Shown piece after piece: positions 1-64,000 of a DNA stretch of 64,000 bases. The stretch's first letter is position 1; every line of letters begins with the position of its first letter. The stretch is from Lepidurus packardi (Eukaryota > Arthropoda > Branchiopoda > Notostraca > Triopsidae): the NCBI GenBank assembly GCA_023053545.1, contig JAKZAN010000002.1, positions 4,634,375 through 4,698,374 on the forward strand. The letters are read 5' to 3'. The position numbers and the translations under genes are program-made. The notes beneath the pieces are model-generated. The model searched no databases. It was not told the origin of the DNA and was given only the letters and a program-made list of their open reading frames with translations.

Positions 1-492
1 GCTAACATGGACGCGAAGTTGTAACTAGGGATCCGTTTCCCAGCCGGGTGGGACAAGGGTGACTCGGTAGACTTGGTCAGTTCCATACCGCTGCCAGTCA
101 ATAACAGTGTCTATGTGTGTATATACAACAAGCCAACACCTGACACTTTCTCACGCGGCTCCGTTGTAAGTCTAGGCAGTACTTAAAGCATAAGCAGCAC
201 CCTTTTTGTGCCTCTTAAAGGTGGGAAACTAGTTGTAACTATGGGTATAGTCCAGGTTTGTCCCCATCATGTATACCATATGGTCTTGAGCACCCAGTTT
301 GCTCCTATTCAACCCTCCCATAATGCCCAAATTTGTCAATGCCTAGCAGCGGGGTTTTCAGTAATGAAAGTGAGATGGTGTGATGAAATACTGACAACGA
401 TATCAGTCATAATAAGGGTCCAAAACATAAGAAAAAGAACGGTTTCCCACTTTAGGTTGCCCGCGGCGGTGACTAGGCACTTCTGGACGCGA

Positions 493-505
493 CCGCTAGA
501 TGGCG
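493..505 (+). promoter_or_regulatory. CTCF-like motif
   Basis: CCGCTAGATGGCG resembles the CTCF core (CCNNNAGRTGGCG type). It is a motif match only; the protein that binds it in this organism is inferred. Confidence 0.35.
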
Positions 506-2960
506 TTTGGGAGAGATGAAGTTGTGGAAATGATAGTCGTGTAGTAGTGAGGGTTAGCGGTAGGTAAGAGTGTAATGTAGGGTATACGGTACAGTACTCA
601 CTTGACATGAAGTGTGGGCGTGGAGGGGAAAGATGGATCGACCCCAAAGTGTCCACGTGCGGCCAATCTGCAAACCTTTTGCCAGCGTTCGCCGGGGGGA
701 AAGCAAAGGTGTGCGTAATAACAATGGGTAGTGAGGTAAACTAAAAAAAAAAGCCAGGGGCGCCAAATAACAATGACAATGATACTTCCAAAGGGGTGAT
801 TAATAGGCCGGGGTCCACTTGACCGACTGTAATAAATACCAGCTTCTTCCATTCAAGACCCCTTTCACAGGCTTCCCTCCCCTTGTACACGCCCTCGCGC
901 TCTTTTAGTTTCTCATCAGATCATCACTGGTGATCAGGCCTAATCCATCACGGAACCACTATGAAGCACGCATGTGAACCACAATAATGCCTTAGACGGT
1001 ACACCATAAAAGCTTACAACCTACCCTTATAACCTGGATGATTGCTCCAACTGCAGCTCCTTTTTACTCTTGTAGTTCTATATATTCTATACATTCTATA
1101 CTTCCTATTCTCTCTCGTAAGTATCCACACAGCAGATCACTTTCGGTGGCTCTATTATTTCAAGGCTTAACGGGGCGATAGCCATCTTGGGGGACCGCAA
1201 ACCGAAACTTGGATCTTGTCGATCTCTTATATGTAAAGTGGGAGGTTTTGGGGGTCGTTTGCGTTGGCCCAAAGGATGGTTATCAGTCTTCAGGTTTTGT
1301 GCAGAACAAAAGCTTCCCCTTCCATGCATCCCGAGTGCTTTTATAGCCTGCATACACTGTGCATAGCCGACCCAAAGAGATTTGAAGAGTTGGACCGATT
1401 CCGCGGTGATCCGCAGGCAAACCGCAGACCTACCCCCAAATGGCAAGTTAAAACTGGTGCAATTGAACACAGCTTACGTCTTTTCTTATGGACCTCACAA
1501 AAGGAGCAGTTGTTCTGTTATGGTACGGATCTTAATCAGAGCATTTGAGGCGCTTTTGGGGCCCATCATGATCTAAAAAACACCAACATCTGCTCTCTCC
1601 ATTTTTTTCCTTTTTTTTTATTCTACGCCATTTGAGAACAAGGATCCCGAAGATTAGGGACAACTGCGGAGATTGTACCGATGCAAAAAATAAAAAAAGT
1701 CTCTTTTTTCGCCGTTTCTTTTTATTTATGAGAGGTACGTCTGTGAGAAAGCCGTAAAAAGGGCGTCTCTTTGGATGGTTACAAGACTGGTCACGCTGTC
1801 GCCCCTGTCACGCACTCTATTAAGGTAGCTTTTGCGCATGGCGACCAATCATGACCATAAGTGTACAAATTGCGGTTTCTCCACTAAACCCGTAGTAATG
1901 TAAGTTTTGGCTCGGCTACCAGCAAACTTTATTACGTAATCTAATGGCTTAAGAGGCCTAAGAATCTAAACAAAAATAAATTAGGAAAAAGACTCAGAAT
2001 TTTTTAAAGAAATTTAAAAATACAAAAAATTTAGGAAAAAGAATCTAGTATGAGGACGTTTGATATAGTATGAGGACGTTTGACTATACCTTAAACAAAA
2101 GGGGGGGAAATTGTGAGCATTCAAGTATAAAACTAGCTAATTAGACTTAGGTTCTTACTGCGCCGCCAAGTAATGAGAGAGGTCAAGTCCTTTTGCCGCC
2201 TTGTGTGTACGTTATAATAAGCAACAGCGCAACTGGCCAGGATGATGGAACTACAGATGATGGAGGTTGAAGCTGTGGTAGAGTTGGTATCTTACTACGT
2301 GGTCTTACACGTTCTTTTTTTTTTTGGGTTTCTCTCCGCCCTTAATGCACGGTAGCTTAATAGCCTCTCACAAAGTTGCTATTGTTCTCCTTAGCTCGGG
2401 ATAATTTACAGACCATTCCTTCTTTTCCCGCAGACTTAAACTAAGCCGCCAGAAAACCAGTTCATAGCATGCTTATTAAGGATCAACAGAACAGAACAAA
2501 AAGTTGGGAGGCAAATAAATAAAAAAAAAGAAAATACACCAAGAAGGTGAGATCCATTTCACTTGTAATCTTGTCCATCCCTTTCTTATAATTTGAGGAG
2601 AAAAGGAGAAAAAGACCGCAAAAATAGCATTAGAACAGCCTCACAATCCCAACACGCTATTGTTCAGCAATAACGTCGTCACAGCTCCGTGTTAACGTCC
2701 AAAAGGGCAATGTGTGAAGGGCTGATGACCCAATGTGGAAGCGATTCGAGTGCAACTAATAAAAGTCGGAGAGAAGAGGAAAAAGGAGAGGGTGAGGCGT
2801 AATGAAGCATGCCAATTTGCTCTTGGATGACCCCATCCATAATAATGAGGTGTGTGCTCTACTGTTGATGGTTATGTTATAGAGTTGGGGGTGGTTATTG
2901 TTGCACAGCCTGCCATGCGTAAGTAAGTAAGCTTTGGGGACAGTGACGACAGCAAAAGGA

Positions 2961-2973
2961 GGGGGGGGGGGGG
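2961..2973. repeat. Poly-G tract
   Basis: Uninterrupted run of 13 G. Confidence 0.9.
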
Positions 2974-3389
2974 TTGTATTCTTAACATGGAAGATTAGCA
3001 TGATTGGGGAATAAGCGGATTTGACGCTATCAAGGAATACCGAGGAGGGTTGGAGGACTAGAAAGCGCTAGATGAAGAGGAGCACAGATGGCCAGCAAGC
3101 GAACATTTCTCCAATACAAGGACTGGAAACCCTCACCGCACTAACACATCCCAGCATCCCACCTTTAACACTGCGTTAAGACGATAATTGATAACCCCTT
3201 TGGTTTTCAATACATACCGTCCTTCCCACATTCTGCTCGACCTGAGGTTTGGCAAATGTTGGAGGTCAAATTCGCTGAATTCAATGCTTCGGCTCGTTTG
3301 GGTTGTTACCCGCCGTCGAAACGGTATATGGGCCCTTAGAAGTCAATACCTTAGAAGCATCGAGCTCCAGTTTCAAACTATAGCGTCGA

Positions 3390-3850
3390 AAATTCACTGT
3401 TGCCGCTAAGCGTATAGTGAAAGTGCCTAGTAGGAAAGTGTAGTGCTTGGAATGGCGCATCTAGAAACTCGGATTCCTTGTTGGGCTGAACTTCTTTGGA
3501 GCTCTCGGGGTATTGAAAGTTCATGGTTGCGAATGAAAATTCATTGGGGAATCTTGAAACTCGGATTCCTTGTTGGGCTGAACATCTTGGGAGCTCTGGG
3601 GGTATTGACAGTTCATGGATTGCGCTAGGGGTATCCTTTTGCAAATGAAAATTCATTGTTACTGCTAAGCAGTCTATTCAAGCGCCTCATAGGAAAGTTC
3701 ACTGTTGCGCTAAGGCTTGGAATGGGGCATCGAATTACGGGGATTCATTGTTGGACTGAACTTTGTGAAAGCTCGTGGTGTTGGAAGTTCAAGGTTGCGC
3801 TAATGGTAGCCTTTCGCATTGAATTCACTTTTGTGTTGACGCTTTGAGTG
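3390..3850. repeat. Degenerate tandem array with TTCAYTGTTGCGC motif
   Basis: Diverged units of roughly 90-180 bp. Each carries a version of ATTCACTGTTGCGCTAAGG and of CTCGGATTCCTTGTTGGGC (3468, 3558 and a variant near 3737). Spacing is irregular, so this is an old array. Confidence 0.75.
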
Positions 3851-4429
3851 TTCCTTGGTACTCATAGCTTGTACGCTTACCCTACAAAAGGCTCTAATAT
3901 GGCTACAAAAGGCTATAATATGGTATTCACTTTTGAATATGGTATTCACTAAGTGTCCTAATCTGAACTGCCTAAAGAATGAGTAGTAATACTGAATAAT
4001 ACTGAGTAATGAAATTTAACCTAATAGTACCGTATTAGAGACAATCTAAAATTAACTTAATGATACCTTTTTTAAAATAGGGCTTGTAGGCTGAAGCCCA
4101 TAAACGACGGTAACAGGCTTTTAAAAATAGATTAAATTTAGATTTTTGCCATTTTGGGAAAATTCCAAAAAGTCCACAAGTTGTGAATTTCGAAGTTTTC
4201 AATTAACATAAAACCTGAGTTGCATTACGCTCAGAGTTAAGTAATTCAACTTGGAATTTAGAAACGTGCATTAGAACCAAAAATTCTATTAAAAAATAAA
4301 GCTTCATTGTAAAATTGCAAAGATTTTTTTGTAATAGTATCTGGGTATATCATAGTATCTGGGTAGTGATTACTTAACTTCAGACCCAATAAATAGGCGG
4401 CAACGAGCAGTGCTCATGCTGAGATAATT

Positions 4430-4453
4430 AAAAAAAAAAAAAAAAAAAAAAAA
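4430..4453. repeat. Poly-A tract
   Basis: Run of 24 A, followed directly by one of three copies of AGTATCTGGGTA. It could be the tail of a retroposed sequence, but no target-site duplication is clear. Confidence 0.85.
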
Positions 4454-5299
4454 GAGTATCTGGGTAGCGAGATTTATTTATGTCTGTCCATTTACTTATA
4501 TCTATTTATTTCTATTGCTACTGTCCATTAAATTAGCTTTAATTAAACAATTTCCGTAGTTAATCAATCATTTCACCATATCAAAAAAACCTTTCCTTGT
4601 TGGGTCAAGGTACGATGATACGAAGGTATGATGAAGGTAAATATCTAAACTGAAATCCGGGAAAATCGCATCTCCGATTGAAAAGTTGTCACAGCTCTGG
4701 AATTGAACGAACCCTCTAACCTTTGGACGTTTGCGAAAGTGGAAAAAGTTTCCCTTGTTTGCAAGACCTCGCTAAAACTCCAACAAGCTACGTCACGGCA
4801 AACAACCTCTACTTTTCGAGCTATAGCAACTCATTTGCATAGGACAATACACCTCGAAAGTTAACTTCATCGGTACCCTCATCGATTTTTCCTCATTACC
4901 CAGCCAAGCTTGACGCGTATACACAGCACACAGCAAACGGCAGTAAAATAGCTGGCCTGGATCTGAAATTCCTGCCTTTTCTCCAGTCGGAAGACAAGAA
5001 AAGGAGTCGCAAACCGAAAGAAAAATCGCATTCCGTGCGTGGTAACAAAGCGCCATATGTTTGTCGCCTCATACATGGTTCCCCATTTTTTTTTATTTTT
5101 TATTGATGCAGGTAAAACGCGTACTCTCGTTAGTCCTAATGACCCAGCGCAACGAACAAAAACCCCTCCCCTACCCGTTTTTCCTGCCGCCGCGGGGAGC
5201 GAGCCGAGGCTAGTGAAGCGGGCGGAGCCTAGCGAAGCTTTGGTTTTGGTATGGTAGCGTGCCTTGACTCCTCCCCCGTACCTACCCCTAGTCCCGCAA

Positions 5300-5967
5300 G
5301 CTTTAAGATGGCCGCAGGGCCCGACACAAGGTTTTCGGTACGCTTCTTTTGCCTCTATACCCCCGGCCTGAAAAGCTTCCCGACTACCACTGCAAACCCA
5401 GCGACGTTGGTCGATGTGTGGTGGTTGTTGATCGCAGCGTCGCTCTGTCCGTCGACGTCGTGGTCTTGTGTTGTCCTGCGTGTCCGACTGCGCCCCTTGG
5501 AACACACACACTTAGCCCCCTCCCTTTCTTTGCGTTCCACCCACCCTTGAAAAACTCCTCCCTTTTTCACGACCCAGGAACATAACGAGGACGACGCGCT
5601 TAAGATCCAAGCATTCCAAAACACCCCTATTGCTATTATTACCGCCTGGTGATAAGTCCGCACTTGGGAACTTGGAGGGACAACAAGGAGCGTCCTCACA
5701 CCAAACTGCCACAATTACTCCATAAATGGTTGTGTCACCTTAAACCAGTGCTTCAATTTGAAGGTGCAGGTGCTCGTTAACCAAACACCTCAACCTACAT
5801 CCGTGTTAGCCCTGTAGAACCCAAGAGGTCGTTGTGGTGATTCAGATCGGGAGTTTTGACGAGTGATAGTTTGTGGACCAGTTGAGCCAAACGAGTATTG
5901 ATCGTTGGGGGCAAAGGAACTGATTAGGCGAACCACAGCGGAGTGCGATCGGGGTTTGAAGTGATCC
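5300..5967 (+). promoter_or_regulatory. Probable promoter and 5' UTR of the BarH gene
   Basis: A GC-richer stretch directly upstream of the start codon. It contains AAGATGGCCGC near 5307, a YY1/Pho-like motif. No convincing TATA box or initiator could be fixed, so the transcription start is unknown. The region is placed by position alone. Confidence 0.4.
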
Positions 5968-6742
5968 ATGGAGTCGTGTGCTACTCAAGTCCCTTCACGG
6001 AAACGGCGACGTAGTGGAGTACCCGTCACCAGCCATCAAGGTCGGAAGGTCAAGCAAACTCGTTTGCAGAGTGGTACCAGCAGTGACGAAGAGAACGTCA
6101 GGTTAAAGCCGTCCGACTCGAGTGGGTTACCCATGGTCCCTCTACCTCGCTTCACACCGCCTTCAAGTCGGTCACCAGTGGCCCGACCTGGCCTCACTTC
6201 TTCCAACTCTTCGACAGAAACAACCCCCGAGATCCGAACCACGCCTACTCAGCATCACCTCGCGGCCGCGGCCGCTTTTGCCCAGCACCCGTTCTTCCTC
6301 GGTCATCCGCCACCCGGCCAGGGTTCCGAGCCCGATTCCGCCGCGACAGCGTCCATGTTAGCCGCCATGGCCTTGGTGACCCGGGCTCGCTCGTCCTTCA
6401 TGATCGGCGACATCCTGAACGCGGCTGGCCGCTGGCCAGGTCCTCCGACTCACCCTCACCCTACCGGTAGTCCGGGCCATCCAACCATGCGTCACTTCCG
6501 CAGCGAACACGACCACGAAGACGATGACGAAGATGACGCCAGTCCTACCAACCCGTCCGTTTTACGACCCAGCACCGGCGCCCATTTAAACGACTCCAAC
6601 GGCATCGTTATGGACCTCTCCCATAACAACAACGCCGTCCGTAGCGAAGACGATGAAGACGACGAAGTCGAGGGCAGCGATAATGAAGACATCGACGTGG
6701 AATCCGAACGGAGCTACACCAGCGAAGGCAGTCGTGCTTCAC
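5968..6742 (+). CDS. BarH: BarH gene, coding exon 1 (FIL motif, acidic stretches)
   Basis: This exon encodes residues 1-258 plus one base of codon 259. It opens [10 protein letters not shown] and includes an Ala-rich stretch, the FMIGDIL repression motif and two acidic runs. VMDLS at residues 214-218 is a weak CtBP-like motif. The donor is GTAAGT at 6743, in phase 1. The frame stays open to 6879 inside the intron; that tail has intron-like composition and no Bar similarity, so I treat it as intron. Confidence 0.93.
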
Positions 6743-9700
6743 GTAAGTCCCCCCGATACCTTTTAGCCCCAATGAAGCTTATGCTCTTTGAAACTATGGC
6801 CGGCCATAAACCGGGAAAGATGATCCCATGTCAGGCTTCTCTTTTTCTTTCTGGTTACGCTGTCTGCGTATTCAAATGACGGATTTCCCGTGCTGTAATA
6901 CGGGCTGTCTACCTTTTTAGAACCATGATATCACAAAAAGGGTAACAATGGGGGACAATAAAGAGTGGGGAACACACAAGTATTGCTTAAACCGGATATG
7001 GTAAAACGTTTTCAAGTCCGGTGAGCAAAAGCACAAGCCTCTGCGTTTTGCGGTCACCCCAAAAGACAGGCCCCCCAAAACTCCCAACAGTTGCAATCGG
7101 CAAGCTGTTCCAACACTTGGAATGCTTTCCAAAGTGAGGTAAACATAAACGGGTCTGAAACTTAAAAAGGCAAACAAAGACTCCCATACCATTTCAAACC
7201 GCCAGAAACTCTCCCACACCCTACATAAACCCTATAGTTTGGAGGATTGCCGGTAAATGGAAGTCCTTAAGCGAGTCAGTCAAGCCGAGGCTTCTTAATT
7301 AGACACACTTAATTTCCCATCGTCATTACCGAACCAGGAGGATCTAACTCAAACATATTAGCTTCAATGAGTTCCTCCTCGATAGCACCAATTCCTGGGC
7401 ACTGCAGAGCAAGTTTGCGGTTCAAGTTTTACCACCGTCAATTTCCCTTTGGATCAAAACCCGTATGCCCTGGTTAATGGGTTCCCTCCCCTCCTTTTGC
7501 ATTATTAAGGGTATAAAAATCTCCCACTGGAAGCTTTTCAGAGATCCCAGTGGAGGTTTTTACACATGATCATGATCATGGGAGTTTGCACGGCACGGCA
7601 CAAATAAGGCCGGAAGTCGCTGGTTGCGGTCTAGTCCCGGGATACAGTGCATGGTCAGCTCCAGCATAGCTCAGCCACGGCCATTTCATTGTTGCACCCA
7701 TGGGCTGAGGTAGGATAGAACCGTGGACACGTAGAGAGTGGAAAGATAGAGCATGTATGTGAGGGGCCAGAGCACTTTGGGTCACGCACGACCAATTCTA
7801 ACCGAATCCACCCGCATCATCATTTCCTAATAGGGACGCTGCTGTGATCAACCCAAAACTTTTTAATTTTGCTCATCAAGGCCTAACCGCTATCACATAT
7901 GGCGTGCTCAGCATAGCCCCTGTGTTACTTGTTCTGTTTTTATTTTAGTTTGAATAATAAAAGGGAAGCCACAGAACGCTCAGAAAGTCAAAATGTGGTT
8001 AACAATGCTATTTAGGAAACGCTTATAGAAATTCTTACAGTTGAGCGTACCATAGCAGCTTTCAGGAAGAATTTGGGGAAATGTTAAGAAATTTTTGGAA
8101 ATTTCCAGAATTTGGAGGAATCTTTAAGAAATTTTGGGAAATTAGAAAAAATTGGGGGAAATTGTAAGAATATTTGCAGAAATTTTAAGAAAATTTGGGG
8201 AAATTAGAAAAAAATTGGGGGAAATTGTAAGAAAATTTACAGAAATTGTAAGAAAATTTACAGAAATTGTAAGAAAATTTACAGAAATTGTAAGAAAATT
8301 GGGGAATTTTAGGACATTTTGGGACATTTGTGTGGGTAATTGATAAGATTGGAAGACACGGACTGGTGTGGGTAGCTATACACTTATCGATTAACACGGA
8401 GTCCCAAGAACCCTGTTCTGTCGTCGCTGCAGACAAACGAAGGAAACTTAACTTCCCTGACACTTGGAACCTTAATACCCGTTATCCTTATTACCTTGTC
8501 GCTAATACCCGTCATATAGAAGCTAATAACCGCCAATTTTCGGAATTTTTTCAAAGAAATTCATTGACTTTCACTAACAGTGTTTTCACTGTTAAGCAAT
8601 GGTTCCTAAGCTGGGAAAGTTCCTAGTGGCGCTAACACATGATGATTCTGATGCTTACAACAAGGGAAATCCATAATAGCAATTCACTGTTGCGTTAGGG
8701 CGAAGACAGTAGGATTGGAATTCACTGTTGCGCTAAGGACAGTGATGCTTCTATCCGGATACAGACTTTCATAATTGCCCTACAACACTGAAATTCATGT
8801 TGTGCCAACGTTTCTAACGCTGCAACACTGAAATCTCAGTGTTGTGCCAAGGATTTTGACGCTCTACACTGATCATGGAGGATGAATCCTTGCTAAATCC
8901 ATTTTCGCGTTAGGGTGAGGGCAATTCATGGTTGCGCTAGAAACCAATGTAAGGTTTCTAATACAAAAATTCATTGTTGTCCTAACCATTTCTAATGCTG
9001 TAACAGAAATATCCTTGTGGTGCCAAGGATATGAACGCTCTACATTCGCAGAATCCTTTGTTTAGAAGAGTCAATAAGAAGAGTAGTTTGGGAGGAGTTT
9101 GGGGCTTTGATTGAAAGGTATACTACCGCAAAGCAATGTGCGAGAATTACAAGTTATTTCCCTGTCAAATAAGGGAAGATTGTGTAGTTGAAGTGCTGCT
9201 TTACGAATGTTCGAGAAGGCAATTCCAGGTTTGAGGAAAGCTCTATTGCCTTTCCGTTGAGGAGTGGAAGAAGGAGCGAGGCGGAACAATACTCAAGGCT
9301 CATAAAAGTGTTCGGCTGACCGTTACTTTTTTTTATAGCTTTTTTGTCCATCAGACTTGGGGCAAGTTGGCGTGATTGGCAGAGATCGGCTTTCTCATCC
9401 ATACAACACAAGTCCTTTGGGTTGTAGATATCCGTAAAGTGTTTCGGAAGTAGACTGTGACACAAGAGGCCAAGTTTTGGGGGGAGCCCAAGCATTGGCT
9501 GACCATCATCTAAAAAACCAAAGCGACAGACGCCAGAACCATAAAACCACCAATCCCTGCCATCTTAAATTGGGAACAAGAAAGAGAGTCAACCGGGAAT
9601 TTCTCTTTATCTTCTTTCCCTAGTCCTGTGTCTTCGGCTGTAGCCCAATAAGTCACACATATGACAAGAAGTGGCGGCCAGTAACTCCTTCATCTGTACA

Positions 9701-12700
9701 GTCCACTACATTGGGCCGCCAAGAGCGGGAACCATTACGAGGAAAGTCGTAAAAAAAGGCAAATTATCACACGAGAAGAAATCCGCTGCGTGACTCGGAC
9801 TGGGAGGAAAAAACCTGGACAGAAGTCGCACTCCATTCTTAATTTAGTAGAGGCAATCCTTTTTTGTGTTCCCGTAATTTGTTTACCCACGACTTACTGA
9901 CTCAACCCTGGCTGAACGTCCTAAAAGTGAAAAACAATCTGTGTGTTTGATTTCTACATTTCTACCTCCAACTTTCCCCTACTTCTGTCCGTTGTTGGCG
10001 GGTTACGTGTCCGAATCTGTTTAAGAGGGTACTTACTGACTCAACCCTGGCTGAACGTCCTCAAAGAGAAAAGAATCTGTCTGTTGTATTTCTACATTGC
10101 TACCTCAAACTTTCCCTTATTTCTGTTGGTTGTGGGCGGGTTACGTGTCCGAATCTGTTTAAGAGTGTTTGGTGGGTTACAGCGCAACGATTTACGCAAC
10201 CGCACCCCCGATCGTTCAGCCACTGCACGATGAGCTCAAGCGAGAGACAGCAAAGAGAGGATCCCAACAAACAAAGAACAGTCCCAGCAGATTGTTAGGG
10301 TTCAAGGTGTTGATTACGGCCTCATAGCGGGAACCTGTCACTTGTCAATCACGCAGGAGGGGAAGGTTATATACCCTTGCATAACTCACGCCATGCGGTA
10401 TTGTAGGACGGTAAGGGGAATCAAGGGATGTGAAATTAGCTCCTACCGAAAGCTTCCGGTGTTTAGCGTCTGACATGTGGTGAAACCCACCATGGCAACT
10501 CACAACGAAACCTTCGAAAAATACTCGAAAAGCTGACAGTGACACAACCCAAATCCCTAACCATGCCTTTAGAACGAAATGCTCACCGCCTATGGCCGAC
10601 TAACTCACGGAAATTGTGCCGTACATTAACGCAAAAACTTCCGGCTATCATAAGAAACTTCTCTGACAGGAGACAGGATTCTAAATTCCAATGCAGTCGA
10701 AGCAAATCCACTATCTGAGTTACTGAAAATACCTTAACGTGCATCGAAATGGTCTAGTGTCCATTTGGAAGTGGGCCACGCGCGCTACAAAGGTTCCGCT
10801 GGAAGGATTGCGAAAATTATCGCGAAAACCATTATATTGAAGAAATCCTTTTGACAGTAATATAGAGGAAAGAATGAAGTATTGCAACGTTCGGAACGTT
10901 TTACGAAAACGTTAGAGGTAAATTTTAAAGTCTGGAAGAAACATGTGAGACAATCCGCTACGGTCGGTTTAGCTAGGATTATTACGTTGGCTGAAGCGCG
11001 AAACCTGCACTAAATCTCGCCAAATCGCATTGACAGTAATATCAAGGATAATATCAAGGACCAGCCAGCTTGTGTTATTAGAAAAAAATCCCGTAAATAA
11101 GTTTGCTGTCTTGGCGTAACCATAGGCGCTTAACATGGGAAATTAACATGAACAAACAATACGAAGCACGAAATTAATAAGAAATTGATACAAAAAACGC
11201 TAAATTGGCAAAATGCTGTTAACAGTAAGGTGGAAGACATATTTTCCTACGAAGTCAGTGCAACCTTTTACTGAAATTCTTTACAAATTTTCTATTTCGG
11301 AATTAGCATGTCCGACAGCCATTTTTGGGTGAAATTGGCCGATTTTTTACGGGAAAGTTGTGTCCTAACCGCGTTTATTTCTGGCGCAGTTGTAAAACTG
11401 GGGAAATCACAGGAACGTTGTGATCAGTAGTTTCTCCCACGACTGTAAACCCAATTTCACTCGTTTTTTTCATTTTATTGCGCCAAAATCATGCGGCTTT
11501 CATGCATATATCCGAGTTTTGGTGACGTTTTCGGTCCCTGTTTTAGTGGTAAACTGTTACGCCGAGTTGCATTAGCGTAATCAAAAGCGGTTACTGAAGG
11601 TTTAACATCTACACGAAGGAAAGCCCTTTTCGTTTCACGGTTAGGCGAGTTGCGTGTGAAAAAATGCCAAAAACATCCCTTTGCGGAAGACATGATCCGC
11701 ATTTTTATAGGAAAATTATGATCTTTTGTTGTCTCATGGCTCATGCATAAGTGCCTAAGCAGTACCCGCACGCTATATCGTGTCTTTCTGCTTTATTTTA
11801 TATGAATAGATCGCAGGGACGACAGGGAAGGACGTCACCATTCAGCAGAAGAGCCGGACCACGACCGGAAACGGAACTCGGGCTCAAGCAAAACCAGTCA
11901 TAATCAGGCCCATCATCAAGCCCATCATCACGGCAGCAACAGTAGCAACCACCGCAAGCAGCGCAAAGCGCGCACTGCCTTCACCGACACGCAGCTCCAA
12001 ACCTTAGAAAAGTCCTTCGAACGACAAAAGTACCTCAGCGTCCAAGACCGCCTGGAACTGGCCGGCAAACTGGGGCTCAGTGATACCCAAGTCAAGACCT
12101 GGTACCAGAATCGAAGGTAAAAAAAAAAACCTTCTTTGGGATAATCTTCAACCTTCCTTCTTAATCTTCTTTATTGCACTTCCAGGACTAAATGGAAACG
12201 ACAGACAGCGGTAGGACTCGAACTACTGGCCGAAGCCGGTAATATGGCCGCGGTACAGAGAATGTACGCCAATACCCCGTACTGGCCCTATGCAGCGGCC
12301 GGAGGAGCCCCTCACCTCACCGGTCTGCCAGCCAGTAAGTTACCCAATCATTACGTTCGACCTTGTCTTTCTTTGAAACGTCCTGGGAAGCTTCTGTTGC
12401 GCTTGAAATCATTACCTATATCATTTATCCTAAATTTTGAGCTGGAATTTCGGTTAGCCTTAACTTTCTTCTATTTTTCATCTAATTTTTCTTCTATTTT
12501 CACTCAAATTTTCCTTTAAACTGTCTTGCAACCTATCCCTTTCGTTCAAATTTACTGAGATTTTATGACTTAATTTGAGTTGGAGAATTTGAAATTAAAG
12601 ATTTTGATGGAATTTGAATGTGAAATTTGAATGTCAAAGCAATTTTCTGCAATTTTTTCCTACAATGTAACTTCTTTTCGTGTTATCCAAAAGGCGCGTT

Positions 12701-12986
12701 GGACATGTATTATCGGCAAGCCGCGGCAGCGTTACGGCTCCCGGCGATGGCCACGTCTGCGGCGGGCCCGCTGCCCCGCCACTTTACCGCAGGCGTACCA
12801 GGTTCCTTGCTGCAGTCCGGCCCCGCAGGCATGCCCGGGTTCCCGGCGACCAGTCTGGCTTCGAGCTCGCTCTACGACCATCACCCCTTAATGTCTGCGG
12901 CCGCCGCCCATGCCTTCGCCGCTTCAGTATCCCCTGCGGGCTCCTCCGCGCCTCCAAGTCGACCTTCCAGCGCAGAAAAGACCTGA
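5968..12986 (+). CDS. BarH: BarH-type homeobox transcription factor, complete four-exon gene
   Basis: The coding exons are 5968-6742, 11810-12116, 12186-12334 and 12694-12986. They total 1524 nt (507 aa), and phases agree at every junction. The start ATG has an in-frame TGA two codons upstream, so it is well fixed. Domains in order: a low-complexity N-terminus; the FIL (eh1-like) motif FMIGDIL at residues 144-150, known in Bar proteins to recruit Groucho-type corepressors; acidic stretches at about 180-190 and 227-247; a His-rich linker; the homeodomain at 309-368; and a Bar extension, [12 protein letters not shown], at 369-380. Helix 3 reads [14 protein letters not shown], with the class-typical Thr47 and Tyr49. 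The C-terminus has WPYAAA (394-399) and [11 protein letters not shown] (413-423), which resemble arthropod BarH, then Ala/Pro/Ser-rich sequence. The product is a nuclear DNA-binding protein, probably a repressor. Whether it is BarH1 or BarH2 cannot be assigned. Class is near certain; exact exon ends are slightly less so. Confidence 0.95.
8066..8320. repeat. AT-rich minisatellite
   Basis: Diverged units of GGGAAATT/AGAAATTT type that become regular at 8221-8304: four copies of a 21-bp unit built on GAAATTGTAAGAAAATTT. Because 21 is a multiple of three, open frames appear on both strands; these are artefacts. Confidence 0.9.
8680..9060. repeat. Hairpin-forming TTCAYTGTTG array
   Basis: Contains several ATTCACTGTTGCGCTAAGG-type units and a stem-loop, CAACACTGA ... 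TCAGTGTTG, with a 4-nt loop near 8822. The related CAACACTGAAATTCATGTTG lies just before it. A (T)GTGCCAAGG(AT) tail follows two units. Confidence 0.75.
9892..10170. repeat. 139-bp tandem duplication
   Basis: ACTTACTGACTCAACCCTGG begins both copies (9892 and 10031). The copies also share the CTACCTC ... ACTTTCCC segment and GGGTTACGTGTCCGAATC. Confidence 0.85.
11810..12116 (+). CDS. BarH: BarH gene, coding exon 2 (most of the homeodomain)
   Basis: The acceptor is TATGAATAG after a T-rich tract. It is the one that keeps phase with exon 1; the AG seven bases downstream (ending 11816) would shift the frame. The exon encodes a charged His-rich linker, then homeodomain positions 1-52 and two bases of codon 53 ([13 protein letters not shown] ... 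WYQNRR). The donor is GTAAAA at 12117. The Bar-class residues in helix 3 are all present and there is no frameshift. Confidence 0.94.
12186..12334 (+). CDS. BarH: BarH gene, coding exon 3 (homeodomain end and Bar extension)
   Basis: The exon follows a 69-bp intron ending CTTCCAG. It completes homeodomain codon 53 and gives TKWKRQT, then the Bar extension [12 protein letters not shown] and the [15 protein letters not shown] segment. The donor is GTAAGT at 12335, in phase 1. The small intron splits the homeobox within codon 53. Confidence 0.93.
12694..12986 (+). CDS. BarH: BarH gene, last coding exon (Bar C-terminus)
   Basis: The acceptor is CCAAAAG. Joined to exon 3 it reads [17 protein letters not shown], matching the IYYRQAAAA-type motif of arthropod BarH proteins. 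The rest is rich in Ala, Pro and Ser, ending PSSAEKT and TGA at 12984-12986. The GC-rich codon use contrasts sharply with the AT-rich flanks. Confidence 0.9.
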
Positions 12987-13714
12987 GTTTTTCTAAAACA
13001 TTCGTAACCATGTGGAACCAAAACCAAAACACAAATCCCAATCTTTACCCCCCATTCAAAACAAAAACAAAGAAAAGGCGTCCATACACCCTTCATGAAA
13101 AAACAGAGCAAAATTACGGTCTTCCAGAGTTCCTGACTTTATTTTGTTTTTTCGTTATTTATTTTTGTTTTATTTTATTTTCATTTATGTCTACGGTTTG
13201 GTTCTTGGTGCACCTTTTCCTCAACTTTAGAAACACCATAGCAAAAAACTTATTTTTTTGTTCTTTTTTTACAAAATGTGTTTAAAAAAGGGAAGAATGT
13301 AATTAGAGCGTATTGAAACTGTCATTCCTTAAGACACATCTAAAATTGACACTGTACGTAATTTTTTCTTTAATTTTGTGCTGTGTGTGTGGAGTTGTTA
13401 GTGAATTGAACCGAACCGCACCGAACTGAGCGGAACCGAACCGAACCGAAAAATCGTTGACAGCAAATTTGGGTTGTGATATATAGGAAGCTAAGGGCAT
13501 TTTTTTCGGTACATATAGTATTATCCATGTTGATTTTTTTTTTTAATTTGAGTGGGCATTAAAGAGAAAAAACTCGTAACGGATGACCAGTATTTGCAGA
13601 TATATACGTTCAATAGAATGCACTGACCAAGCAAAAGTGTTTTCAAAATTTCTTCCATTCTTCCTCTTCAAATCCTTCGTCTTCAAGGAAATATAAGACG
13701 GAGTAAAAAATAAA
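12987..13714 (+). other. Probable 3' UTR of the BarH gene
   Basis: AT- and T-rich sequence after the stop codon. AATAAA at 13709-13714 with T-rich DNA from about 13770 is a plausible polyadenylation signal; ATTAAA near 13558 is an earlier alternative. A CCGAA-type simple repeat lies at about 13408-13450. Confidence 0.35.
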
Positions 13715-14879
13715 AAATACCCTAGACGTCATCGACGAATGCATCTTAATGAGCCGGCAAAGTCCCAAAGTTTTTTTTTTATGTATTTTTTAGATAAAGA
13801 AAAGAGGAAAAGTGCTTCGGGAACTGACCAACTGACTTGGCATAAAACTGACCTCTTTTCGCCCTGACTGTCAAATAGGCAGGAAAAACGAAAAGCCAAC
13901 GAAAAATACGTGAGGGGTAAATGGGGTGAGGGGTGAGGAGGGTGGGTGAAAGAGGGGGAAATCTCGCTGACCGAAGCAAATTGCTGGTCGATAATCGGGA
14001 ACGGATATGGATACGGTAATCTATGAACGCACGACTGGACTGGACCCCCGTCCCTGCCACCCCAGAGGGTGAAGGAGGGTCATTCTTTTAGGGTAAAAGC
14101 GAAGGGTTTATTAGTGTTTGTGTGGGGGGTAAATGCATACAAGAGTGGGAGATTTGGATAGGAATTACGGAGTATTATAGTTTAATTCTAGGGACAAACT
14201 CTAACCTTCTTCTCCCCCCCCCCCCCCCCCCCCAACCTTACCTAACCCCAAAGCAAACATTTCCGCTGCTATCGGAAACCGGAAGCGGATCCAATCAGCG
14301 TGCAAGTGAAGCGAGCCAAATGTGGCCTGATACCCAGGGAAAAAAACGGAAACGGTCATCGTAAGAATCTTCTCCATTGCGCTATACAAACGCCAACATT
14401 TACAATTTCTTTTATCGTCCAGCGTCCCTAACAGGCTAACAGTGATAAAAGGGGACGGCTTTTGAAGAGCTTGGACCTCTCTATAGATTATATGGCGACA
14501 TATACATCTAAAGCCAGCTAATAGACACTGACACACACACACTCGTAGTCAACAGGAAAGTGCTTCCACTTTTCCATGACGGAATTCCGCCATGCGAACC
14601 TAAAGAGCTTCCGCAGTAAGTGAACGTGAACGCACCGCGGTGGGTCTCATTTTTCTTTTGTATTTAATATTTGCCAATTTTTTGTACAATTCTTAGGAAT
14701 TATTGAGGGAATTTGAGACAATCTTGACTTGGAAGTTAGAATGAAGATGACTTATGTTACTTAGAATTAAAATTATAGTAAAGGAAAACTGTAACAGTTC
14801 TTGGAACTATTAGCATTCCTTGAAAGGCAGTCTAGGATCTTAAAAAAATATAAATTATGAAGGGAAGTACTTCGAAGAA
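13715..14879. other. Intergenic DNA
   Basis: I see no gene. The main landmark is an uninterrupted 20-C run at 14214-14233. Confidence 0.6.
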
Positions 14880-15203
14880 TCTTGGAAATTTACTAAAAAT
14901 TTTTCGAGAAAATCCTTCCGTCCAAATTAAAGCTTACCGAGTGCTCTAAGACTAGGCCGGAGTTAACGGATAAGTCCGGCTTAGAAGCAACTTTTCTGGA
15001 AATTTTTCGAGAAAATCTTTCCGTCCCAAATAAAAGGTTCCCGAATGATCTAACACTAGGCCGGAGCTAACGGACAAATCCCGGTTCGAAGCCAAATGTA
15101 CTGGAAATTTCGCTGGACATTTTTCGAGAAAATCTTTCCGTCCCAAATAAACGCTTACACTAAGCCGGAGTTAACGGCCCAGGCCCGGTTAGAAGCTAAC
15201 ATT
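14880..15203. repeat. Three diverged tandem units of about 105-116 bp
   Basis: TTTTTCGAGAAAATC recurs at 14898, 15003 and 15119, each followed by CCGTCC and a CCGGAGYTAACGG block. The first unit has complementary GCCGGA (14956-14961) and TCCGGC (14975-14980) arms around a 13-nt loop, linking it to the 19.5-kb array. Confidence 0.85.
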
Positions 15204-15225
15204 CGCTCGGTCATTTCTATTATTC

Positions 15226-15456
15226 ATTATTGCGTCGTTGCGTGCTACTGATAGCATGGTAAGGCAGGCTGAAGCAACCTAACGCAACGCTACGCGCTCC
15301 CGACTAACCTAACTGAAACGTTCGGTCACCAGAAGAACTCTAAAAAAAAATCATTATTGCGTCATTGTGTGCCACTGACAACATGGTAAGGCAGGCCGAA
15401 GCAACGCTACGAGTTCCCGTCTAGTCTGACTGGAAATGGTCGGTAGCCAGAAAAGC
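15226..15456. repeat. Tandem duplication of about 123 bp
   Basis: Both copies carry CATTATTGCGTC, CATGGTAAGGCAGGC and GCAACGCTACG. They look like diverged members of the GCCGGA-hairpin family seen at 19.5 kb. Confidence 0.8.
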
Positions 15457-16574
15457 TTATCAAACTAAAAAAAAATCCAGAAAAATAAGAAAATTAGTCA
15501 AGAAAATTAAGAAAAATCCTGAGAAAATCCTTCTATGAAGAAAATTTTTTTCTAGAAAATGTTGATATTGAAATCTCTTCCGAAAATGTAAGAAAATCCC
15601 CATCGAAATAATATTTTTTTTTTATTGGAAATGGTATTTTCTTCCAAGAAAGTGGATAAACGTGACTACTACACTTTAAAAAATTTAGTAGCTTCAAAAC
15701 TGTTCAGGGGCTGTTTAGTTACCTCCTCTTAAACCGAACATAACTTCGTAAAAAGGACTTTTTTTATATTCCAATTTTCTTCCTCTTTTTATTTAAAAGG
15801 AACACGTCGTAAAGGTGACGAGGACTCTTAGCTTGCTTTTAGCCTTAGGGTATAAAAAAGGGCTTCTGGGGAGTGGCATGTTTTCTGAATACGAGAGAGA
15901 GAAAATCCCATTTTTTTTTTTTTTTTTTTCCAGAGCGTTACTTGCAATCCCCCGCCAACACACTTCCAAACTTTTTGCCTTAGCACGCCTATTAAACTCC
16001 ATACAGCGCATGCAAATGAGGAGAATAATGGTTGCTTTGCTACTAGGGGAAACTGCTCGACGACGAGCCTTTGATGGAGTAGTCGACACTCTTTCGCAAG
16101 TGATGGGGAAAACATAAAAGAAAAGGCCAGAAAAATAGAGTAAAAAAGTCTGACGAGCTCACGTCGTTGAGTCTTTTCAACGCTCTTCAATAGGAAACGC
16201 CATTTTGCTGAATGAACGATTTTGCCACTTCATCAATCCTACTTATCGAACAGCTTTACGGCCGAGAACTACGAAAAGCGATGTGATGTGAGGGTAGAAA
16301 GAACGCGAGAGAGAGAGTGAGCGCGTACACAACATAATAATATATCCAAAGTAGAAGAAGAAGGGGAATTTATAAACTTGCCAGACTGTAAAACATTCCT
16401 GTTCCAAGCATCTCTGTGACTTTATGGCCGTTTAACAATTTAACACGAAGAAAATTGACTGTTTTCTTCCGTTAGCTTCGAAATGCTTCAATAAACTTCG
16501 CCTTCTGTACTTGTGACAGTCTTACGCTTCCATAAGGACAAAAAGCCATCACTACTTTTCAACCCGGATCAAAA

Positions 16575-16665
16575 TGATCTGCTTCAGTTGATATTTCAGG
16601 TTCATGTATACCTTAGCTTAGTGATGCGCGCCAGTCACAGATGGCGCTGATGTTTGTTGTGGTTC
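16575..16665 (-). repeat. Dispersed repeat with CTCF-like core, copy 1 (inverted)
   Basis: Its reverse complement aligns with the copies at 49.7, 50.15 and 51.15 kb: ATCAGCGCCATCTGTGA, then a CGCATCA(A/C)TAAGCTAAGG block. The core AGATGGCGC is at 16639-16647. Confidence 0.7.
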
Positions 16666-16951
16666 TGCCAAGCCAACGCTCCGCGTAAGACTTAAAAACA
16701 GCAATTCATTGCTAATTACCTTTCAGAAGGTAAAATCTATTTCCTTCTTCTTTGTACAAGTTTTGTACCAATTTTGTACTTGATAAAGATTTGGTACTTG
16801 TGCAATCTTCGTACAAGATTTCTGAAAAACCCCTTGTCCAAATTGGAAAGCAATATACGCAATACATTTCCTTCCATTAGTACCCAGTGCATGGAATTTA
16901 GCCTCCATGGAATTTTGTTTCAGGCCACTCTTTTCACGTAGTTGAAAACCC

Positions 16952-17006
16952 AATTACGTAATACTAATGTACTATGCAATTTACGTAATACTAATGTACT
17001 ATGCAA
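16952..17006. repeat. 27-bp direct duplication
   Basis: TTACGTAATACTAATGTACT followed by ATGCAA occurs twice back to back and identical, suggesting a recent duplication. Confidence 0.9.
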
Positions 17007-17878
17007 GTATAAACTAATCATGGATGCGTGGTGCATCTTAGTATGCTTAACTTTACCGTCACTGTAGTTTTTCCAAGAAATTCTATTGGTTTTCGCCCAA
17101 GAGTTGTTCCGCAATGCCCAATGGTAAGGGCCTATACCCAGCTCAGTTAAGCTGTAACAGTCCACAGTCCAGTCTGGGAAGCCTTAACCCTCCCGCATCC
17201 TCAACAATGAACTTTAAGCTGCTTTAGCGAGCGACAGTCATGGTTCTATGGTCCTGCAATGGTGGTCGGTACACAAAGCGAACGTTCTAGCTTGTGCAGC
17301 GGGGCTTGGTTAGATGAATGTTCCATTCACTTGCCTTGGTTGATGTCACAGAAAACAAAAAGCTTAACACTATATATCTATTTAGTCAAGTCAAGTCAAG
17401 TCGCCTTGTTAGTTATCTACTTGCTCTATGTCAAAGAACTCTGAAATCCCCCTAAACCCAAAGCAAAGAGACTATGCAGAAGCTTTGGAAGAAAGTGTAG
17501 TGTGTAAGTAGTGTTGGGCGATGGATGTCTGGGTTGTTCTGCCGCTATTGTTATGTCTTGGTTCTTAGGCGCTATGCCGCTAGACGGGCCTCTTTATAAT
17601 ATATTAGGCAGCAATTCCACATCGTAGAATGTGAGACAAGTCAAGACCTCCTGTCGTGTTCCTTTGGCCGCAGCGGAACCCATTTGGAGTAACCGCGTCC
17701 GCCATATTACAGAAGTTAAAAGACAAGTCTTAAGAAACCGCACCCGCAAAGTTGCATCGCCTCGTGAAGTTCTCAAAGGAAACAATACGACTATAAATCC
17801 TTCACTTTTTCTTCACACTTTGTGGAAGAAACAAAAAGGCCCTCTGTGCCTTATTTTTTGGCCCTTTTCAGTTTAAAC

Positions 17879-18330
17879 ACCGAGAACATCTTCCTTTCTT
17901 CCCCCCAATAATTGAAAGAAAATTCCCCTAAATTTCAGCAATATTAATCAAATTCAGGAGAATTTACAGAATTTACCTGAATTTAGAAAGATTTAAGGAA
18001 CATTTCGAAGAACTTGAAGCAACACAGAAAAACTTCCAAGAAAATTTAGGAAAATTTAGAAACATTAAGACAATTCGAAACAAAAATCTAGCCGAAATCC
18101 TGACGAAAATACCGAGAACATCTTCCTTTCTTCACCCAAATAATTGAAAGAAAATTCCCTTAAATTTCAGGAATATTAATCAAATTTAGGAGAATTTACC
18201 TGAATTTAGACAGATTTAAGGAACATTTCGAAGAACTTGAAGCAACACAGAAAAGCTTGCAAGAAAATTTTGGAAAATTTAGAAACTTTAAGACAATTCG
18301 AAACAAAATCTAGCCGAAATTCTGACTAGA
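17879..18330. repeat. 232-bp tandem duplication
   Basis: CCGAGAACATCTTCCTTTCT opens each copy (17880 and 18112). Both continue with similar AATTTCAG/GAATTTAC-rich DNA and GAACTTGAAGCAACACAG. Confidence 0.85.
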
Positions 18331-19329
18331 GAAAAATAAAAAAAAATGTTTTTGGCTGCTGCATGCTGGGCCCGTCGGGGATGGAGATGAATGGGCGCCC
18401 GAGGCGTCGAAACGGAACAGCTACACTTGACCATTAGCGGTTGCCGCGACGCCGGTGACACTTGAACCATCACAGGAACAAGCACATACACTCAAACCAT
18501 TTCAGCCATGCCATTTACTGCTTTTCATTTCTTCTTTTTTTTCGTATTTTTTCCTGAGCCTGGCCTTCGCCCGTTCAGTCTGTACAGAGTTGTAAGGCGA
18601 AGTCGGCGCTGTTGGCCGCACGGCAAACGCCAATTAGTCCCTCTTTCTCGATAGTTTTGGGGGTCCTCAACTCAACAATAGGTATAAAAAGCCTTCAGAC
18701 ATTGGGGGGAACCGCCGTGGTTCTTCGGCGCACTCCCTTTTTTTTCGCTTTTTCACTTGGAAAACCTTAACAAAAGAGCCTCTTGTGGTGACACGTGCCA
18801 CGCCCCTTTTCACTTGATCAACAACAAAGTCGTCCTTAACCGAAAAAGAGCCTTTTCAAACAACAATACTGGAGCAATTTATACCTCCGCCAGGCCCAGG
18901 TGCCTTTTCTGTTAAGAAAGTTTCAGAAAAAAGTTCTTTCTCGAAGTTTTTATAATTCAATTAGAATATTCTAAAGCGAGCCGTTCTTTAACCTGCCAAA
19001 ATACCAAAATATCCTTTGGAAATAGCTCTATTATTCTGTTATTCCAGTGCTTACTCACTAATAGTGTAACTTAATAGAACAGAAACAGTATTCATGAACA
19101 CTTAACCGTTTAGATGATTTAACACGGAATGATAAACGTAAACACAACGAAAAATAAAAAAGGGTAAATAATTGTAATTTTTATTGGTTAGTTTAACTAA
19201 TTTATAAAATTTAATTTACCAGAAATATTAGTCAATTAATGTTAGGATCAAATTTGATCTCCTATCTGATGTCATAAGGTAATTTTAACATCAGTAAACC
19301 GTACTGGGTTTCATCGTCCAAAGCATCCA

Positions 19330-19870
19330 ACGTGAAAGAAAAGATTCAAAAAGAAGCCATTTCTCCCGCAGCGACTGGTCTAGGTGAAGCGGGCATTAAG
19401 ACATTAATAAGACATGCCGGAACAAAGCTAAGAAACCCGGCCAGGTTCCTTTCTTCATTCGCTTCACTCATACTTGTCCCCAATTTTTCACTGTTGAGCT
19501 ACATTCATGGCGAGGCAAGCCGGAGTAACGCTACAAGTCCGGCCTGGAGTAAAAGAGAAGCCATTTCTCCCGGAGTGACTGGCCTAGGTGAAGCAGCTAC
19601 TAAGCGCCGGAGCAAATTGATTGTCTACATTCACTGCGAGGCAAGCCGGAGTAACGCTACAAGTCCGGCCTGGTCTCAATTTTTTAGTTATCCTGCGTTA
19701 ACCTTTTCTTCGGACCCTTTTAGTCCATGCTGGAGCCAAGCTAAGAAACCCCGCCAGGTTCCACTCTCCAGTCGCTTCACGCAGAACTGTCCCCCATTTA
19801 TCAATGTTGGGCCACATTCAATGCGAGGCAAGCCGGAGTAACGCTACACGTCCGGCCTGGCCCCAAGTTG
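19330..19870. repeat. Composite tandem array with GCCGGA/TCCGGC stem-loops
   Basis: Interleaved blocks recur: GAAGCCATTTCTCCCG (two copies), AAGCTAAGAAACCC (two copies) and a hairpin block (three copies) with GCCGGA at 19519, 19645 and 19832. Each is closed by TCCGGC after a 13-nt loop containing TAACGCTAC. A 169-codon frame spans the array but only reads repeats. Confidence 0.9.
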
Positions 19871-22800
19871 CTTTTCCTGCCTTAACCTTTTTTCCGCCTT
19901 GTAGACCAATTACAAGACTCGAGACACCAATCTGTCTACAACACTGGACTTTTTCTACAACAAGGAAACCAACCTGAAAGTCAACCATGCTAATTTTCCT
20001 TATTCTCCAAAAAACCAGTAAACAGTCTCAACGATTTCACACATCCTGAACTTCCATAAAATCCCTAAACTTAATCAGCAAAATTTAATAGAAAACTTTA
20101 ACAACCATAATTGGCTCCAATTATCAACTTGAATTAATTTAAATATAATTAAATATAATTTAGCCACTCATACAAAAAACTCCAGAATTAAAGTTCTTTA
20201 AATACATTTTTTTAGTACTACAAAAGATTAAGGTGATATTAATGCCATTAAGAACTCTTTTAATCTTAATAGCATTTTGAATGTTTTACACAACATAAGC
20301 TAGTAAAGGTACTAAATGCAATTAAAATTAGTTCTACTGAAATGAATGTCTCCAAAATCTACTTTAAAAAGGGAATTGAACCGAGTTTTCTTTTCCCTTT
20401 TTTCTTAAAAAAGTAAAAAAAAATGCAGTTGGAATCATCGTCATCTGGCCAGCTTATTATGGCTCAAAAACCTTCGTGATTTTCCCGCACTCATTATCCG
20501 GGCATTTACAACGCTTTGCTGGTCGCCGACTGGCATTCTCTAGTCACCTTTCTGACTAGCTTATCAAGTAACTGTTCAATAGAGATGTAATGCTCTGAAA
20601 AGATGGATTTTTTTTCTCTTTTTTATTCTTGGCCAACATTGGAAAACATCGTGAGAATCTTCTTCCTAAAGATGGATCTCAGGATAATACACCAACCTTC
20701 CTAGCCCGACGCGCGGAAAAATTCTGCCGAGTCAGAAAAGGCGAATATCACCACTTGGAAATTTCTGTTTCCCAAAAGCGTTCAACTTTTTTACCATTTT
20801 ATTTTTTACTCTCTTTTATAAAGCCCTCTTCCCCCACAAAAAAAAAATAAAAAAAGAAGAATACCGTTAAAGAATAAATAAAAAAAACCTTGTTGGGTTA
20901 TTCTCCCGTGTAATTTTCTGAAACGTTACGACAAAACCCTCTTTTAGAAAAAAGTTCAATTTTTTCCACGTCAAAAGAGCCCCAAATGATCACTTTGGGA
21001 CATCTCCCCGCTTCAAAACCATCATCCAAAGACGTTACACTATGGACTGGAGCCTAGCGGAACCCGCGCTTGGTAGCCCTGGACTCCATAAGGCCATAGA
21101 GCTCAAGTTTTTACCCACGCAGCGTGACGCAGCACGGTACGCAGTCCAGAAACCTTTTTCTGTTGGCGTTGACGGCTGTTAAAAAGAAAACTTAATCGGG
21201 TAAGCCATCATTCTTGTAATCGTCAAAAGCTCAACCTTTTCATCCTCTTTTTTTCTTTTCTTTGGCCCTGTGAGGAGAGCTTTTTGTATTTATTTTTATT
21301 TTATTTTTTGGTAACAGGACCTCAAACGTTGGCGGCTAACTGCAACTCTATAGAAAGGGCCTTCGAAAAGAGAATTGAAACTAGAAAAGCAAAAAGGGAA
21401 AATGTAAGCCAAGTATCAATTTGCCTTCATTAGCTGCCATGACTTGACAAGTCTTTCGGTCTTTCGTATGTCAACCCAAGGTTTCCTTACGGTGGATGCC
21501 AAACATCTCTATCGAAGAGGAGAAGCTCTTAACAGCTATTTAAACTTTCTGAAGCGTCATTTTCAGCATCTTCATCATCTTCCCTAGGATTATTCGAGAT
21601 TCCCTCGGTCCAAAAAAGCCGTTTGTTTTCAAAAAGTTCCTGCCTTGGGGCGCCACCTTCCTCTTCTTGAGGGGCCTGTAAAGAAAGCCAAGTGGGGTTC
21701 GAGTAACACATATAAAAGCTTTACATCGTCTAAAGCTATTATGCTATGCTGCTCACGCCCCTATTGTTGCCAAGAGCTTGTTCGTTTGGACGCTGATATG
21801 ACCACTTGTTCTTACCCCCCACCCACCCTTTACCCTCCCGGGTACACACACACACTAACACTACTAATGCTGAACACAGATCTCTGAATCTCGGTTCTGA
21901 CGTAGAATGGAAGAAGGCCCCCCTCTTAATGGTCTCTCGTTCTCGTTCCGCGCTCTCTTCACTTGGTTAAGTTTGCTTGCCAAGCCACTTAAGCTGGGCA
22001 CTTTAGGCCACTCAGTGCAATCATGTGGACGCCGGCGACGTCCACAGTTTCCCTTCGACGCAAAAGGACGACCCTTTCGGATTCAACCCAAAGGGGCGGT
22101 ATATTGGATAATAGATGGTCATGTGCCGAGTATGTGTTAGTCCAATGTGTACGACTTACAGACGAGCTGCCCGACAAAGAGAAAGTCATCAGAATCGCTG
22201 CACTGGGCAAGTGCAACACCGGAAAGAATTTTCCATTCCACCACGAACCTAATTTAGATAGACCCCCTCTTGTTATACTAAAACCTACGACCCTTCCACC
22301 CCACAAACTTCTTTTTTGTTCTCTCTCTCCCTATGCTCTAACCCGCTAATAGACTCTACGGATTAAGAATCTCCTAAGTAGAGATCTCGTAAGTAGATCT
22401 GAAAGCCAAAGTGGCTGATTGTAAGGAATTTACGACGGTTTAACATGCTTTACTAGTGCAACGATCTGCTATCGGCTGCAGCAAGATGGCCGCCGCAGCG
22501 CCGTGTGACGTTGACACGCAACAGTCAATTTTGGCACTCCTATAGTCAAATACACTGCGCTCAACTGCGTCGTTACGTTTGAAGAGTTCGTACCACAGTC
22601 TCTTTTAGGAAAACATTTCCTATTTTTCCATTTTTTAGGAAAATATTTCCTTTTTGTGTAAAATGAGTGCCAGAGGTTGTAAAGCGATATTAAAGGAAAA
22701 AATATGGTAAAGTTCGAGCGCAGTGTGAGAGAGAAAAAGTTTCTTGAAATTCGGAGAAAATAAAGATCAAAAGATCCAGAGATGGAGCTGACCCTAATAT

Positions 22801-23149
22801 GGTCCGATTACTGCCCTAAAGGTTCTCACAAAATTGCCTTGGGTAAAAGTTGGACAATAGTAAAAGTTGACTCTTCTTTTAAATACAGGGCTCGAAATCC
22901 CATCCATGTGAGCGAAAGGAAAATGGAGTACCGAGCTTGATTACAAGACTTGAAAGTAACACAAAGTAAGTACAAAGTGCTACCGCCGGAGCATCTAAAC
23001 CTTCCCATTTTGACATTTACTACGCTTTTACGCCAGCCAATGTGTTGAGCAGTTGAATTCTTCCAGAGAGGTGGAACCCTTGCCAACTCCCAAAACGTCC
23101 GCAAGACCTTCACTTCCACCGGCTTGTCGGCTCCCGTCACCCCAAAAAA
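19871..23149. other. Intergenic DNA
   Basis: I see no gene. It contains a stem-loop at 22024-22046 (TGTGGACG/CGTCCACA), a doubled AGGAAAAYATTTCCT palindrome (22604-22655) and a YY1-like AAGATGGCCGCC near 22486. Confidence 0.55.
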
Positions 23150-23520
23150 CAACGTTCGATTCTCGCAGTCAAACCCTGGCGTTTACATCGATATGAATGT
23201 GAAGCAGGCGTTAAGCACCGTTGGCTCTCCCTGCCTTGTCTAAACCGTCATAAAAACGTTCGATTACGTCGCCGCGCTCAACAGTGAATTCCCACTGGTA
23301 CTCCACCACCAAAATCTTCGATTTCCTATCACTCTGCAGACGAAGTAACGCGACTCCACAGTGTGCAGCATACGCAACAATGAAATCCAATAGGGCTCAA
23401 CTCGCCTTCCCTTACGTTATTGGAATACTATATACCATGCTGGGACCTTTACCTGCTGGCACAAAAACGTTCGATTGCCAAGGACGTAATGGTAGCAACA
23501 ATGAACAGTTATCGCCAGCA
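23150..23520. repeat. Diverged array with AACGTTCGATT and CAACARTGAA
   Basis: AACGTTCGATT occurs near 23151, 23257 and 23467. The last two are followed within 30 bp by CAACAGTGAA or CAACAATGAA; another CAACAATGAA lies near 23378. The spacing suggests a decayed repeat unit of roughly 100-210 bp. Confidence 0.6.
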
Positions 23521-24662
23521 ACAGCGTATCATATGCACACGTCAGTTAAGGGATTGCAGGCGAGGGCGCTGGGTTGGAAGCAACCCAATCATGCTCTTCT
23601 CTGGACATGGCTTCCCCTCAATGAAATCACCATTAGCTCGCATAAAGGGCCTCGTAACTACGTCCAAGAACCTCGGAAACCATTACCCGTATCATCGGTC
23701 TGGCGCAAGGCAATTAGTAAGTTTCTTCTATTCCCTTTTTCGTTATAATTTGTATTGGATTTGTCTGTACCCTCTTGTTTTTGCCTCGTTGGTGTCCCAA
23801 CCATTCTTTACCGATCTGTCGCGTGTGTACCACAAGCCATCATAATATAGTACGATATGACCTCAAAGCTCTTTTTGTCCCTTCCAGCAGGCAAAAAGAC
23901 CTCTTGAGAAAGAAGTATTGACTCTAACTGTGCCACTCAAGCTCATTTTCTTACAAGTCCTCTCATGCAACGGTTGGTGCTGGTAATGCACGTCCATTAC
24001 TCTCCCATCCAATTCCAAATGACCTATTAATAGTGGCTGCAAAAAAAAAAGGGTTGGTTACTAAACTGGGTACGCTCCGACATCCCTGCCCTCCTGCTTG
24101 CTGTCAGTGAAAACCCCTTGTTCACTCTGGATGCACATTAATAACTGGCCATGTCCGAGGATTGCGAACCGCTTGCACGCGACCCAAACAACTACCCCGG
24201 CCACTGAATATTGACACAAATACCCCTTTTCCCCCCTTCTTGCCCTTGTTCTTATGCACCCTTATGCACCCTCTTGAAGCTGTCATGTCCTATAAACTTC
24301 TTATCTTCTTAACTCTTATGTCCGCATGTCCAAACTCTGGGGGATCTTCCAAGCTTACGCGTTTCGAATCAGTCAACAAAACCACGAAACCTTTTTTCGC
24401 TTTACACCAGGGTACACAAGGTAAAATACACACAGAAGACCTCCCGACACAGCAGACACAGTAAAAGAACACAGCGGACACAAGATCCATAGAAACTTCG
24501 GCGAAAAAGAGCGTCCGAATGACAAGGAAACTATTGTTGTGCTAAAACACCCCAAATGGGTGACGCTGTATCAAGAGCGCAACGAATTCCGGCAGACAGG
24601 GGCATAGGATTCACTATACTAATGCTATGCGATGGGGAAACGAACATAACAAAGCTATGATC

Positions 24663-25122
24663 ACGACACGGCACTCTCCGTGTCGTCAACCGCGTCTAAT
24701 GGATCGCTCCATCCATTGGGGGTGTTTTGACAAAGAGCAGCAACTTGGGTTGTTCGTTGTTCAGAACTATGTTATGTTATCCGTCTGTTATGTCGAGCTT
24801 GCCAAACAACTTATACTCCTTGGGCTTTTGGAGCCCGACTTGGAACAGAAATCTTGTAAAGGAGAGGCAACTTATACGAGGTTGTCCCAAGCCGGACACA
24901 CAAATAACCGAATAGGCAATGGTCATCTCATTCATTGCCTTTGCATGGGGCATAAAAGGGGAATGTGGAAAGGCATTATTGGAGTTGCCTCTACATGTCT
25001 CCGTCTTTCTCTTGTGCTGACCTAAGCAAGTCCGCTTGTCGTTTTGGGATGTTGACCATCAGGAAGCGAAAAACACAAAAGGCAATGGTCATTTCTGATG
25101 TGACGACTTCTCTCAAGTCGTC
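24663..25122. repeat. Cluster of three perfect stem-loops
   Basis: ACGACACGG/CCGTGTCGT (24663-24686, 9-bp stem, 6-nt loop), AGGCAATG/CATTGCCT (24914-24940) and GACGACTT/AAGTCGTC (25102-25122, 8-bp stem, 5-nt loop). GGCAATGGTCAT occurs both in the second stem-loop and near 25081. Confidence 0.6.
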
Positions 25123-25659
25123 CTGATGGGGCTAACACAAAGGGGGATACAAAAAAGTCGCAGGGGTTTTATACATTTTTAGCCATTTTTATATACCGAG
25201 GAAGGATAAAAACCCACAAGAGTCACTAATAAAAAGGCAGGAAAAAAAGATTATTTTGCTGGCGGAAGAATAGCTCCGGGAAATGGTATAATGCAGCCAT
25301 CAGCCACGGTTTATGCTAGCTGGGGCTGCTGTAATCCGACTACTAGCCAGGATCACCCGAGTGTGCACAACATCCCATCAAATCAGCATTGACTTTTGGA
25401 CAAAAAAATAAAAAAAAAATACAGAAATAAAAGAAAGGAAAATAACAGAAGCACGAAGGAGATGATGACCACTCGGAAACTTTTGTTACTCCCGGGCCAT
25501 AAAAAGCCTTCGCCTGTAACACACAATAAACGGAGGGAATCGGAGGAATCGGGGGAATCGGAATGCCTGTTCTTTTATAAGTTAGTCATCCTTTAAAGCC
25601 AAAATAAAAAAAATAAATAAAAAAAAGACAAAGGGGCTTTTGGTTTTTAATGGAGAAAT

Positions 25660-26960
25660 TGGGGAGTCTTTTTGACAGTGAAATTAATAATGGGCACAGA
25701 GGGTGTGACCTAAATTGAAAACGGGTAAGCTATGTCAACAAATTGAAGCAAAAAACACAAAATATTTAACACAAATATTTAAAATCTGACTTGAATTACA
25801 GTTGAGCCAAGAGGAGGGCCTAAGGATTCTTTGGGGATTGTGGATTCAACATAAGTTATGGGCACGGAGCGTGTGACCGAAATGAAAAAACTTAAACTCG
25901 TAAAGTACAACTCCAAAACAAAAACTTGCAAGGAAAGCAATGCACTAAGTTCCATTAGATAAGTGGGTTAGAGTTGGCGAACTTTTTAGAATGAAATGGG
26001 GTTTACGGTAACGGAGTTTGTGACCTAAATGGGCTGTTAATGGCCAAATAGCGATCACACTTTAGTTGGTACGTCTTTGGCAAAGAAGGTGGTAGTTGGG
26101 CGAGTTGACGTCAAGTATGTACTGAATTCCATTCAGTCAAAAGCATTAAGGTCACGCAATGTGTGACTTTAAAGTTTGACATGAAGGCGATAAAGAGTTG
26201 GTATAAGGAGAAGGTATAAGAGGAATGGTAAAAGGGTTGCGAAAAACGCTTTTAATTCAGGTAGTTACGATTGTTTATATTAATTAGTGAGCTTTATATC
26301 ACGGATATGGATTACGGTAACAGAATGCGTGACCTACATGAAACTGTGAAAGCCTAACAACAACGAAACACTTTTCTTGAGCTTCTCTCTTTCGATACAG
26401 TTAGTTTGTGCTTGGCGAGTCCAAGTAAATTACGAAATTAATACATTGACGTTGATTATGGTCACGCGAGGTGTGACCATAATAGAAAAAAAAATCTAAA
26501 ATAGCGAACACTAAAGATCACTAAAACACTTTCCGAGTACAAATTTGTTTAATTATTGGTAATTAAAAGCTGAATTAATTAGGTAACAATTTACAGGCTT
26601 AAAAATAAAGCGAAAAAAAAATAAAAAAAATGAAAAAATGTTAAATTTAAAAATTAAAAAAATCCAAATTAAAATGTCTAAAATGAAGCAAAAGTAGTGA
26701 TTAGTTGTTACAATGAAGAGGTATTAAGTCAGCGAGGTATTTGACAGTTGACCTGAATTACAGTCACGGATTGCATGCCCTAAATTCCATCTTGGCAGGC
26801 CGAGTAAATCTGATATTTCCTAAAATTGAAAGAACAAATAAAAACCTTTTCTTCAACAACTTGCAAGAACTTCTTCACCATCAAGAAATTGACAGTTTAC
26901 GAGGATTGAACCCATGAAATAAATTAGTCACGAAAGGTGTGACTGAAATTACCCCCCTTT
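25660..26960. repeat. Roughly 150-bp diverged tandem array centred on a GGTCAC/GTGACC palindrome
   Basis: Palindrome-like cores lie near 25693, 25858, 26005, 26147, 26314, 26455, 26760 and 26926, mostly 143-169 bp apart with one double gap. The best copy is ATTATGGTCAC, 7 nt, GTGACCATAAT (26455-26483). DNA between the cores is far more diverged than the cores. Confidence 0.75.
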
Positions 26961-27872
26961 CCAAAGAAAAAAAGAAAACACCAGCTAAAGTCTTCCATTT
27001 AATAGCCTCCTCTTTGTCTTTGTGTCTTCGTATCCTTCTATCTTGGGTTCTCTTCCTCTCCAAAGTTTTCCTTATGGTCACACTCTATGCTAAAGAGCAT
27101 TTTAAGCCAAGCGCCAAAGGGGCAGATTAATCCCCAGCTTAAAAAAAAGAACTTGACGCTTTAAAAAACTCCTGGTTTCCTTAATTAACGAACACTAGCA
27201 CTTAACAACGTTCTCTGTAGAAAAATTCCCGACTCGTTGCTTGCTTTGTTATATATCCTATATATCCTTACATACTTTACACACTCTACACGATTTAAAT
27301 AAAAAAAAAAAAAGATGAGAAGCCCCCAAAAGAGGTTTGAAATAGGATGAAAGATGAAAAGCATGATGACCTCCGGCACCACTTAACCCATGATATAAAA
27401 AAGGGTCTTATTAAAGAGCCTTTATCAAGGTGTATAAGTGGTTTTTGGCTGGCGGCCCCCAAAACTAAATAAAAAAAAGGTCGGCAGAAGTCGCGAGGCT
27501 AAATGAGCTCAAATCTTTTCCAGCTACTGGAAATTGTGAATGTGTGGGCCCCTCCTTTGGAAACCAGAATCTCTATAAAAGGCTAAACATATATCAAGCC
27601 AACTCCTTCTTGCCTTTCGCTTTCAAAAGACAAGAAGTCCTAACACATTCTATTTCGCTCTTATCCCTTTCTTGTTTGAATCTTCAGACGAATCTTCCAA
27701 CATGGCATTTTTTACAAATTAATTTGAATTGCACAAATTGTTAATTACAACTTTCGATAACGGATTCCGTCCACACTATATCTTTTTTTAACGTAAACTT
27801 ATCAACTTTCGTTGATGAGAATCTTTAAAAACTTGCCCTTTCTTTCATTCCACTTGGCTGAAAAAAAAAGAA

Positions 27873-27965
27873 AAATTATTTGCTAGACATTGACACTCTA
27901 GTGTCATTTTTGACTCCGGGATGCATTGCATACGTGTGTAAACCAAATCCGGAGAACTTGTTGGG
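27873..27965. repeat. Dispersed repeat, copy 1 of 2
   Basis: Shares a GACAC ... GTGTCATTTTTGA block, GGGATRCATT and GAGAAC(T/G)TGTTG-type blocks with 32655-32745 in the same orientation. The start holds the palindrome GACACTCTAGTGTC. It may be part of a mobile element. Confidence 0.7.
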
Positions 27966-28382
27966 TTATTAGAATCAGAATCAAATGTCAAAGGAGCGAT
28001 TCAAAATGTTAGAATTCATGGCATTTTAACCAGTTATTCGAATCACACTTTCGGGTATGGGAATCTTCATCTTCACACGCACAGTAACGAAACTTCAGTA
28101 GTGATTGCTACATGGACTTTGCATATTGACCATTGCTTTTATTGGCCATTGCTTTTACGTCGTTTTGACCCATGTCATTTCCAGCCTACTACTTCGCTAA
28201 GGCGGAAATCCTTCTAAACGCCCCAGTCAATTAAATTAGCAGGTTATTCAATTGAATGACCAGTTCCTTTTTAATTGACTGGAAAAAACTAGAAGGGATA
28301 TCGTGTTGAGAACCCTACCTAGGCGTAAGAATAGGCTTTAAAGGCGCAGTGTTAGTTGTTTGAAAGGTGTGGTAATGTACAA

Positions 28383-28539
28383 ATGGCGACGAACAAGAAG
28401 AGAGTTAATTTAAATGAAAAAGAGAAGTTGCGGCTCATTGAAACTTACGACAAAAGATTGGCCACAAAGGGAAGCGGCCGTTAAGTTAGGAATTCCTCAA
28501 TCATCTCTACGAAAATTGTTGAAAAATCGTTACGAATAA
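28383..28539 (+). pseudogene. Broken pogo/Tigger-type transposase fragment (CENP-B N-terminal HTH)
   Basis: From the ATG at 28383 the frame reads MATNKKRVNLNEKEKLRLIE and then stops. A one-base slip near 28452-28458 (an extra A in CAAAAG) moves the continuation to the next frame, which reads DWPQREAAVKLGIPQSSLRK and ends at TAA (28537-28539). The pattern (basic start, EK..LI..Y, then REAA.KLGIP.SS.R..L) is that of the psq/CENP-B N-terminal helix-turn-helix of pogo and Tigger transposases. No catalytic domain or terminal repeats were recognised nearby. It is a decayed remnant, though a domesticated HTH origin cannot be excluded. Confidence 0.7.
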
Positions 28540-28738
28540 ACTAGAGCGGGTGTAGTGAATCTATAAAAAGAAAACATGTGGAAAAGTGTCCAAAAGTAGA
28601 CAATGCTTTGTTTCTTTGGTTTAAACCAGTCAGTTCGTTCCACGCGCCGATGAATTCTATTGCATATTTCAGATTTTCGGGTATTAGAATCTCCGCTTCA
28701 TACCATCAATAGTCACTGGACCAACGTGATCACAGTAA

Positions 28739-28747
28739 GCGCCATCT
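28739..28747 (-). promoter_or_regulatory. CTCF-like core
   Basis: GCGCCATCT; with flanks its reverse complement reads CAGTAGATGGCGCTTA, a good match to the CTCF core. It may be a fragment of the dispersed repeat family carrying this core. Confidence 0.35.
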
Positions 28748-29099
28748 ACTGTATCATTTTTTTACATTTCTAAAAACTCAAGTGCCTTTCACACTTTAGA
28801 GGGCTTCAAAAGACCTGCCCAAAAATGTCAAAAATGCCCAAAAATGTCAAATTGGATAAATCCCAAGCTCTTATCATTCCTCTCATCTCTCAATGTATAA
28901 CTTGTGCTCTTTACCCAACGCACCTAACCCCAGCTGCTTTTTTGCTACTTGTCAACCTCCCAAAACAAAAGTCTGATACAACAACAACCAAACTTCCTAA
29001 CTGCCTTCCTAGAGACATAATCACACAACGCACCCCTTTTTGGGTGCTAATCCCCAGCCCTCTGCAATCTGTCTCTCTAGTGCGCCCAAACTAAGCCGA

Positions 29100-30597
29100 T
29101 TTATTCCACAGAGTAAGAAGAGGGAGGTGGGGGCCGATTCAGGATTCAGTAAATGAAAAGCGGAAGTGGCTAATATCATCATACTCAATGACATATTAAC
29201 TCAAACCCTAACCTTCAAAGGGAGGAGGAGAAACGAGCTGGAAAATAAGGTCTCCAAACCCAAACGAAAACCAGAGATGCGACTTCCGCAAAAAGCAGGC
29301 GGAACTATGGAGTCTTTAATGACATCATTTCATGCTTTTTATTCCCGTACGTCACACGCTCATTGTTACCCTCATTCTCACTGTCCAAAAATCTCTCCAA
29401 AGGGAAACGTGATACCTTACTCCTCTTACGTATACCAAACCTCTGTCTACTCCGAAGCATAATTTATTTTTATTTTTTTTTTCCTAAAAAAGAATGCCAC
29501 AAAAGCATCTATTTAAGCGGTTTTAATTCATCTTAGGATGTTCTTAGGATGCTAAAAACTACCCAAAGTATACAAGTTAGGAATTTGTATGAAAGTAGAT
29601 TTATTTATTTTTTTTTACAGAAAAGTTATAATCAACATTCCAAGGGCGACTCTTTTCGAAACTACGCAAAACGAGTTCCGTTTTGCCCTTCGTGTGCTAT
29701 ACATAATAACTTATCAAGGCGTTAATTGGAATGCATGGACATCACTCAAGGGGCGGGGCTTAAACTTTTCTTTCCTACTGTTCTTTTTAAAAAATGTAAA
29801 AAATCCCCCCCAAAAAAGAAGAAGAAGCAAGAAAAAGGATCCAAAAGTGCCCACAGATACTAAACGCCTCGTTATGTGTTTAAAGCCTGGTAAACACCTG
29901 AAAAAAAGAACGTTGCCCTCATTTGCATGCAGATCAAAGCGCCAAGAGGAAGGTGATCTTGGCAGCTGATTAAGCGCGACTGTTTAGATCGTTTGCGTTG
30001 GTATACACGCTTAATTTCAATTCCAGCCAGTTTTTTTAGTTGATCTTTTACTTCCCTTTCTCTTTGTAATAGTAGAAGCAGTCTCTCCCCTCATTAAAAA
30101 GCTTGGGCCATATCCAATGGTAACCTAAAACCAACACAGAGAGCACATTTAGACAAGTTTTGGAAAGGACTGTTGGAAATTGTGGCAATTTGTTCCACTC
30201 AACAGGACGCGACGTGTCAAAGAACAACAGCTGCGCTTGCCTCTCCTGGCGAACTGGACACACACACGTACATATATAAATACATACATATAGATTCCCA
30301 CCCGAAAAGGGAAGCTCTAACAATAGCTAATGCACATAACAACCAACCCAACCGGACAGACCAACACCTTTTATTTTCCCCAGTCAAAGGTTGTATTTGG
30401 GAACCGACATGGCACTGATTAAGCCCCCCTAAAGAGTACGACAGAGGAGAGAAAGAGTGGACCCAAAATCCCCTCTTAATCGCATTCTGCCTTGACACTC
30501 CGACACCCATAGTAATGAGCTCTTTAAGAGTCAAAACAAAACTATTTCTAATAAGGCGTTCGTGGCTTGCCATCATTCAAAGAAGAATCATCTCAAC
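29100..30597. other. Intergenic DNA
   Basis: I see no gene or clear repeat array. Open frames here are short and of ordinary intergenic composition. Confidence 0.5.
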
Positions 30598-31240
30598 AAA
30601 TCAATGCTTGGCTCCCGAGTCTCAAATTTAGCTTTCATTTGGATCAGTGCGTTGAAAGTTGGCAGCCATATGGAAGTTAACTACGACATCATACTTGCAA
30701 TCATTGCAGAAAGGTTCAAGAAGTGGTAAAATGGTTTAATCTTGGTTTTGGAAACGGAAGAGATTGTTTTAGATAGGTATAATTGCTTCGAATCAAGTAT
30801 ATCTACTTCTAAGTAAATCAATGCTTCGCTCCGAGTCTAAAATTCAGATTTAATTTTGATCAGTGCGTTCAAAGTTGGCAGCCAAGTTGAAGTTACTATG
30901 ACATCATACTTGTAATCATTGCAGAAAGGTTCAAGAAGTGGTAAAATGGTTTAATCTTGGCTTTGGAAACGGAAGAGATTGTTTTAGATAGGTATAATTG
31001 CTTCGAATCAAGTATATCTACTTCTAAGTAAATCAATGCTTCGCTCCGAGTCTAAAATTCAGATTTAATTTTGATCAGTGCGTTCAAAGTTGGCAGCCAA
31101 GTTGAAGTTACTATGACATCATACTTGTAATCATTGCAGAAAGGTTCAAGAAGTGGTAAAATGGTTTAATCTTGGCTTTGGAAACGGAAGAGATTGTTTT
31201 AGATAGGTATAATTGCTTCGAATCAGTTATATCTATCTCA
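30598..31240. repeat. Three tandem copies of a roughly 216-bp unit
   Basis: Units begin TCAATGCTTSGCTC at 30601, 30818 and 31033. Copies 2 and 3 look almost identical while copy 1 differs at several sites, so the last duplication is recent. Confidence 0.95.
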
Positions 31241-31764
31241 AACAATCACTTACCCTTTGCCCAGTCTCTGGATAGTCCTGTCACGTGTTTAGGAGCACAT
31301 TTAAGTAGTTATTGACTATTTTGGAAGCTCCTGGCATAGGGAGTGGTCTGATGTGCAGTCTGCGGAGGGATCATTTGTAGCAATAGCAGTAAAAAAAAAA
31401 ATAAATAAATGAAAAAGAGATTGCGTGATGGTCCGTTGGATGAAGATGCAGAGAAGTTTTAACCTTAAACCTGCACGCATAGACCAATTATGCAAGGAGG
31501 CACAGCAAAAAGTTAGTGGATCACTTTTTGAGTTGAGTTAGCTGGTAGTTTCAAGTTCAGTGGCATTAACTTTCGCAAAGGGCACGCCAACTCATGACGT
31601 CAGATATAATAAACGTCCTCAAGGGAAACTTAATAGGAAGATTAATATGAAGATAGTATTACCTTGAAGATGTGTTGGTTCTTCTTAACCATAAAGTAGA
31701 GTAGTAGTTGAAGAATACTTGGCACTTTTGGGAATATAAATCGTGTACATTTTCAAGCTTGGAC

Positions 31765-32325
31765 AAAACGTTCGTTTTGCCATAAAGCCGTCGACTCGAT
31801 GTTTACGATTCACGCTTCGCAGCGTTGCCACATCGCTCGGCGAGGCGCTCTACAGTAAGCCGGACCTTGCGAAATCAAAAAACAAGTCGTTAATTGGATT
31901 TTAGATTCAGATTTAACTTTAAATGGAGTGAAACATACTTCCTTTGACTGCCATTGAACTAAGTCTTTATGTAACAGCAAGTAAACCGCGTCTTCACAGA
32001 AGAAAAACACTATGCCAACAATGAAAAAGCGTATAAACGCTCTAAACGTTCGTTTTTCCATAAAGCCGTCGACTCGATGTTTACGATTCACACTTCGCAG
32101 CGTTGCCATATCGCTCGTCGAGACGCTCTACAGTAAGCCGAACCTTGCAAAAACAAGTCGTTAATTGGATTTTAGATTCGGATTTAACTTTAAATGGAGT
32201 AAAAAATACTTCCTTTACTGCCAATGAACTAAGTCTTCATGCGACAGCAAGTAAATCGCGTCTTCACCGAAGAAAAACGCTACGCCAGCAACGAAAAAGC
32301 GTATATACGCTCTAAACATTCTTCT
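31765..32325. repeat. Tandem duplication of about 280 bp with a protein-like frame
   Basis: Both copies start AACGTTCGTTTT and share CCATAAAGCCGTCGACTCGA. The second copy keeps an open frame (32103-32315) including VVNWILDSDLTLNG; the first is broken by indels in that frame. The family is not recognised. It may be a transposase or other mobile-element fragment, or chance. Confidence 0.8.
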
Positions 32326-32571
32326 TGTAAAAACCTCTTTTGGCTTGGCATATTGACGACACTTGTTAACAACTACAATTGTTGTAACTTGTTACAATTG
32401 GTGTTGGACTTGGCATGCCTTGGAGAAAATACAAAAAATCCTGTTAAACATACACAATCAATACAATCTATATGACACAAGTGTGTATTACTGTTGCAAA
32501 ACGTTCTCCGGAAAACGAATGACAAATGGGTGTCACTCGAGTTCAAAATTGGTAGTTGGATTGGAAATGCA

Positions 32572-32609
32572 TTAGGTTAGGTTAAGTTAAGTTAGGTTAG
32601 CTTAGGTTA
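32572..32609. repeat. Interstitial TTAGG-like telomeric tract
   Basis: Seven consecutive pentamers of TTAGG type (four exact, the rest TTAAG or TTAGC) plus TTA. TTAGG is the common arthropod telomere unit. Confidence 0.6.
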
Positions 32610-32654
32610 TGTCGTTAAAGCTTGCACTTTCCCTCCACTAGCTGTATACAAATA

Positions 32655-32745
32655 ATTTATTATTGGATACTGACACATTGGTGTCATTTTTGATTCTGGG
32701 ATACATTAAATACTTGTGTAAATAATCCGAAGAACGTGTTGCAAA
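32655..32745. repeat. Dispersed repeat, copy 2 of 2
   Basis: Partner of the 27873-27965 copy, sharing GGTGTCATTTTTGA-like and GTGTAAA blocks in the same order. Confidence 0.7.
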
Positions 32746-35700
32746 TAACTGCGTAAGTCCCGTTGGCTTCCTATAACAGTTAAGAAGACATATAGAGGTC
32801 AATAAAACCCCACATTTAGCTCAATATACGAGATGGTTTACCATGCTTGTGTCTTCTAACAAAGCACCGCTAGATAATTCACGGTTCCTTTCCATAAATC
32901 CTGGGCAGTTTAGACCGATATTTCCCATAGAAAGTCTTGTTCCATGATGGATGATATCCATTCTTTCTTCTGCGCTTCTTATGTGGGCCTTACAAAGAGA
33001 GAAAAGACAAAAACATTACATACGATTTCAATCCAGAACTTGTCACATGACATTTTAACTTATCCGAGTGGCTGTTCCCCAATTCTCGAACTATGGAATG
33101 TATCTTCTTTTCAATTCCTCAAATTAAAGTCAATCTTAAAATCCACATCCCCGGCATGACAGTAAAGAGAAATATATCCAACAAACATACAATGAACAGA
33201 AATAACGTCCTTTTTTGCGGTTGGGAATAAGAAGAACGAAGTGAATTATCAGGATTATTACATCTAGTTAATTCCAGTAGCTTTACACTTCTATAACTCA
33301 TGTAAGTTTTTTTTTTGCTGTCCCTGTTTTCTTTTAAACTATCACTGTTCCAATACCACAAGTGACTATTATCCACCAAAATGACTGACATTAGCATCAT
33401 GTTTCCAAGTTTAAGACCGAAATTTCCCTAATCTGCCATATGGCGAGAGTCTTTTCAAGTCCCTATTATCATCATTTCACACAAGACAGAACTTTTACAG
33501 CCCATCTAATTATCCCTCCTGCGCAAAACCCTTTTTACTCCTTGCTGCATATAACAATACAAAAACTCACACAAGCTTTTTACCTTGGCGCATTATCAGT
33601 GCGGTCTAAAGAAAACTCTTCATCCGAATCCAATAAAAGATTTAAAAAAAAATACAAAACCCCCTATATATTTCCCTAAAAGTCTCCCAGTTATACAAGA
33701 CACTTCAACATGTATACAATACAAATAGAAAAATTTATGAGGTGAGACTCTGGATTCCCTTCTTTGTCATGTCTATATTTTTTATAATTTTAAAAGTTGA
33801 CTCACTTCCTTTTTCAAACTTTTTCCGCCTTAAAACCGACCAAAATTTAAAAAAATGACTGAAGAACACGTATTAATTCCAGTTTATAGTCCAGGGAAGC
33901 AGTAAGATTCCTGGGGAGAGTTTGTTATTGTTTGGGCGGCATAAAGAGGAGCAACAGAGGCCAATAAGTAAAATGCGCTCTCAAAGAGTTACACTTTACA
34001 AATGGTTGCGGATGCTTTGTCATAAATTCCCAACGGAAGTGAGGTATTAAAGGGCAAAGCCGTTGTTGCATGTGTAATGGAACCGCTTGCGTGAAACTCT
34101 GAAAACTCTGGCTACAAAAAAAGGGAACAAAAAGACCAAACTTCCTTGCATATCGTGATCACAAAGGTGTGTTGGAGTAAAAAAAGTCAAAAAGCGGGGG
34201 GATGGGAGCTAAACATTACCCAAATGCATAAAAAGCAGCCTAAATGGAAGTGACTTCCTGTTTGGAAACGATGATGATGATCCGCCATGCGGGATTTGTG
34301 TTTGTGTCAAATCAGAGCCCTCTTCTGGCTCTGCCTCGCTGCTCTTTTTTTATGCAAAAGCAATGAGCACAGCTTTTTAATACATACAACTACCAGCTTT
34401 TATACCTATCTCTCTCTTAAACAAGTGCCTTTAACAACAACAAGAACAAAAGATACGAGACATTAGACAGTATACAAACCGTGTGCACACAATTTGAATA
34501 GTTGGAAAACGGGATTTTAGGGTTATGGAGCCATGTATACTGTAATAGGTAATAGGCTACAGCCAAAAGGTGAGCTACATAAACGGATATACCCCAGCGC
34601 TGCTATTATGCTCTGGCCAAATGACGACAATAATGAAAATGATGGTTGCGCTTCTCCGGCAAGATGGCGTCAATAATGAAAATAAAAGAGATGTTGCGCT
34701 CACCCGCTTTTCTCTTGTATAGGATATGGGAACATCTTTTGTTACTTCCCGTAGAATACACAATGTAATATGGGGGAAAGCACTCAATCCCAAAGTTTTT
34801 TTTTTTTTTTTTTTTTTAAACAAATGTTAATATCCCCAAACGATTCCGATGGGCAGCCGCCCGAAGCCGAATAAAATTCAGAGCTTTTTTTAAATAAAAG
34901 AATGATAATTTTTCGTCTGTATTGAGTTTAGTGTGAAGTTTACAATTTCTTTTTTTTTATGGGGAGGATGGCGGAATGTTACGCGTTTCGTGAATGGTTC
35001 TATTGAAATCTAAAAAACCATAAGGCATGGCTAAAGGAACTAAAGGAACTAAAAGAAGTAAAAAGGGAAATACAACGAGAATGGAATGTTCATGGCATCA
35101 TGGAGGAACAGCAAAAGGGTTATGCATCCGGTCGTTTGGAGTTAAAAGATTTGCATGCTACGCGATTTTCCTTTAGAAATTGTCCCAATGTGAGCTAAAT
35201 TTAGACTACACGATTCATTTAACTGGCCAAAGTGTGTTGACAAAAGTGAAACCTTTTTTTGGCTTTAGAAAGTGGGAAAGATTTTAAAATTTCAGTCCAA
35301 ATAACTCAATTAAGCCAACTTGAATCATCTTCAATTAACTTAACTTGACCTTACGCTTGAAGCATTTAACCTAATTTTGCTGAATTCAAATGTTGTAAGT
35401 ACTAAAATTTCTTCCACTTTTTTCATTTTAAAGCAATTGGGAATTGCGGTTTTTCGGAAAGCATCGTTTTTAGAAGATTTCGGAGGTTTAAATTTGGAAT
35501 TCATTTCCAAATAGCTTCGAAATCTAAAAAAATTGGGAAAATTGGAATGCGTGAAATCCCGCAATACTTATGGTTACTCTCGTTAGTGGTTTAACTGACA
35601 TTTGGCGTCATAAATTCTCAAGCTCTTCTCTGGAGAGCGTTCTCTGTACTTTTTATGTGGCACAAGCGTAATTGCCAGGTCTCACACAATTCATTGCTCG

Positions 35701-36239
35701 TTTTCGATAAAAAAAAAGACAAAAAAAGAAGCGAAGGAAAAACCATAAGTTAAGTGGCCATATAAACGGTTAAAAGGGCAGTTTTAAAGTCTTTTTTTGG
35801 TAGAGCTTGATCTATTTCTTGATATATTAAACTACTTTGGGTCCCAAACTGTTCAGAAAACAAAAACCACAGCACTTGATCATCCGCCTTTAAAAAAGGA
35901 AAAGAAAAAAAGAAGGAGCTTTCCAGTCAATAAAGTTTAACGGGATAAAACTGACAGTAATTTGGACCATGATCTTTTACTTTTACGTTTTGTGGTCGTT
36001 AGCTTCCCTTAACCATTACATACACTGCAATTTCGTTCTTGTACAATAGAACTGGACCCAAAAGTACCCCAACCATAACTGAAAAATGCTAAGAGAATTC
36101 CCAACTAACAGAAAATAAAAAAAGAATTTATTAGATATAGCCTTTCCAGTTAAAAAGGGAAAGAAATAAAAACCTTCCCATTCGCTTGCCTTAACATATG
36201 TTCAAACTATTACTACACATGATACTTAACGCCAAAACA
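32746..36239. other. Intergenic DNA
   Basis: I see no gene. It contains a 22-T run (34796-34817) and short triplicated TAAAGGAAC near 35038. Confidence 0.55.
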
Positions 36240-36660
36240 AGCTATAAACGTCAACTCAATTTCATTTGCATTCCCTTAAAATTTCTTTGATTTCAACGAT
36301 ATTCACTTCAAATTCAGTGGAAATTACTTCAAATTCAAAGAATCGCTTAGAACTCAACTAAATTCCAACGAATTTCACTTCAAATTCAGTGGAATTTACT
36401 TCAAATTCAACTGACGAAATTTACTGAAATTCACCGAAACTCACTTAGAAATCAAGGAATTCAAAGAAATTCACTTGAAACTCAAAGAATCTCTTAGAAT
36501 TCAACTACATTCCAACGAAATTTACTAAAGTTCAACGAAACCGGCCGAAATTCAAAGAAATTCATTGAGAATTCAACTCAATTTACTGAAAATTCAGATA
36601 AGTTCACTTAGAATTCAACCGAAATTCACTCATAATTCAACAACATTTCAATTGCAATCT
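36240..36660. repeat. Cryptically repetitive TTCAAATTCA DNA
   Basis: Interspersed TTCACTTCAAATTCA, GAATTCAACT and GAAATTCACT words with no fixed period, typical of slippage-grown simple sequence. Confidence 0.7.
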
Positions 36661-37574
36661 AACCATCTTTCTACTAAGAGCTTCGTTAGAAAACAAAGTT
36701 TAAAAACGCCCAAAAAACAGCAAAAAATTAGAACAAAGATACAGTAAAGATGTGTTGCGTGATTCGCAGACAGGAATACACAAAAACTTCCACATGTTTT
36801 GTATCCGCCTTTAAAAAAAAAAAGAAAAAAAAAAAAAATCCGTCAAGCCGTCATCACCATTGTTGGTGAGCTAATAAAAGGATCTAACTTTCGTTTTTAC
36901 GTTGGGGTGTCCGGGCTTTTTTGGAAAGGGTCAATCACAGAAAATGGGATCCTCTCTCTTTTTCTCGGAAAAGGGGCGTAAAGCATAGTATAGTACAGTA
37001 TAACCCCCACCAAGTTTCCGTTGGCGTGTGCGATCTATACACAAAAGTTCCTGAGCCCTGGTGATCCCTATTGTTGTCAATAAATAAGCTCGTGTTCGCT
37101 CCTTTCCTTGACAAGTATATACTTCTCTCGGACACCAATCCACTATCATTTGACAGGAAATCAACCCAACACCCCTAAACTTGTCAGAAAAACTTCCCAA
37201 ACTTTCGACCTCAATACCGTCAATACCAATAATCATGTACTCTGGACCCTCTTCAATACTGGATTGCTGGGCAATTACATACCTCCCCAGAGCCATACAG
37301 CCAAAACGTCAAAACGCGTATGTAAATGTCATTCCTATAGGGTTTTACAATAGTCTTACTTTAGAATATTCTTACTCCATTTCCTGGAACGAAAAAGGGA
37401 AAAGGAAAATGCTTCTTTTCCGCCCTTTTCTCTCCTTATACACTGTATTAAGAAGTCAGGAAGATCTCTTTATCACCCCCTCTCTGTTATCAAAAAGCGT
37501 ACCGCCGCAGCATGGAACATTGCAATACGTACAGTACAGTATAAACTTACCCCAGAAGCTACTATACAGTACCA

Positions 37575-38765
37575 TCCCCAGAACTCCCGCTCCAACAATG
37601 AAAAAAGGGCATTGGTACGACCTTAGCAACTGACCTAGGCCATTCCAAACCAACAGGAATTCCCCATGTACATATAACCCTTGATCTCGTATCTCTACAG
37701 CGCAATTTCCGCAGTTTCTTGGAATACGAAAGTAGTCCTAACTAATGCGTGATCCACGTACGCATAAGAGTGTGATGCTGATGGGAAAAAGGCGTTAAAA
37801 GAAGGAGAGCTTTTCAACTTCTGAGCTACAGAAGACTAACCAATGTATATACCATGCCCCAAACGCCGTTCCAACAATGAAAAAAAGGCATTGGCATACA
37901 CGTTAGTAACAACTCTACCACACTGAATTCCCCATGTACATAGAACACTTGATCTCGTATCTCTACAGCACATTTTCCGCAGTTTCTTGGAGTACGAAAG
38001 TAGCCCTCATAGTCCTAACTAACGCGTGATCCACATACACATAAGAGTGTGATGCTGATGGAAAAAGGCGTTGGAAGAATGAGAGCTTTTCAACTTCTGA
38101 GCTACAGAAGACTAACCAATGTATATACCATGCCCCAAACGCCGTTCCAACAATGAAAAAAAAGGCATTGGCATACACGTTAGCAACAACTCTACCACAC
38201 TGAATTCCCCATGTACATAGAACACTTGATCTCGTATTTCTACAGCGCAATTTCCGCAGTTTCTTGGAATACGAAAGTAGTCCTAACTAATGCGTGATCC
38301 ACGTACGCATAAGAGTGTGATGCTGATGGGAAAAAGGCGTTAAAAGAAGGAGAGCTTTTCAACTTCTGAGCTACAGAAGACTAACCAATATATATACCAT
38401 GCCCCAAACGCCGTTCCAACAATGAAAAAAAAGGCATTGGCATACACGTTAGTAACAACTCTACCACACTGAATTCCCCATGTACATAGAACACTTGATC
38501 TCGTATCTCTACAGCACATTTTCCGCAGTTTCTTGGAGTACGAAAGTAGCCCTCATAGTCCTAACTAACGCGTGATCCACATACACATAAGAGTGTGATG
38601 CTGATGGAAAAAAAGGCTTTGGAAGAATGAGAGCTTTTCAACTTCTAAGCTACAGAACACTAACCAATGTATATACCATGCCCCAAACGCCGTTCCAACA
38701 ATGAAAAAAAAGCATTGGCATAACTCTACCACACTGAATTCCCCATACAGAGAACACCTCGTGTT
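37575..38765. repeat. Higher-order tandem array (about 270-bp units in A-B-A-B order)
   Basis: Units restart at CCTAACTAAYGCGTGATCC near 37737, 38013, 38282 and 38562, after a partial unit. Units 1 and 3 share AATGCG and CGTACGCATAAG; units 2 and 4 share CCTCATAG, AACGCG and CATACACATAAG. The repeating block is therefore a dimer of about 548 bp. Each unit holds CCAACAATGAAAAAA. Confidence 0.93.
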
Positions 38766-38769
38766 GTAG

Positions 38770-38950
38770 GCTATCTCTATATAGCGTTTCATTTGCAGTT
38801 TGCAGTTTTGATATGCGAACCACTAAGAGTCCTAATAAATTGGAATAATGATAATTGGAATAAATCTCTACACAGCGTTTCATTTGCAGTTTGCAGTTTT
38901 GATATGCGAACCACTAAGAGTCCTAATAAATGGGAATAAAAGACGTTGGG
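38770..38950. repeat. 91-bp tandem duplication
   Basis: GCGTTTCATTTGCAGTTTGC and GATATGCGAACCACTAAGAG occur in both copies, with few differences. Confidence 0.9.
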
Positions 38951-41900
38951 AGCAATGAAGACTAACCTTGTAATTTGCCACCTAATATGGTCGAGTACAA
39001 AAGAGAGTTAAAAGTCTCCTTTATGGTTAATAAGCAGTATTCGTACTTGGCCCTCGCAGCCCCTCGCAGCACGCAGCAGCATCCCCCCCACTTTTAGGAA
39101 ACCTTTCTGCACGTATTGCACGCATGTACTGTACCTTCTTCTGAAGCTCTTTGGAACTGCATATGAATACATTTGGGTGGTCTCTGTTCCGAAATGACTG
39201 GGGTAAGGTTTGGGGGAATTACTCCGACAATTTGAGCTTGTAATTGAAGAAATAATCTTGCTACCACGTTGGTAACTGCGGTTGTACTATTATTGGCTTT
39301 TGTCATTGTCCCTGGAAAGGCTCTCTTGCTTTTATAGTTCTGCGGTGGTGGGCTCCAGCGTATAGAGTAGATAGGATTGAGATAAGAGATGAGGAACCAC
39401 ATGCTGAGAAAATGACAGTGTATACAAGTTTGATACAATTGTGCCACCGTGCAAGCTTCTCTTTACTGGGCAACAATTGCTCGCGGGACTTTGATTCGCT
39501 GTGGAGATTATTAGAGAACGAGAGCCTTTAAACCTGCGCCTTTTCTTTGCCTCCATATGGCACTCGTTCACCCCCCCCCCCCCAAATTTGATGTATACTT
39601 CTATCCACAATAGCGAATGGAGCTGAAAGTACTTCAACGCCAATTGGAATAGAATGGAAGAAGGACTGAGAAAAACCGCAACAGCATGGCGCAAAATAAT
39701 CCAAGAAAGGAACTCCTTTAACTGTGCAACAATAATCTGGGCCATTATTAGCATTTTTTTTATTAGAGGCACATAATAGCACTCCCGAAATGCTTTAGGA
39801 ACCGCGCAAATGCATTTATAGCAATTGTGTGACTTCCAGCATTCAAAGCAATGTCAATTGTTGGAATACATATAGGAAATAGGGCCTTTTGGCTGCAAAT
39901 TAAGCTTCTGAACGACACAAGCAAAGAAAAACCACTTTCCCAGTCTATTTTTAGAACAATATCCTTGTTACGGACTTCCGGAAGACTATAAACGGAATCA
40001 ATTTCTGTCTATACAATCGAAGAAGAGTGTATCCAATGAAAAAGAGGATTTGCTGACTTTTAAACGATAGTTAAAGACATTGGAAGGCTCGTTTGTTCAA
40101 GTTGAATTAGCTTCCAGTTCCTCTTGACATTAAAACATTAAAAGTAACATTAAAAGTCTTCCCTTTTATAATGTTGATGCAATGCATTGCAGTAAGAAGA
40201 AATGTTTGGGGTTTAAACAATTTGTTAACTCTGAAACTTTGAATTTTGAACTTAGGATCTGAATTTTGAATGCTATTTGGAGTCAGATTTTATTCAGAAT
40301 TGGTAGATTTTCTTGATGGTTTAAAGTAGGCCAATTCAGGATGCAATGAAAAGGTAGAATGACTACAGAATTAGATAAGGGAAGTAATAAAAATTAACAT
40401 TTGAAAAGGATCAAAAAGCATACAAATTTAGGTTTGTATGTACGGTACGTTTTACCTATTTAGGCTCAGTTCCAAGTTTCCGGAACGAATTTTACAGCAC
40501 ACAAAACAACAATACTAATCATAATACTAGTATTAGTAATAGCAATAACCATAAAAATTCTACCCAAATGAAGGGAAAACAGGAAAAAGCCTATCCACTC
40601 CAAGTGAGTCAGAGCATAACAGAACCACAAAGCACACGGATGCGTAACCAATATTGTCATACGGTTAAATACATACAGCAAATGGAAATCATAAGCCATT
40701 ACTGTCATTTGGGGTTTCCCAACCCGAGATTTACGACAAGAACCGCCAAAAGGCATCTTTCACACCACACCATCGCTTGCCTCCTCAGCCCCAGCTTACG
40801 ATCGAAGCCCCGCCTCTTCCCTCTCAAATCCTGCCATTAGCGAGCCATAACGCCGGCCTCCACTCAACGCAACGTAACCGACAGCAAAGCGACCCGCAAC
40901 GCGGGTTATTAGGCGCTATCCTGTCACGCCAACAAGGAACGAGATAAAACTCACAGGGTTGGGTTAATCGACTGTATCCCCTTCTTTTGGACAATCTAGA
41001 CTCGATATGTGTCCCTCCCACCCTCTTTTGAAGGTCCTAATGCCCCGATGCCAATCATTTGTCTACTTAACGACATGTATCCACTGTTTCCCACCGGAGT
41101 TCCCCCTATTAATAGCCCGATTCCTATCATCATCTAGATATAGGATGCACTCTAGCTAGCCTTTTCACGTGGTCTCATTATTGGGCCCGCAAGGTTTTCG
41201 AAGGGTCAATCATCTCATGCAAAACATGTGCTCACGGAAGCGGTCCGTAAGGCAAAGCGCCATTAGCCGCCATCTAACCCGGGCTAACGCTAGAACGCGA
41301 CAAACCAGGCCACTCTCTATCCTAGATATGGTATTACTGTTTCGGGTTCGGCGAGCTTTGTGACATGTCAATTCACACAGACACGAAATGGTCCACTCAA
41401 ATCGTTCGCTCCAGTTCTTAAGCAGCCTTCACACATGGGGACACACGCCAAAGCCCTTCATTACTTGGCCCCGGTGATTTTAACTCGGAATGGGTGCATG
41501 ACTGAGCAAAGTCTCGAAAAAGGGTTAGCTTTTAAAGACCAGCCAAAGCCAAACCAAATAAAAGAAAAAGAAAGGAAAATGAACAAGGTAGGATCACAAA
41601 AGACAGCACAATTAGAACGCCCAAGTCATCCAACGTAACACAATGGGAATCTCGCATGTAATCGAGGCTTACTATAAAGGTATATCGAGTCCATCTCATA
41701 ACGATCAAGAGTATCCGAGCCGAGTGGCTCCGAGCCAGGGCGCGGCGCCTGTCACCATCAGACACGGGACCATCTGAAAATCTGGCTGCCATGATGGACA
41801 AGAAAACCATGGGAAAACACACGATTCCCCTTTATATTACCTCAAAAAGGTACCTCCCTTTCCCCCCGTTACGATTATTTTAGAAACAAAAGACGACCTA

Positions 41901-43675
41901 ACTGTACTTTCTTGTCTTTGAAATGGTCGGTAACTCAGGATTGAAATGCGCCTTTTACCTCAATTTCTTTCATTCCAATTCTAGTTTCTCTTCTTGGAAA
42001 ATTTTCCAAAAAATGCCAATAATTCCAAACAATACCAGACAAAAGTTTCAAACAAAAGTTTGAAATCCAAGAAAATTCCAATGATTCTAAAATAATACTA
42101 GAAAAAAAGTCCAAGAAAATTCCAATGATTAGAAAATAATGCTAGAAAAAATCCAAGAAAATGAGAAATTATTGCCGGTATTTTAGGATTCATTTCTGGG
42201 ACTAGAATACAAAAACTGAATTTGGTTTTTATAGGTTCCTGGAGGGATTAAATGAATTCGCGTGTTTGAAATCTTTTCGTTAGAATCGTTTCTAATTTAA
42301 CGCTTTTTTCGTTACCCCATGAGTGGGGGGAATGAGTGGGGGAATGAAATTTTAATTCGGAAAAAGGGGGGAAAAGTAATAGTCATTTGGTTGAAAAAGG
42401 ATTTTTTTTTTTTTCAGGAGGGCGACAACAACCCATGTGAGGGGGTACTGCTGCAGAACCCAGATTTTAGGAAATCTCTTAGCCGTAGTTCCGCTCTTTA
42501 TGTGCGTTTTCCTGGCTGGACATGGACGCACGAGCATGCAAGTGCGGTGCGCACATTCATTGTTGTCGGGCAGACCGTGGGGGAGTTTATTGTGTAGCAA
42601 GAGATAGGTAGCAATGAGAGCGGAGGGAATTTGGGACCATGTGTATAGACCTCCCATACATGAGGGTTATGAAGAGCCAAAAAGGGGGCGCAATGTGTCC
42701 AGCAAGTAAGAGCATATATAAAGGGGGGGGGGGTAGGTAGGTAGGTAGGGGGGGCAAAGCCAGCAGGTGTAAAGTTGCTGTGCTTGTTTCCGCTCTTGTT
42801 ACCCGCTAAAGGCTAAAAACACGACACCTGCCCTTTTACCCACACACACCCCTCTTTTGCCCCCCATTTTATAACCATTACTGTTAAAGTGGTTGCACTA
42901 AATGGATATCACACGTGTGCGAAAAGAAATCTACTTTCAACTATGGTTCCCAAGTTGCAAAGTGCGAAAGTTTCAAGTTTCACAATGGCTCTTAACTCAC
43001 TCCAAAATGTTCCAAAAACTCTTAACTGGAATTCCCCAACCCTCAATTACAATAAATGTTCCAAACTCTTCACTGGAATCCATTACAATCCATTACAATC
43101 CTCCATTTCAATTAAAATAGAACTAGAAGAGACAGAATAAATCGAATCGAATAGAACTAACTCAAAAAATAGATAATAGATACCTAGATAATACATAATA
43201 GATACATAGGTAAATAGAAAAAAGTAAATTAAAATAGAAAGTAGGAGATAGAAAGTGCATTAGAATTCATTTTCAAACTTCAAAATCGGGTTAAAAAAAC
43301 TTGAATTAAGAAATAAATCATCTTCCTTTTGGCAATTAATCCTTCCTTTTGTACTACGATGACCCAATTCCTCCAGAACCCCCCAAAAGTAAGTACATCG
43401 ATTTCGCTATTAAGTTAAGCCAATAGGCTTTCTAGATGGCCTAATAAAACGTTGTGCGCACGCAAAGGTCCAAAAAAGAACACTATAGGAAACTGTCATA
43501 TTAAGCTTCCGACAACCAAAAGCTTTTGCATGGCTATATCTATTGTCGTCATAATGCCATCAAGCCAGGCAAAAAAAATAATAATAAATAAATAAAAAAA
43601 TACCCTTTCAACAACCAAAACAAAGTACCCTCTCCCCGTCATAACCGCCATTATATTACCTCTTTTCTTTTGCCT
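38951..43675. other. Intergenic DNA
   Basis: No supported gene. It contains a 13-C run (39571-39583), an AGATGGCGG-type motif near 41260 (minus strand), an imperfect duplication around 42050-42160, a G-run/(TAGG) tract (42723-42754) and a weak candidate exon at 42418-42597. Confidence 0.5.
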
Positions 43676-44880
43676 AAAAGAGCCAAGAAATAACCTCAAT
43701 AAAGGCGCATGTACACGACATACATGTATTCATTGTTGGGTTAACGTTTGTCCGGGTTGGGGAAGGGGGAAGAGATAGCGATCTAGATGCTTCTATCCCC
43801 TCCCACCGTCCTCAACAATGAATGCACGTTGCATGTCTCCATAGCAAAACAGTACAGTGGTTCAGGTCGTATATGGTAGAATAGGGATTCTCGTTCTTTA
43901 GCTAAAAAGGGCCGAGAAATAACCCTAATAAAGGCGCATATACACGAAGACGTGTATTCGTTATTGGGTGAAGGTTTTTCCGGTAACGCGACACAAGGAC
44001 GACTCGACAAAAGGACTACGGTGTAACCGACACAAGGACGGCGGAACGCGACTTACGGACAACGAACCCCGACTTAAGGATTAGGTTTGGTGTTTTGGAA
44101 AGAAGCTTGAGTTCTGAAATCAAGCTCTGAAGAAGTTCTGAAGAAGCTTGAGTTCTGAGTCTTGAATCTCCAGTTTTTGAATTCGGCGATCCTGAGCCTT
44201 GAGTTCTTGAATCTTCAGTTCTTGAATTCCGCGATCCTGAATCTTTAGTTCTTGAATCTTCAGTTCGTGAATTCTGCGATTTTGAAACTTGAGTTCTTCA
44301 ATTCCGGTCTTGAATTCTCGAATCTTCAGTTCTTGAATTCCGCGATCTTGAAACAGGCGAAAGCGGGTCCGTAGTCCTTAAGTCGCGGTCGACGGTACAT
44401 TTGTCGGGTACACCGTAGTCCCTTTTGTCGAGTCGCCCTTGTGCCTTTACGTCCCTCAGTAAAAGCGCATATACACGAAGCACATGTATTAATTGTTGAT
44501 CTGAGGTTTTTCCAGGGTGGGAGGAGTAGCTGTCTAGACGCTTCTATCCCCTCCCATCCCACCCGGCAATCATTCGTCAACAATGAATGCAGTGCAGAAC
44601 AGTACAGTGGTTCAAGTTGTGTACAGTAGCATAGGGATTCCCTTTCCTGCCTTAATGGGCCAAGAAATAACCTCAGTAAAGGCGCATATCCAGGAAATAC
44701 ATGTATTCATTGTTGAGCTAAGGTTTTTTTCCTCGTGGGAGGGGGGGAGGAGTAGCGATCTAAGATATTTCTCTCTCCTCCCACCCGAGCGAACCTTCTT
44801 CAACAATGAATGCACGTTGCGTACCTTGCTGTACCGAAACAGTACAGAGTAATATAGGGATTCAAAGCTTTGTACGACAC
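43676..44880. repeat. Cluster of hairpin repeats with TTCATTGTTG arms
   Basis: Three complete hairpins (43728-43823, 44488-44588, 44705-44811) and one 5' half (43956-43980). Each opens ATTCATTGTTG or a variant and closes CAACAATGAAT. Inside are GGGTGGGAGG/CCTCCCACCC-type arms around an AGTAGC-rich loop. Shared flanks include AATAACC.YCARTAAAGGCGC upstream and CAGTACAG downstream. Confidence 0.9.
43990..44445. mobile_element. Candidate foldback element
   Basis: Inverted arms about 80-90 nt long: GACTCGACAAAAGGACTACG near 44001 matches the reverse complement of GTAGTCCCTTTTGTCGAGTC near 44415, and CGACTTAAGGA (44070-44080) matches TCCTTAAGTCG (44375-44385). The centre is a minisatellite of TTCTTGAATTCCGCGAT type (44100-44355). 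It begins where the truncated second hairpin repeat stops, which suggests insertion. No transposase is present. Confidence 0.6.
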
Positions 44881-46032
44881 GGAAAGCGAACAATCGAACT
44901 ACTAGACAGCTTCAAATAATTCATCTTTGACTCTTCTTTATTTACTCCATGCCCCTGCATCTTGGATCACGTCGTAAAAAAACTTTTAAGGCCAGTTTTA
45001 CGATCTGGCTATAGTCACGAAAACACATCCAAAACTACCCGAAACTACACACGTCAATTGTTTTTTCCATGAGCTTTTGGGATATGGACATCTCAATACC
45101 GATACCGTATACTATCTATTTACAACTTTATGTGGTACACTCCATCCCCCAAGAAAAAGAGATCCATCCAACTTATTACGCTTCATTGGCTATGCATAGT
45201 CTCTCTATATACTGTAAGTCCCTGGACTCTTCTTTTTAGTGGAAAAAAAAATAAATAAAAAATAAAGATGGAGTAATTTTCCGCTCCAGCACGAATCTTC
45301 GGCTTCTTAGAGAGAAGATCTAAAGTCCCACCAAAAGTTTTTAAAAGCCTACTTGGCAGTCATTCTTAGGGACTAAACTCCCCGAAGAACTTTCCTTACA
45401 GAAACTTTCCTTAGATTTCCTTAGCTGTTCTCACCCCAATATGTTTTCCTCTTGGCCTAAGAAATCTCTCCTGGGATCCTTCAGATGCGGTGAAACCAAC
45501 TTACTTTCTTGGGAAAAACAGAAAACTTTGGATGACGAGGGATTTGGGAGGCATTGGCACCGCGCCCAAGTGTGAAGTGTTAGCAACTCGCCATGCTTCA
45601 TCCCACGGGAGATTCGGGAGATCGCACACAACATAACTCTCTCATCTGCCTAAAAACTTGTATAGTAAGGAGAGATGCTGCGTTACGGATATGGAACAAC
45701 ATATGGGACATTCGGTTACATGGAAAAAGGTCATGTTTCAGGTTTCAGTGCACCCCAAATGGGGAAAAAGCGAGAGAGAGCTTTGCTTCGCCTTGTCTCC
45801 CCCAATCAGCGCCGGCGACTCTAAAGCCGTACGACCCCAGTCCCAATGGGATGCCGCGGAGCCTTTTCCGTCACCCGGCTATTGACAAGTACTTGGACCG
45901 TTGTCGCTACTGTAGATACCGCTTGTCGCTGACACATGGGCCCATAACGGATTAGCTATATATACATATATAACCTATATATATATATAACAAACTTTTT
46001 AGCCCTAACTGGGGGGCCAAAACTAACGAGTT
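44881..46032. other. Intergenic DNA
   Basis: No supported gene. A TA-rich microsatellite lies at about 45955-45990. Confidence 0.5.
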
Positions 46033-46033
46033 G

Positions 46034-46079
46034 TTTTTATGTAGATCCAGAGCAAAAAAGGTCTGGATCTACATAAAAA
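46034..46079. repeat. Perfect 17-bp inverted repeat (stem-loop)
   Basis: TTTTTATGTAGATCCAG (46034-46050), a 12-nt loop, then CTGGATCTACATAAAAA (46063-46079), with no mismatch. It could be a tiny foldback element, a recent palindromic mutation or a structured RNA. Confidence 0.9.
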
Positions 46080-47231
46080 GATACAATACATCGATATTTC
46101 CCCCACACTGCCTTTTTCTAGAAAGACAAGATTTCTGCGATTATTGCTGGGACTTAACATTTCCCGCTGCAATGTTTTAGAATATATTAAAAATAATTCT
46201 AACATTGATCTAGTAAACTAAAAGTGCTTTAAATTAGAGCTTACAATTGCTTAAACATAGTTTCAAATTTAATTCTTTCGGAGATTTCAATTTCAATTTC
46301 GCTCACAATCTTATTTATAAAATAAAATACCTCAAACATTGATCTAATATACTAAAAAAAATGAAATTACTAGATTCAAAATGAGAGAATTTACGATAAA
46401 TTAAACGGAAAGTTTGTAAGTTTTTTTTGTATTTTTCTTACATTTTTGTGTTCTCTGCTTCAATTTTAGCGCAATTTTTATGGATTAATAAAAATTGCTG
46501 GGCCTTTTACACGATCCGAAAGCGTTACTTGTATACTTTAATTAAAGGACATAAAACCTGAGCGTTACGAACGCGCATTGTTACTGCGTTCACACGCTTT
46601 TGTACTTTTTCCCAAAACCAGACGTGGACCACGAACTTCTCTACAAAAATTCTTTCTTTGCAAGACAAAGGTAAATGAAAAATAAAAAAAATAAAAAAAT
46701 AACTTTTTTTTCAAGTTTTTTTTTCTCTAAATTAAAAACCATTTCATTACAGCTCGCTATAACTCATCTTTTGGGCATGTAATAAAACTTAAAAAAGTAG
46801 CGCTGTCACACATTAGACGTGTAACAAACATATAATTCCCTTCGTTATTAAATCTAATTACTTTGCCCTTTCCTCCCGAGAAGAAAAATTAGTGTGGGCA
46901 AACCAGTGGCCCACCCATATCCCCAACTCAAATTAATATCTCACCCAATAAGCTTTAAAAAAAAAAGAAAAAAAAAATAGTTTCGCCAGCTGCCGCTCGT
47001 TCAATTACATTCAGCATGAGACTGCACCGATCTTAACGGTTGGCAACGTGTGAGGTCAAATCGCTTCACCATGTTCGCTCTTTACAATTAAACCCGAACT
47101 ATCTTAACACAGCAGTAGGACTGCGGGAAGGTAATTGTGAAGATATATACATATATATCCATATCTTCCCCCCCAACGCGGTCTGGCTGCCTTTTTTGGT
47201 CCTGCGTTTTATTGCTATCAGTCCGGTTATC

Positions 47232-47465
47232 ATGACCAGTAGTGCCCCCTCATTAAAGAGCCAGTGCAAACCAGCAACCCTTCTTCTGCTACTGCTTTTT
47301 CTCCTGATTACTTTTAAACTCGCTTTAGCTGCCCATCTAAGGCTCCAGTTAGCTCGGCAGAGGCGCTTTAGCACGCCACGATCGGAGCAAAACGCGGAAC
47401 ATGATATCTCCTTAACCGATCCTTTAATTTCGATCAAATTTAGTGCGGTAGTTTTCATTCACTAA
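47232..47465 (+). CDS. Weak candidate: short secreted-type peptide ORF
   Basis: A 77-residue frame from an ATG. The N-terminus has the shape of a signal peptide: a polar start, then LLLLLLFLLITF, then ALA. It is followed by a basic RQRR. No homologue is recognised, no promoter is visible, and the surrounding DNA is repeat-rich. A chance frame is more likely than a gene. Confidence 0.15.
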   Translation: MTSSAPSLKSQCKPATLLLLLLFLLITFKLALAAHLRLQLARQRRFSTPRSEQNAEHDISLTDPLISIKFSAVVFIH

Positions 47466-49057
47466 TACGAAGTGCACTGTCGGATAAATTTGATTTAATT
47501 AAGCTGATTTCAGGTAGTCGGCCACGAATTTCCATGTGGTTGAAAATGAATTTCACATTTTGCAAATTTATTAACAGTTGGAAATCAAAATTTAACATAT
47601 GGTGCACTAGGCATTAGTATGCCCAACTTTACTGTCAGAAGCTTTTCTTTGTATTAAGCGAAAATGTACGCTTTCAGTCGAACATTGGTTACTTATTCCT
47701 CCGCGCTGAATCGCCTATGCGCCTGCATTGTCTAGCTTCTAAACACTCGTCTGTTTCTTCTTCTAGAATATGTACACACATACATATAGGTTACATGGAA
47801 CCTATTCAACATCCAGCAAGTATGGACAAAAGACGCTGCTGGGCTACGGGAGCGATCCTTTTTGCGTCCTTTATGTCGAGGTGGTGTTCCTGTGTGCTCT
47901 AATGACAGGCTTCCCCGCGGGATGCTGCTCTGGCCTTTGGCCTCCACGGTTATTCGGCACCTTCGTCTGCTTCGCTCTCTTATCTTCCTTAGATAGCAAG
48001 CAAACTACTCTCCAGCCTTTTATCTGGCAAGGAGTTATTATAATAAGGCTGGATACAGAAGCAACTTGGTTAGCTTAGACCAAAGAACCCTTTCCCCCCA
48101 AAAAAAAATTTCAAAAAAAGAGGCACTTCATTACCCCACTCTATTCCAAAAGAACGCGAGAAGATGATTTCTTTTTAGAATGGAACGTTTCTTACTTTTA
48201 ATTCATGCTTTTAAGGAGTAAAAAGACAGAAAAAATGAGACATTTTCAAGAGGAACTTTTCCTTGAAAGGAGGGAATTTCATTTCTATAAGAATTAAGAA
48301 AGCATATTTCTACTTTTTTTTCTTTTTTTAGGGGGTAGAAATTGATGGTTGGAAGGCTTTCTAATGTCTTTTAAGGTTTTACTGAATTCCAGGGACAATG
48401 ACAAGATGCGCCTCATCAAGAAGACACTGGGAAACTATTAACCATGACAAAATCTCATTTGCTCCTTCTTCACGGCGCCTTATCTTCAAGTTCGGGGGCT
48501 TTTGGGCTTCTGGCGGCCTTGGGAAGCACAGCAGACAGAAAAATGGACTCGTTGGGAAGGAAGAATGGCCACAAAAGGTGGAAAAGAAAAGCCTCTCAAT
48601 AAAAAAATCATTTTTTTTTCATCCTTCGTTTTCTTTTCTGAAGCCTTATCCTTTTGGACCATAACATATTGCAAGTCTAAACTCACCTCTAATACCTTCA
48701 TTACTTTGGCGAATCCGCAAAAAAAAAATGAATTTCTCCTTTTATTTCATTCAAAATTCATAAATTAGAGCGACGTTAATAGCTAAGATGACGTGCTTAA
48801 AAACGAAGACGATGTTGTTAAAAACTTAAAACGCCATTTTGTTTTAGAGTCGTACCCATAAAAGCTCATGTACCAAGTCCGGGAAATAACAGTTAACTTT
48901 AATTAATAAGCCATTAAAGTTATATGCATCGCATATTGTTCCTATTATCCATTATTGTTCATTACTGTGACTCGATTAACTTAACGCAGCTAAAAATCAG
49001 CTAAAATGCAACTTACAGCAAAGCAAATGTACAGCTGATATTAAGTAAGCTCCCGTT

Positions 49058-49335
49058 TACCATAGCTCGGTATTGGTATTCATTGTTACCCTTTCAGATG
49101 GGGATTTCCTATGTCGGTAACGTAAAAGCGTATTTTCGTTGTTAGCAAGAGTTGAGGCTCCCATATACATTAGCTCGGTATAGGTTCATAATTTCAGTGT
49201 TGGCAAGAGATAAGAAGTATTGCTCTTTCATTGTTGTAATTTCAGACCGGGATTGCTTATGTCGGTGACGTAAAAGTGTCAAATTTTCGTTGTTGGCAGG
49301 AGTTAAGGCTCCCGATACCTTAGTTCGATATAGGC
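49058..49335. repeat. Tandem duplication of about 148 bp
   Basis: GTCGGTAACGTAAAAG near 49113 and GTCGGTGACGTAAAAG near 49261 are followed by a TTTTCGTTGTTRGCARGAGT block and GAGGCTCCC/AAGGCTCCC. TTCATTGTTG variants recur inside. Confidence 0.8.
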
Positions 49336-49728
49336 GGTTAGCGTGGGGAAATTCGGAGTAACAATTCGAGAAAACCAATACATTTAATGAAAAGATTCTT
49401 TGACAGTAATATCTTGAGCTTGCTAACAGGTAGTGCACAACCAATGCGCATTGTTTTCCAGTGAGTAATACAATAGCAATATGCAAATGAAGTTTGCAAC
49501 TATGAGAAAACGTTGCCTAAGAATTTGTTCTTTGGGTTGTGCACTAATTGCTAACAAAAGAAAACTTTTCTTTTCGTTTGCTTTCAAATCTGACAAGCCG
49601 TTTTCCAGAAATCTTCTTCCGACTTGATTTGGGACATTATGCTGCTGCAGCCAACTGTGGTGGCAGATTGTACTTTTCAGAAGCAAAACAAGCCGGCAAT
49701 TAGTAATCTATTTCTTTGCCCAATTACT

Positions 49729-49820
49729 TACGCAAGGCTTTGCAAAACAATAACAACAACAGTGCCATCTTGTGACCCTTTCCCGTCAATAAGCTAAGGC
49801 ATACGAGAGCCTTAAAGAAA
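49729..49820 (+). repeat. Dispersed repeat with CTCF-like core, copy 2
   Basis: ACGCAAGGCTTTG, an AACAATAAC block, GTGCCATCT (49762-49770), GTCAATAAGCTAAGGC, GAGAGCCTTAA. The core differs by one base (GTGCC for GCGCC). Confidence 0.75.
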
Positions 49821-49839
49821 AGTTATGCTTGCAACTATA

Positions 49840-50060
49840 CATTTTCATTGTTGCCACCTATATTTTCCATTGTTGCACTATAGGTTTCATTGTTGCGTGA
49901 TATCGTAAGCTTGGTGCCGTGCAAATTACGTTGGCACAATGGAACATTCATTGTAACCATGCAAGTTTCTTATTGCGATCTAAATTTCATTGTTGCACTG
50001 TCATGTTTCATTACGGCATTGCCAATTTCATTGTTTCCATTCCATGTTTCATAGTTTACA
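49840..50060. repeat. Short-period TTTCATTGTTGC array
   Basis: About eight degenerate TTTCATTGTTGC words spaced roughly 20-45 bp, with unrelated DNA between them. GCTTGGTGCC near 49908 recurs in the 53.7-kb stem-loop. Confidence 0.8.
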
Positions 50061-50125
50061 ACGTTAGTTACCTTTCCTCGATCAATGACAAGGTCGTCGT
50101 TGCAGTGACTTTCTCACTGTTGGAT

Positions 50126-50215
50126 TCAAAACTTGGATTCAAAACAATAACAAAATCAGCGCCATCTGTGATTATTCCGCATCAATAAGCTAAGGTAGAC
50201 GGGAGCCTCAGGGTC
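50126..50215 (+). repeat. Dispersed repeat with CTCF-like core, copy 3
   Basis: AACAATAAC, ATCAGCGCCATCTGTGA (core 50159-50167), CGCATCAATAAGCTAAGG, GGGAGCCT. Confidence 0.8.
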
Positions 50216-51117
50216 ATCTTCCGTTCGGGCGACTGAAAACAAGTTTAATACTTTAAACAGATCCTGATTGAGATTTTTCTACGGAAAAATTAAAAGTTGG
50301 AATGAATCGTGTAGTAAATTAGTGAAAATTTAGCAACGTAATGAACCTTAACCAGTTAAGCGTTTTAAATCCTATTTTTGTTTATTTTTTCATCTCCTGA
50401 ATGGTTTGGTTTATGAGGTAAAGCATCTATTCTAGAACGGATGAAGAAAGTCCCGAAAGAAAGCAAAAAGGCTGTGGTCTTTAGTCTAACAGCTTAAATG
50501 CGTGAATGGGCCTAATTGGAGTATTGCATTGCATAAGACGGATGTAACATCCACATGAAAAAGGTCTTTTGCAAGTGGACATTGCCCATCGCACGGGCGA
50601 TTAAAAGCAGGATGCACTCGCTTCCGTTACCACACACTTAACATGACATCCTCCTCCGCCTAACCACCCACCCTTACCACCCTTATTCTCCCCCCTTACC
50701 CTGAAAACCTATACCCACAGACACATACACAACATTTAAGGGTGCTGCTTTTACACCATCATCATCATCCCAAAGTTAGTTAGATGGACAGGTATGAAAG
50801 GGCAGGTCAGCGCTAGGGATTTTTACAATGGTCATTAACGATGCGCAAAGGCAAGCTGGGGTTTTAGTTTTCCCCAAAAAGCCTTTATTATTCCGTACCA
50901 GCCAAGCCACGCAAAGACTAATAAGGTGGACAAGCCACCGGAAGTTCCCAGCCCCATTCAAAGAGCAACCTCCGTTAGAGATATGCTCTTCTTCTTCTTC
51001 CCTGCTTGTTCCTCTTCTTCTTATTACTCTTCTCTTTCTGTCCAGGTTTCTCCTCAAGATTTCTAAAATATAGATATATATTACCTGATGTGGTGTATCC
51101 TCTATCCTTTAGAAACT

Positions 51118-51215
51118 TTTACGCAAGGCTTTGGCTGAAAACAATAAACAACCATCAGCGCCATCTGGGAGTGTTTCGCGTCACTAAGCTAAGTGGATCC
51201 GGGAGCCTTAAGGGC
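51118..51215 (+). repeat. Dispersed repeat with CTCF-like core, copy 4
   Basis: ACGCAAGGCTTTGG, AACAATAA, ATCAGCGCCATCTGGGA (core 51158-51166), CGCGTCACTAAGCTAAG, GGGAGCCTTAAGG. Confidence 0.8.
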
Positions 51216-53688
51216 CTTGTTCTTCTTCCTGCGTCATCATCATCAAATACAAACATCTCATCAGTAACCGAAAACCTTCTCTTGATACCTCTGCCCTGCG
51301 TTCTCATGGTATGACGTATAGAAAACAAAGTGGGACCATATCACCATAATAAGCCCAATTGCCTTGCCACGCTCTACAGCATAGAGCTCGCAACCATCAA
51401 TGCATTTTTGTTCCCTTTTACTGCTCATCCAATAAACATTACACGCAATATAGAGAAGCTTCTCCTTCTCGGAAAACCCTCTTTTTCCTTATTTCTTCTT
51501 TGAGGAAGAAACAATTTCCCTCTGAAGAAAGGAACACACAAAGGGGAAATTGTAACCTTCTAAATGAATCATTAATTCTTTCTTTCTTACTTAATTTTGA
51601 TGAATTACTTTATACGAATTTCTTAATTTTGACGAATTACTATAATATTTATTATTCGTGTACATTTGTGTACAGCTAAACTAATTTTTTTTTTATTTTT
51701 TATTTTCCCACTAATTTTTAGGAAGAAGTTAAGGAACAAGTGAATTTCGGTCACACTCTGCATGCCCGAAATTCAGAACTGTTCTTCACTACGAAAAACC
51801 GTTTACACAGCAACCACCAAACTAGTATTCAAATGTGTTTTTCCTTAAATTTTCTTAATAATACTTTTGGATTTCATGCATTTACCCCAAATTTAATGTA
51901 TATTGCGAAGAATAGTAAGGAAAATGAAAAGTGAAGGGATTTTAAAGACTTTAAGTGAAGATTCTTAGAAAATCTCCCTGTTTTCCATCATTTTTAAATG
52001 TTTACAAAAGAAACAAGGCAAACCTAAACGAGCTTCCCTTTTACGTGATAATACTCCTTGTTTTAGAGTTTTTTTTCTTTTTTTTAAACGCATCCAAATG
52101 GATAATAAGCGCCTTTGGAAACCCTTTCGTTTTGTTTTTTCTTTTTAAAAAAAACTAATAGCTAAGCAAAGGGTACAATAGTACACCAGTTTAGAAACGT
52201 TTAAAAAAAAAGAAAAAAAATTCCCATGTCGAGTTAATTTTTTATTTTGTTTTTGAAAACGTTTTTCGTCTTACACTTGTCGACGACTTTGAGTTTAAAG
52301 CTCGGGGCTTTTACATGCTTGATAGCTCTACTTTTTTTTTAACCTCCACACTTAAGAGATGCCGTTTTGAAAACTTTCCAGAGCGCTCTAAACTATCCAA
52401 AAAAGCTCCATCACACTTAACTCTTCTAGAATGTGTATTTTATGACTTTCCTTCCCGCATATTAGAAAGCCCCAGGGGGTTTAGAAACGAACCCCAAAAA
52501 ACGCTGGGCTTTTTGAACCCTTAATAACCTAAACAAAAAAGTTATTACTATAAATAAAGAAATAAACTAAACTAAAATAAAGAAAAGGACAAGTTTCATA
52601 TTCCTATTTGGTGCTTGACAAGATCCTGCCCAATCCTTTAACGATATCTAACTGAAGCCTAAAAGGGGTCAAAATAAATCTTATCAAATCAATAAATAAA
52701 ACAAAATAAATACGAAAATTTTTAAAAAAGCTAATGCAGTAAATAGAATAATTTTCCTATGCATTAACTTTAACATTCCTATGCATTAACATTACATTAA
52801 TTTTCCTATGCATTAAGATAGCTAACCTAAGTCATAGAAAAACGGCCAAGATAGAGTAAAAGTCAACTAAAAAAGAATCAAAAAATCGGATAAAGGAAAG
52901 AACGAAAATAATGATAATACATTGAAATTAAGGAAATAAAAAGAATACAAAATAAGGAGAAAAAAGGCGAGATAAAAGCTAATTACAGAGTACCCCAAGT
53001 TCAATTGCCCATGCTTGACCTCATGTCGCTCATCATACGGGTTTGCACGCGAGAAAAGCGGCAATGCAATTAAAGACAGGCAGTTAGTTACTCATAACAC
53101 ACAACTACTATATGGATATGGATAGACTCCTCCCCTTTACCCAACCGCCTCCGGCTGCCGCTACCCCCGCCACACAAGATTATCCATAATAGAAGGCCGT
53201 GAGAAAAGTAACGTTAAGATAACCACCATTTGCCCCCAAACTCCCAAGACTCCTTCCTCCCCCTTTATTTTTACTAGTACACAGGTCGTGAGATAGGTTA
53301 ACCTGAGTTAAAAGCTCGCACTTTTAAAAACCTTTTTCCGAATGAAACAATTGCCCCGGCTTTTATTGTTCTTCTCCCAAGCAGAAGCACCTTGTTCCCA
53401 TGTCTTTAGATTACTCACCTATATACGTCACTTGCCTTTAGAGCACTCCTTAAACTCTCCAAATAGTGTCGGTACTTGAAACTAAATGCTTAAATTCAAT
53501 CCTTGGAAATTAGCCAAAAATGGTGCAAAAATTCTGTGAATCCCATTTTTTGTTGACATTTTAATTTGTAGTGCTTCATCTCTGTCTAATAGAGGGCAGT
53601 TAGATCATTTTAAGGCGCAATCAATCTCCAGAATTTTCACTGTTGCGTCATGGCGTTTTTAGGCTTGGGCTTTTCATTATTTTCATTA
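51216..53688. other. Intergenic DNA
   Basis: No supported gene. TTCCTATGCATTAA-type words recur three times at 52752-52816. Several frames are Phe/Leu/Lys-rich, as expected of AT-rich noncoding DNA. Confidence 0.5.
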
Positions 53689-53719
53689 TTGGCACCAAGC
53701 TACCGACGCTTGGTGCCAA
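53689..53719. repeat. Perfect 12-bp stem-loop
   Basis: TTGGCACCAAGC, 7-nt loop TACCGAC, GCTTGGTGCCAA. It is preceded by TTCACTGTTGCG and followed by a degraded member of the GCCGGA/TCCGGC hairpin block. Confidence 0.85.
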
Positions 53720-56500
53720 GAGAAGCCGAAGGAGCGCTATCAAGTCCGGCCCGCTAAAACGTTCGAAAATTTTGACGGCATGGCCGCTATAAGTGAAGCC
53801 CGTCTTCTGGAATGTAGTACCGTATACGTAGCAGGGCTTGACTCAATAGATTTTAAATGATTTACAATAAGGAGAGTTTTGTAAGAATATTTAGAAAAGA
53901 AGTAGTTTCCTGCTAAAGACTCTTTAAAACACACTATTGGAATAAATAATGGAATATTCCCCCTTCATAGAGCTTAAAAGCCATGTTATTAATTAATCCA
54001 AGCACCATTTGCGTTTCTCGCGAAGGTATGAATTAATAAGCGCGTTATCAAAGAGCAATTTGGGTCTATATAGGTACACAGTAGCATCCCGAAAGGAAAG
54101 GGAACCCAGGGGAACAATAGTCGCATGTGTCCACTAATATTGCTTAACGCGAGCTACTTCACAATTCATTAGAGGGGGGTCCAAACAACATAGCTCCAGG
54201 GTTTATTACTAACCAGGAGGGGGTCGAGTTAGCAATAATCAACCTAGCTTGCTTTCACAGGTGTGGTTAAAAAGGGGAGCTCTTAACGACTCTTTGGGTC
54301 ATATTATATATATACTTCTATTATATATATATATTATATTATACTTATATTATATATATTTATATATATACTTCATATGCTTAGTAACGTACGTACAGTA
54401 CATGACTACAGGTACACCGCCAAAAACTTGATGTTCGGTATGATTCTTAACAATACGAAAGGCAAAAGAGATAGAGTAGGAGGAGTAGGAGGAGGCGAAG
54501 AAAAAGAGGGCCCAAAAGTAATGAAGTACCAGAGAAAGAGCAATCCATAACCGAACAAGGAGTACGTTGTCGTGCTATCGTCCATGCTTTCCAATACTGT
54601 TGTACCCAAAAAAGAGGGAAAAGGGGTGTTTTATACAGCTAATAGAATGTTCGCCGAGCCGAAGCGAGCTGAGCTGAACGAGTTGAGCAGCTCTCACTTG
54701 TAAAACGTAAAAAGAGAGAAGAGGGGGGTCTTTCTTAAGAGGGAATAAAGGGGAGGTTAGCGAGTCTTAATCCAATATTCACGAGAACCTTGGAACGATA
54801 CATCCGCTTGTAGGTCGATACATCCAACCTTGTCTAGCATAGAAGCGGACAGTACGGTACGGTGCAGGACAGTACAAACTTTTACCGTACGTACCTAACG
54901 TACCCCCGCAGGAAGTTACGAAGCTGAAACCTCCTCTTTTCCTTTAAAAAAGGGGAAGGGTGAACACAGCTATCCTGACGTGATCGTCGATACTGCAGAC
55001 ATGACCCCTTGGCTCCGCCCCCCTTTTCCTAAGAATACGGGTTGTACTTGACCGGAGCTGAGTACTGTACTATTATAGTGAAGGAGATAATGGGGACTCG
55101 GAATGTGGAAAACGTTCATTCATTCGTATATTCATTCCAGGGACAATAATACCCGTAAAAGGCAGTAAAAACAAGTCGAAAACGAGGCAAAAGCATAAAC
55201 CTTTATCCAAGTTACTTTTATAGAGCGAATATATGTACGTGAGGTGCCCAAGAGGACGACAACGAAGCGTGCAAGTATCGCCCGAACGTTATGGTCGTAA
55301 AGACGACAACAATAAGTCATAACGAGGCCTTAACAGGTGCTTTTGAACGATCTAGCCCCCCGAAATGACGGAAAAAGAGTCACAACCAGGCTCTCCTACA
55401 CGTACCGTACTTCACAGCCCTTCAAGTTGTAAGGTACTAACCTATAGTAGTGGCGTTATGCTTGTTGTATTGCGGGGGAAATAATTCATCAAAGAATGAC
55501 TCGGAAAACACGCCCCTTTAGGGTACGAAAGCTTTGACCAAGTTTATGTTCTGTTTTTTTGAAGCTACACCTGTTTTTTTAACGTGGTTGGGGGGGGGGG
55601 GGGACATGGAAGGTGAAAAAGGGTTAGTTTGGGCTATTCACATTCTGTAGCGTGGCGCTGACATCCTCAAGTGGTGCAACAGAGCAACACACTTGAACGC
55701 TTTTCAGAAAACGAGGGTAGCGTTGTATTAATGCCGAAGCAACAATAGAGAGCTAGACTAAACCCCCCTCTTCGGAAACGGTTGACTGGCTTTTTGGAAC
55801 CAATTATTGTCAAGTTTATTGTGCGAATAGAACGATTTAGTTGGGGTGGTTTGGACGGTGGAAAGGGTAGTTGCGTTTGGCATAACATTCTAACTCATCA
55901 TCCTCGCTTTTAGGTCCTGGGTTTTTAGGGAAATATTGCTTGCTTGGATGCACCTCCAACGCTTATTGTGGGCTCATCCTGTTTGCATACGCTGACAATC
56001 CTTGAGCGGCTCATTTTCCATGCTTGATTTAACCCGCCGCGTCGCTTCCCTGCGCATCTGGACGCGCAGGGACGTTTTGGGGTACACAACATTCAGTTTT
56101 CCGACGGCATCGTAATTATAGACAGTAGGCCTGTATTAACTATCTAATTTTAATAGTGATTGCCAATGAAGCAACAAACCTTCGCGTCGGCTTGGGGCTC
56201 TATTTTCAAACTAGCTTAAATCTCTTTTTAAAGTGGAGAAAAATCTGAAAAATTGTAAGCTGCACGTCATATTGTCTAAAGCTTCTTGCTGCCAAATTGC
56301 GTTCCAATTGGATGAATCGTCAGGGAAATAAGCGACTTTGACCGTGCGCCGTTTAGCGGGGCTCTGCTCGCGCGGGAAAATCAGGTTCCGGCGACCATTG
56401 CGGAAAACGTGCTTCACTTAGAGCGACACTGTGCTGCACAATGCCGCCTAAAGAAAGGACGGCGACGTTTAGCAGGAGACTTTATAGCGCTCTTCGGCTT
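53720..56500. other. Intergenic DNA
   Basis: No supported gene. It contains a TA microsatellite (54301-54371), a 14-G run (55590-55603) and a GC-rich stem-loop TCCCTGCGC/GCGCAGGGA (56047-56072). Confidence 0.5.
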
Positions 56501-56504
56501 CCCT

Positions 56505-56670
56505 TGGTAACGCAACAATGAAAAACGCGAGCCAATTTGAAGCTCAAGAACCAAGGGCATGACGCAACAATGAACAACTCAAGCTTGAACTCAAGCTAAA
56601 AGAAGCCATGACGCAACACTGAAAAATACGAATCATAACTACAGCCACAACGTAATAATGAACAGTTCAA
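56505..56670. repeat. Tandem CGCAACAATGAA array
   Basis: ACGCAACAATGAA, ACGCAACAATGAA, ACGCAACACTGAA and CGTAATAATGAA, roughly 40-55 bp apart, joined by CTCAAG-rich spacers. This is the same word as the 3.4- and 8.7-kb arrays on the opposite strand. Confidence 0.85.
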
Positions 56671-56970
56671 GGTAAAGTGGGAGCAGAAAAACGTTCTCAA
56701 TTGAGTCATGGAATCAGTCAAAAGGTTTTGGAATGGTGGCAAACCGATTTTGATATTCATCGTGACGTCATCATCCCCAGTGCCATATTTTCGTCCTTGG
56801 CCAAAAGCTTAAAGTTTCCTACGGCACACCAAGCGCCATAGCCGTCAGATACACTTGGTTAATAATAAAGTACACGGAACGTAACGTAATGTAACGCTAT
56901 ATACACCTTCTCGGACTATCACCAAACCCAACGAGAGCGCCATTGTCGGAGTCATCTTCGCCAAAGAGGT

Positions 56971-56996
56971 CCCCCCCCCCCCCCCCCCCCCCCCCC
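56971..56996. repeat. Poly-C tract
   Basis: 26 consecutive C, about 1 kb upstream of the second BarH start codon. Confidence 0.9.
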
Positions 56997-56999
56997 GCC

Positions 57000-57976
57000 G
57001 CCCCGACTTTCCTTTCGTACTATATTCATTGCGCGTCAAGGATCGGCGGAAAAAAACAACAACAGACCCCCCCACAAAAAAGGGTAAAGCTTAATCAAGA
57101 ATCCCCACAAGAAACCGCTTTTCGGTTTCCAATTGGGTACGTCGCCAGACTTCAAGCTGGTCAGTAGCGCCGAGACCCCGCCTTTTCACTCGCATGGATC
57201 CATGGGATCGCTCAGCCCGAAAGGGAAAGCGTGCAAAGTGCTGCGCAACCGGGAATACTCCTGAACGAAACCCCGAGCACGCCCATATAGAGCAGCCCAA
57301 ACCACTTGTCTCTTCTCGTAGGTGTCAGAGTAAAGTGAGTAACATTCGAATGCTCAAATTCCTCCCCATCAACACAAGAACAATCTCGCCCAGGGTTGGC
57401 ATCCATTCCGTGCCCTTTAGCTTCCGAAACTGGGGAACTTGGTTACTCCAAGACCTGTTAGAGGAGGCACCACCAGGCAGGCCCAACAAAAGGATAGTAG
57501 CGGAAAGGGAGAGGGGACCCTAAGCCAAGTAGGAGCGAGCACCCATCGCCAGCAGCCAAGCACCACTTAATTCCTCCATGAGCCCCATCACGACCATCAG
57601 ACCCATCAGTCCTTGGCCTCGCGTCTAACCTCTCGCACGTCCAACTTTGGCTCGGTGGCTCCAACTTGCAACCGGACCTAAAGCCCCTCAAACTCCACAA
57701 TCAAACGTAGATTCCCCAGTAATCCTCTCCGAATGTGCCACAACACTTTACGCTTCAATTCCGAAGACAGTGTGTCGTCGGAATCCGTTAGTGACTTCCG
57801 AGTATTGACGTAGACAATCAAAAGTGCGGCTGCAGTTCCGAAATTTCGGGTGCTTCGGGTGTTAAAAGTAGTTAAAAGTATTGAAGGAAGCTTCAACACA
57901 TCGGGGAATCCACTTAACCCGCTTTATCCACGAGATTGCCCATACTAAAGTGAACCATCGTGGTGAGCCTTCGACT
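57000..57976 (+). promoter_or_regulatory. Probable promoter and 5' UTR of the second BarH gene
   Basis: GC-richer sequence directly upstream of the start codon, with no repeat array. No TATA box or initiator could be fixed. Placed by position. Confidence 0.35.
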
Positions 57977-58826
57977 ATGACGGTAGATATTGCAGTGCAC
58001 CCTCAAGATACTGCCCTACGACTCAAGATGACGGTCACCGGCCGCGACAGTTCGGAGGACACTTCGAGCCCTTCCAACAGTCAAAGTTCCAAGCTCCTCG
58101 TCGACGGCACCAGTTCAAGTGGCGGACATGTGAGTCATGACCCGGCGAGTCCCACGCCGTTGTCGCCGAAGACGCAGCAGAGTAATAACAATAATGGTAG
58201 CAAAGCGTCGCCGACGCCTCCGTCGGTCACGGCGACGACCCATTCCTCGCCGAATCCGCAGCACAGACCCAAGTTCATGATTACCGACATTCTCAAAAGT
58301 GACAGCCATCCCCAGTCGGGCGGTGAGCTACAGTCCCGACAGTTAACCTCTCCGGCGGGACCCAACGGTTCCCTGTACACTTACGGCCATTACGCGTTAC
58401 AACACCCGTACAGTGCGGCCGCCGTCCTACACATGGGACACCACCATCATCATCCTCACGCGGGATTTACGCACCCGGCCACCTCAACACCCCACAACCT
58501 CCATCACCCTCACCACCACCCTCACGGATTAACGCTGCCCCACTTGACGACCCCGTTACATTTGCTAATGTCCTCGCCGCCGCTGCATCCCCATCCGTCC
58601 CTCAACCCCGTAGGAGGGAGTGGCAGTGGCAGCAGCGCCGGATCTTGTGCGACGCCCAATTCCATCGATTCCTCTCCGCGAGATCTGTCGCTCCGCGGCG
58701 GCAACGACGCCTCCATCTGCCACAAAAGCGACGTCTTGGACGTCCTTGACGCCTGCGAAGACGATGCCTCCAATTCCGATCATTGCGACGACAAAAACGA
58801 CCTCAGCGACTCGGAATCCATCACAT
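57977..58826 (+). CDS. Second BarH-type homeobox gene, first coding exon (partial gene)
   Basis: This 850-nt exon encodes 283 residues plus one base and ends at a GTAAGT donor (58827), the same phase as exon 1 of the upstream BarH gene. I chose the ATG at 57977 (A at -3). The open frame begins at a TTG at 57881, and a second in-frame ATG lies at 58028 (residue 18). Features in order: a Ser/Thr-rich region; the FIL motif FMITDIL at residues 100-106; a His-rich tract at about 152-189; a Gly/Ser tract; PRDLSLR at 234-240, a good match to the CtBP-binding consensus; and an acidic segment at about 261-282. This order (FIL, His-rich, acidic, splice) is that of a BarH protein just before its homeodomain. 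The homeodomain exons are not in the window, so assignment rests on FIL motif, architecture and linkage. Other FIL-bearing Bar-class genes are the alternative. Confidence 0.82.
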
Positions 58827-59785
58827 GTAAGTTTCAAACACTACTTTTCCCCACTCTTCTATCAATTCTATCATCCTATCCACTATCTCCCTTAGCCGAT
58901 CACCAAACCCAACCAAAAAAAATTCCCAAAAATCAGTCTTGTCACCGTGTATGTTCCGTTCGCGGGTCTGTTAGGTAGAAAACGATGCCCCAAAGCTCGT
59001 AGTCACATAAATCCCCAATCGCTCCCCGTGCATATTTCATGGCCGACAATGTCATGTCACGAAGAAGATGGACCAACTTATCAGTCAAACTGGGAGAGGG
59101 GGAGTTCGCTTGTTTGATTGCGCTTGAATCTCGCATCGCATCCGCAACAAATTATAGCCAATCTTTGGCTGTACCCTCGTCACTAGTTCAAAAGGTCGGT
59201 CATCAACTTTGCAAAAGTTGTATTCCACTGAGCCACATGCGAACCTTTTCGTCACCCAATCGGGAGGCCAATTGAACAAAATACCAGGGTTGGGGTACCT
59301 AGTTCATTTGCTTTTTCCCTCAATTTTTCACTACGCAACCCCTTCTACCAATTTCCGTCTATTTTCCCCTTCATCTAGAAGTTTTCCGGGGGAATTTTTG
59401 GTCAGCACAAAGTAAAGAAAAAGGAATTTGAATTAGAGGAAAAGTGCACAGCTCTCGTGCTACCGTTAACTTTCCCATAACCCCCGTCCATTGGGTCCTT
59501 TTTATTTGTATTTGGTACTGTGAAAACACATCTTGCGTGCCTTTAACTTAAGGGAAAAGAGATTGGACGAAAAGACGAGTTGACTGATACACAACAGTGA
59601 AATTGTCCCCTCTTCGCTCGGGTGGCAACCTCCCAACCTGAATATTCATTGTTGATCCCCATAGCGCTCCGATGTGGCGCAAAGAAGGTTCCAGCCCTAA
59701 CAAAACTCCCCTGAAGACCTACTAAATTCGCAAACTACCCAATAGAATACTCGAAATTACCCAAATAGAATCTTCTTCTAATCCC

Positions 59786-59900
59786 TGTTAGTTCTAGAGC
59801 GTATACGTGTCCGTTAGTTCTAGGTGTACGTGTACGTAAGTGTCCGTTATTTCTAGGTGTACGTGTACGTAAGTGTACGTTAGTTCTAGGTGAGGTCTAC
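59786..59900. repeat. Minisatellite of GTTAGTTCTAGGTGTACGTG type
   Basis: About three units of roughly 36 bp, with GTACGTAAGTGTNCGTTA joining them. Confidence 0.85.
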
Positions 59901-61794
59901 GAGTATGAAATTCCATTCCAAGTTTCCCAAGTATGAAATTCTAGAGTCGTAGTCTGAACTTGGAACTACGTGAGCATTTCAAATCCTTCCACTGTGTTTC
60001 GTAGAAAGGTGCAATATCGTTGAATCCGAGTCAATTTCTTCAGTGTAACGCTCCAATGGAGGGAACGTCCCCTGAAAGTAGCGCTCCCTAACTCCTGACA
60101 AGTTCCTACAGTTCGACCGAATGGGAAACCCAGCCACACTGATTACAGAGCGCGAAGACGACGTGTTGAAAAAAAAACATCCAAATCAAACTAAATTCCC
60201 GGAAAACAAATAAAATAAATAGGAAATTGACATTCAAACTCTAAAAAAAAGGTAAGTTGAAACCGTGCTCGAGCTCCGTAACTCTTAAATTCTGGTCTAA
60301 GTCACCTTTAAGCTTTTGAGAGCCAATTAAGGATTCAAACCAAGAAGCACAAGGTAGCCAATTTAGGCAAAGTGACAGTCCGGGCGAAAAAAAAAAGCGA
60401 AGCCCTTTTTCCCCTTACTTGAGCTTGTCAAAGAGTTGCAAGTTTCCCTGAACGAACGACTGAGATGTTCCGCCGAGCGACACGGAGAGAGAAAGAGATA
60501 GAGAGACGCTCTTTTCTGTCACACTGTTCCAACATATCCTTCAAACGCTGTCAAATCCTCAACTCCCTAAAACTACGCGACAGCTGCTTGACAATCTCAT
60601 TAGACTATAATCGCATAACGGTTTCACGGAAAAGGGAGAAAAACTTGAACAGGAAAGCTTGGCAAGTCTTGTGCATACTGTGTATGTGTTTGTACCACTC
60701 TATCAATACTTTGAAGCCGAATCCACCTCCCTTTTAACCCCCAAAAGGTGTTCGGATACTCCCCAAATCATTGGTGAATCATTGGAGAATCATTGAAAGA
60801 CACTAGAAGGCATTAGGAAGCCTCAAAGATCAAAAAGTTATCAAAAGTTGCTGTTTCTGAGAAATTACGACACAATTGCTCCCAATTCACGCATTTCAGG
60901 CTCGCCTAGATCGAAGATTCGACCTATGCTGGTTCTGATTCACAAAACCCACCCTAAAAGTTCATTTATCGAAACGCAGATCCAGAACAGTACCCCAAAC
61001 GAATGAATTAGTGTCTGGGAACTGTTTTTAGCTTCCTTATGGCTTTCTGGGTTGTCCTAAATGCAGGTAAAAGTGAACTGCGGGTACAAAAAAGGTTTGG
61101 TGGTACAAATTGGAAGGACCAGGAAAGAAATACACAAGGTAAAAACGATATTAGAAGGGGAAACCAACTAGAGATAGTATATACCGAGCAAATGGAGAAG
61201 TTGCTTTGGGAAGTAAAAAAGTTCGAAAGGAAAACTTTGGGCTTTGCGGTCGGTACTTTATATGGCCCTTGTTTCATTTTGCCACTTCTGGGAGTAAAAG
61301 AGAAAAGACAGAGAACTCGGCAAAGCCGCCAGTTTTTAATTGACGTTCGTTCCGGTTTCTCCCCGGCCGCTCAATAAATGAGGGTTCAAGTCCAGTGCCC
61401 TTCTGTTCCCTCCAAAGAAGGTCTATTTTGTTGTTGGGATCATTTGAAGCTTCAATTTTTCAATTTTTTTGGGAGTTTTACCCCGTTGACTGTTCATTCA
61501 CAAAAATCTTAGCAATCCATAGCTCATGGAAGCTTTTGGGAGAAGAATTTTATGTTTTTTCATGAATTCCCAACAACTTTCAGGGATTTTTATTGCCATT
61601 CTTAGGGGCCTTCTGACCAGCATCCGAACCATTAAAACGACTTGTTTCCGCCAGGGAAATGGAACCACGGTGGCTAATTTCCATTACTCATGTCCACGCT
61701 TCTCGCCTCCTCTGTATACTTTTCTACGAATCTGTGTATCTATATACGGATAGATAGAACCTTCCTAAACTTTTCGCTCTCGCCTCCTTTGTAA

Positions 61795-62065
61795 AGTACT
61801 GCGGGGGCAACAGTGAATATTCGGTTTGAGGGGGTTGCAGTTCAAGGCAAAACGATCAATTTCACTGTTGTCTTTTCAATGTTGCGTACAAGTCAAGTCA
61901 AGTTGTCTAGGTTGTACTTACTCTAGTCTCCCTCTATAGTAAGTCTCTCTCTTACTGTAGGTACTATGGGAGCAACAGTGAATATTCAGTTTGAGGGGGT
62001 TGCGATTCGAGGAAAAAGGGTAAATTTCACTGTTGTCTTTTCAGTATTGCGTATAAAGTCAAGTC
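61795..62065. repeat. Duplicated hairpin with CAACAGTGAA/TTCACTGTTG arms
   Basis: Two copies about 163 bp apart. Each has CAACAGTGAATATTC, TTTGAGGGGGTTGC and then TTTCACTGTTGTCTTTTCA. The outer words are inverted, so each copy can fold. AAGTCAAGTC follows both. Confidence 0.88.
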
Positions 62066-64000
62066 GTCTAGCTTGTATTTGCTTTAGTTTATAGCTATGG
62101 ATGGATAGAGCGAATAGAACCATTCTACACCGAAACCTCTATCGGTAAGACTATCGCACAGAAGAGATTCATACACACGCTTCCCTTTACTTTGAATGGA
62201 AAGGGGGCCCCCTTTCCTATATGACCCTTGTTTGTGTTTTGTATGTGTAAGCCAAAGGATTAAACGAGATATCGGTCCCAAAGTGGGTCGGCAAATAACC
62301 GCCGTGGAGGGACCAACTACCCGATATCATCACTATACTATCATCAACCGATGCGAGATGGTATCGATCGCATCATACGATCCAAAACTTTGAATTCGAA
62401 CTTTATCCTAAGAATTGTGTTCCATTGAATGTTTGGATCCCTAAAAGTATCAAACGTTGCGTCACTGAACTTTCTATCGTTAACGAAGTAGATTCGATTT
62501 TAACTGTTCCCTTTAAACAGGTTTAGCTTAAAAACGGAATGGAATCCATATCGAGGAAAGGCAACTGTCTCATTTTAATTAAAAAAATAAGAAAATGGGA
62601 CATTTCTCCTTTTTCTATTTTCACCTGTTTTGCAATTTGCAGTTTCTCCTAAATTTCTTCTTCTTACTCGTAGATTCGTTGAAACTTGCTTCTAAAGCTT
62701 AAAAGTCATATACACTTAACTGTCATATACACTTATTTCAAACCTCAAGAAACGACTTAAACTGTCTAAAGCGACCATGCAATCCCGAAAGTGCATGTTT
62801 GTAGAGGAAAATCAAAATTCCTGAGATTACTAAACCATGAGTGACGGACTGCGCAGTAATGGAAATCTACCCAAAAGTATTTCAATTCTAAACAACTGGA
62901 ACTACTTTTCTGAGTTTGGCTGCGAATTGTAATTTCTGAAACAGAAGCTTAGAGACCTATATTAGCGCCAAAAAAGAAACACATTGAAACAACTTTGGCA
63001 ACGAGTACTCGCAGCAGCATTTCCTTTTTTTAAAAAAAATTTGATTTTATGTTTGGGGGGTTGAAAAAAATAACCTTGAGTGGTCATTATGCAGTACTCG
63101 CAGTAATTATACTTTTTGTTGTTGTCTGACACTTACATTAAAAGACTCGAAATTAGACAAGGGGGTTGAATCTTCGGCTTTCCTTTCAACTTGATACGCT
63201 TTGGCTCTAGGGAACATTCCATACCTCTATAAAAAATTGTTTTTTTTTTGCTTTGTTTTTAAAGTCGTTGGATTGAGCGACTCTATCCTAGACACTGTTT
63301 GGTGTTGGTCCATCCAAAGTTCTCTAAAACAGACCTTAATTTCCTTCCGTCATGGCTAAGTTGGCGCACAAGACTTGTTTTACTCGTTACAATTATTGTT
63401 ATTACATAAATGGCGCTGTGGCTAACAAGCCAAGTATAGTCAAACGGTTGGGATAGTAGTTTCTAGTTTAGAAAAGTCCTTCGTTCTTATGTCTCTTGTG
63501 TTTTCCCAACAAGTAGGAAGAGAGCCCATCATCTTCCACGCACTGACGAGCTTCTAATTTACCTTTTCGGTGGCGATTACGCTCTTCTACTCTCTCTCTT
63601 TATTTTTCGTTTGTTTTTCGTTTCTCTTGGGTAAGTTACACGTGGCGAACCCTTTAAACAGCCCAAAGGAGCACAACTCAAGGCAAATCTGTCACGCTAC
63701 CTCGAACTTTGTAGTGTCAGAGCGAGCAAAACACCTCCCAATGGCTATTTTGCGAAAAAAAACTAACTTTTTTCATGGCTAGCAATTCATTTTTTTTTTG
63801 GCGAAGTTACTTTCTGGACATGGCATTTCTGCTTAAACACGAATGCGAGATAACACTTTGGGGCATTTTTTTAATTTTTTTTAATTGGAGGAAGACTGGC
63901 GAATGCCAAATTGGTGAGTGCTGAAACGTTATAGGAGCTAATTAAAGGTACTTTGCATAAATTCAAGACGAATGGCCAACGTGACGCTTGGCACGTTATC

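Follow-up and report, generated by a model that had tools for sequence, protein, structure and literature searches.

Homotypic clusters of transcription-factor sites occur in developmental loci. Human minisatellites have a shared core, MITE families have the same ends and unrelated interiors, and the CENP-B box is a 17-bp motif, NTTCGNNNNANNCGGGN. In Meloidogyne satellites, a short motif is kept in otherwise divergent units; such boxes were reported at monomer junctions and were proposed to be a protein-binding site or a rearrangement signal (PMC3694981). The 21U-RNAs of C. elegans are preceded by the Ruby motif, whose core is CTGTTTCA (PMC3597512). For SOX proteins the core is described as ATTGT or AACAA (PMC5919691), and the DC5 enhancer oligonucleotide was bound by SOX2 (PMC4330359).

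The window, that is, the whole stretch of 64,000 nucleotides analysed here, was found to be rich in another short word, TTCAYTGTTG / CAACARTGAA, which was counted as exact matches on both strands and has a T form (TTCATTGTTG) and a C form (TTCACTGTTG). An initial annotation had found at least 36 exact sites by eye where fewer than one was predicted; our count was 37, against a mean of 0.45 and a maximum of 2 in 100 dinucleotide shuffles. The sites, all exact matches, and their gene context are as follows.

3393..3402, plus strand: C form, first of the 3.4-kb array
3698..3707, plus strand: C form, in a degenerate ~46-bp array
3744..3753, plus strand: T form, in the degenerate ~46-bp array
7685..7694, plus strand: T form, single
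8683..8692, plus strand: C form, 8.7-kb array
8721..8730, plus strand: C form, 8.7-kb array
8970..8979, plus strand: T form, 8.7-kb array
11806..12117, plus strand: exon of a BarH-like gene that encodes the homeodomain (Pfam PF00046, E 3e-21) and gives the cluster its gene context
17202..17211, minus strand: T form, single
19487..19496, plus strand: C form, where a dispersed repeat of ~70 bp has its 5' edge
23279..23288, minus strand: C form
23375..23384, minus strand: T form
23496..23505, minus strand: T form
32016..32025, minus strand: T form, in a tandem duplicate of which only this copy has the word
37593..37602, minus strand: T form, unit 1 of the ~269-bp array
37872..37881, minus strand: T form, unit 2 of the ~269-bp array
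38148..38157, minus strand: T form, unit 3 of the ~269-bp array
38417..38426, minus strand: T form, unit 4 of the ~269-bp array
38696..38705, minus strand: T form, unit 5 of the ~269-bp array
42556..42565, plus strand: T form, single
43729..43738, plus strand: T form, inverted pair with 43813
43813..43822, minus strand: T form, inverted pair with 43729
44578..44587, minus strand: T form, third copy of the 44-kb repeat
44706..44715, plus strand: T form, inverted pair with 44801
44801..44810, minus strand: T form, inverted pair with 44706
49227..49236, plus strand: T form, in a dispersed repeat
49844..49853, plus strand: T form, in the 49.9-kb repeat, which has two relatives right of the window
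49886..49895, plus strand: T form, 49.9-kb repeat
49986..49995, plus strand: T form, 49.9-kb repeat
53636..53645, plus strand: C form, with an inverted relative at 56.6 kb
56513..56522, minus strand: T form, 56.5-kb array
56565..56574, minus strand: T form, 56.5-kb array
57872..58975, plus strand: open frame, with a second homeodomain 3' of it, 272 bp past the window end
59592..59601, minus strand: C form, head-to-head pair with 59645
59645..59654, plus strand: T form, head-to-head pair with 59592
61808..61817, minus strand: C form, head-to-head pair with 61861
61861..61870, plus strand: C form, head-to-head pair with 61808
61973..61982, minus strand: C form, head-to-head pair with 62026
62026..62035, plus strand: C form, head-to-head pair with 61973

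Exact sites were present in each of the arrays that had been noticed by eye (3.4, 8.7, 49.9 and 56.5 kb), the inverted pairs described at 43.7-44.8 and 61.8-62.0 kb were both located, and the word was indeed found once per unit in the 38-kb array (5/5 units, 37.6-38.7 kb). Among the sites that had been called isolated, those at 7.7, 17.2 and 42.6 kb were single, whereas three had company: the 59.6-kb site was an inverted pair (59592, minus; 59645, plus), an inverted relative of the 53.6-kb site (arms of 34 nt, 85%) lay at 56.6 kb, and the 32.0-kb site lay in a tandem duplicate of 90% identity. Sites at 19.5, 23.3-23.5 and 49.2 kb were additional to that list. The best solved relatives of the homeodomain at 11806..12117 were BarH-like 2 proteins, and the open frame at 57872..58975, which itself had no Pfam match, probably belongs to another BarH-like gene. 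Scans of the window with Rfam (gathering scores) and for tRNAs returned nothing.

The excess extended beyond the window. In the 152 kb around it, the T form occurred 62 times against 2.05 expected and the C form 21 times against 0.81 expected under a fourth-order Markov model. The regional cluster, on C2 at 4.63-4.78 Mb, reached from window coordinate -3687 to 140033 and comprised all 83 sites counted over 264 kb, including the 37 of the window; the first 10-kb piece left of the window had 5 sites, and the nine 10-kb pieces further left and the last two on the right had none. Across the genome (108.6 Mb), 4,728 copies were found against 538 of the reversed word, used as a control (8.8-fold), so that the genome-wide count which the initial annotation had proposed is about nine times the control and not near expectation. 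In a genome sample, 51/53 sites were on the six large contigs, which make up 71% of the assembly, and 2/53 were on smaller contigs, where about 15 were expected. None of nine contig ends inspected carried a clear telomere, and one end reads N.

The flanks of the word are unrelated. Alignment, the other comparison that had been proposed, did not reduce the sites to one family: 107 sites fell into 44 groups, 22 of which were single. The earlier statement that this is not one repeat copied around therefore holds overall, although many sites are local duplicates. Among 44 flank-independent sites, columns from -60 to +99 deviated at -2, -1 and +11 only, and the word with its flanks has signal in only about 13-14 columns. 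A CENP-B box was rejected on these few columns and on the absence of CGGG after them, as compared by eye with the 17-bp consensus. The likeness to the Meloidogyne boxes is that a short motif is conserved within otherwise divergent repeat units; however, the word here has 10 bp, forms a tail-to-tail palindrome and, over the sequence that was read, is seldom part of a long satellite.

The word has a preferred arrangement, which is palindromic. There were 59 tail-to-tail pairs in all, and among the 50 listed, 36 had gaps of 0-2 bases (6, 23 and 7 at gaps 0, 1 and 2), one base being commonest; in contrast, only 1/21 head-to-head pairs had such gaps, so that a symmetric half-site spacing of the kind expected of a dimeric site is preferred. 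When one pair per 20 kb and gap was counted, 29/40 tail-to-tail pairs were still at gaps 0-2. With position 4 relaxed, 35 one-base-gap palindromes were found and none for the control word; the palindrome form is TTCATTGTTGACAACAATGAA. Some palindromes may be copies of one repeat, few being readable with their flanks. Among other spacings, a head-to-head gap of 28 occurred in 5/21 pairs (0.014 after correction) and a direct distance of 16 in 9 of 100 listed (0.16 after correction). On C1 (0-2.33 Mb), 39/61 neighbouring loci agreed in strand (shuffle p 0.056), and for direct-pair loci on C1-C3 strand coherence gave p 0.14, 0.25 and 0.90.

Many local duplicates have kept the word although they have diverged. 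Across the units of four tandem arrays that carry it, the word was identical in 5/5, 5/5, 6/6 and 4/4, and the other 10-base windows identical across units of these arrays were 2/232, 9/137, 2/137 and 4/58 (1-7%). It was intact in 55/74 local alignments against 23.2 expected, where query copies had been picked for the exact word and partner copies had not, and where alignments of >97% identity, <50 columns or <20 control windows were left out, as was locus L005 (same DNA as L004). Of these alignments, 52/74 came from three families, and retention was zero in 4/11 local families. The degenerate 3.4-kb array had three exact units and five with one mismatch. This comparison, made between paralogues, suggests that selection keeps the word.

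The base preferences differed between samples. In the local cluster the tolerated positions were inside the word: single-substitution neighbours of the T form numbered 10 against 14.5 expected at positions 1, 2, 3, 8 and 9, and 58 against 16.4 at positions 4, 5 (A, G), 6, 7 and 10. This pattern was not repeated in the Hox sample (20 sites), where positions 1, 2, 3, 8 and 9 gave 7 against 3.7 expected for the T form and 11 against 2.6 for the C form, much of the excess coming from one array. Genome-wide, the folds were alike at position 1 (1,453 variants, control 1,030; 1.4-fold) and position 4 (3,280, control 2,201; 1.5-fold), the word itself being 8.8-fold.

We propose, at a probability of roughly 0.46, that TTCAYTGTTG is the half-site of a putative dimeric DNA-binding protein, and that selection has kept it while local duplication has raised its number. 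The half-site, with flanks WW...NV, would be read by a sequence-specific protein able to bind as a two-fold symmetric dimer. The full site would be TTCAYTGTTG-N(0-2)-CAACARTGAA, in which roughly one helical turn separates the centres of the half-sites. Arrays would form when a site is duplicated in tandem together with its flank, after which the flank would drift while selection would retain the word. Such sites may form regulatory clusters in gene-poor DNA, or have a role in chromatin or chromosome structure. Against the half-site reading stand the base preferences that the Hox sample did not repeat, the local families with zero retention, the one-mismatch units of the 3.4-kb array, the palindromes that may be copies of one repeat, and sampled sites that are no nearer to homeobox genes than random. 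Two further observations count against it: shared sequence starts at the 5' edge of the word, which a plain binding site does not predict, and the control word has an equal fold excess of close direct pairs.

The first of these bears on the suggestion that the word is an end signature, marking the termini or junctions of numerous small elements, non-autonomous or foldback, that one enzyme moves or rearranges. At 22/83 local sites, shared segments had their start no more than 10 bp to the 5' side of the word, against 5.0 when 54 random positions were drawn from repeated DNA (at most 12 in 200 draws). A ~70-bp repeat, of which three copies are exact and a fourth is degenerate, has its start 4-6 bp ahead of the word, and two copies of 150-160 bp left of the window have the exact word at both ends. 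As in MITE or foldback terminal repeats, ends are shared around unrelated interiors, and the word opens some of the local repeats. However, shared segments ended just 3' of the word at only 8 local sites (4.2 by chance), and in 120 site-alignment pairs (both directions counted) shared sequence ran across the word and on for 20 bp or more to each side. Most copies on C1 and in the local cluster had no inverted exact partner at element length: the first 100 sites listed on C1 gave 4 adjacent tail-to-tail pairs within 1 kb, and the 83 local sites gave 8 tail-to-tail and 6 head-to-head, counts of the exact word in which decayed partners are missed. Furthermore, the smaller contigs are poor in the word, and inspection by eye of those few palindromes that were readable showed no target duplication. 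A neighbouring hAT element (window coordinates -6446 to -3839, with the 8-bp target duplication CTCTAAAC) has other ends, CAGGGTTGTAC, and the idea of a hAT end was rejected because of them. The end-signature claim has some support from the 5' edge, but inverted partners are few and shared sequence often runs through the word; we regard the explanation as less likely than the half-site reading, of which it is the main rival. The second observation concerns the hotspot suggestion, in which the word would be a recombination or slippage core promoting tandem duplication. Direct pairs were indeed many (start to start, 279 at 30-60 bp and 180 at 10-40 bp) with many periods, and unrelated arrays have one word per unit. 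But the excess of close direct pairs (279 against 3.19 expected) was in fold terms the same for the control word (4 against 0.041), so that close-pair clustering is general in this genome; the exact word was in only 1/6 window arrays with units of at least 80 bp, and a duplication core would create neither isolated unrelated sites nor a fixed-gap tail-to-tail palindrome. We regard this explanation as improbable.

That the word would be a SOX-family site had been suggested from the CATTGTT it contains. In fact, the T form is the first ten bases of the 31-bp DC5 element used with SOX2, and the four exact 10-mers were matched in 353 open-licence PMC papers, at least one of the 30 listed using the word as a SOX2 site (PMC4330359); six ambiguity-coded forms had no match in the open-licence PMC literature. 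However, the ATTGT/ACAAT core is not kept at the local and sampled sites: ACTGT replaces ATTGT in 21/83 and 13/53, respectively, the C form is itself in excess, and the T at position 1, outside the SOX core, is needed genome-wide. The positions of the SOX core were also the more tolerant ones in the local cluster, though not in the Hox sample. The word differs from the DC5 half-site by C in the core of a quarter of copies and by its palindromic arrangement, and a SOX identity is very unlikely, since a quarter of the sites read ACTGT and a base outside the core is needed. Still less probable, and hardly to be expected, is a promoter motif of many tiny transcription units. The likeness to the Ruby motif lies in thousands of short clustered copies with unrelated neighbours, and shared sequence is preferentially 3' of the word; but the 21U core (PMC3597512) is another word, palindromic pairing is unexpected for a promoter of this type, and no further signal at a constant position, for example a T some 40 bp downstream, was present from -60 to +99 at the 44 flank-independent sites, with no column past +11 reaching a chi-square >10.

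The half-site reading resembles homotypic transcription-factor clusters in its many copies of a short word, its drifting spacers and its place near BarH-like and Hox genes. However, sampled sites were no closer to homeobox genes than random (within 200 kb, 16/51 against 15.0 expected; within 50 kb, 7/51 against 4.6), and these counts do not support a homeobox feature. It is conceivable, though we think it improbable, that the ~4,700 copies are an architectural or a centromere/heterochromatin box, read by a dimeric, possibly transposase-derived protein, which marks gene-poor chromosome regions, the BarH and Hox loci among them, and gives rise to new repeats at its 5' edge. If a protein reads the word, a single pull-down with the palindrome could be enough to identify a DNA-binding factor of genome-wide reach, starting from nothing but sequence. 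The binding site would then outlive the turnover of the repeats around it, and such survival would bear on the origin of binding-site clusters and satellites.

The word TTCAYTGTTG (CAACARTGAA on the other strand; TTCATTGTTG with T at position 5, TTCACTGTTG with C) has 37 sites in the window, whereas shuffled sequence gives 0.45 on average and never more than 2. This bears out the excess reported in the initial annotation, whose site positions were right apart from some corrections. The excess extends to the whole assembly (344 contigs totalling 108,557,554 bases; the window is C2:4634375-4698374), which holds 4,728 copies against 538 of a control, the word read backwards (8.8-fold). Locally, 83 sites lie within 264 kb of contiguous sequence (window coordinates -3687 to 140033), and the word is absent from the nine 10-kb pieces beyond these to the left, from piece L024 within the cluster and from the final two on the right. 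Open frames of at least 120 codons cover ~17% of the site-bearing stretch versus ~29% of the empty left flank (means of 12-kb blocks), indicating that the sites lie in the gene-poorer part.

Homeodomain sequences of the local cluster
Window 11806-12117: BarH-like homeodomain exon, best solved relatives BarH-like 2 proteins
C2:4698646, 272 bp past the window's right end: second homeodomain

The frame at 57872-58975 is likely the 5' exon of the second homeodomain gene, and the sites at 59.6-62.0 kb lie between the two. The 7.7-8.97 kb sites are flanked by the frame at 5965-6876 on one side and the BarH-like exon on the other; a degenerate array of ~21-bp tandem units similar to AATTTGGGGAAATT occupies 8070-8329 and lacks the exact word. 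Genome-wide, the sites of a flank-defined sample were no closer to homeobox genes than random, and the six large contigs, with 71% of the assembly, contained 51 of 53 (p 5e-6). A Hox cluster locus, chosen for its dense word sites, holds 20 in 49 kb. In the minus-strand Hox cluster (within C1:1532799-2334167) 18 of 22 hand-counted loci carry the word on that same strand (binomial 0.004), and at C1 1.85-2.33 Mb all 12 sites were on the plus strand; the strand test over C1 gave only p 0.056. Another contig carries one uninterrupted 2,389-codon frame with four homeodomains (C6:5494506-5497511), which we take to be ZFHX-like.

When the word was masked and 100 bp on both sides were compared, 107 sites (taken in the 264-kb stretch, in the Hox pieces and in three further loci, L001, L003 and L007) fell into 44 flank-similarity groups, 22 of them single, in agreement with the earlier view that the spacers are unrelated and that this is not one repeat. 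Among 44 group representatives scanned from -60 to +99, only columns -2 and -1 (mostly A or T) and +11 (T rare) deviated from background; the signal is thus ~13-14 columns wide, with no common surrounding element.

The word is retained in many local duplicates whose surroundings diverge. In four tandem arrays of 5, 5, 6 and 4 consecutive units (mean unit identity 73-80%) it was identical in every unit, as against 2/232, 9/137, 2/137 and 4/58 of the other 10-base windows (combined p 3.5e-4 if independent). Four further duplicated sets kept it intact at 2/2, 2/2, 2/3 and 3/3 sites, as against 7%, 9%, 23% and 47% of the other windows. In local alignments containing the exact word, 52 of the 74 being from three families, the partner was intact in 55 versus 23.2 expected from the same alignments; counted per site (n=33), retention was 21.8 versus 8.6. 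Retention was nil in 4 of 11 local families (3.7, 32, 110 and 129 kb; one or two alignments each), and the degenerate 3.4-kb array holds five one-mismatch and three exact copies.

Exact words at most 30 bases apart were searched genome-wide. Tail-to-tail pairs (TTCAYTGTTG...CAACARTGAA) occur at 59 places, with gaps of 0, 1 and 2 in 6, 23 and 7 of the 50 pairs listed; when a single pair was counted for each gap in any 20 kb, 29/40 had gaps 0-2 (p about 3e-21 versus uniform gaps). Head-to-head pairs number 21, one with a gap of 0-2. With position 4 relaxed there were 35 one-base-gap palindromes, all on the six large contigs, and none for the control. Half-site centres 10-12 bp apart would place both on one helix face, as for a symmetric dimer. 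The few palindromes readable in sequence belong to a Hox-cluster array and to related local copies on the left side of the window, outside it, certainly two unrelated contexts; the places of the others suggest their independence. Direct pairs are frequent (279 at 30-60 bp, 180 at 10-40 bp), and on C2 close ones are dense at 3.9-5.3 Mb, where the window falls, and at 12.7-13.5 Mb, and sparse between. Relative to independence, close direct pairs of the control are over-represented by the same factor, so direct clustering is general in this genome.

The initial annotation proposed an end signature, and an end or junction motif is a possible but doubtful explanation. Its best evidence is polarity: of the 83 sites, 22 have a segment common to local copies that starts no more than 10 bp from the word on its 5' side, versus 5.0 for random positions, and 8 versus 4.2 have one that ends equally close on the 3' side (54 random positions in repeated DNA, 200 draws; 5' maximum 12). 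This resembles Meloidogyne satellites, whose conserved boxes are reported to form monomer junctions (PMC3694981). However, exact inverted partners occur at few sites, shared sequence often runs through the word, and a nearby hAT element has different ends.

Repeat and element near the word sites
Window 19481-19550 and 19795-19893, sequence piece L020 ~996 and ~5408: ~70-bp dispersed repeat, four diverged copies
L018 (outside locus), window coordinates -6446 to -3839: hAT-type element, 11-bp ends CAGGGTTGTAC, 8-bp target duplication CTCTAAAC

The ~70-bp repeat clearly begins at the word's 5' edge (exact word 4-6 bp inside in 3/4 copies), ends in a GCCGGA...TCCGGC inverted repeat and probably explains the enriched local word GGCAAGCCGGA. 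The hAT-type element has a 619-codon frame with a match to the hAT dimerisation domain (PF05699, E 8.7e-18); the word is not at the element's ends.

Within the 152 kb surveyed locally, neighbours one substitution away from TTCATTGTTG numbered 10 versus 14.5 expected (fourth-order Markov model) at positions 1, 2, 3, 8 and 9 (outer set), and 58 versus 16.4 at positions 4, 5 (A and G), 6, 7 and 10 (inner set); for TTCACTGTTG they were 8 versus 7.7 and 24 versus 8.2, with 0 versus 1.7 at position 4. The Hox sample, where many neighbours come from one array, did not repeat this pattern (T form 7 versus 3.7 outer, 10 versus 4.2 inner; C form 11 versus 2.6 and 3 versus 2.4). The greater tolerance inside the word is hence a local result. 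Genome-wide, position-4 and position-1 variants exceed the control only 1.5-fold and 1.4-fold, and the word has clear limits. That the copies are decayed remnants of a single element is unlikely: the position-1 excess (423) is a tenth of the word's own (4,190), which would imply roughly 10% divergence and easily aligned flanks, and the flanks are not easily aligned. A SOX binding site, as first suggested, seems improbable from sequence; TTCATTGTTG does open the SOX2-bound DC5 element (PMC4330359), but C stands in the core of a quarter of copies, and bases outside it matter. A Ruby-type promoter is disfavoured because a downstream positional signal was lacking (columns to +99, 44 flank groups).

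We favour, with a probability of roughly 0.46 on sequence grounds, a dimeric DNA-binding protein that would read the word. This putative protein would bind most often a single half-site, local duplication would increase the number of sites, and selection would preserve the word among the duplicates. The dimer-site and end-motif readings could be a single phenomenon if the protein evolved from a transposase.
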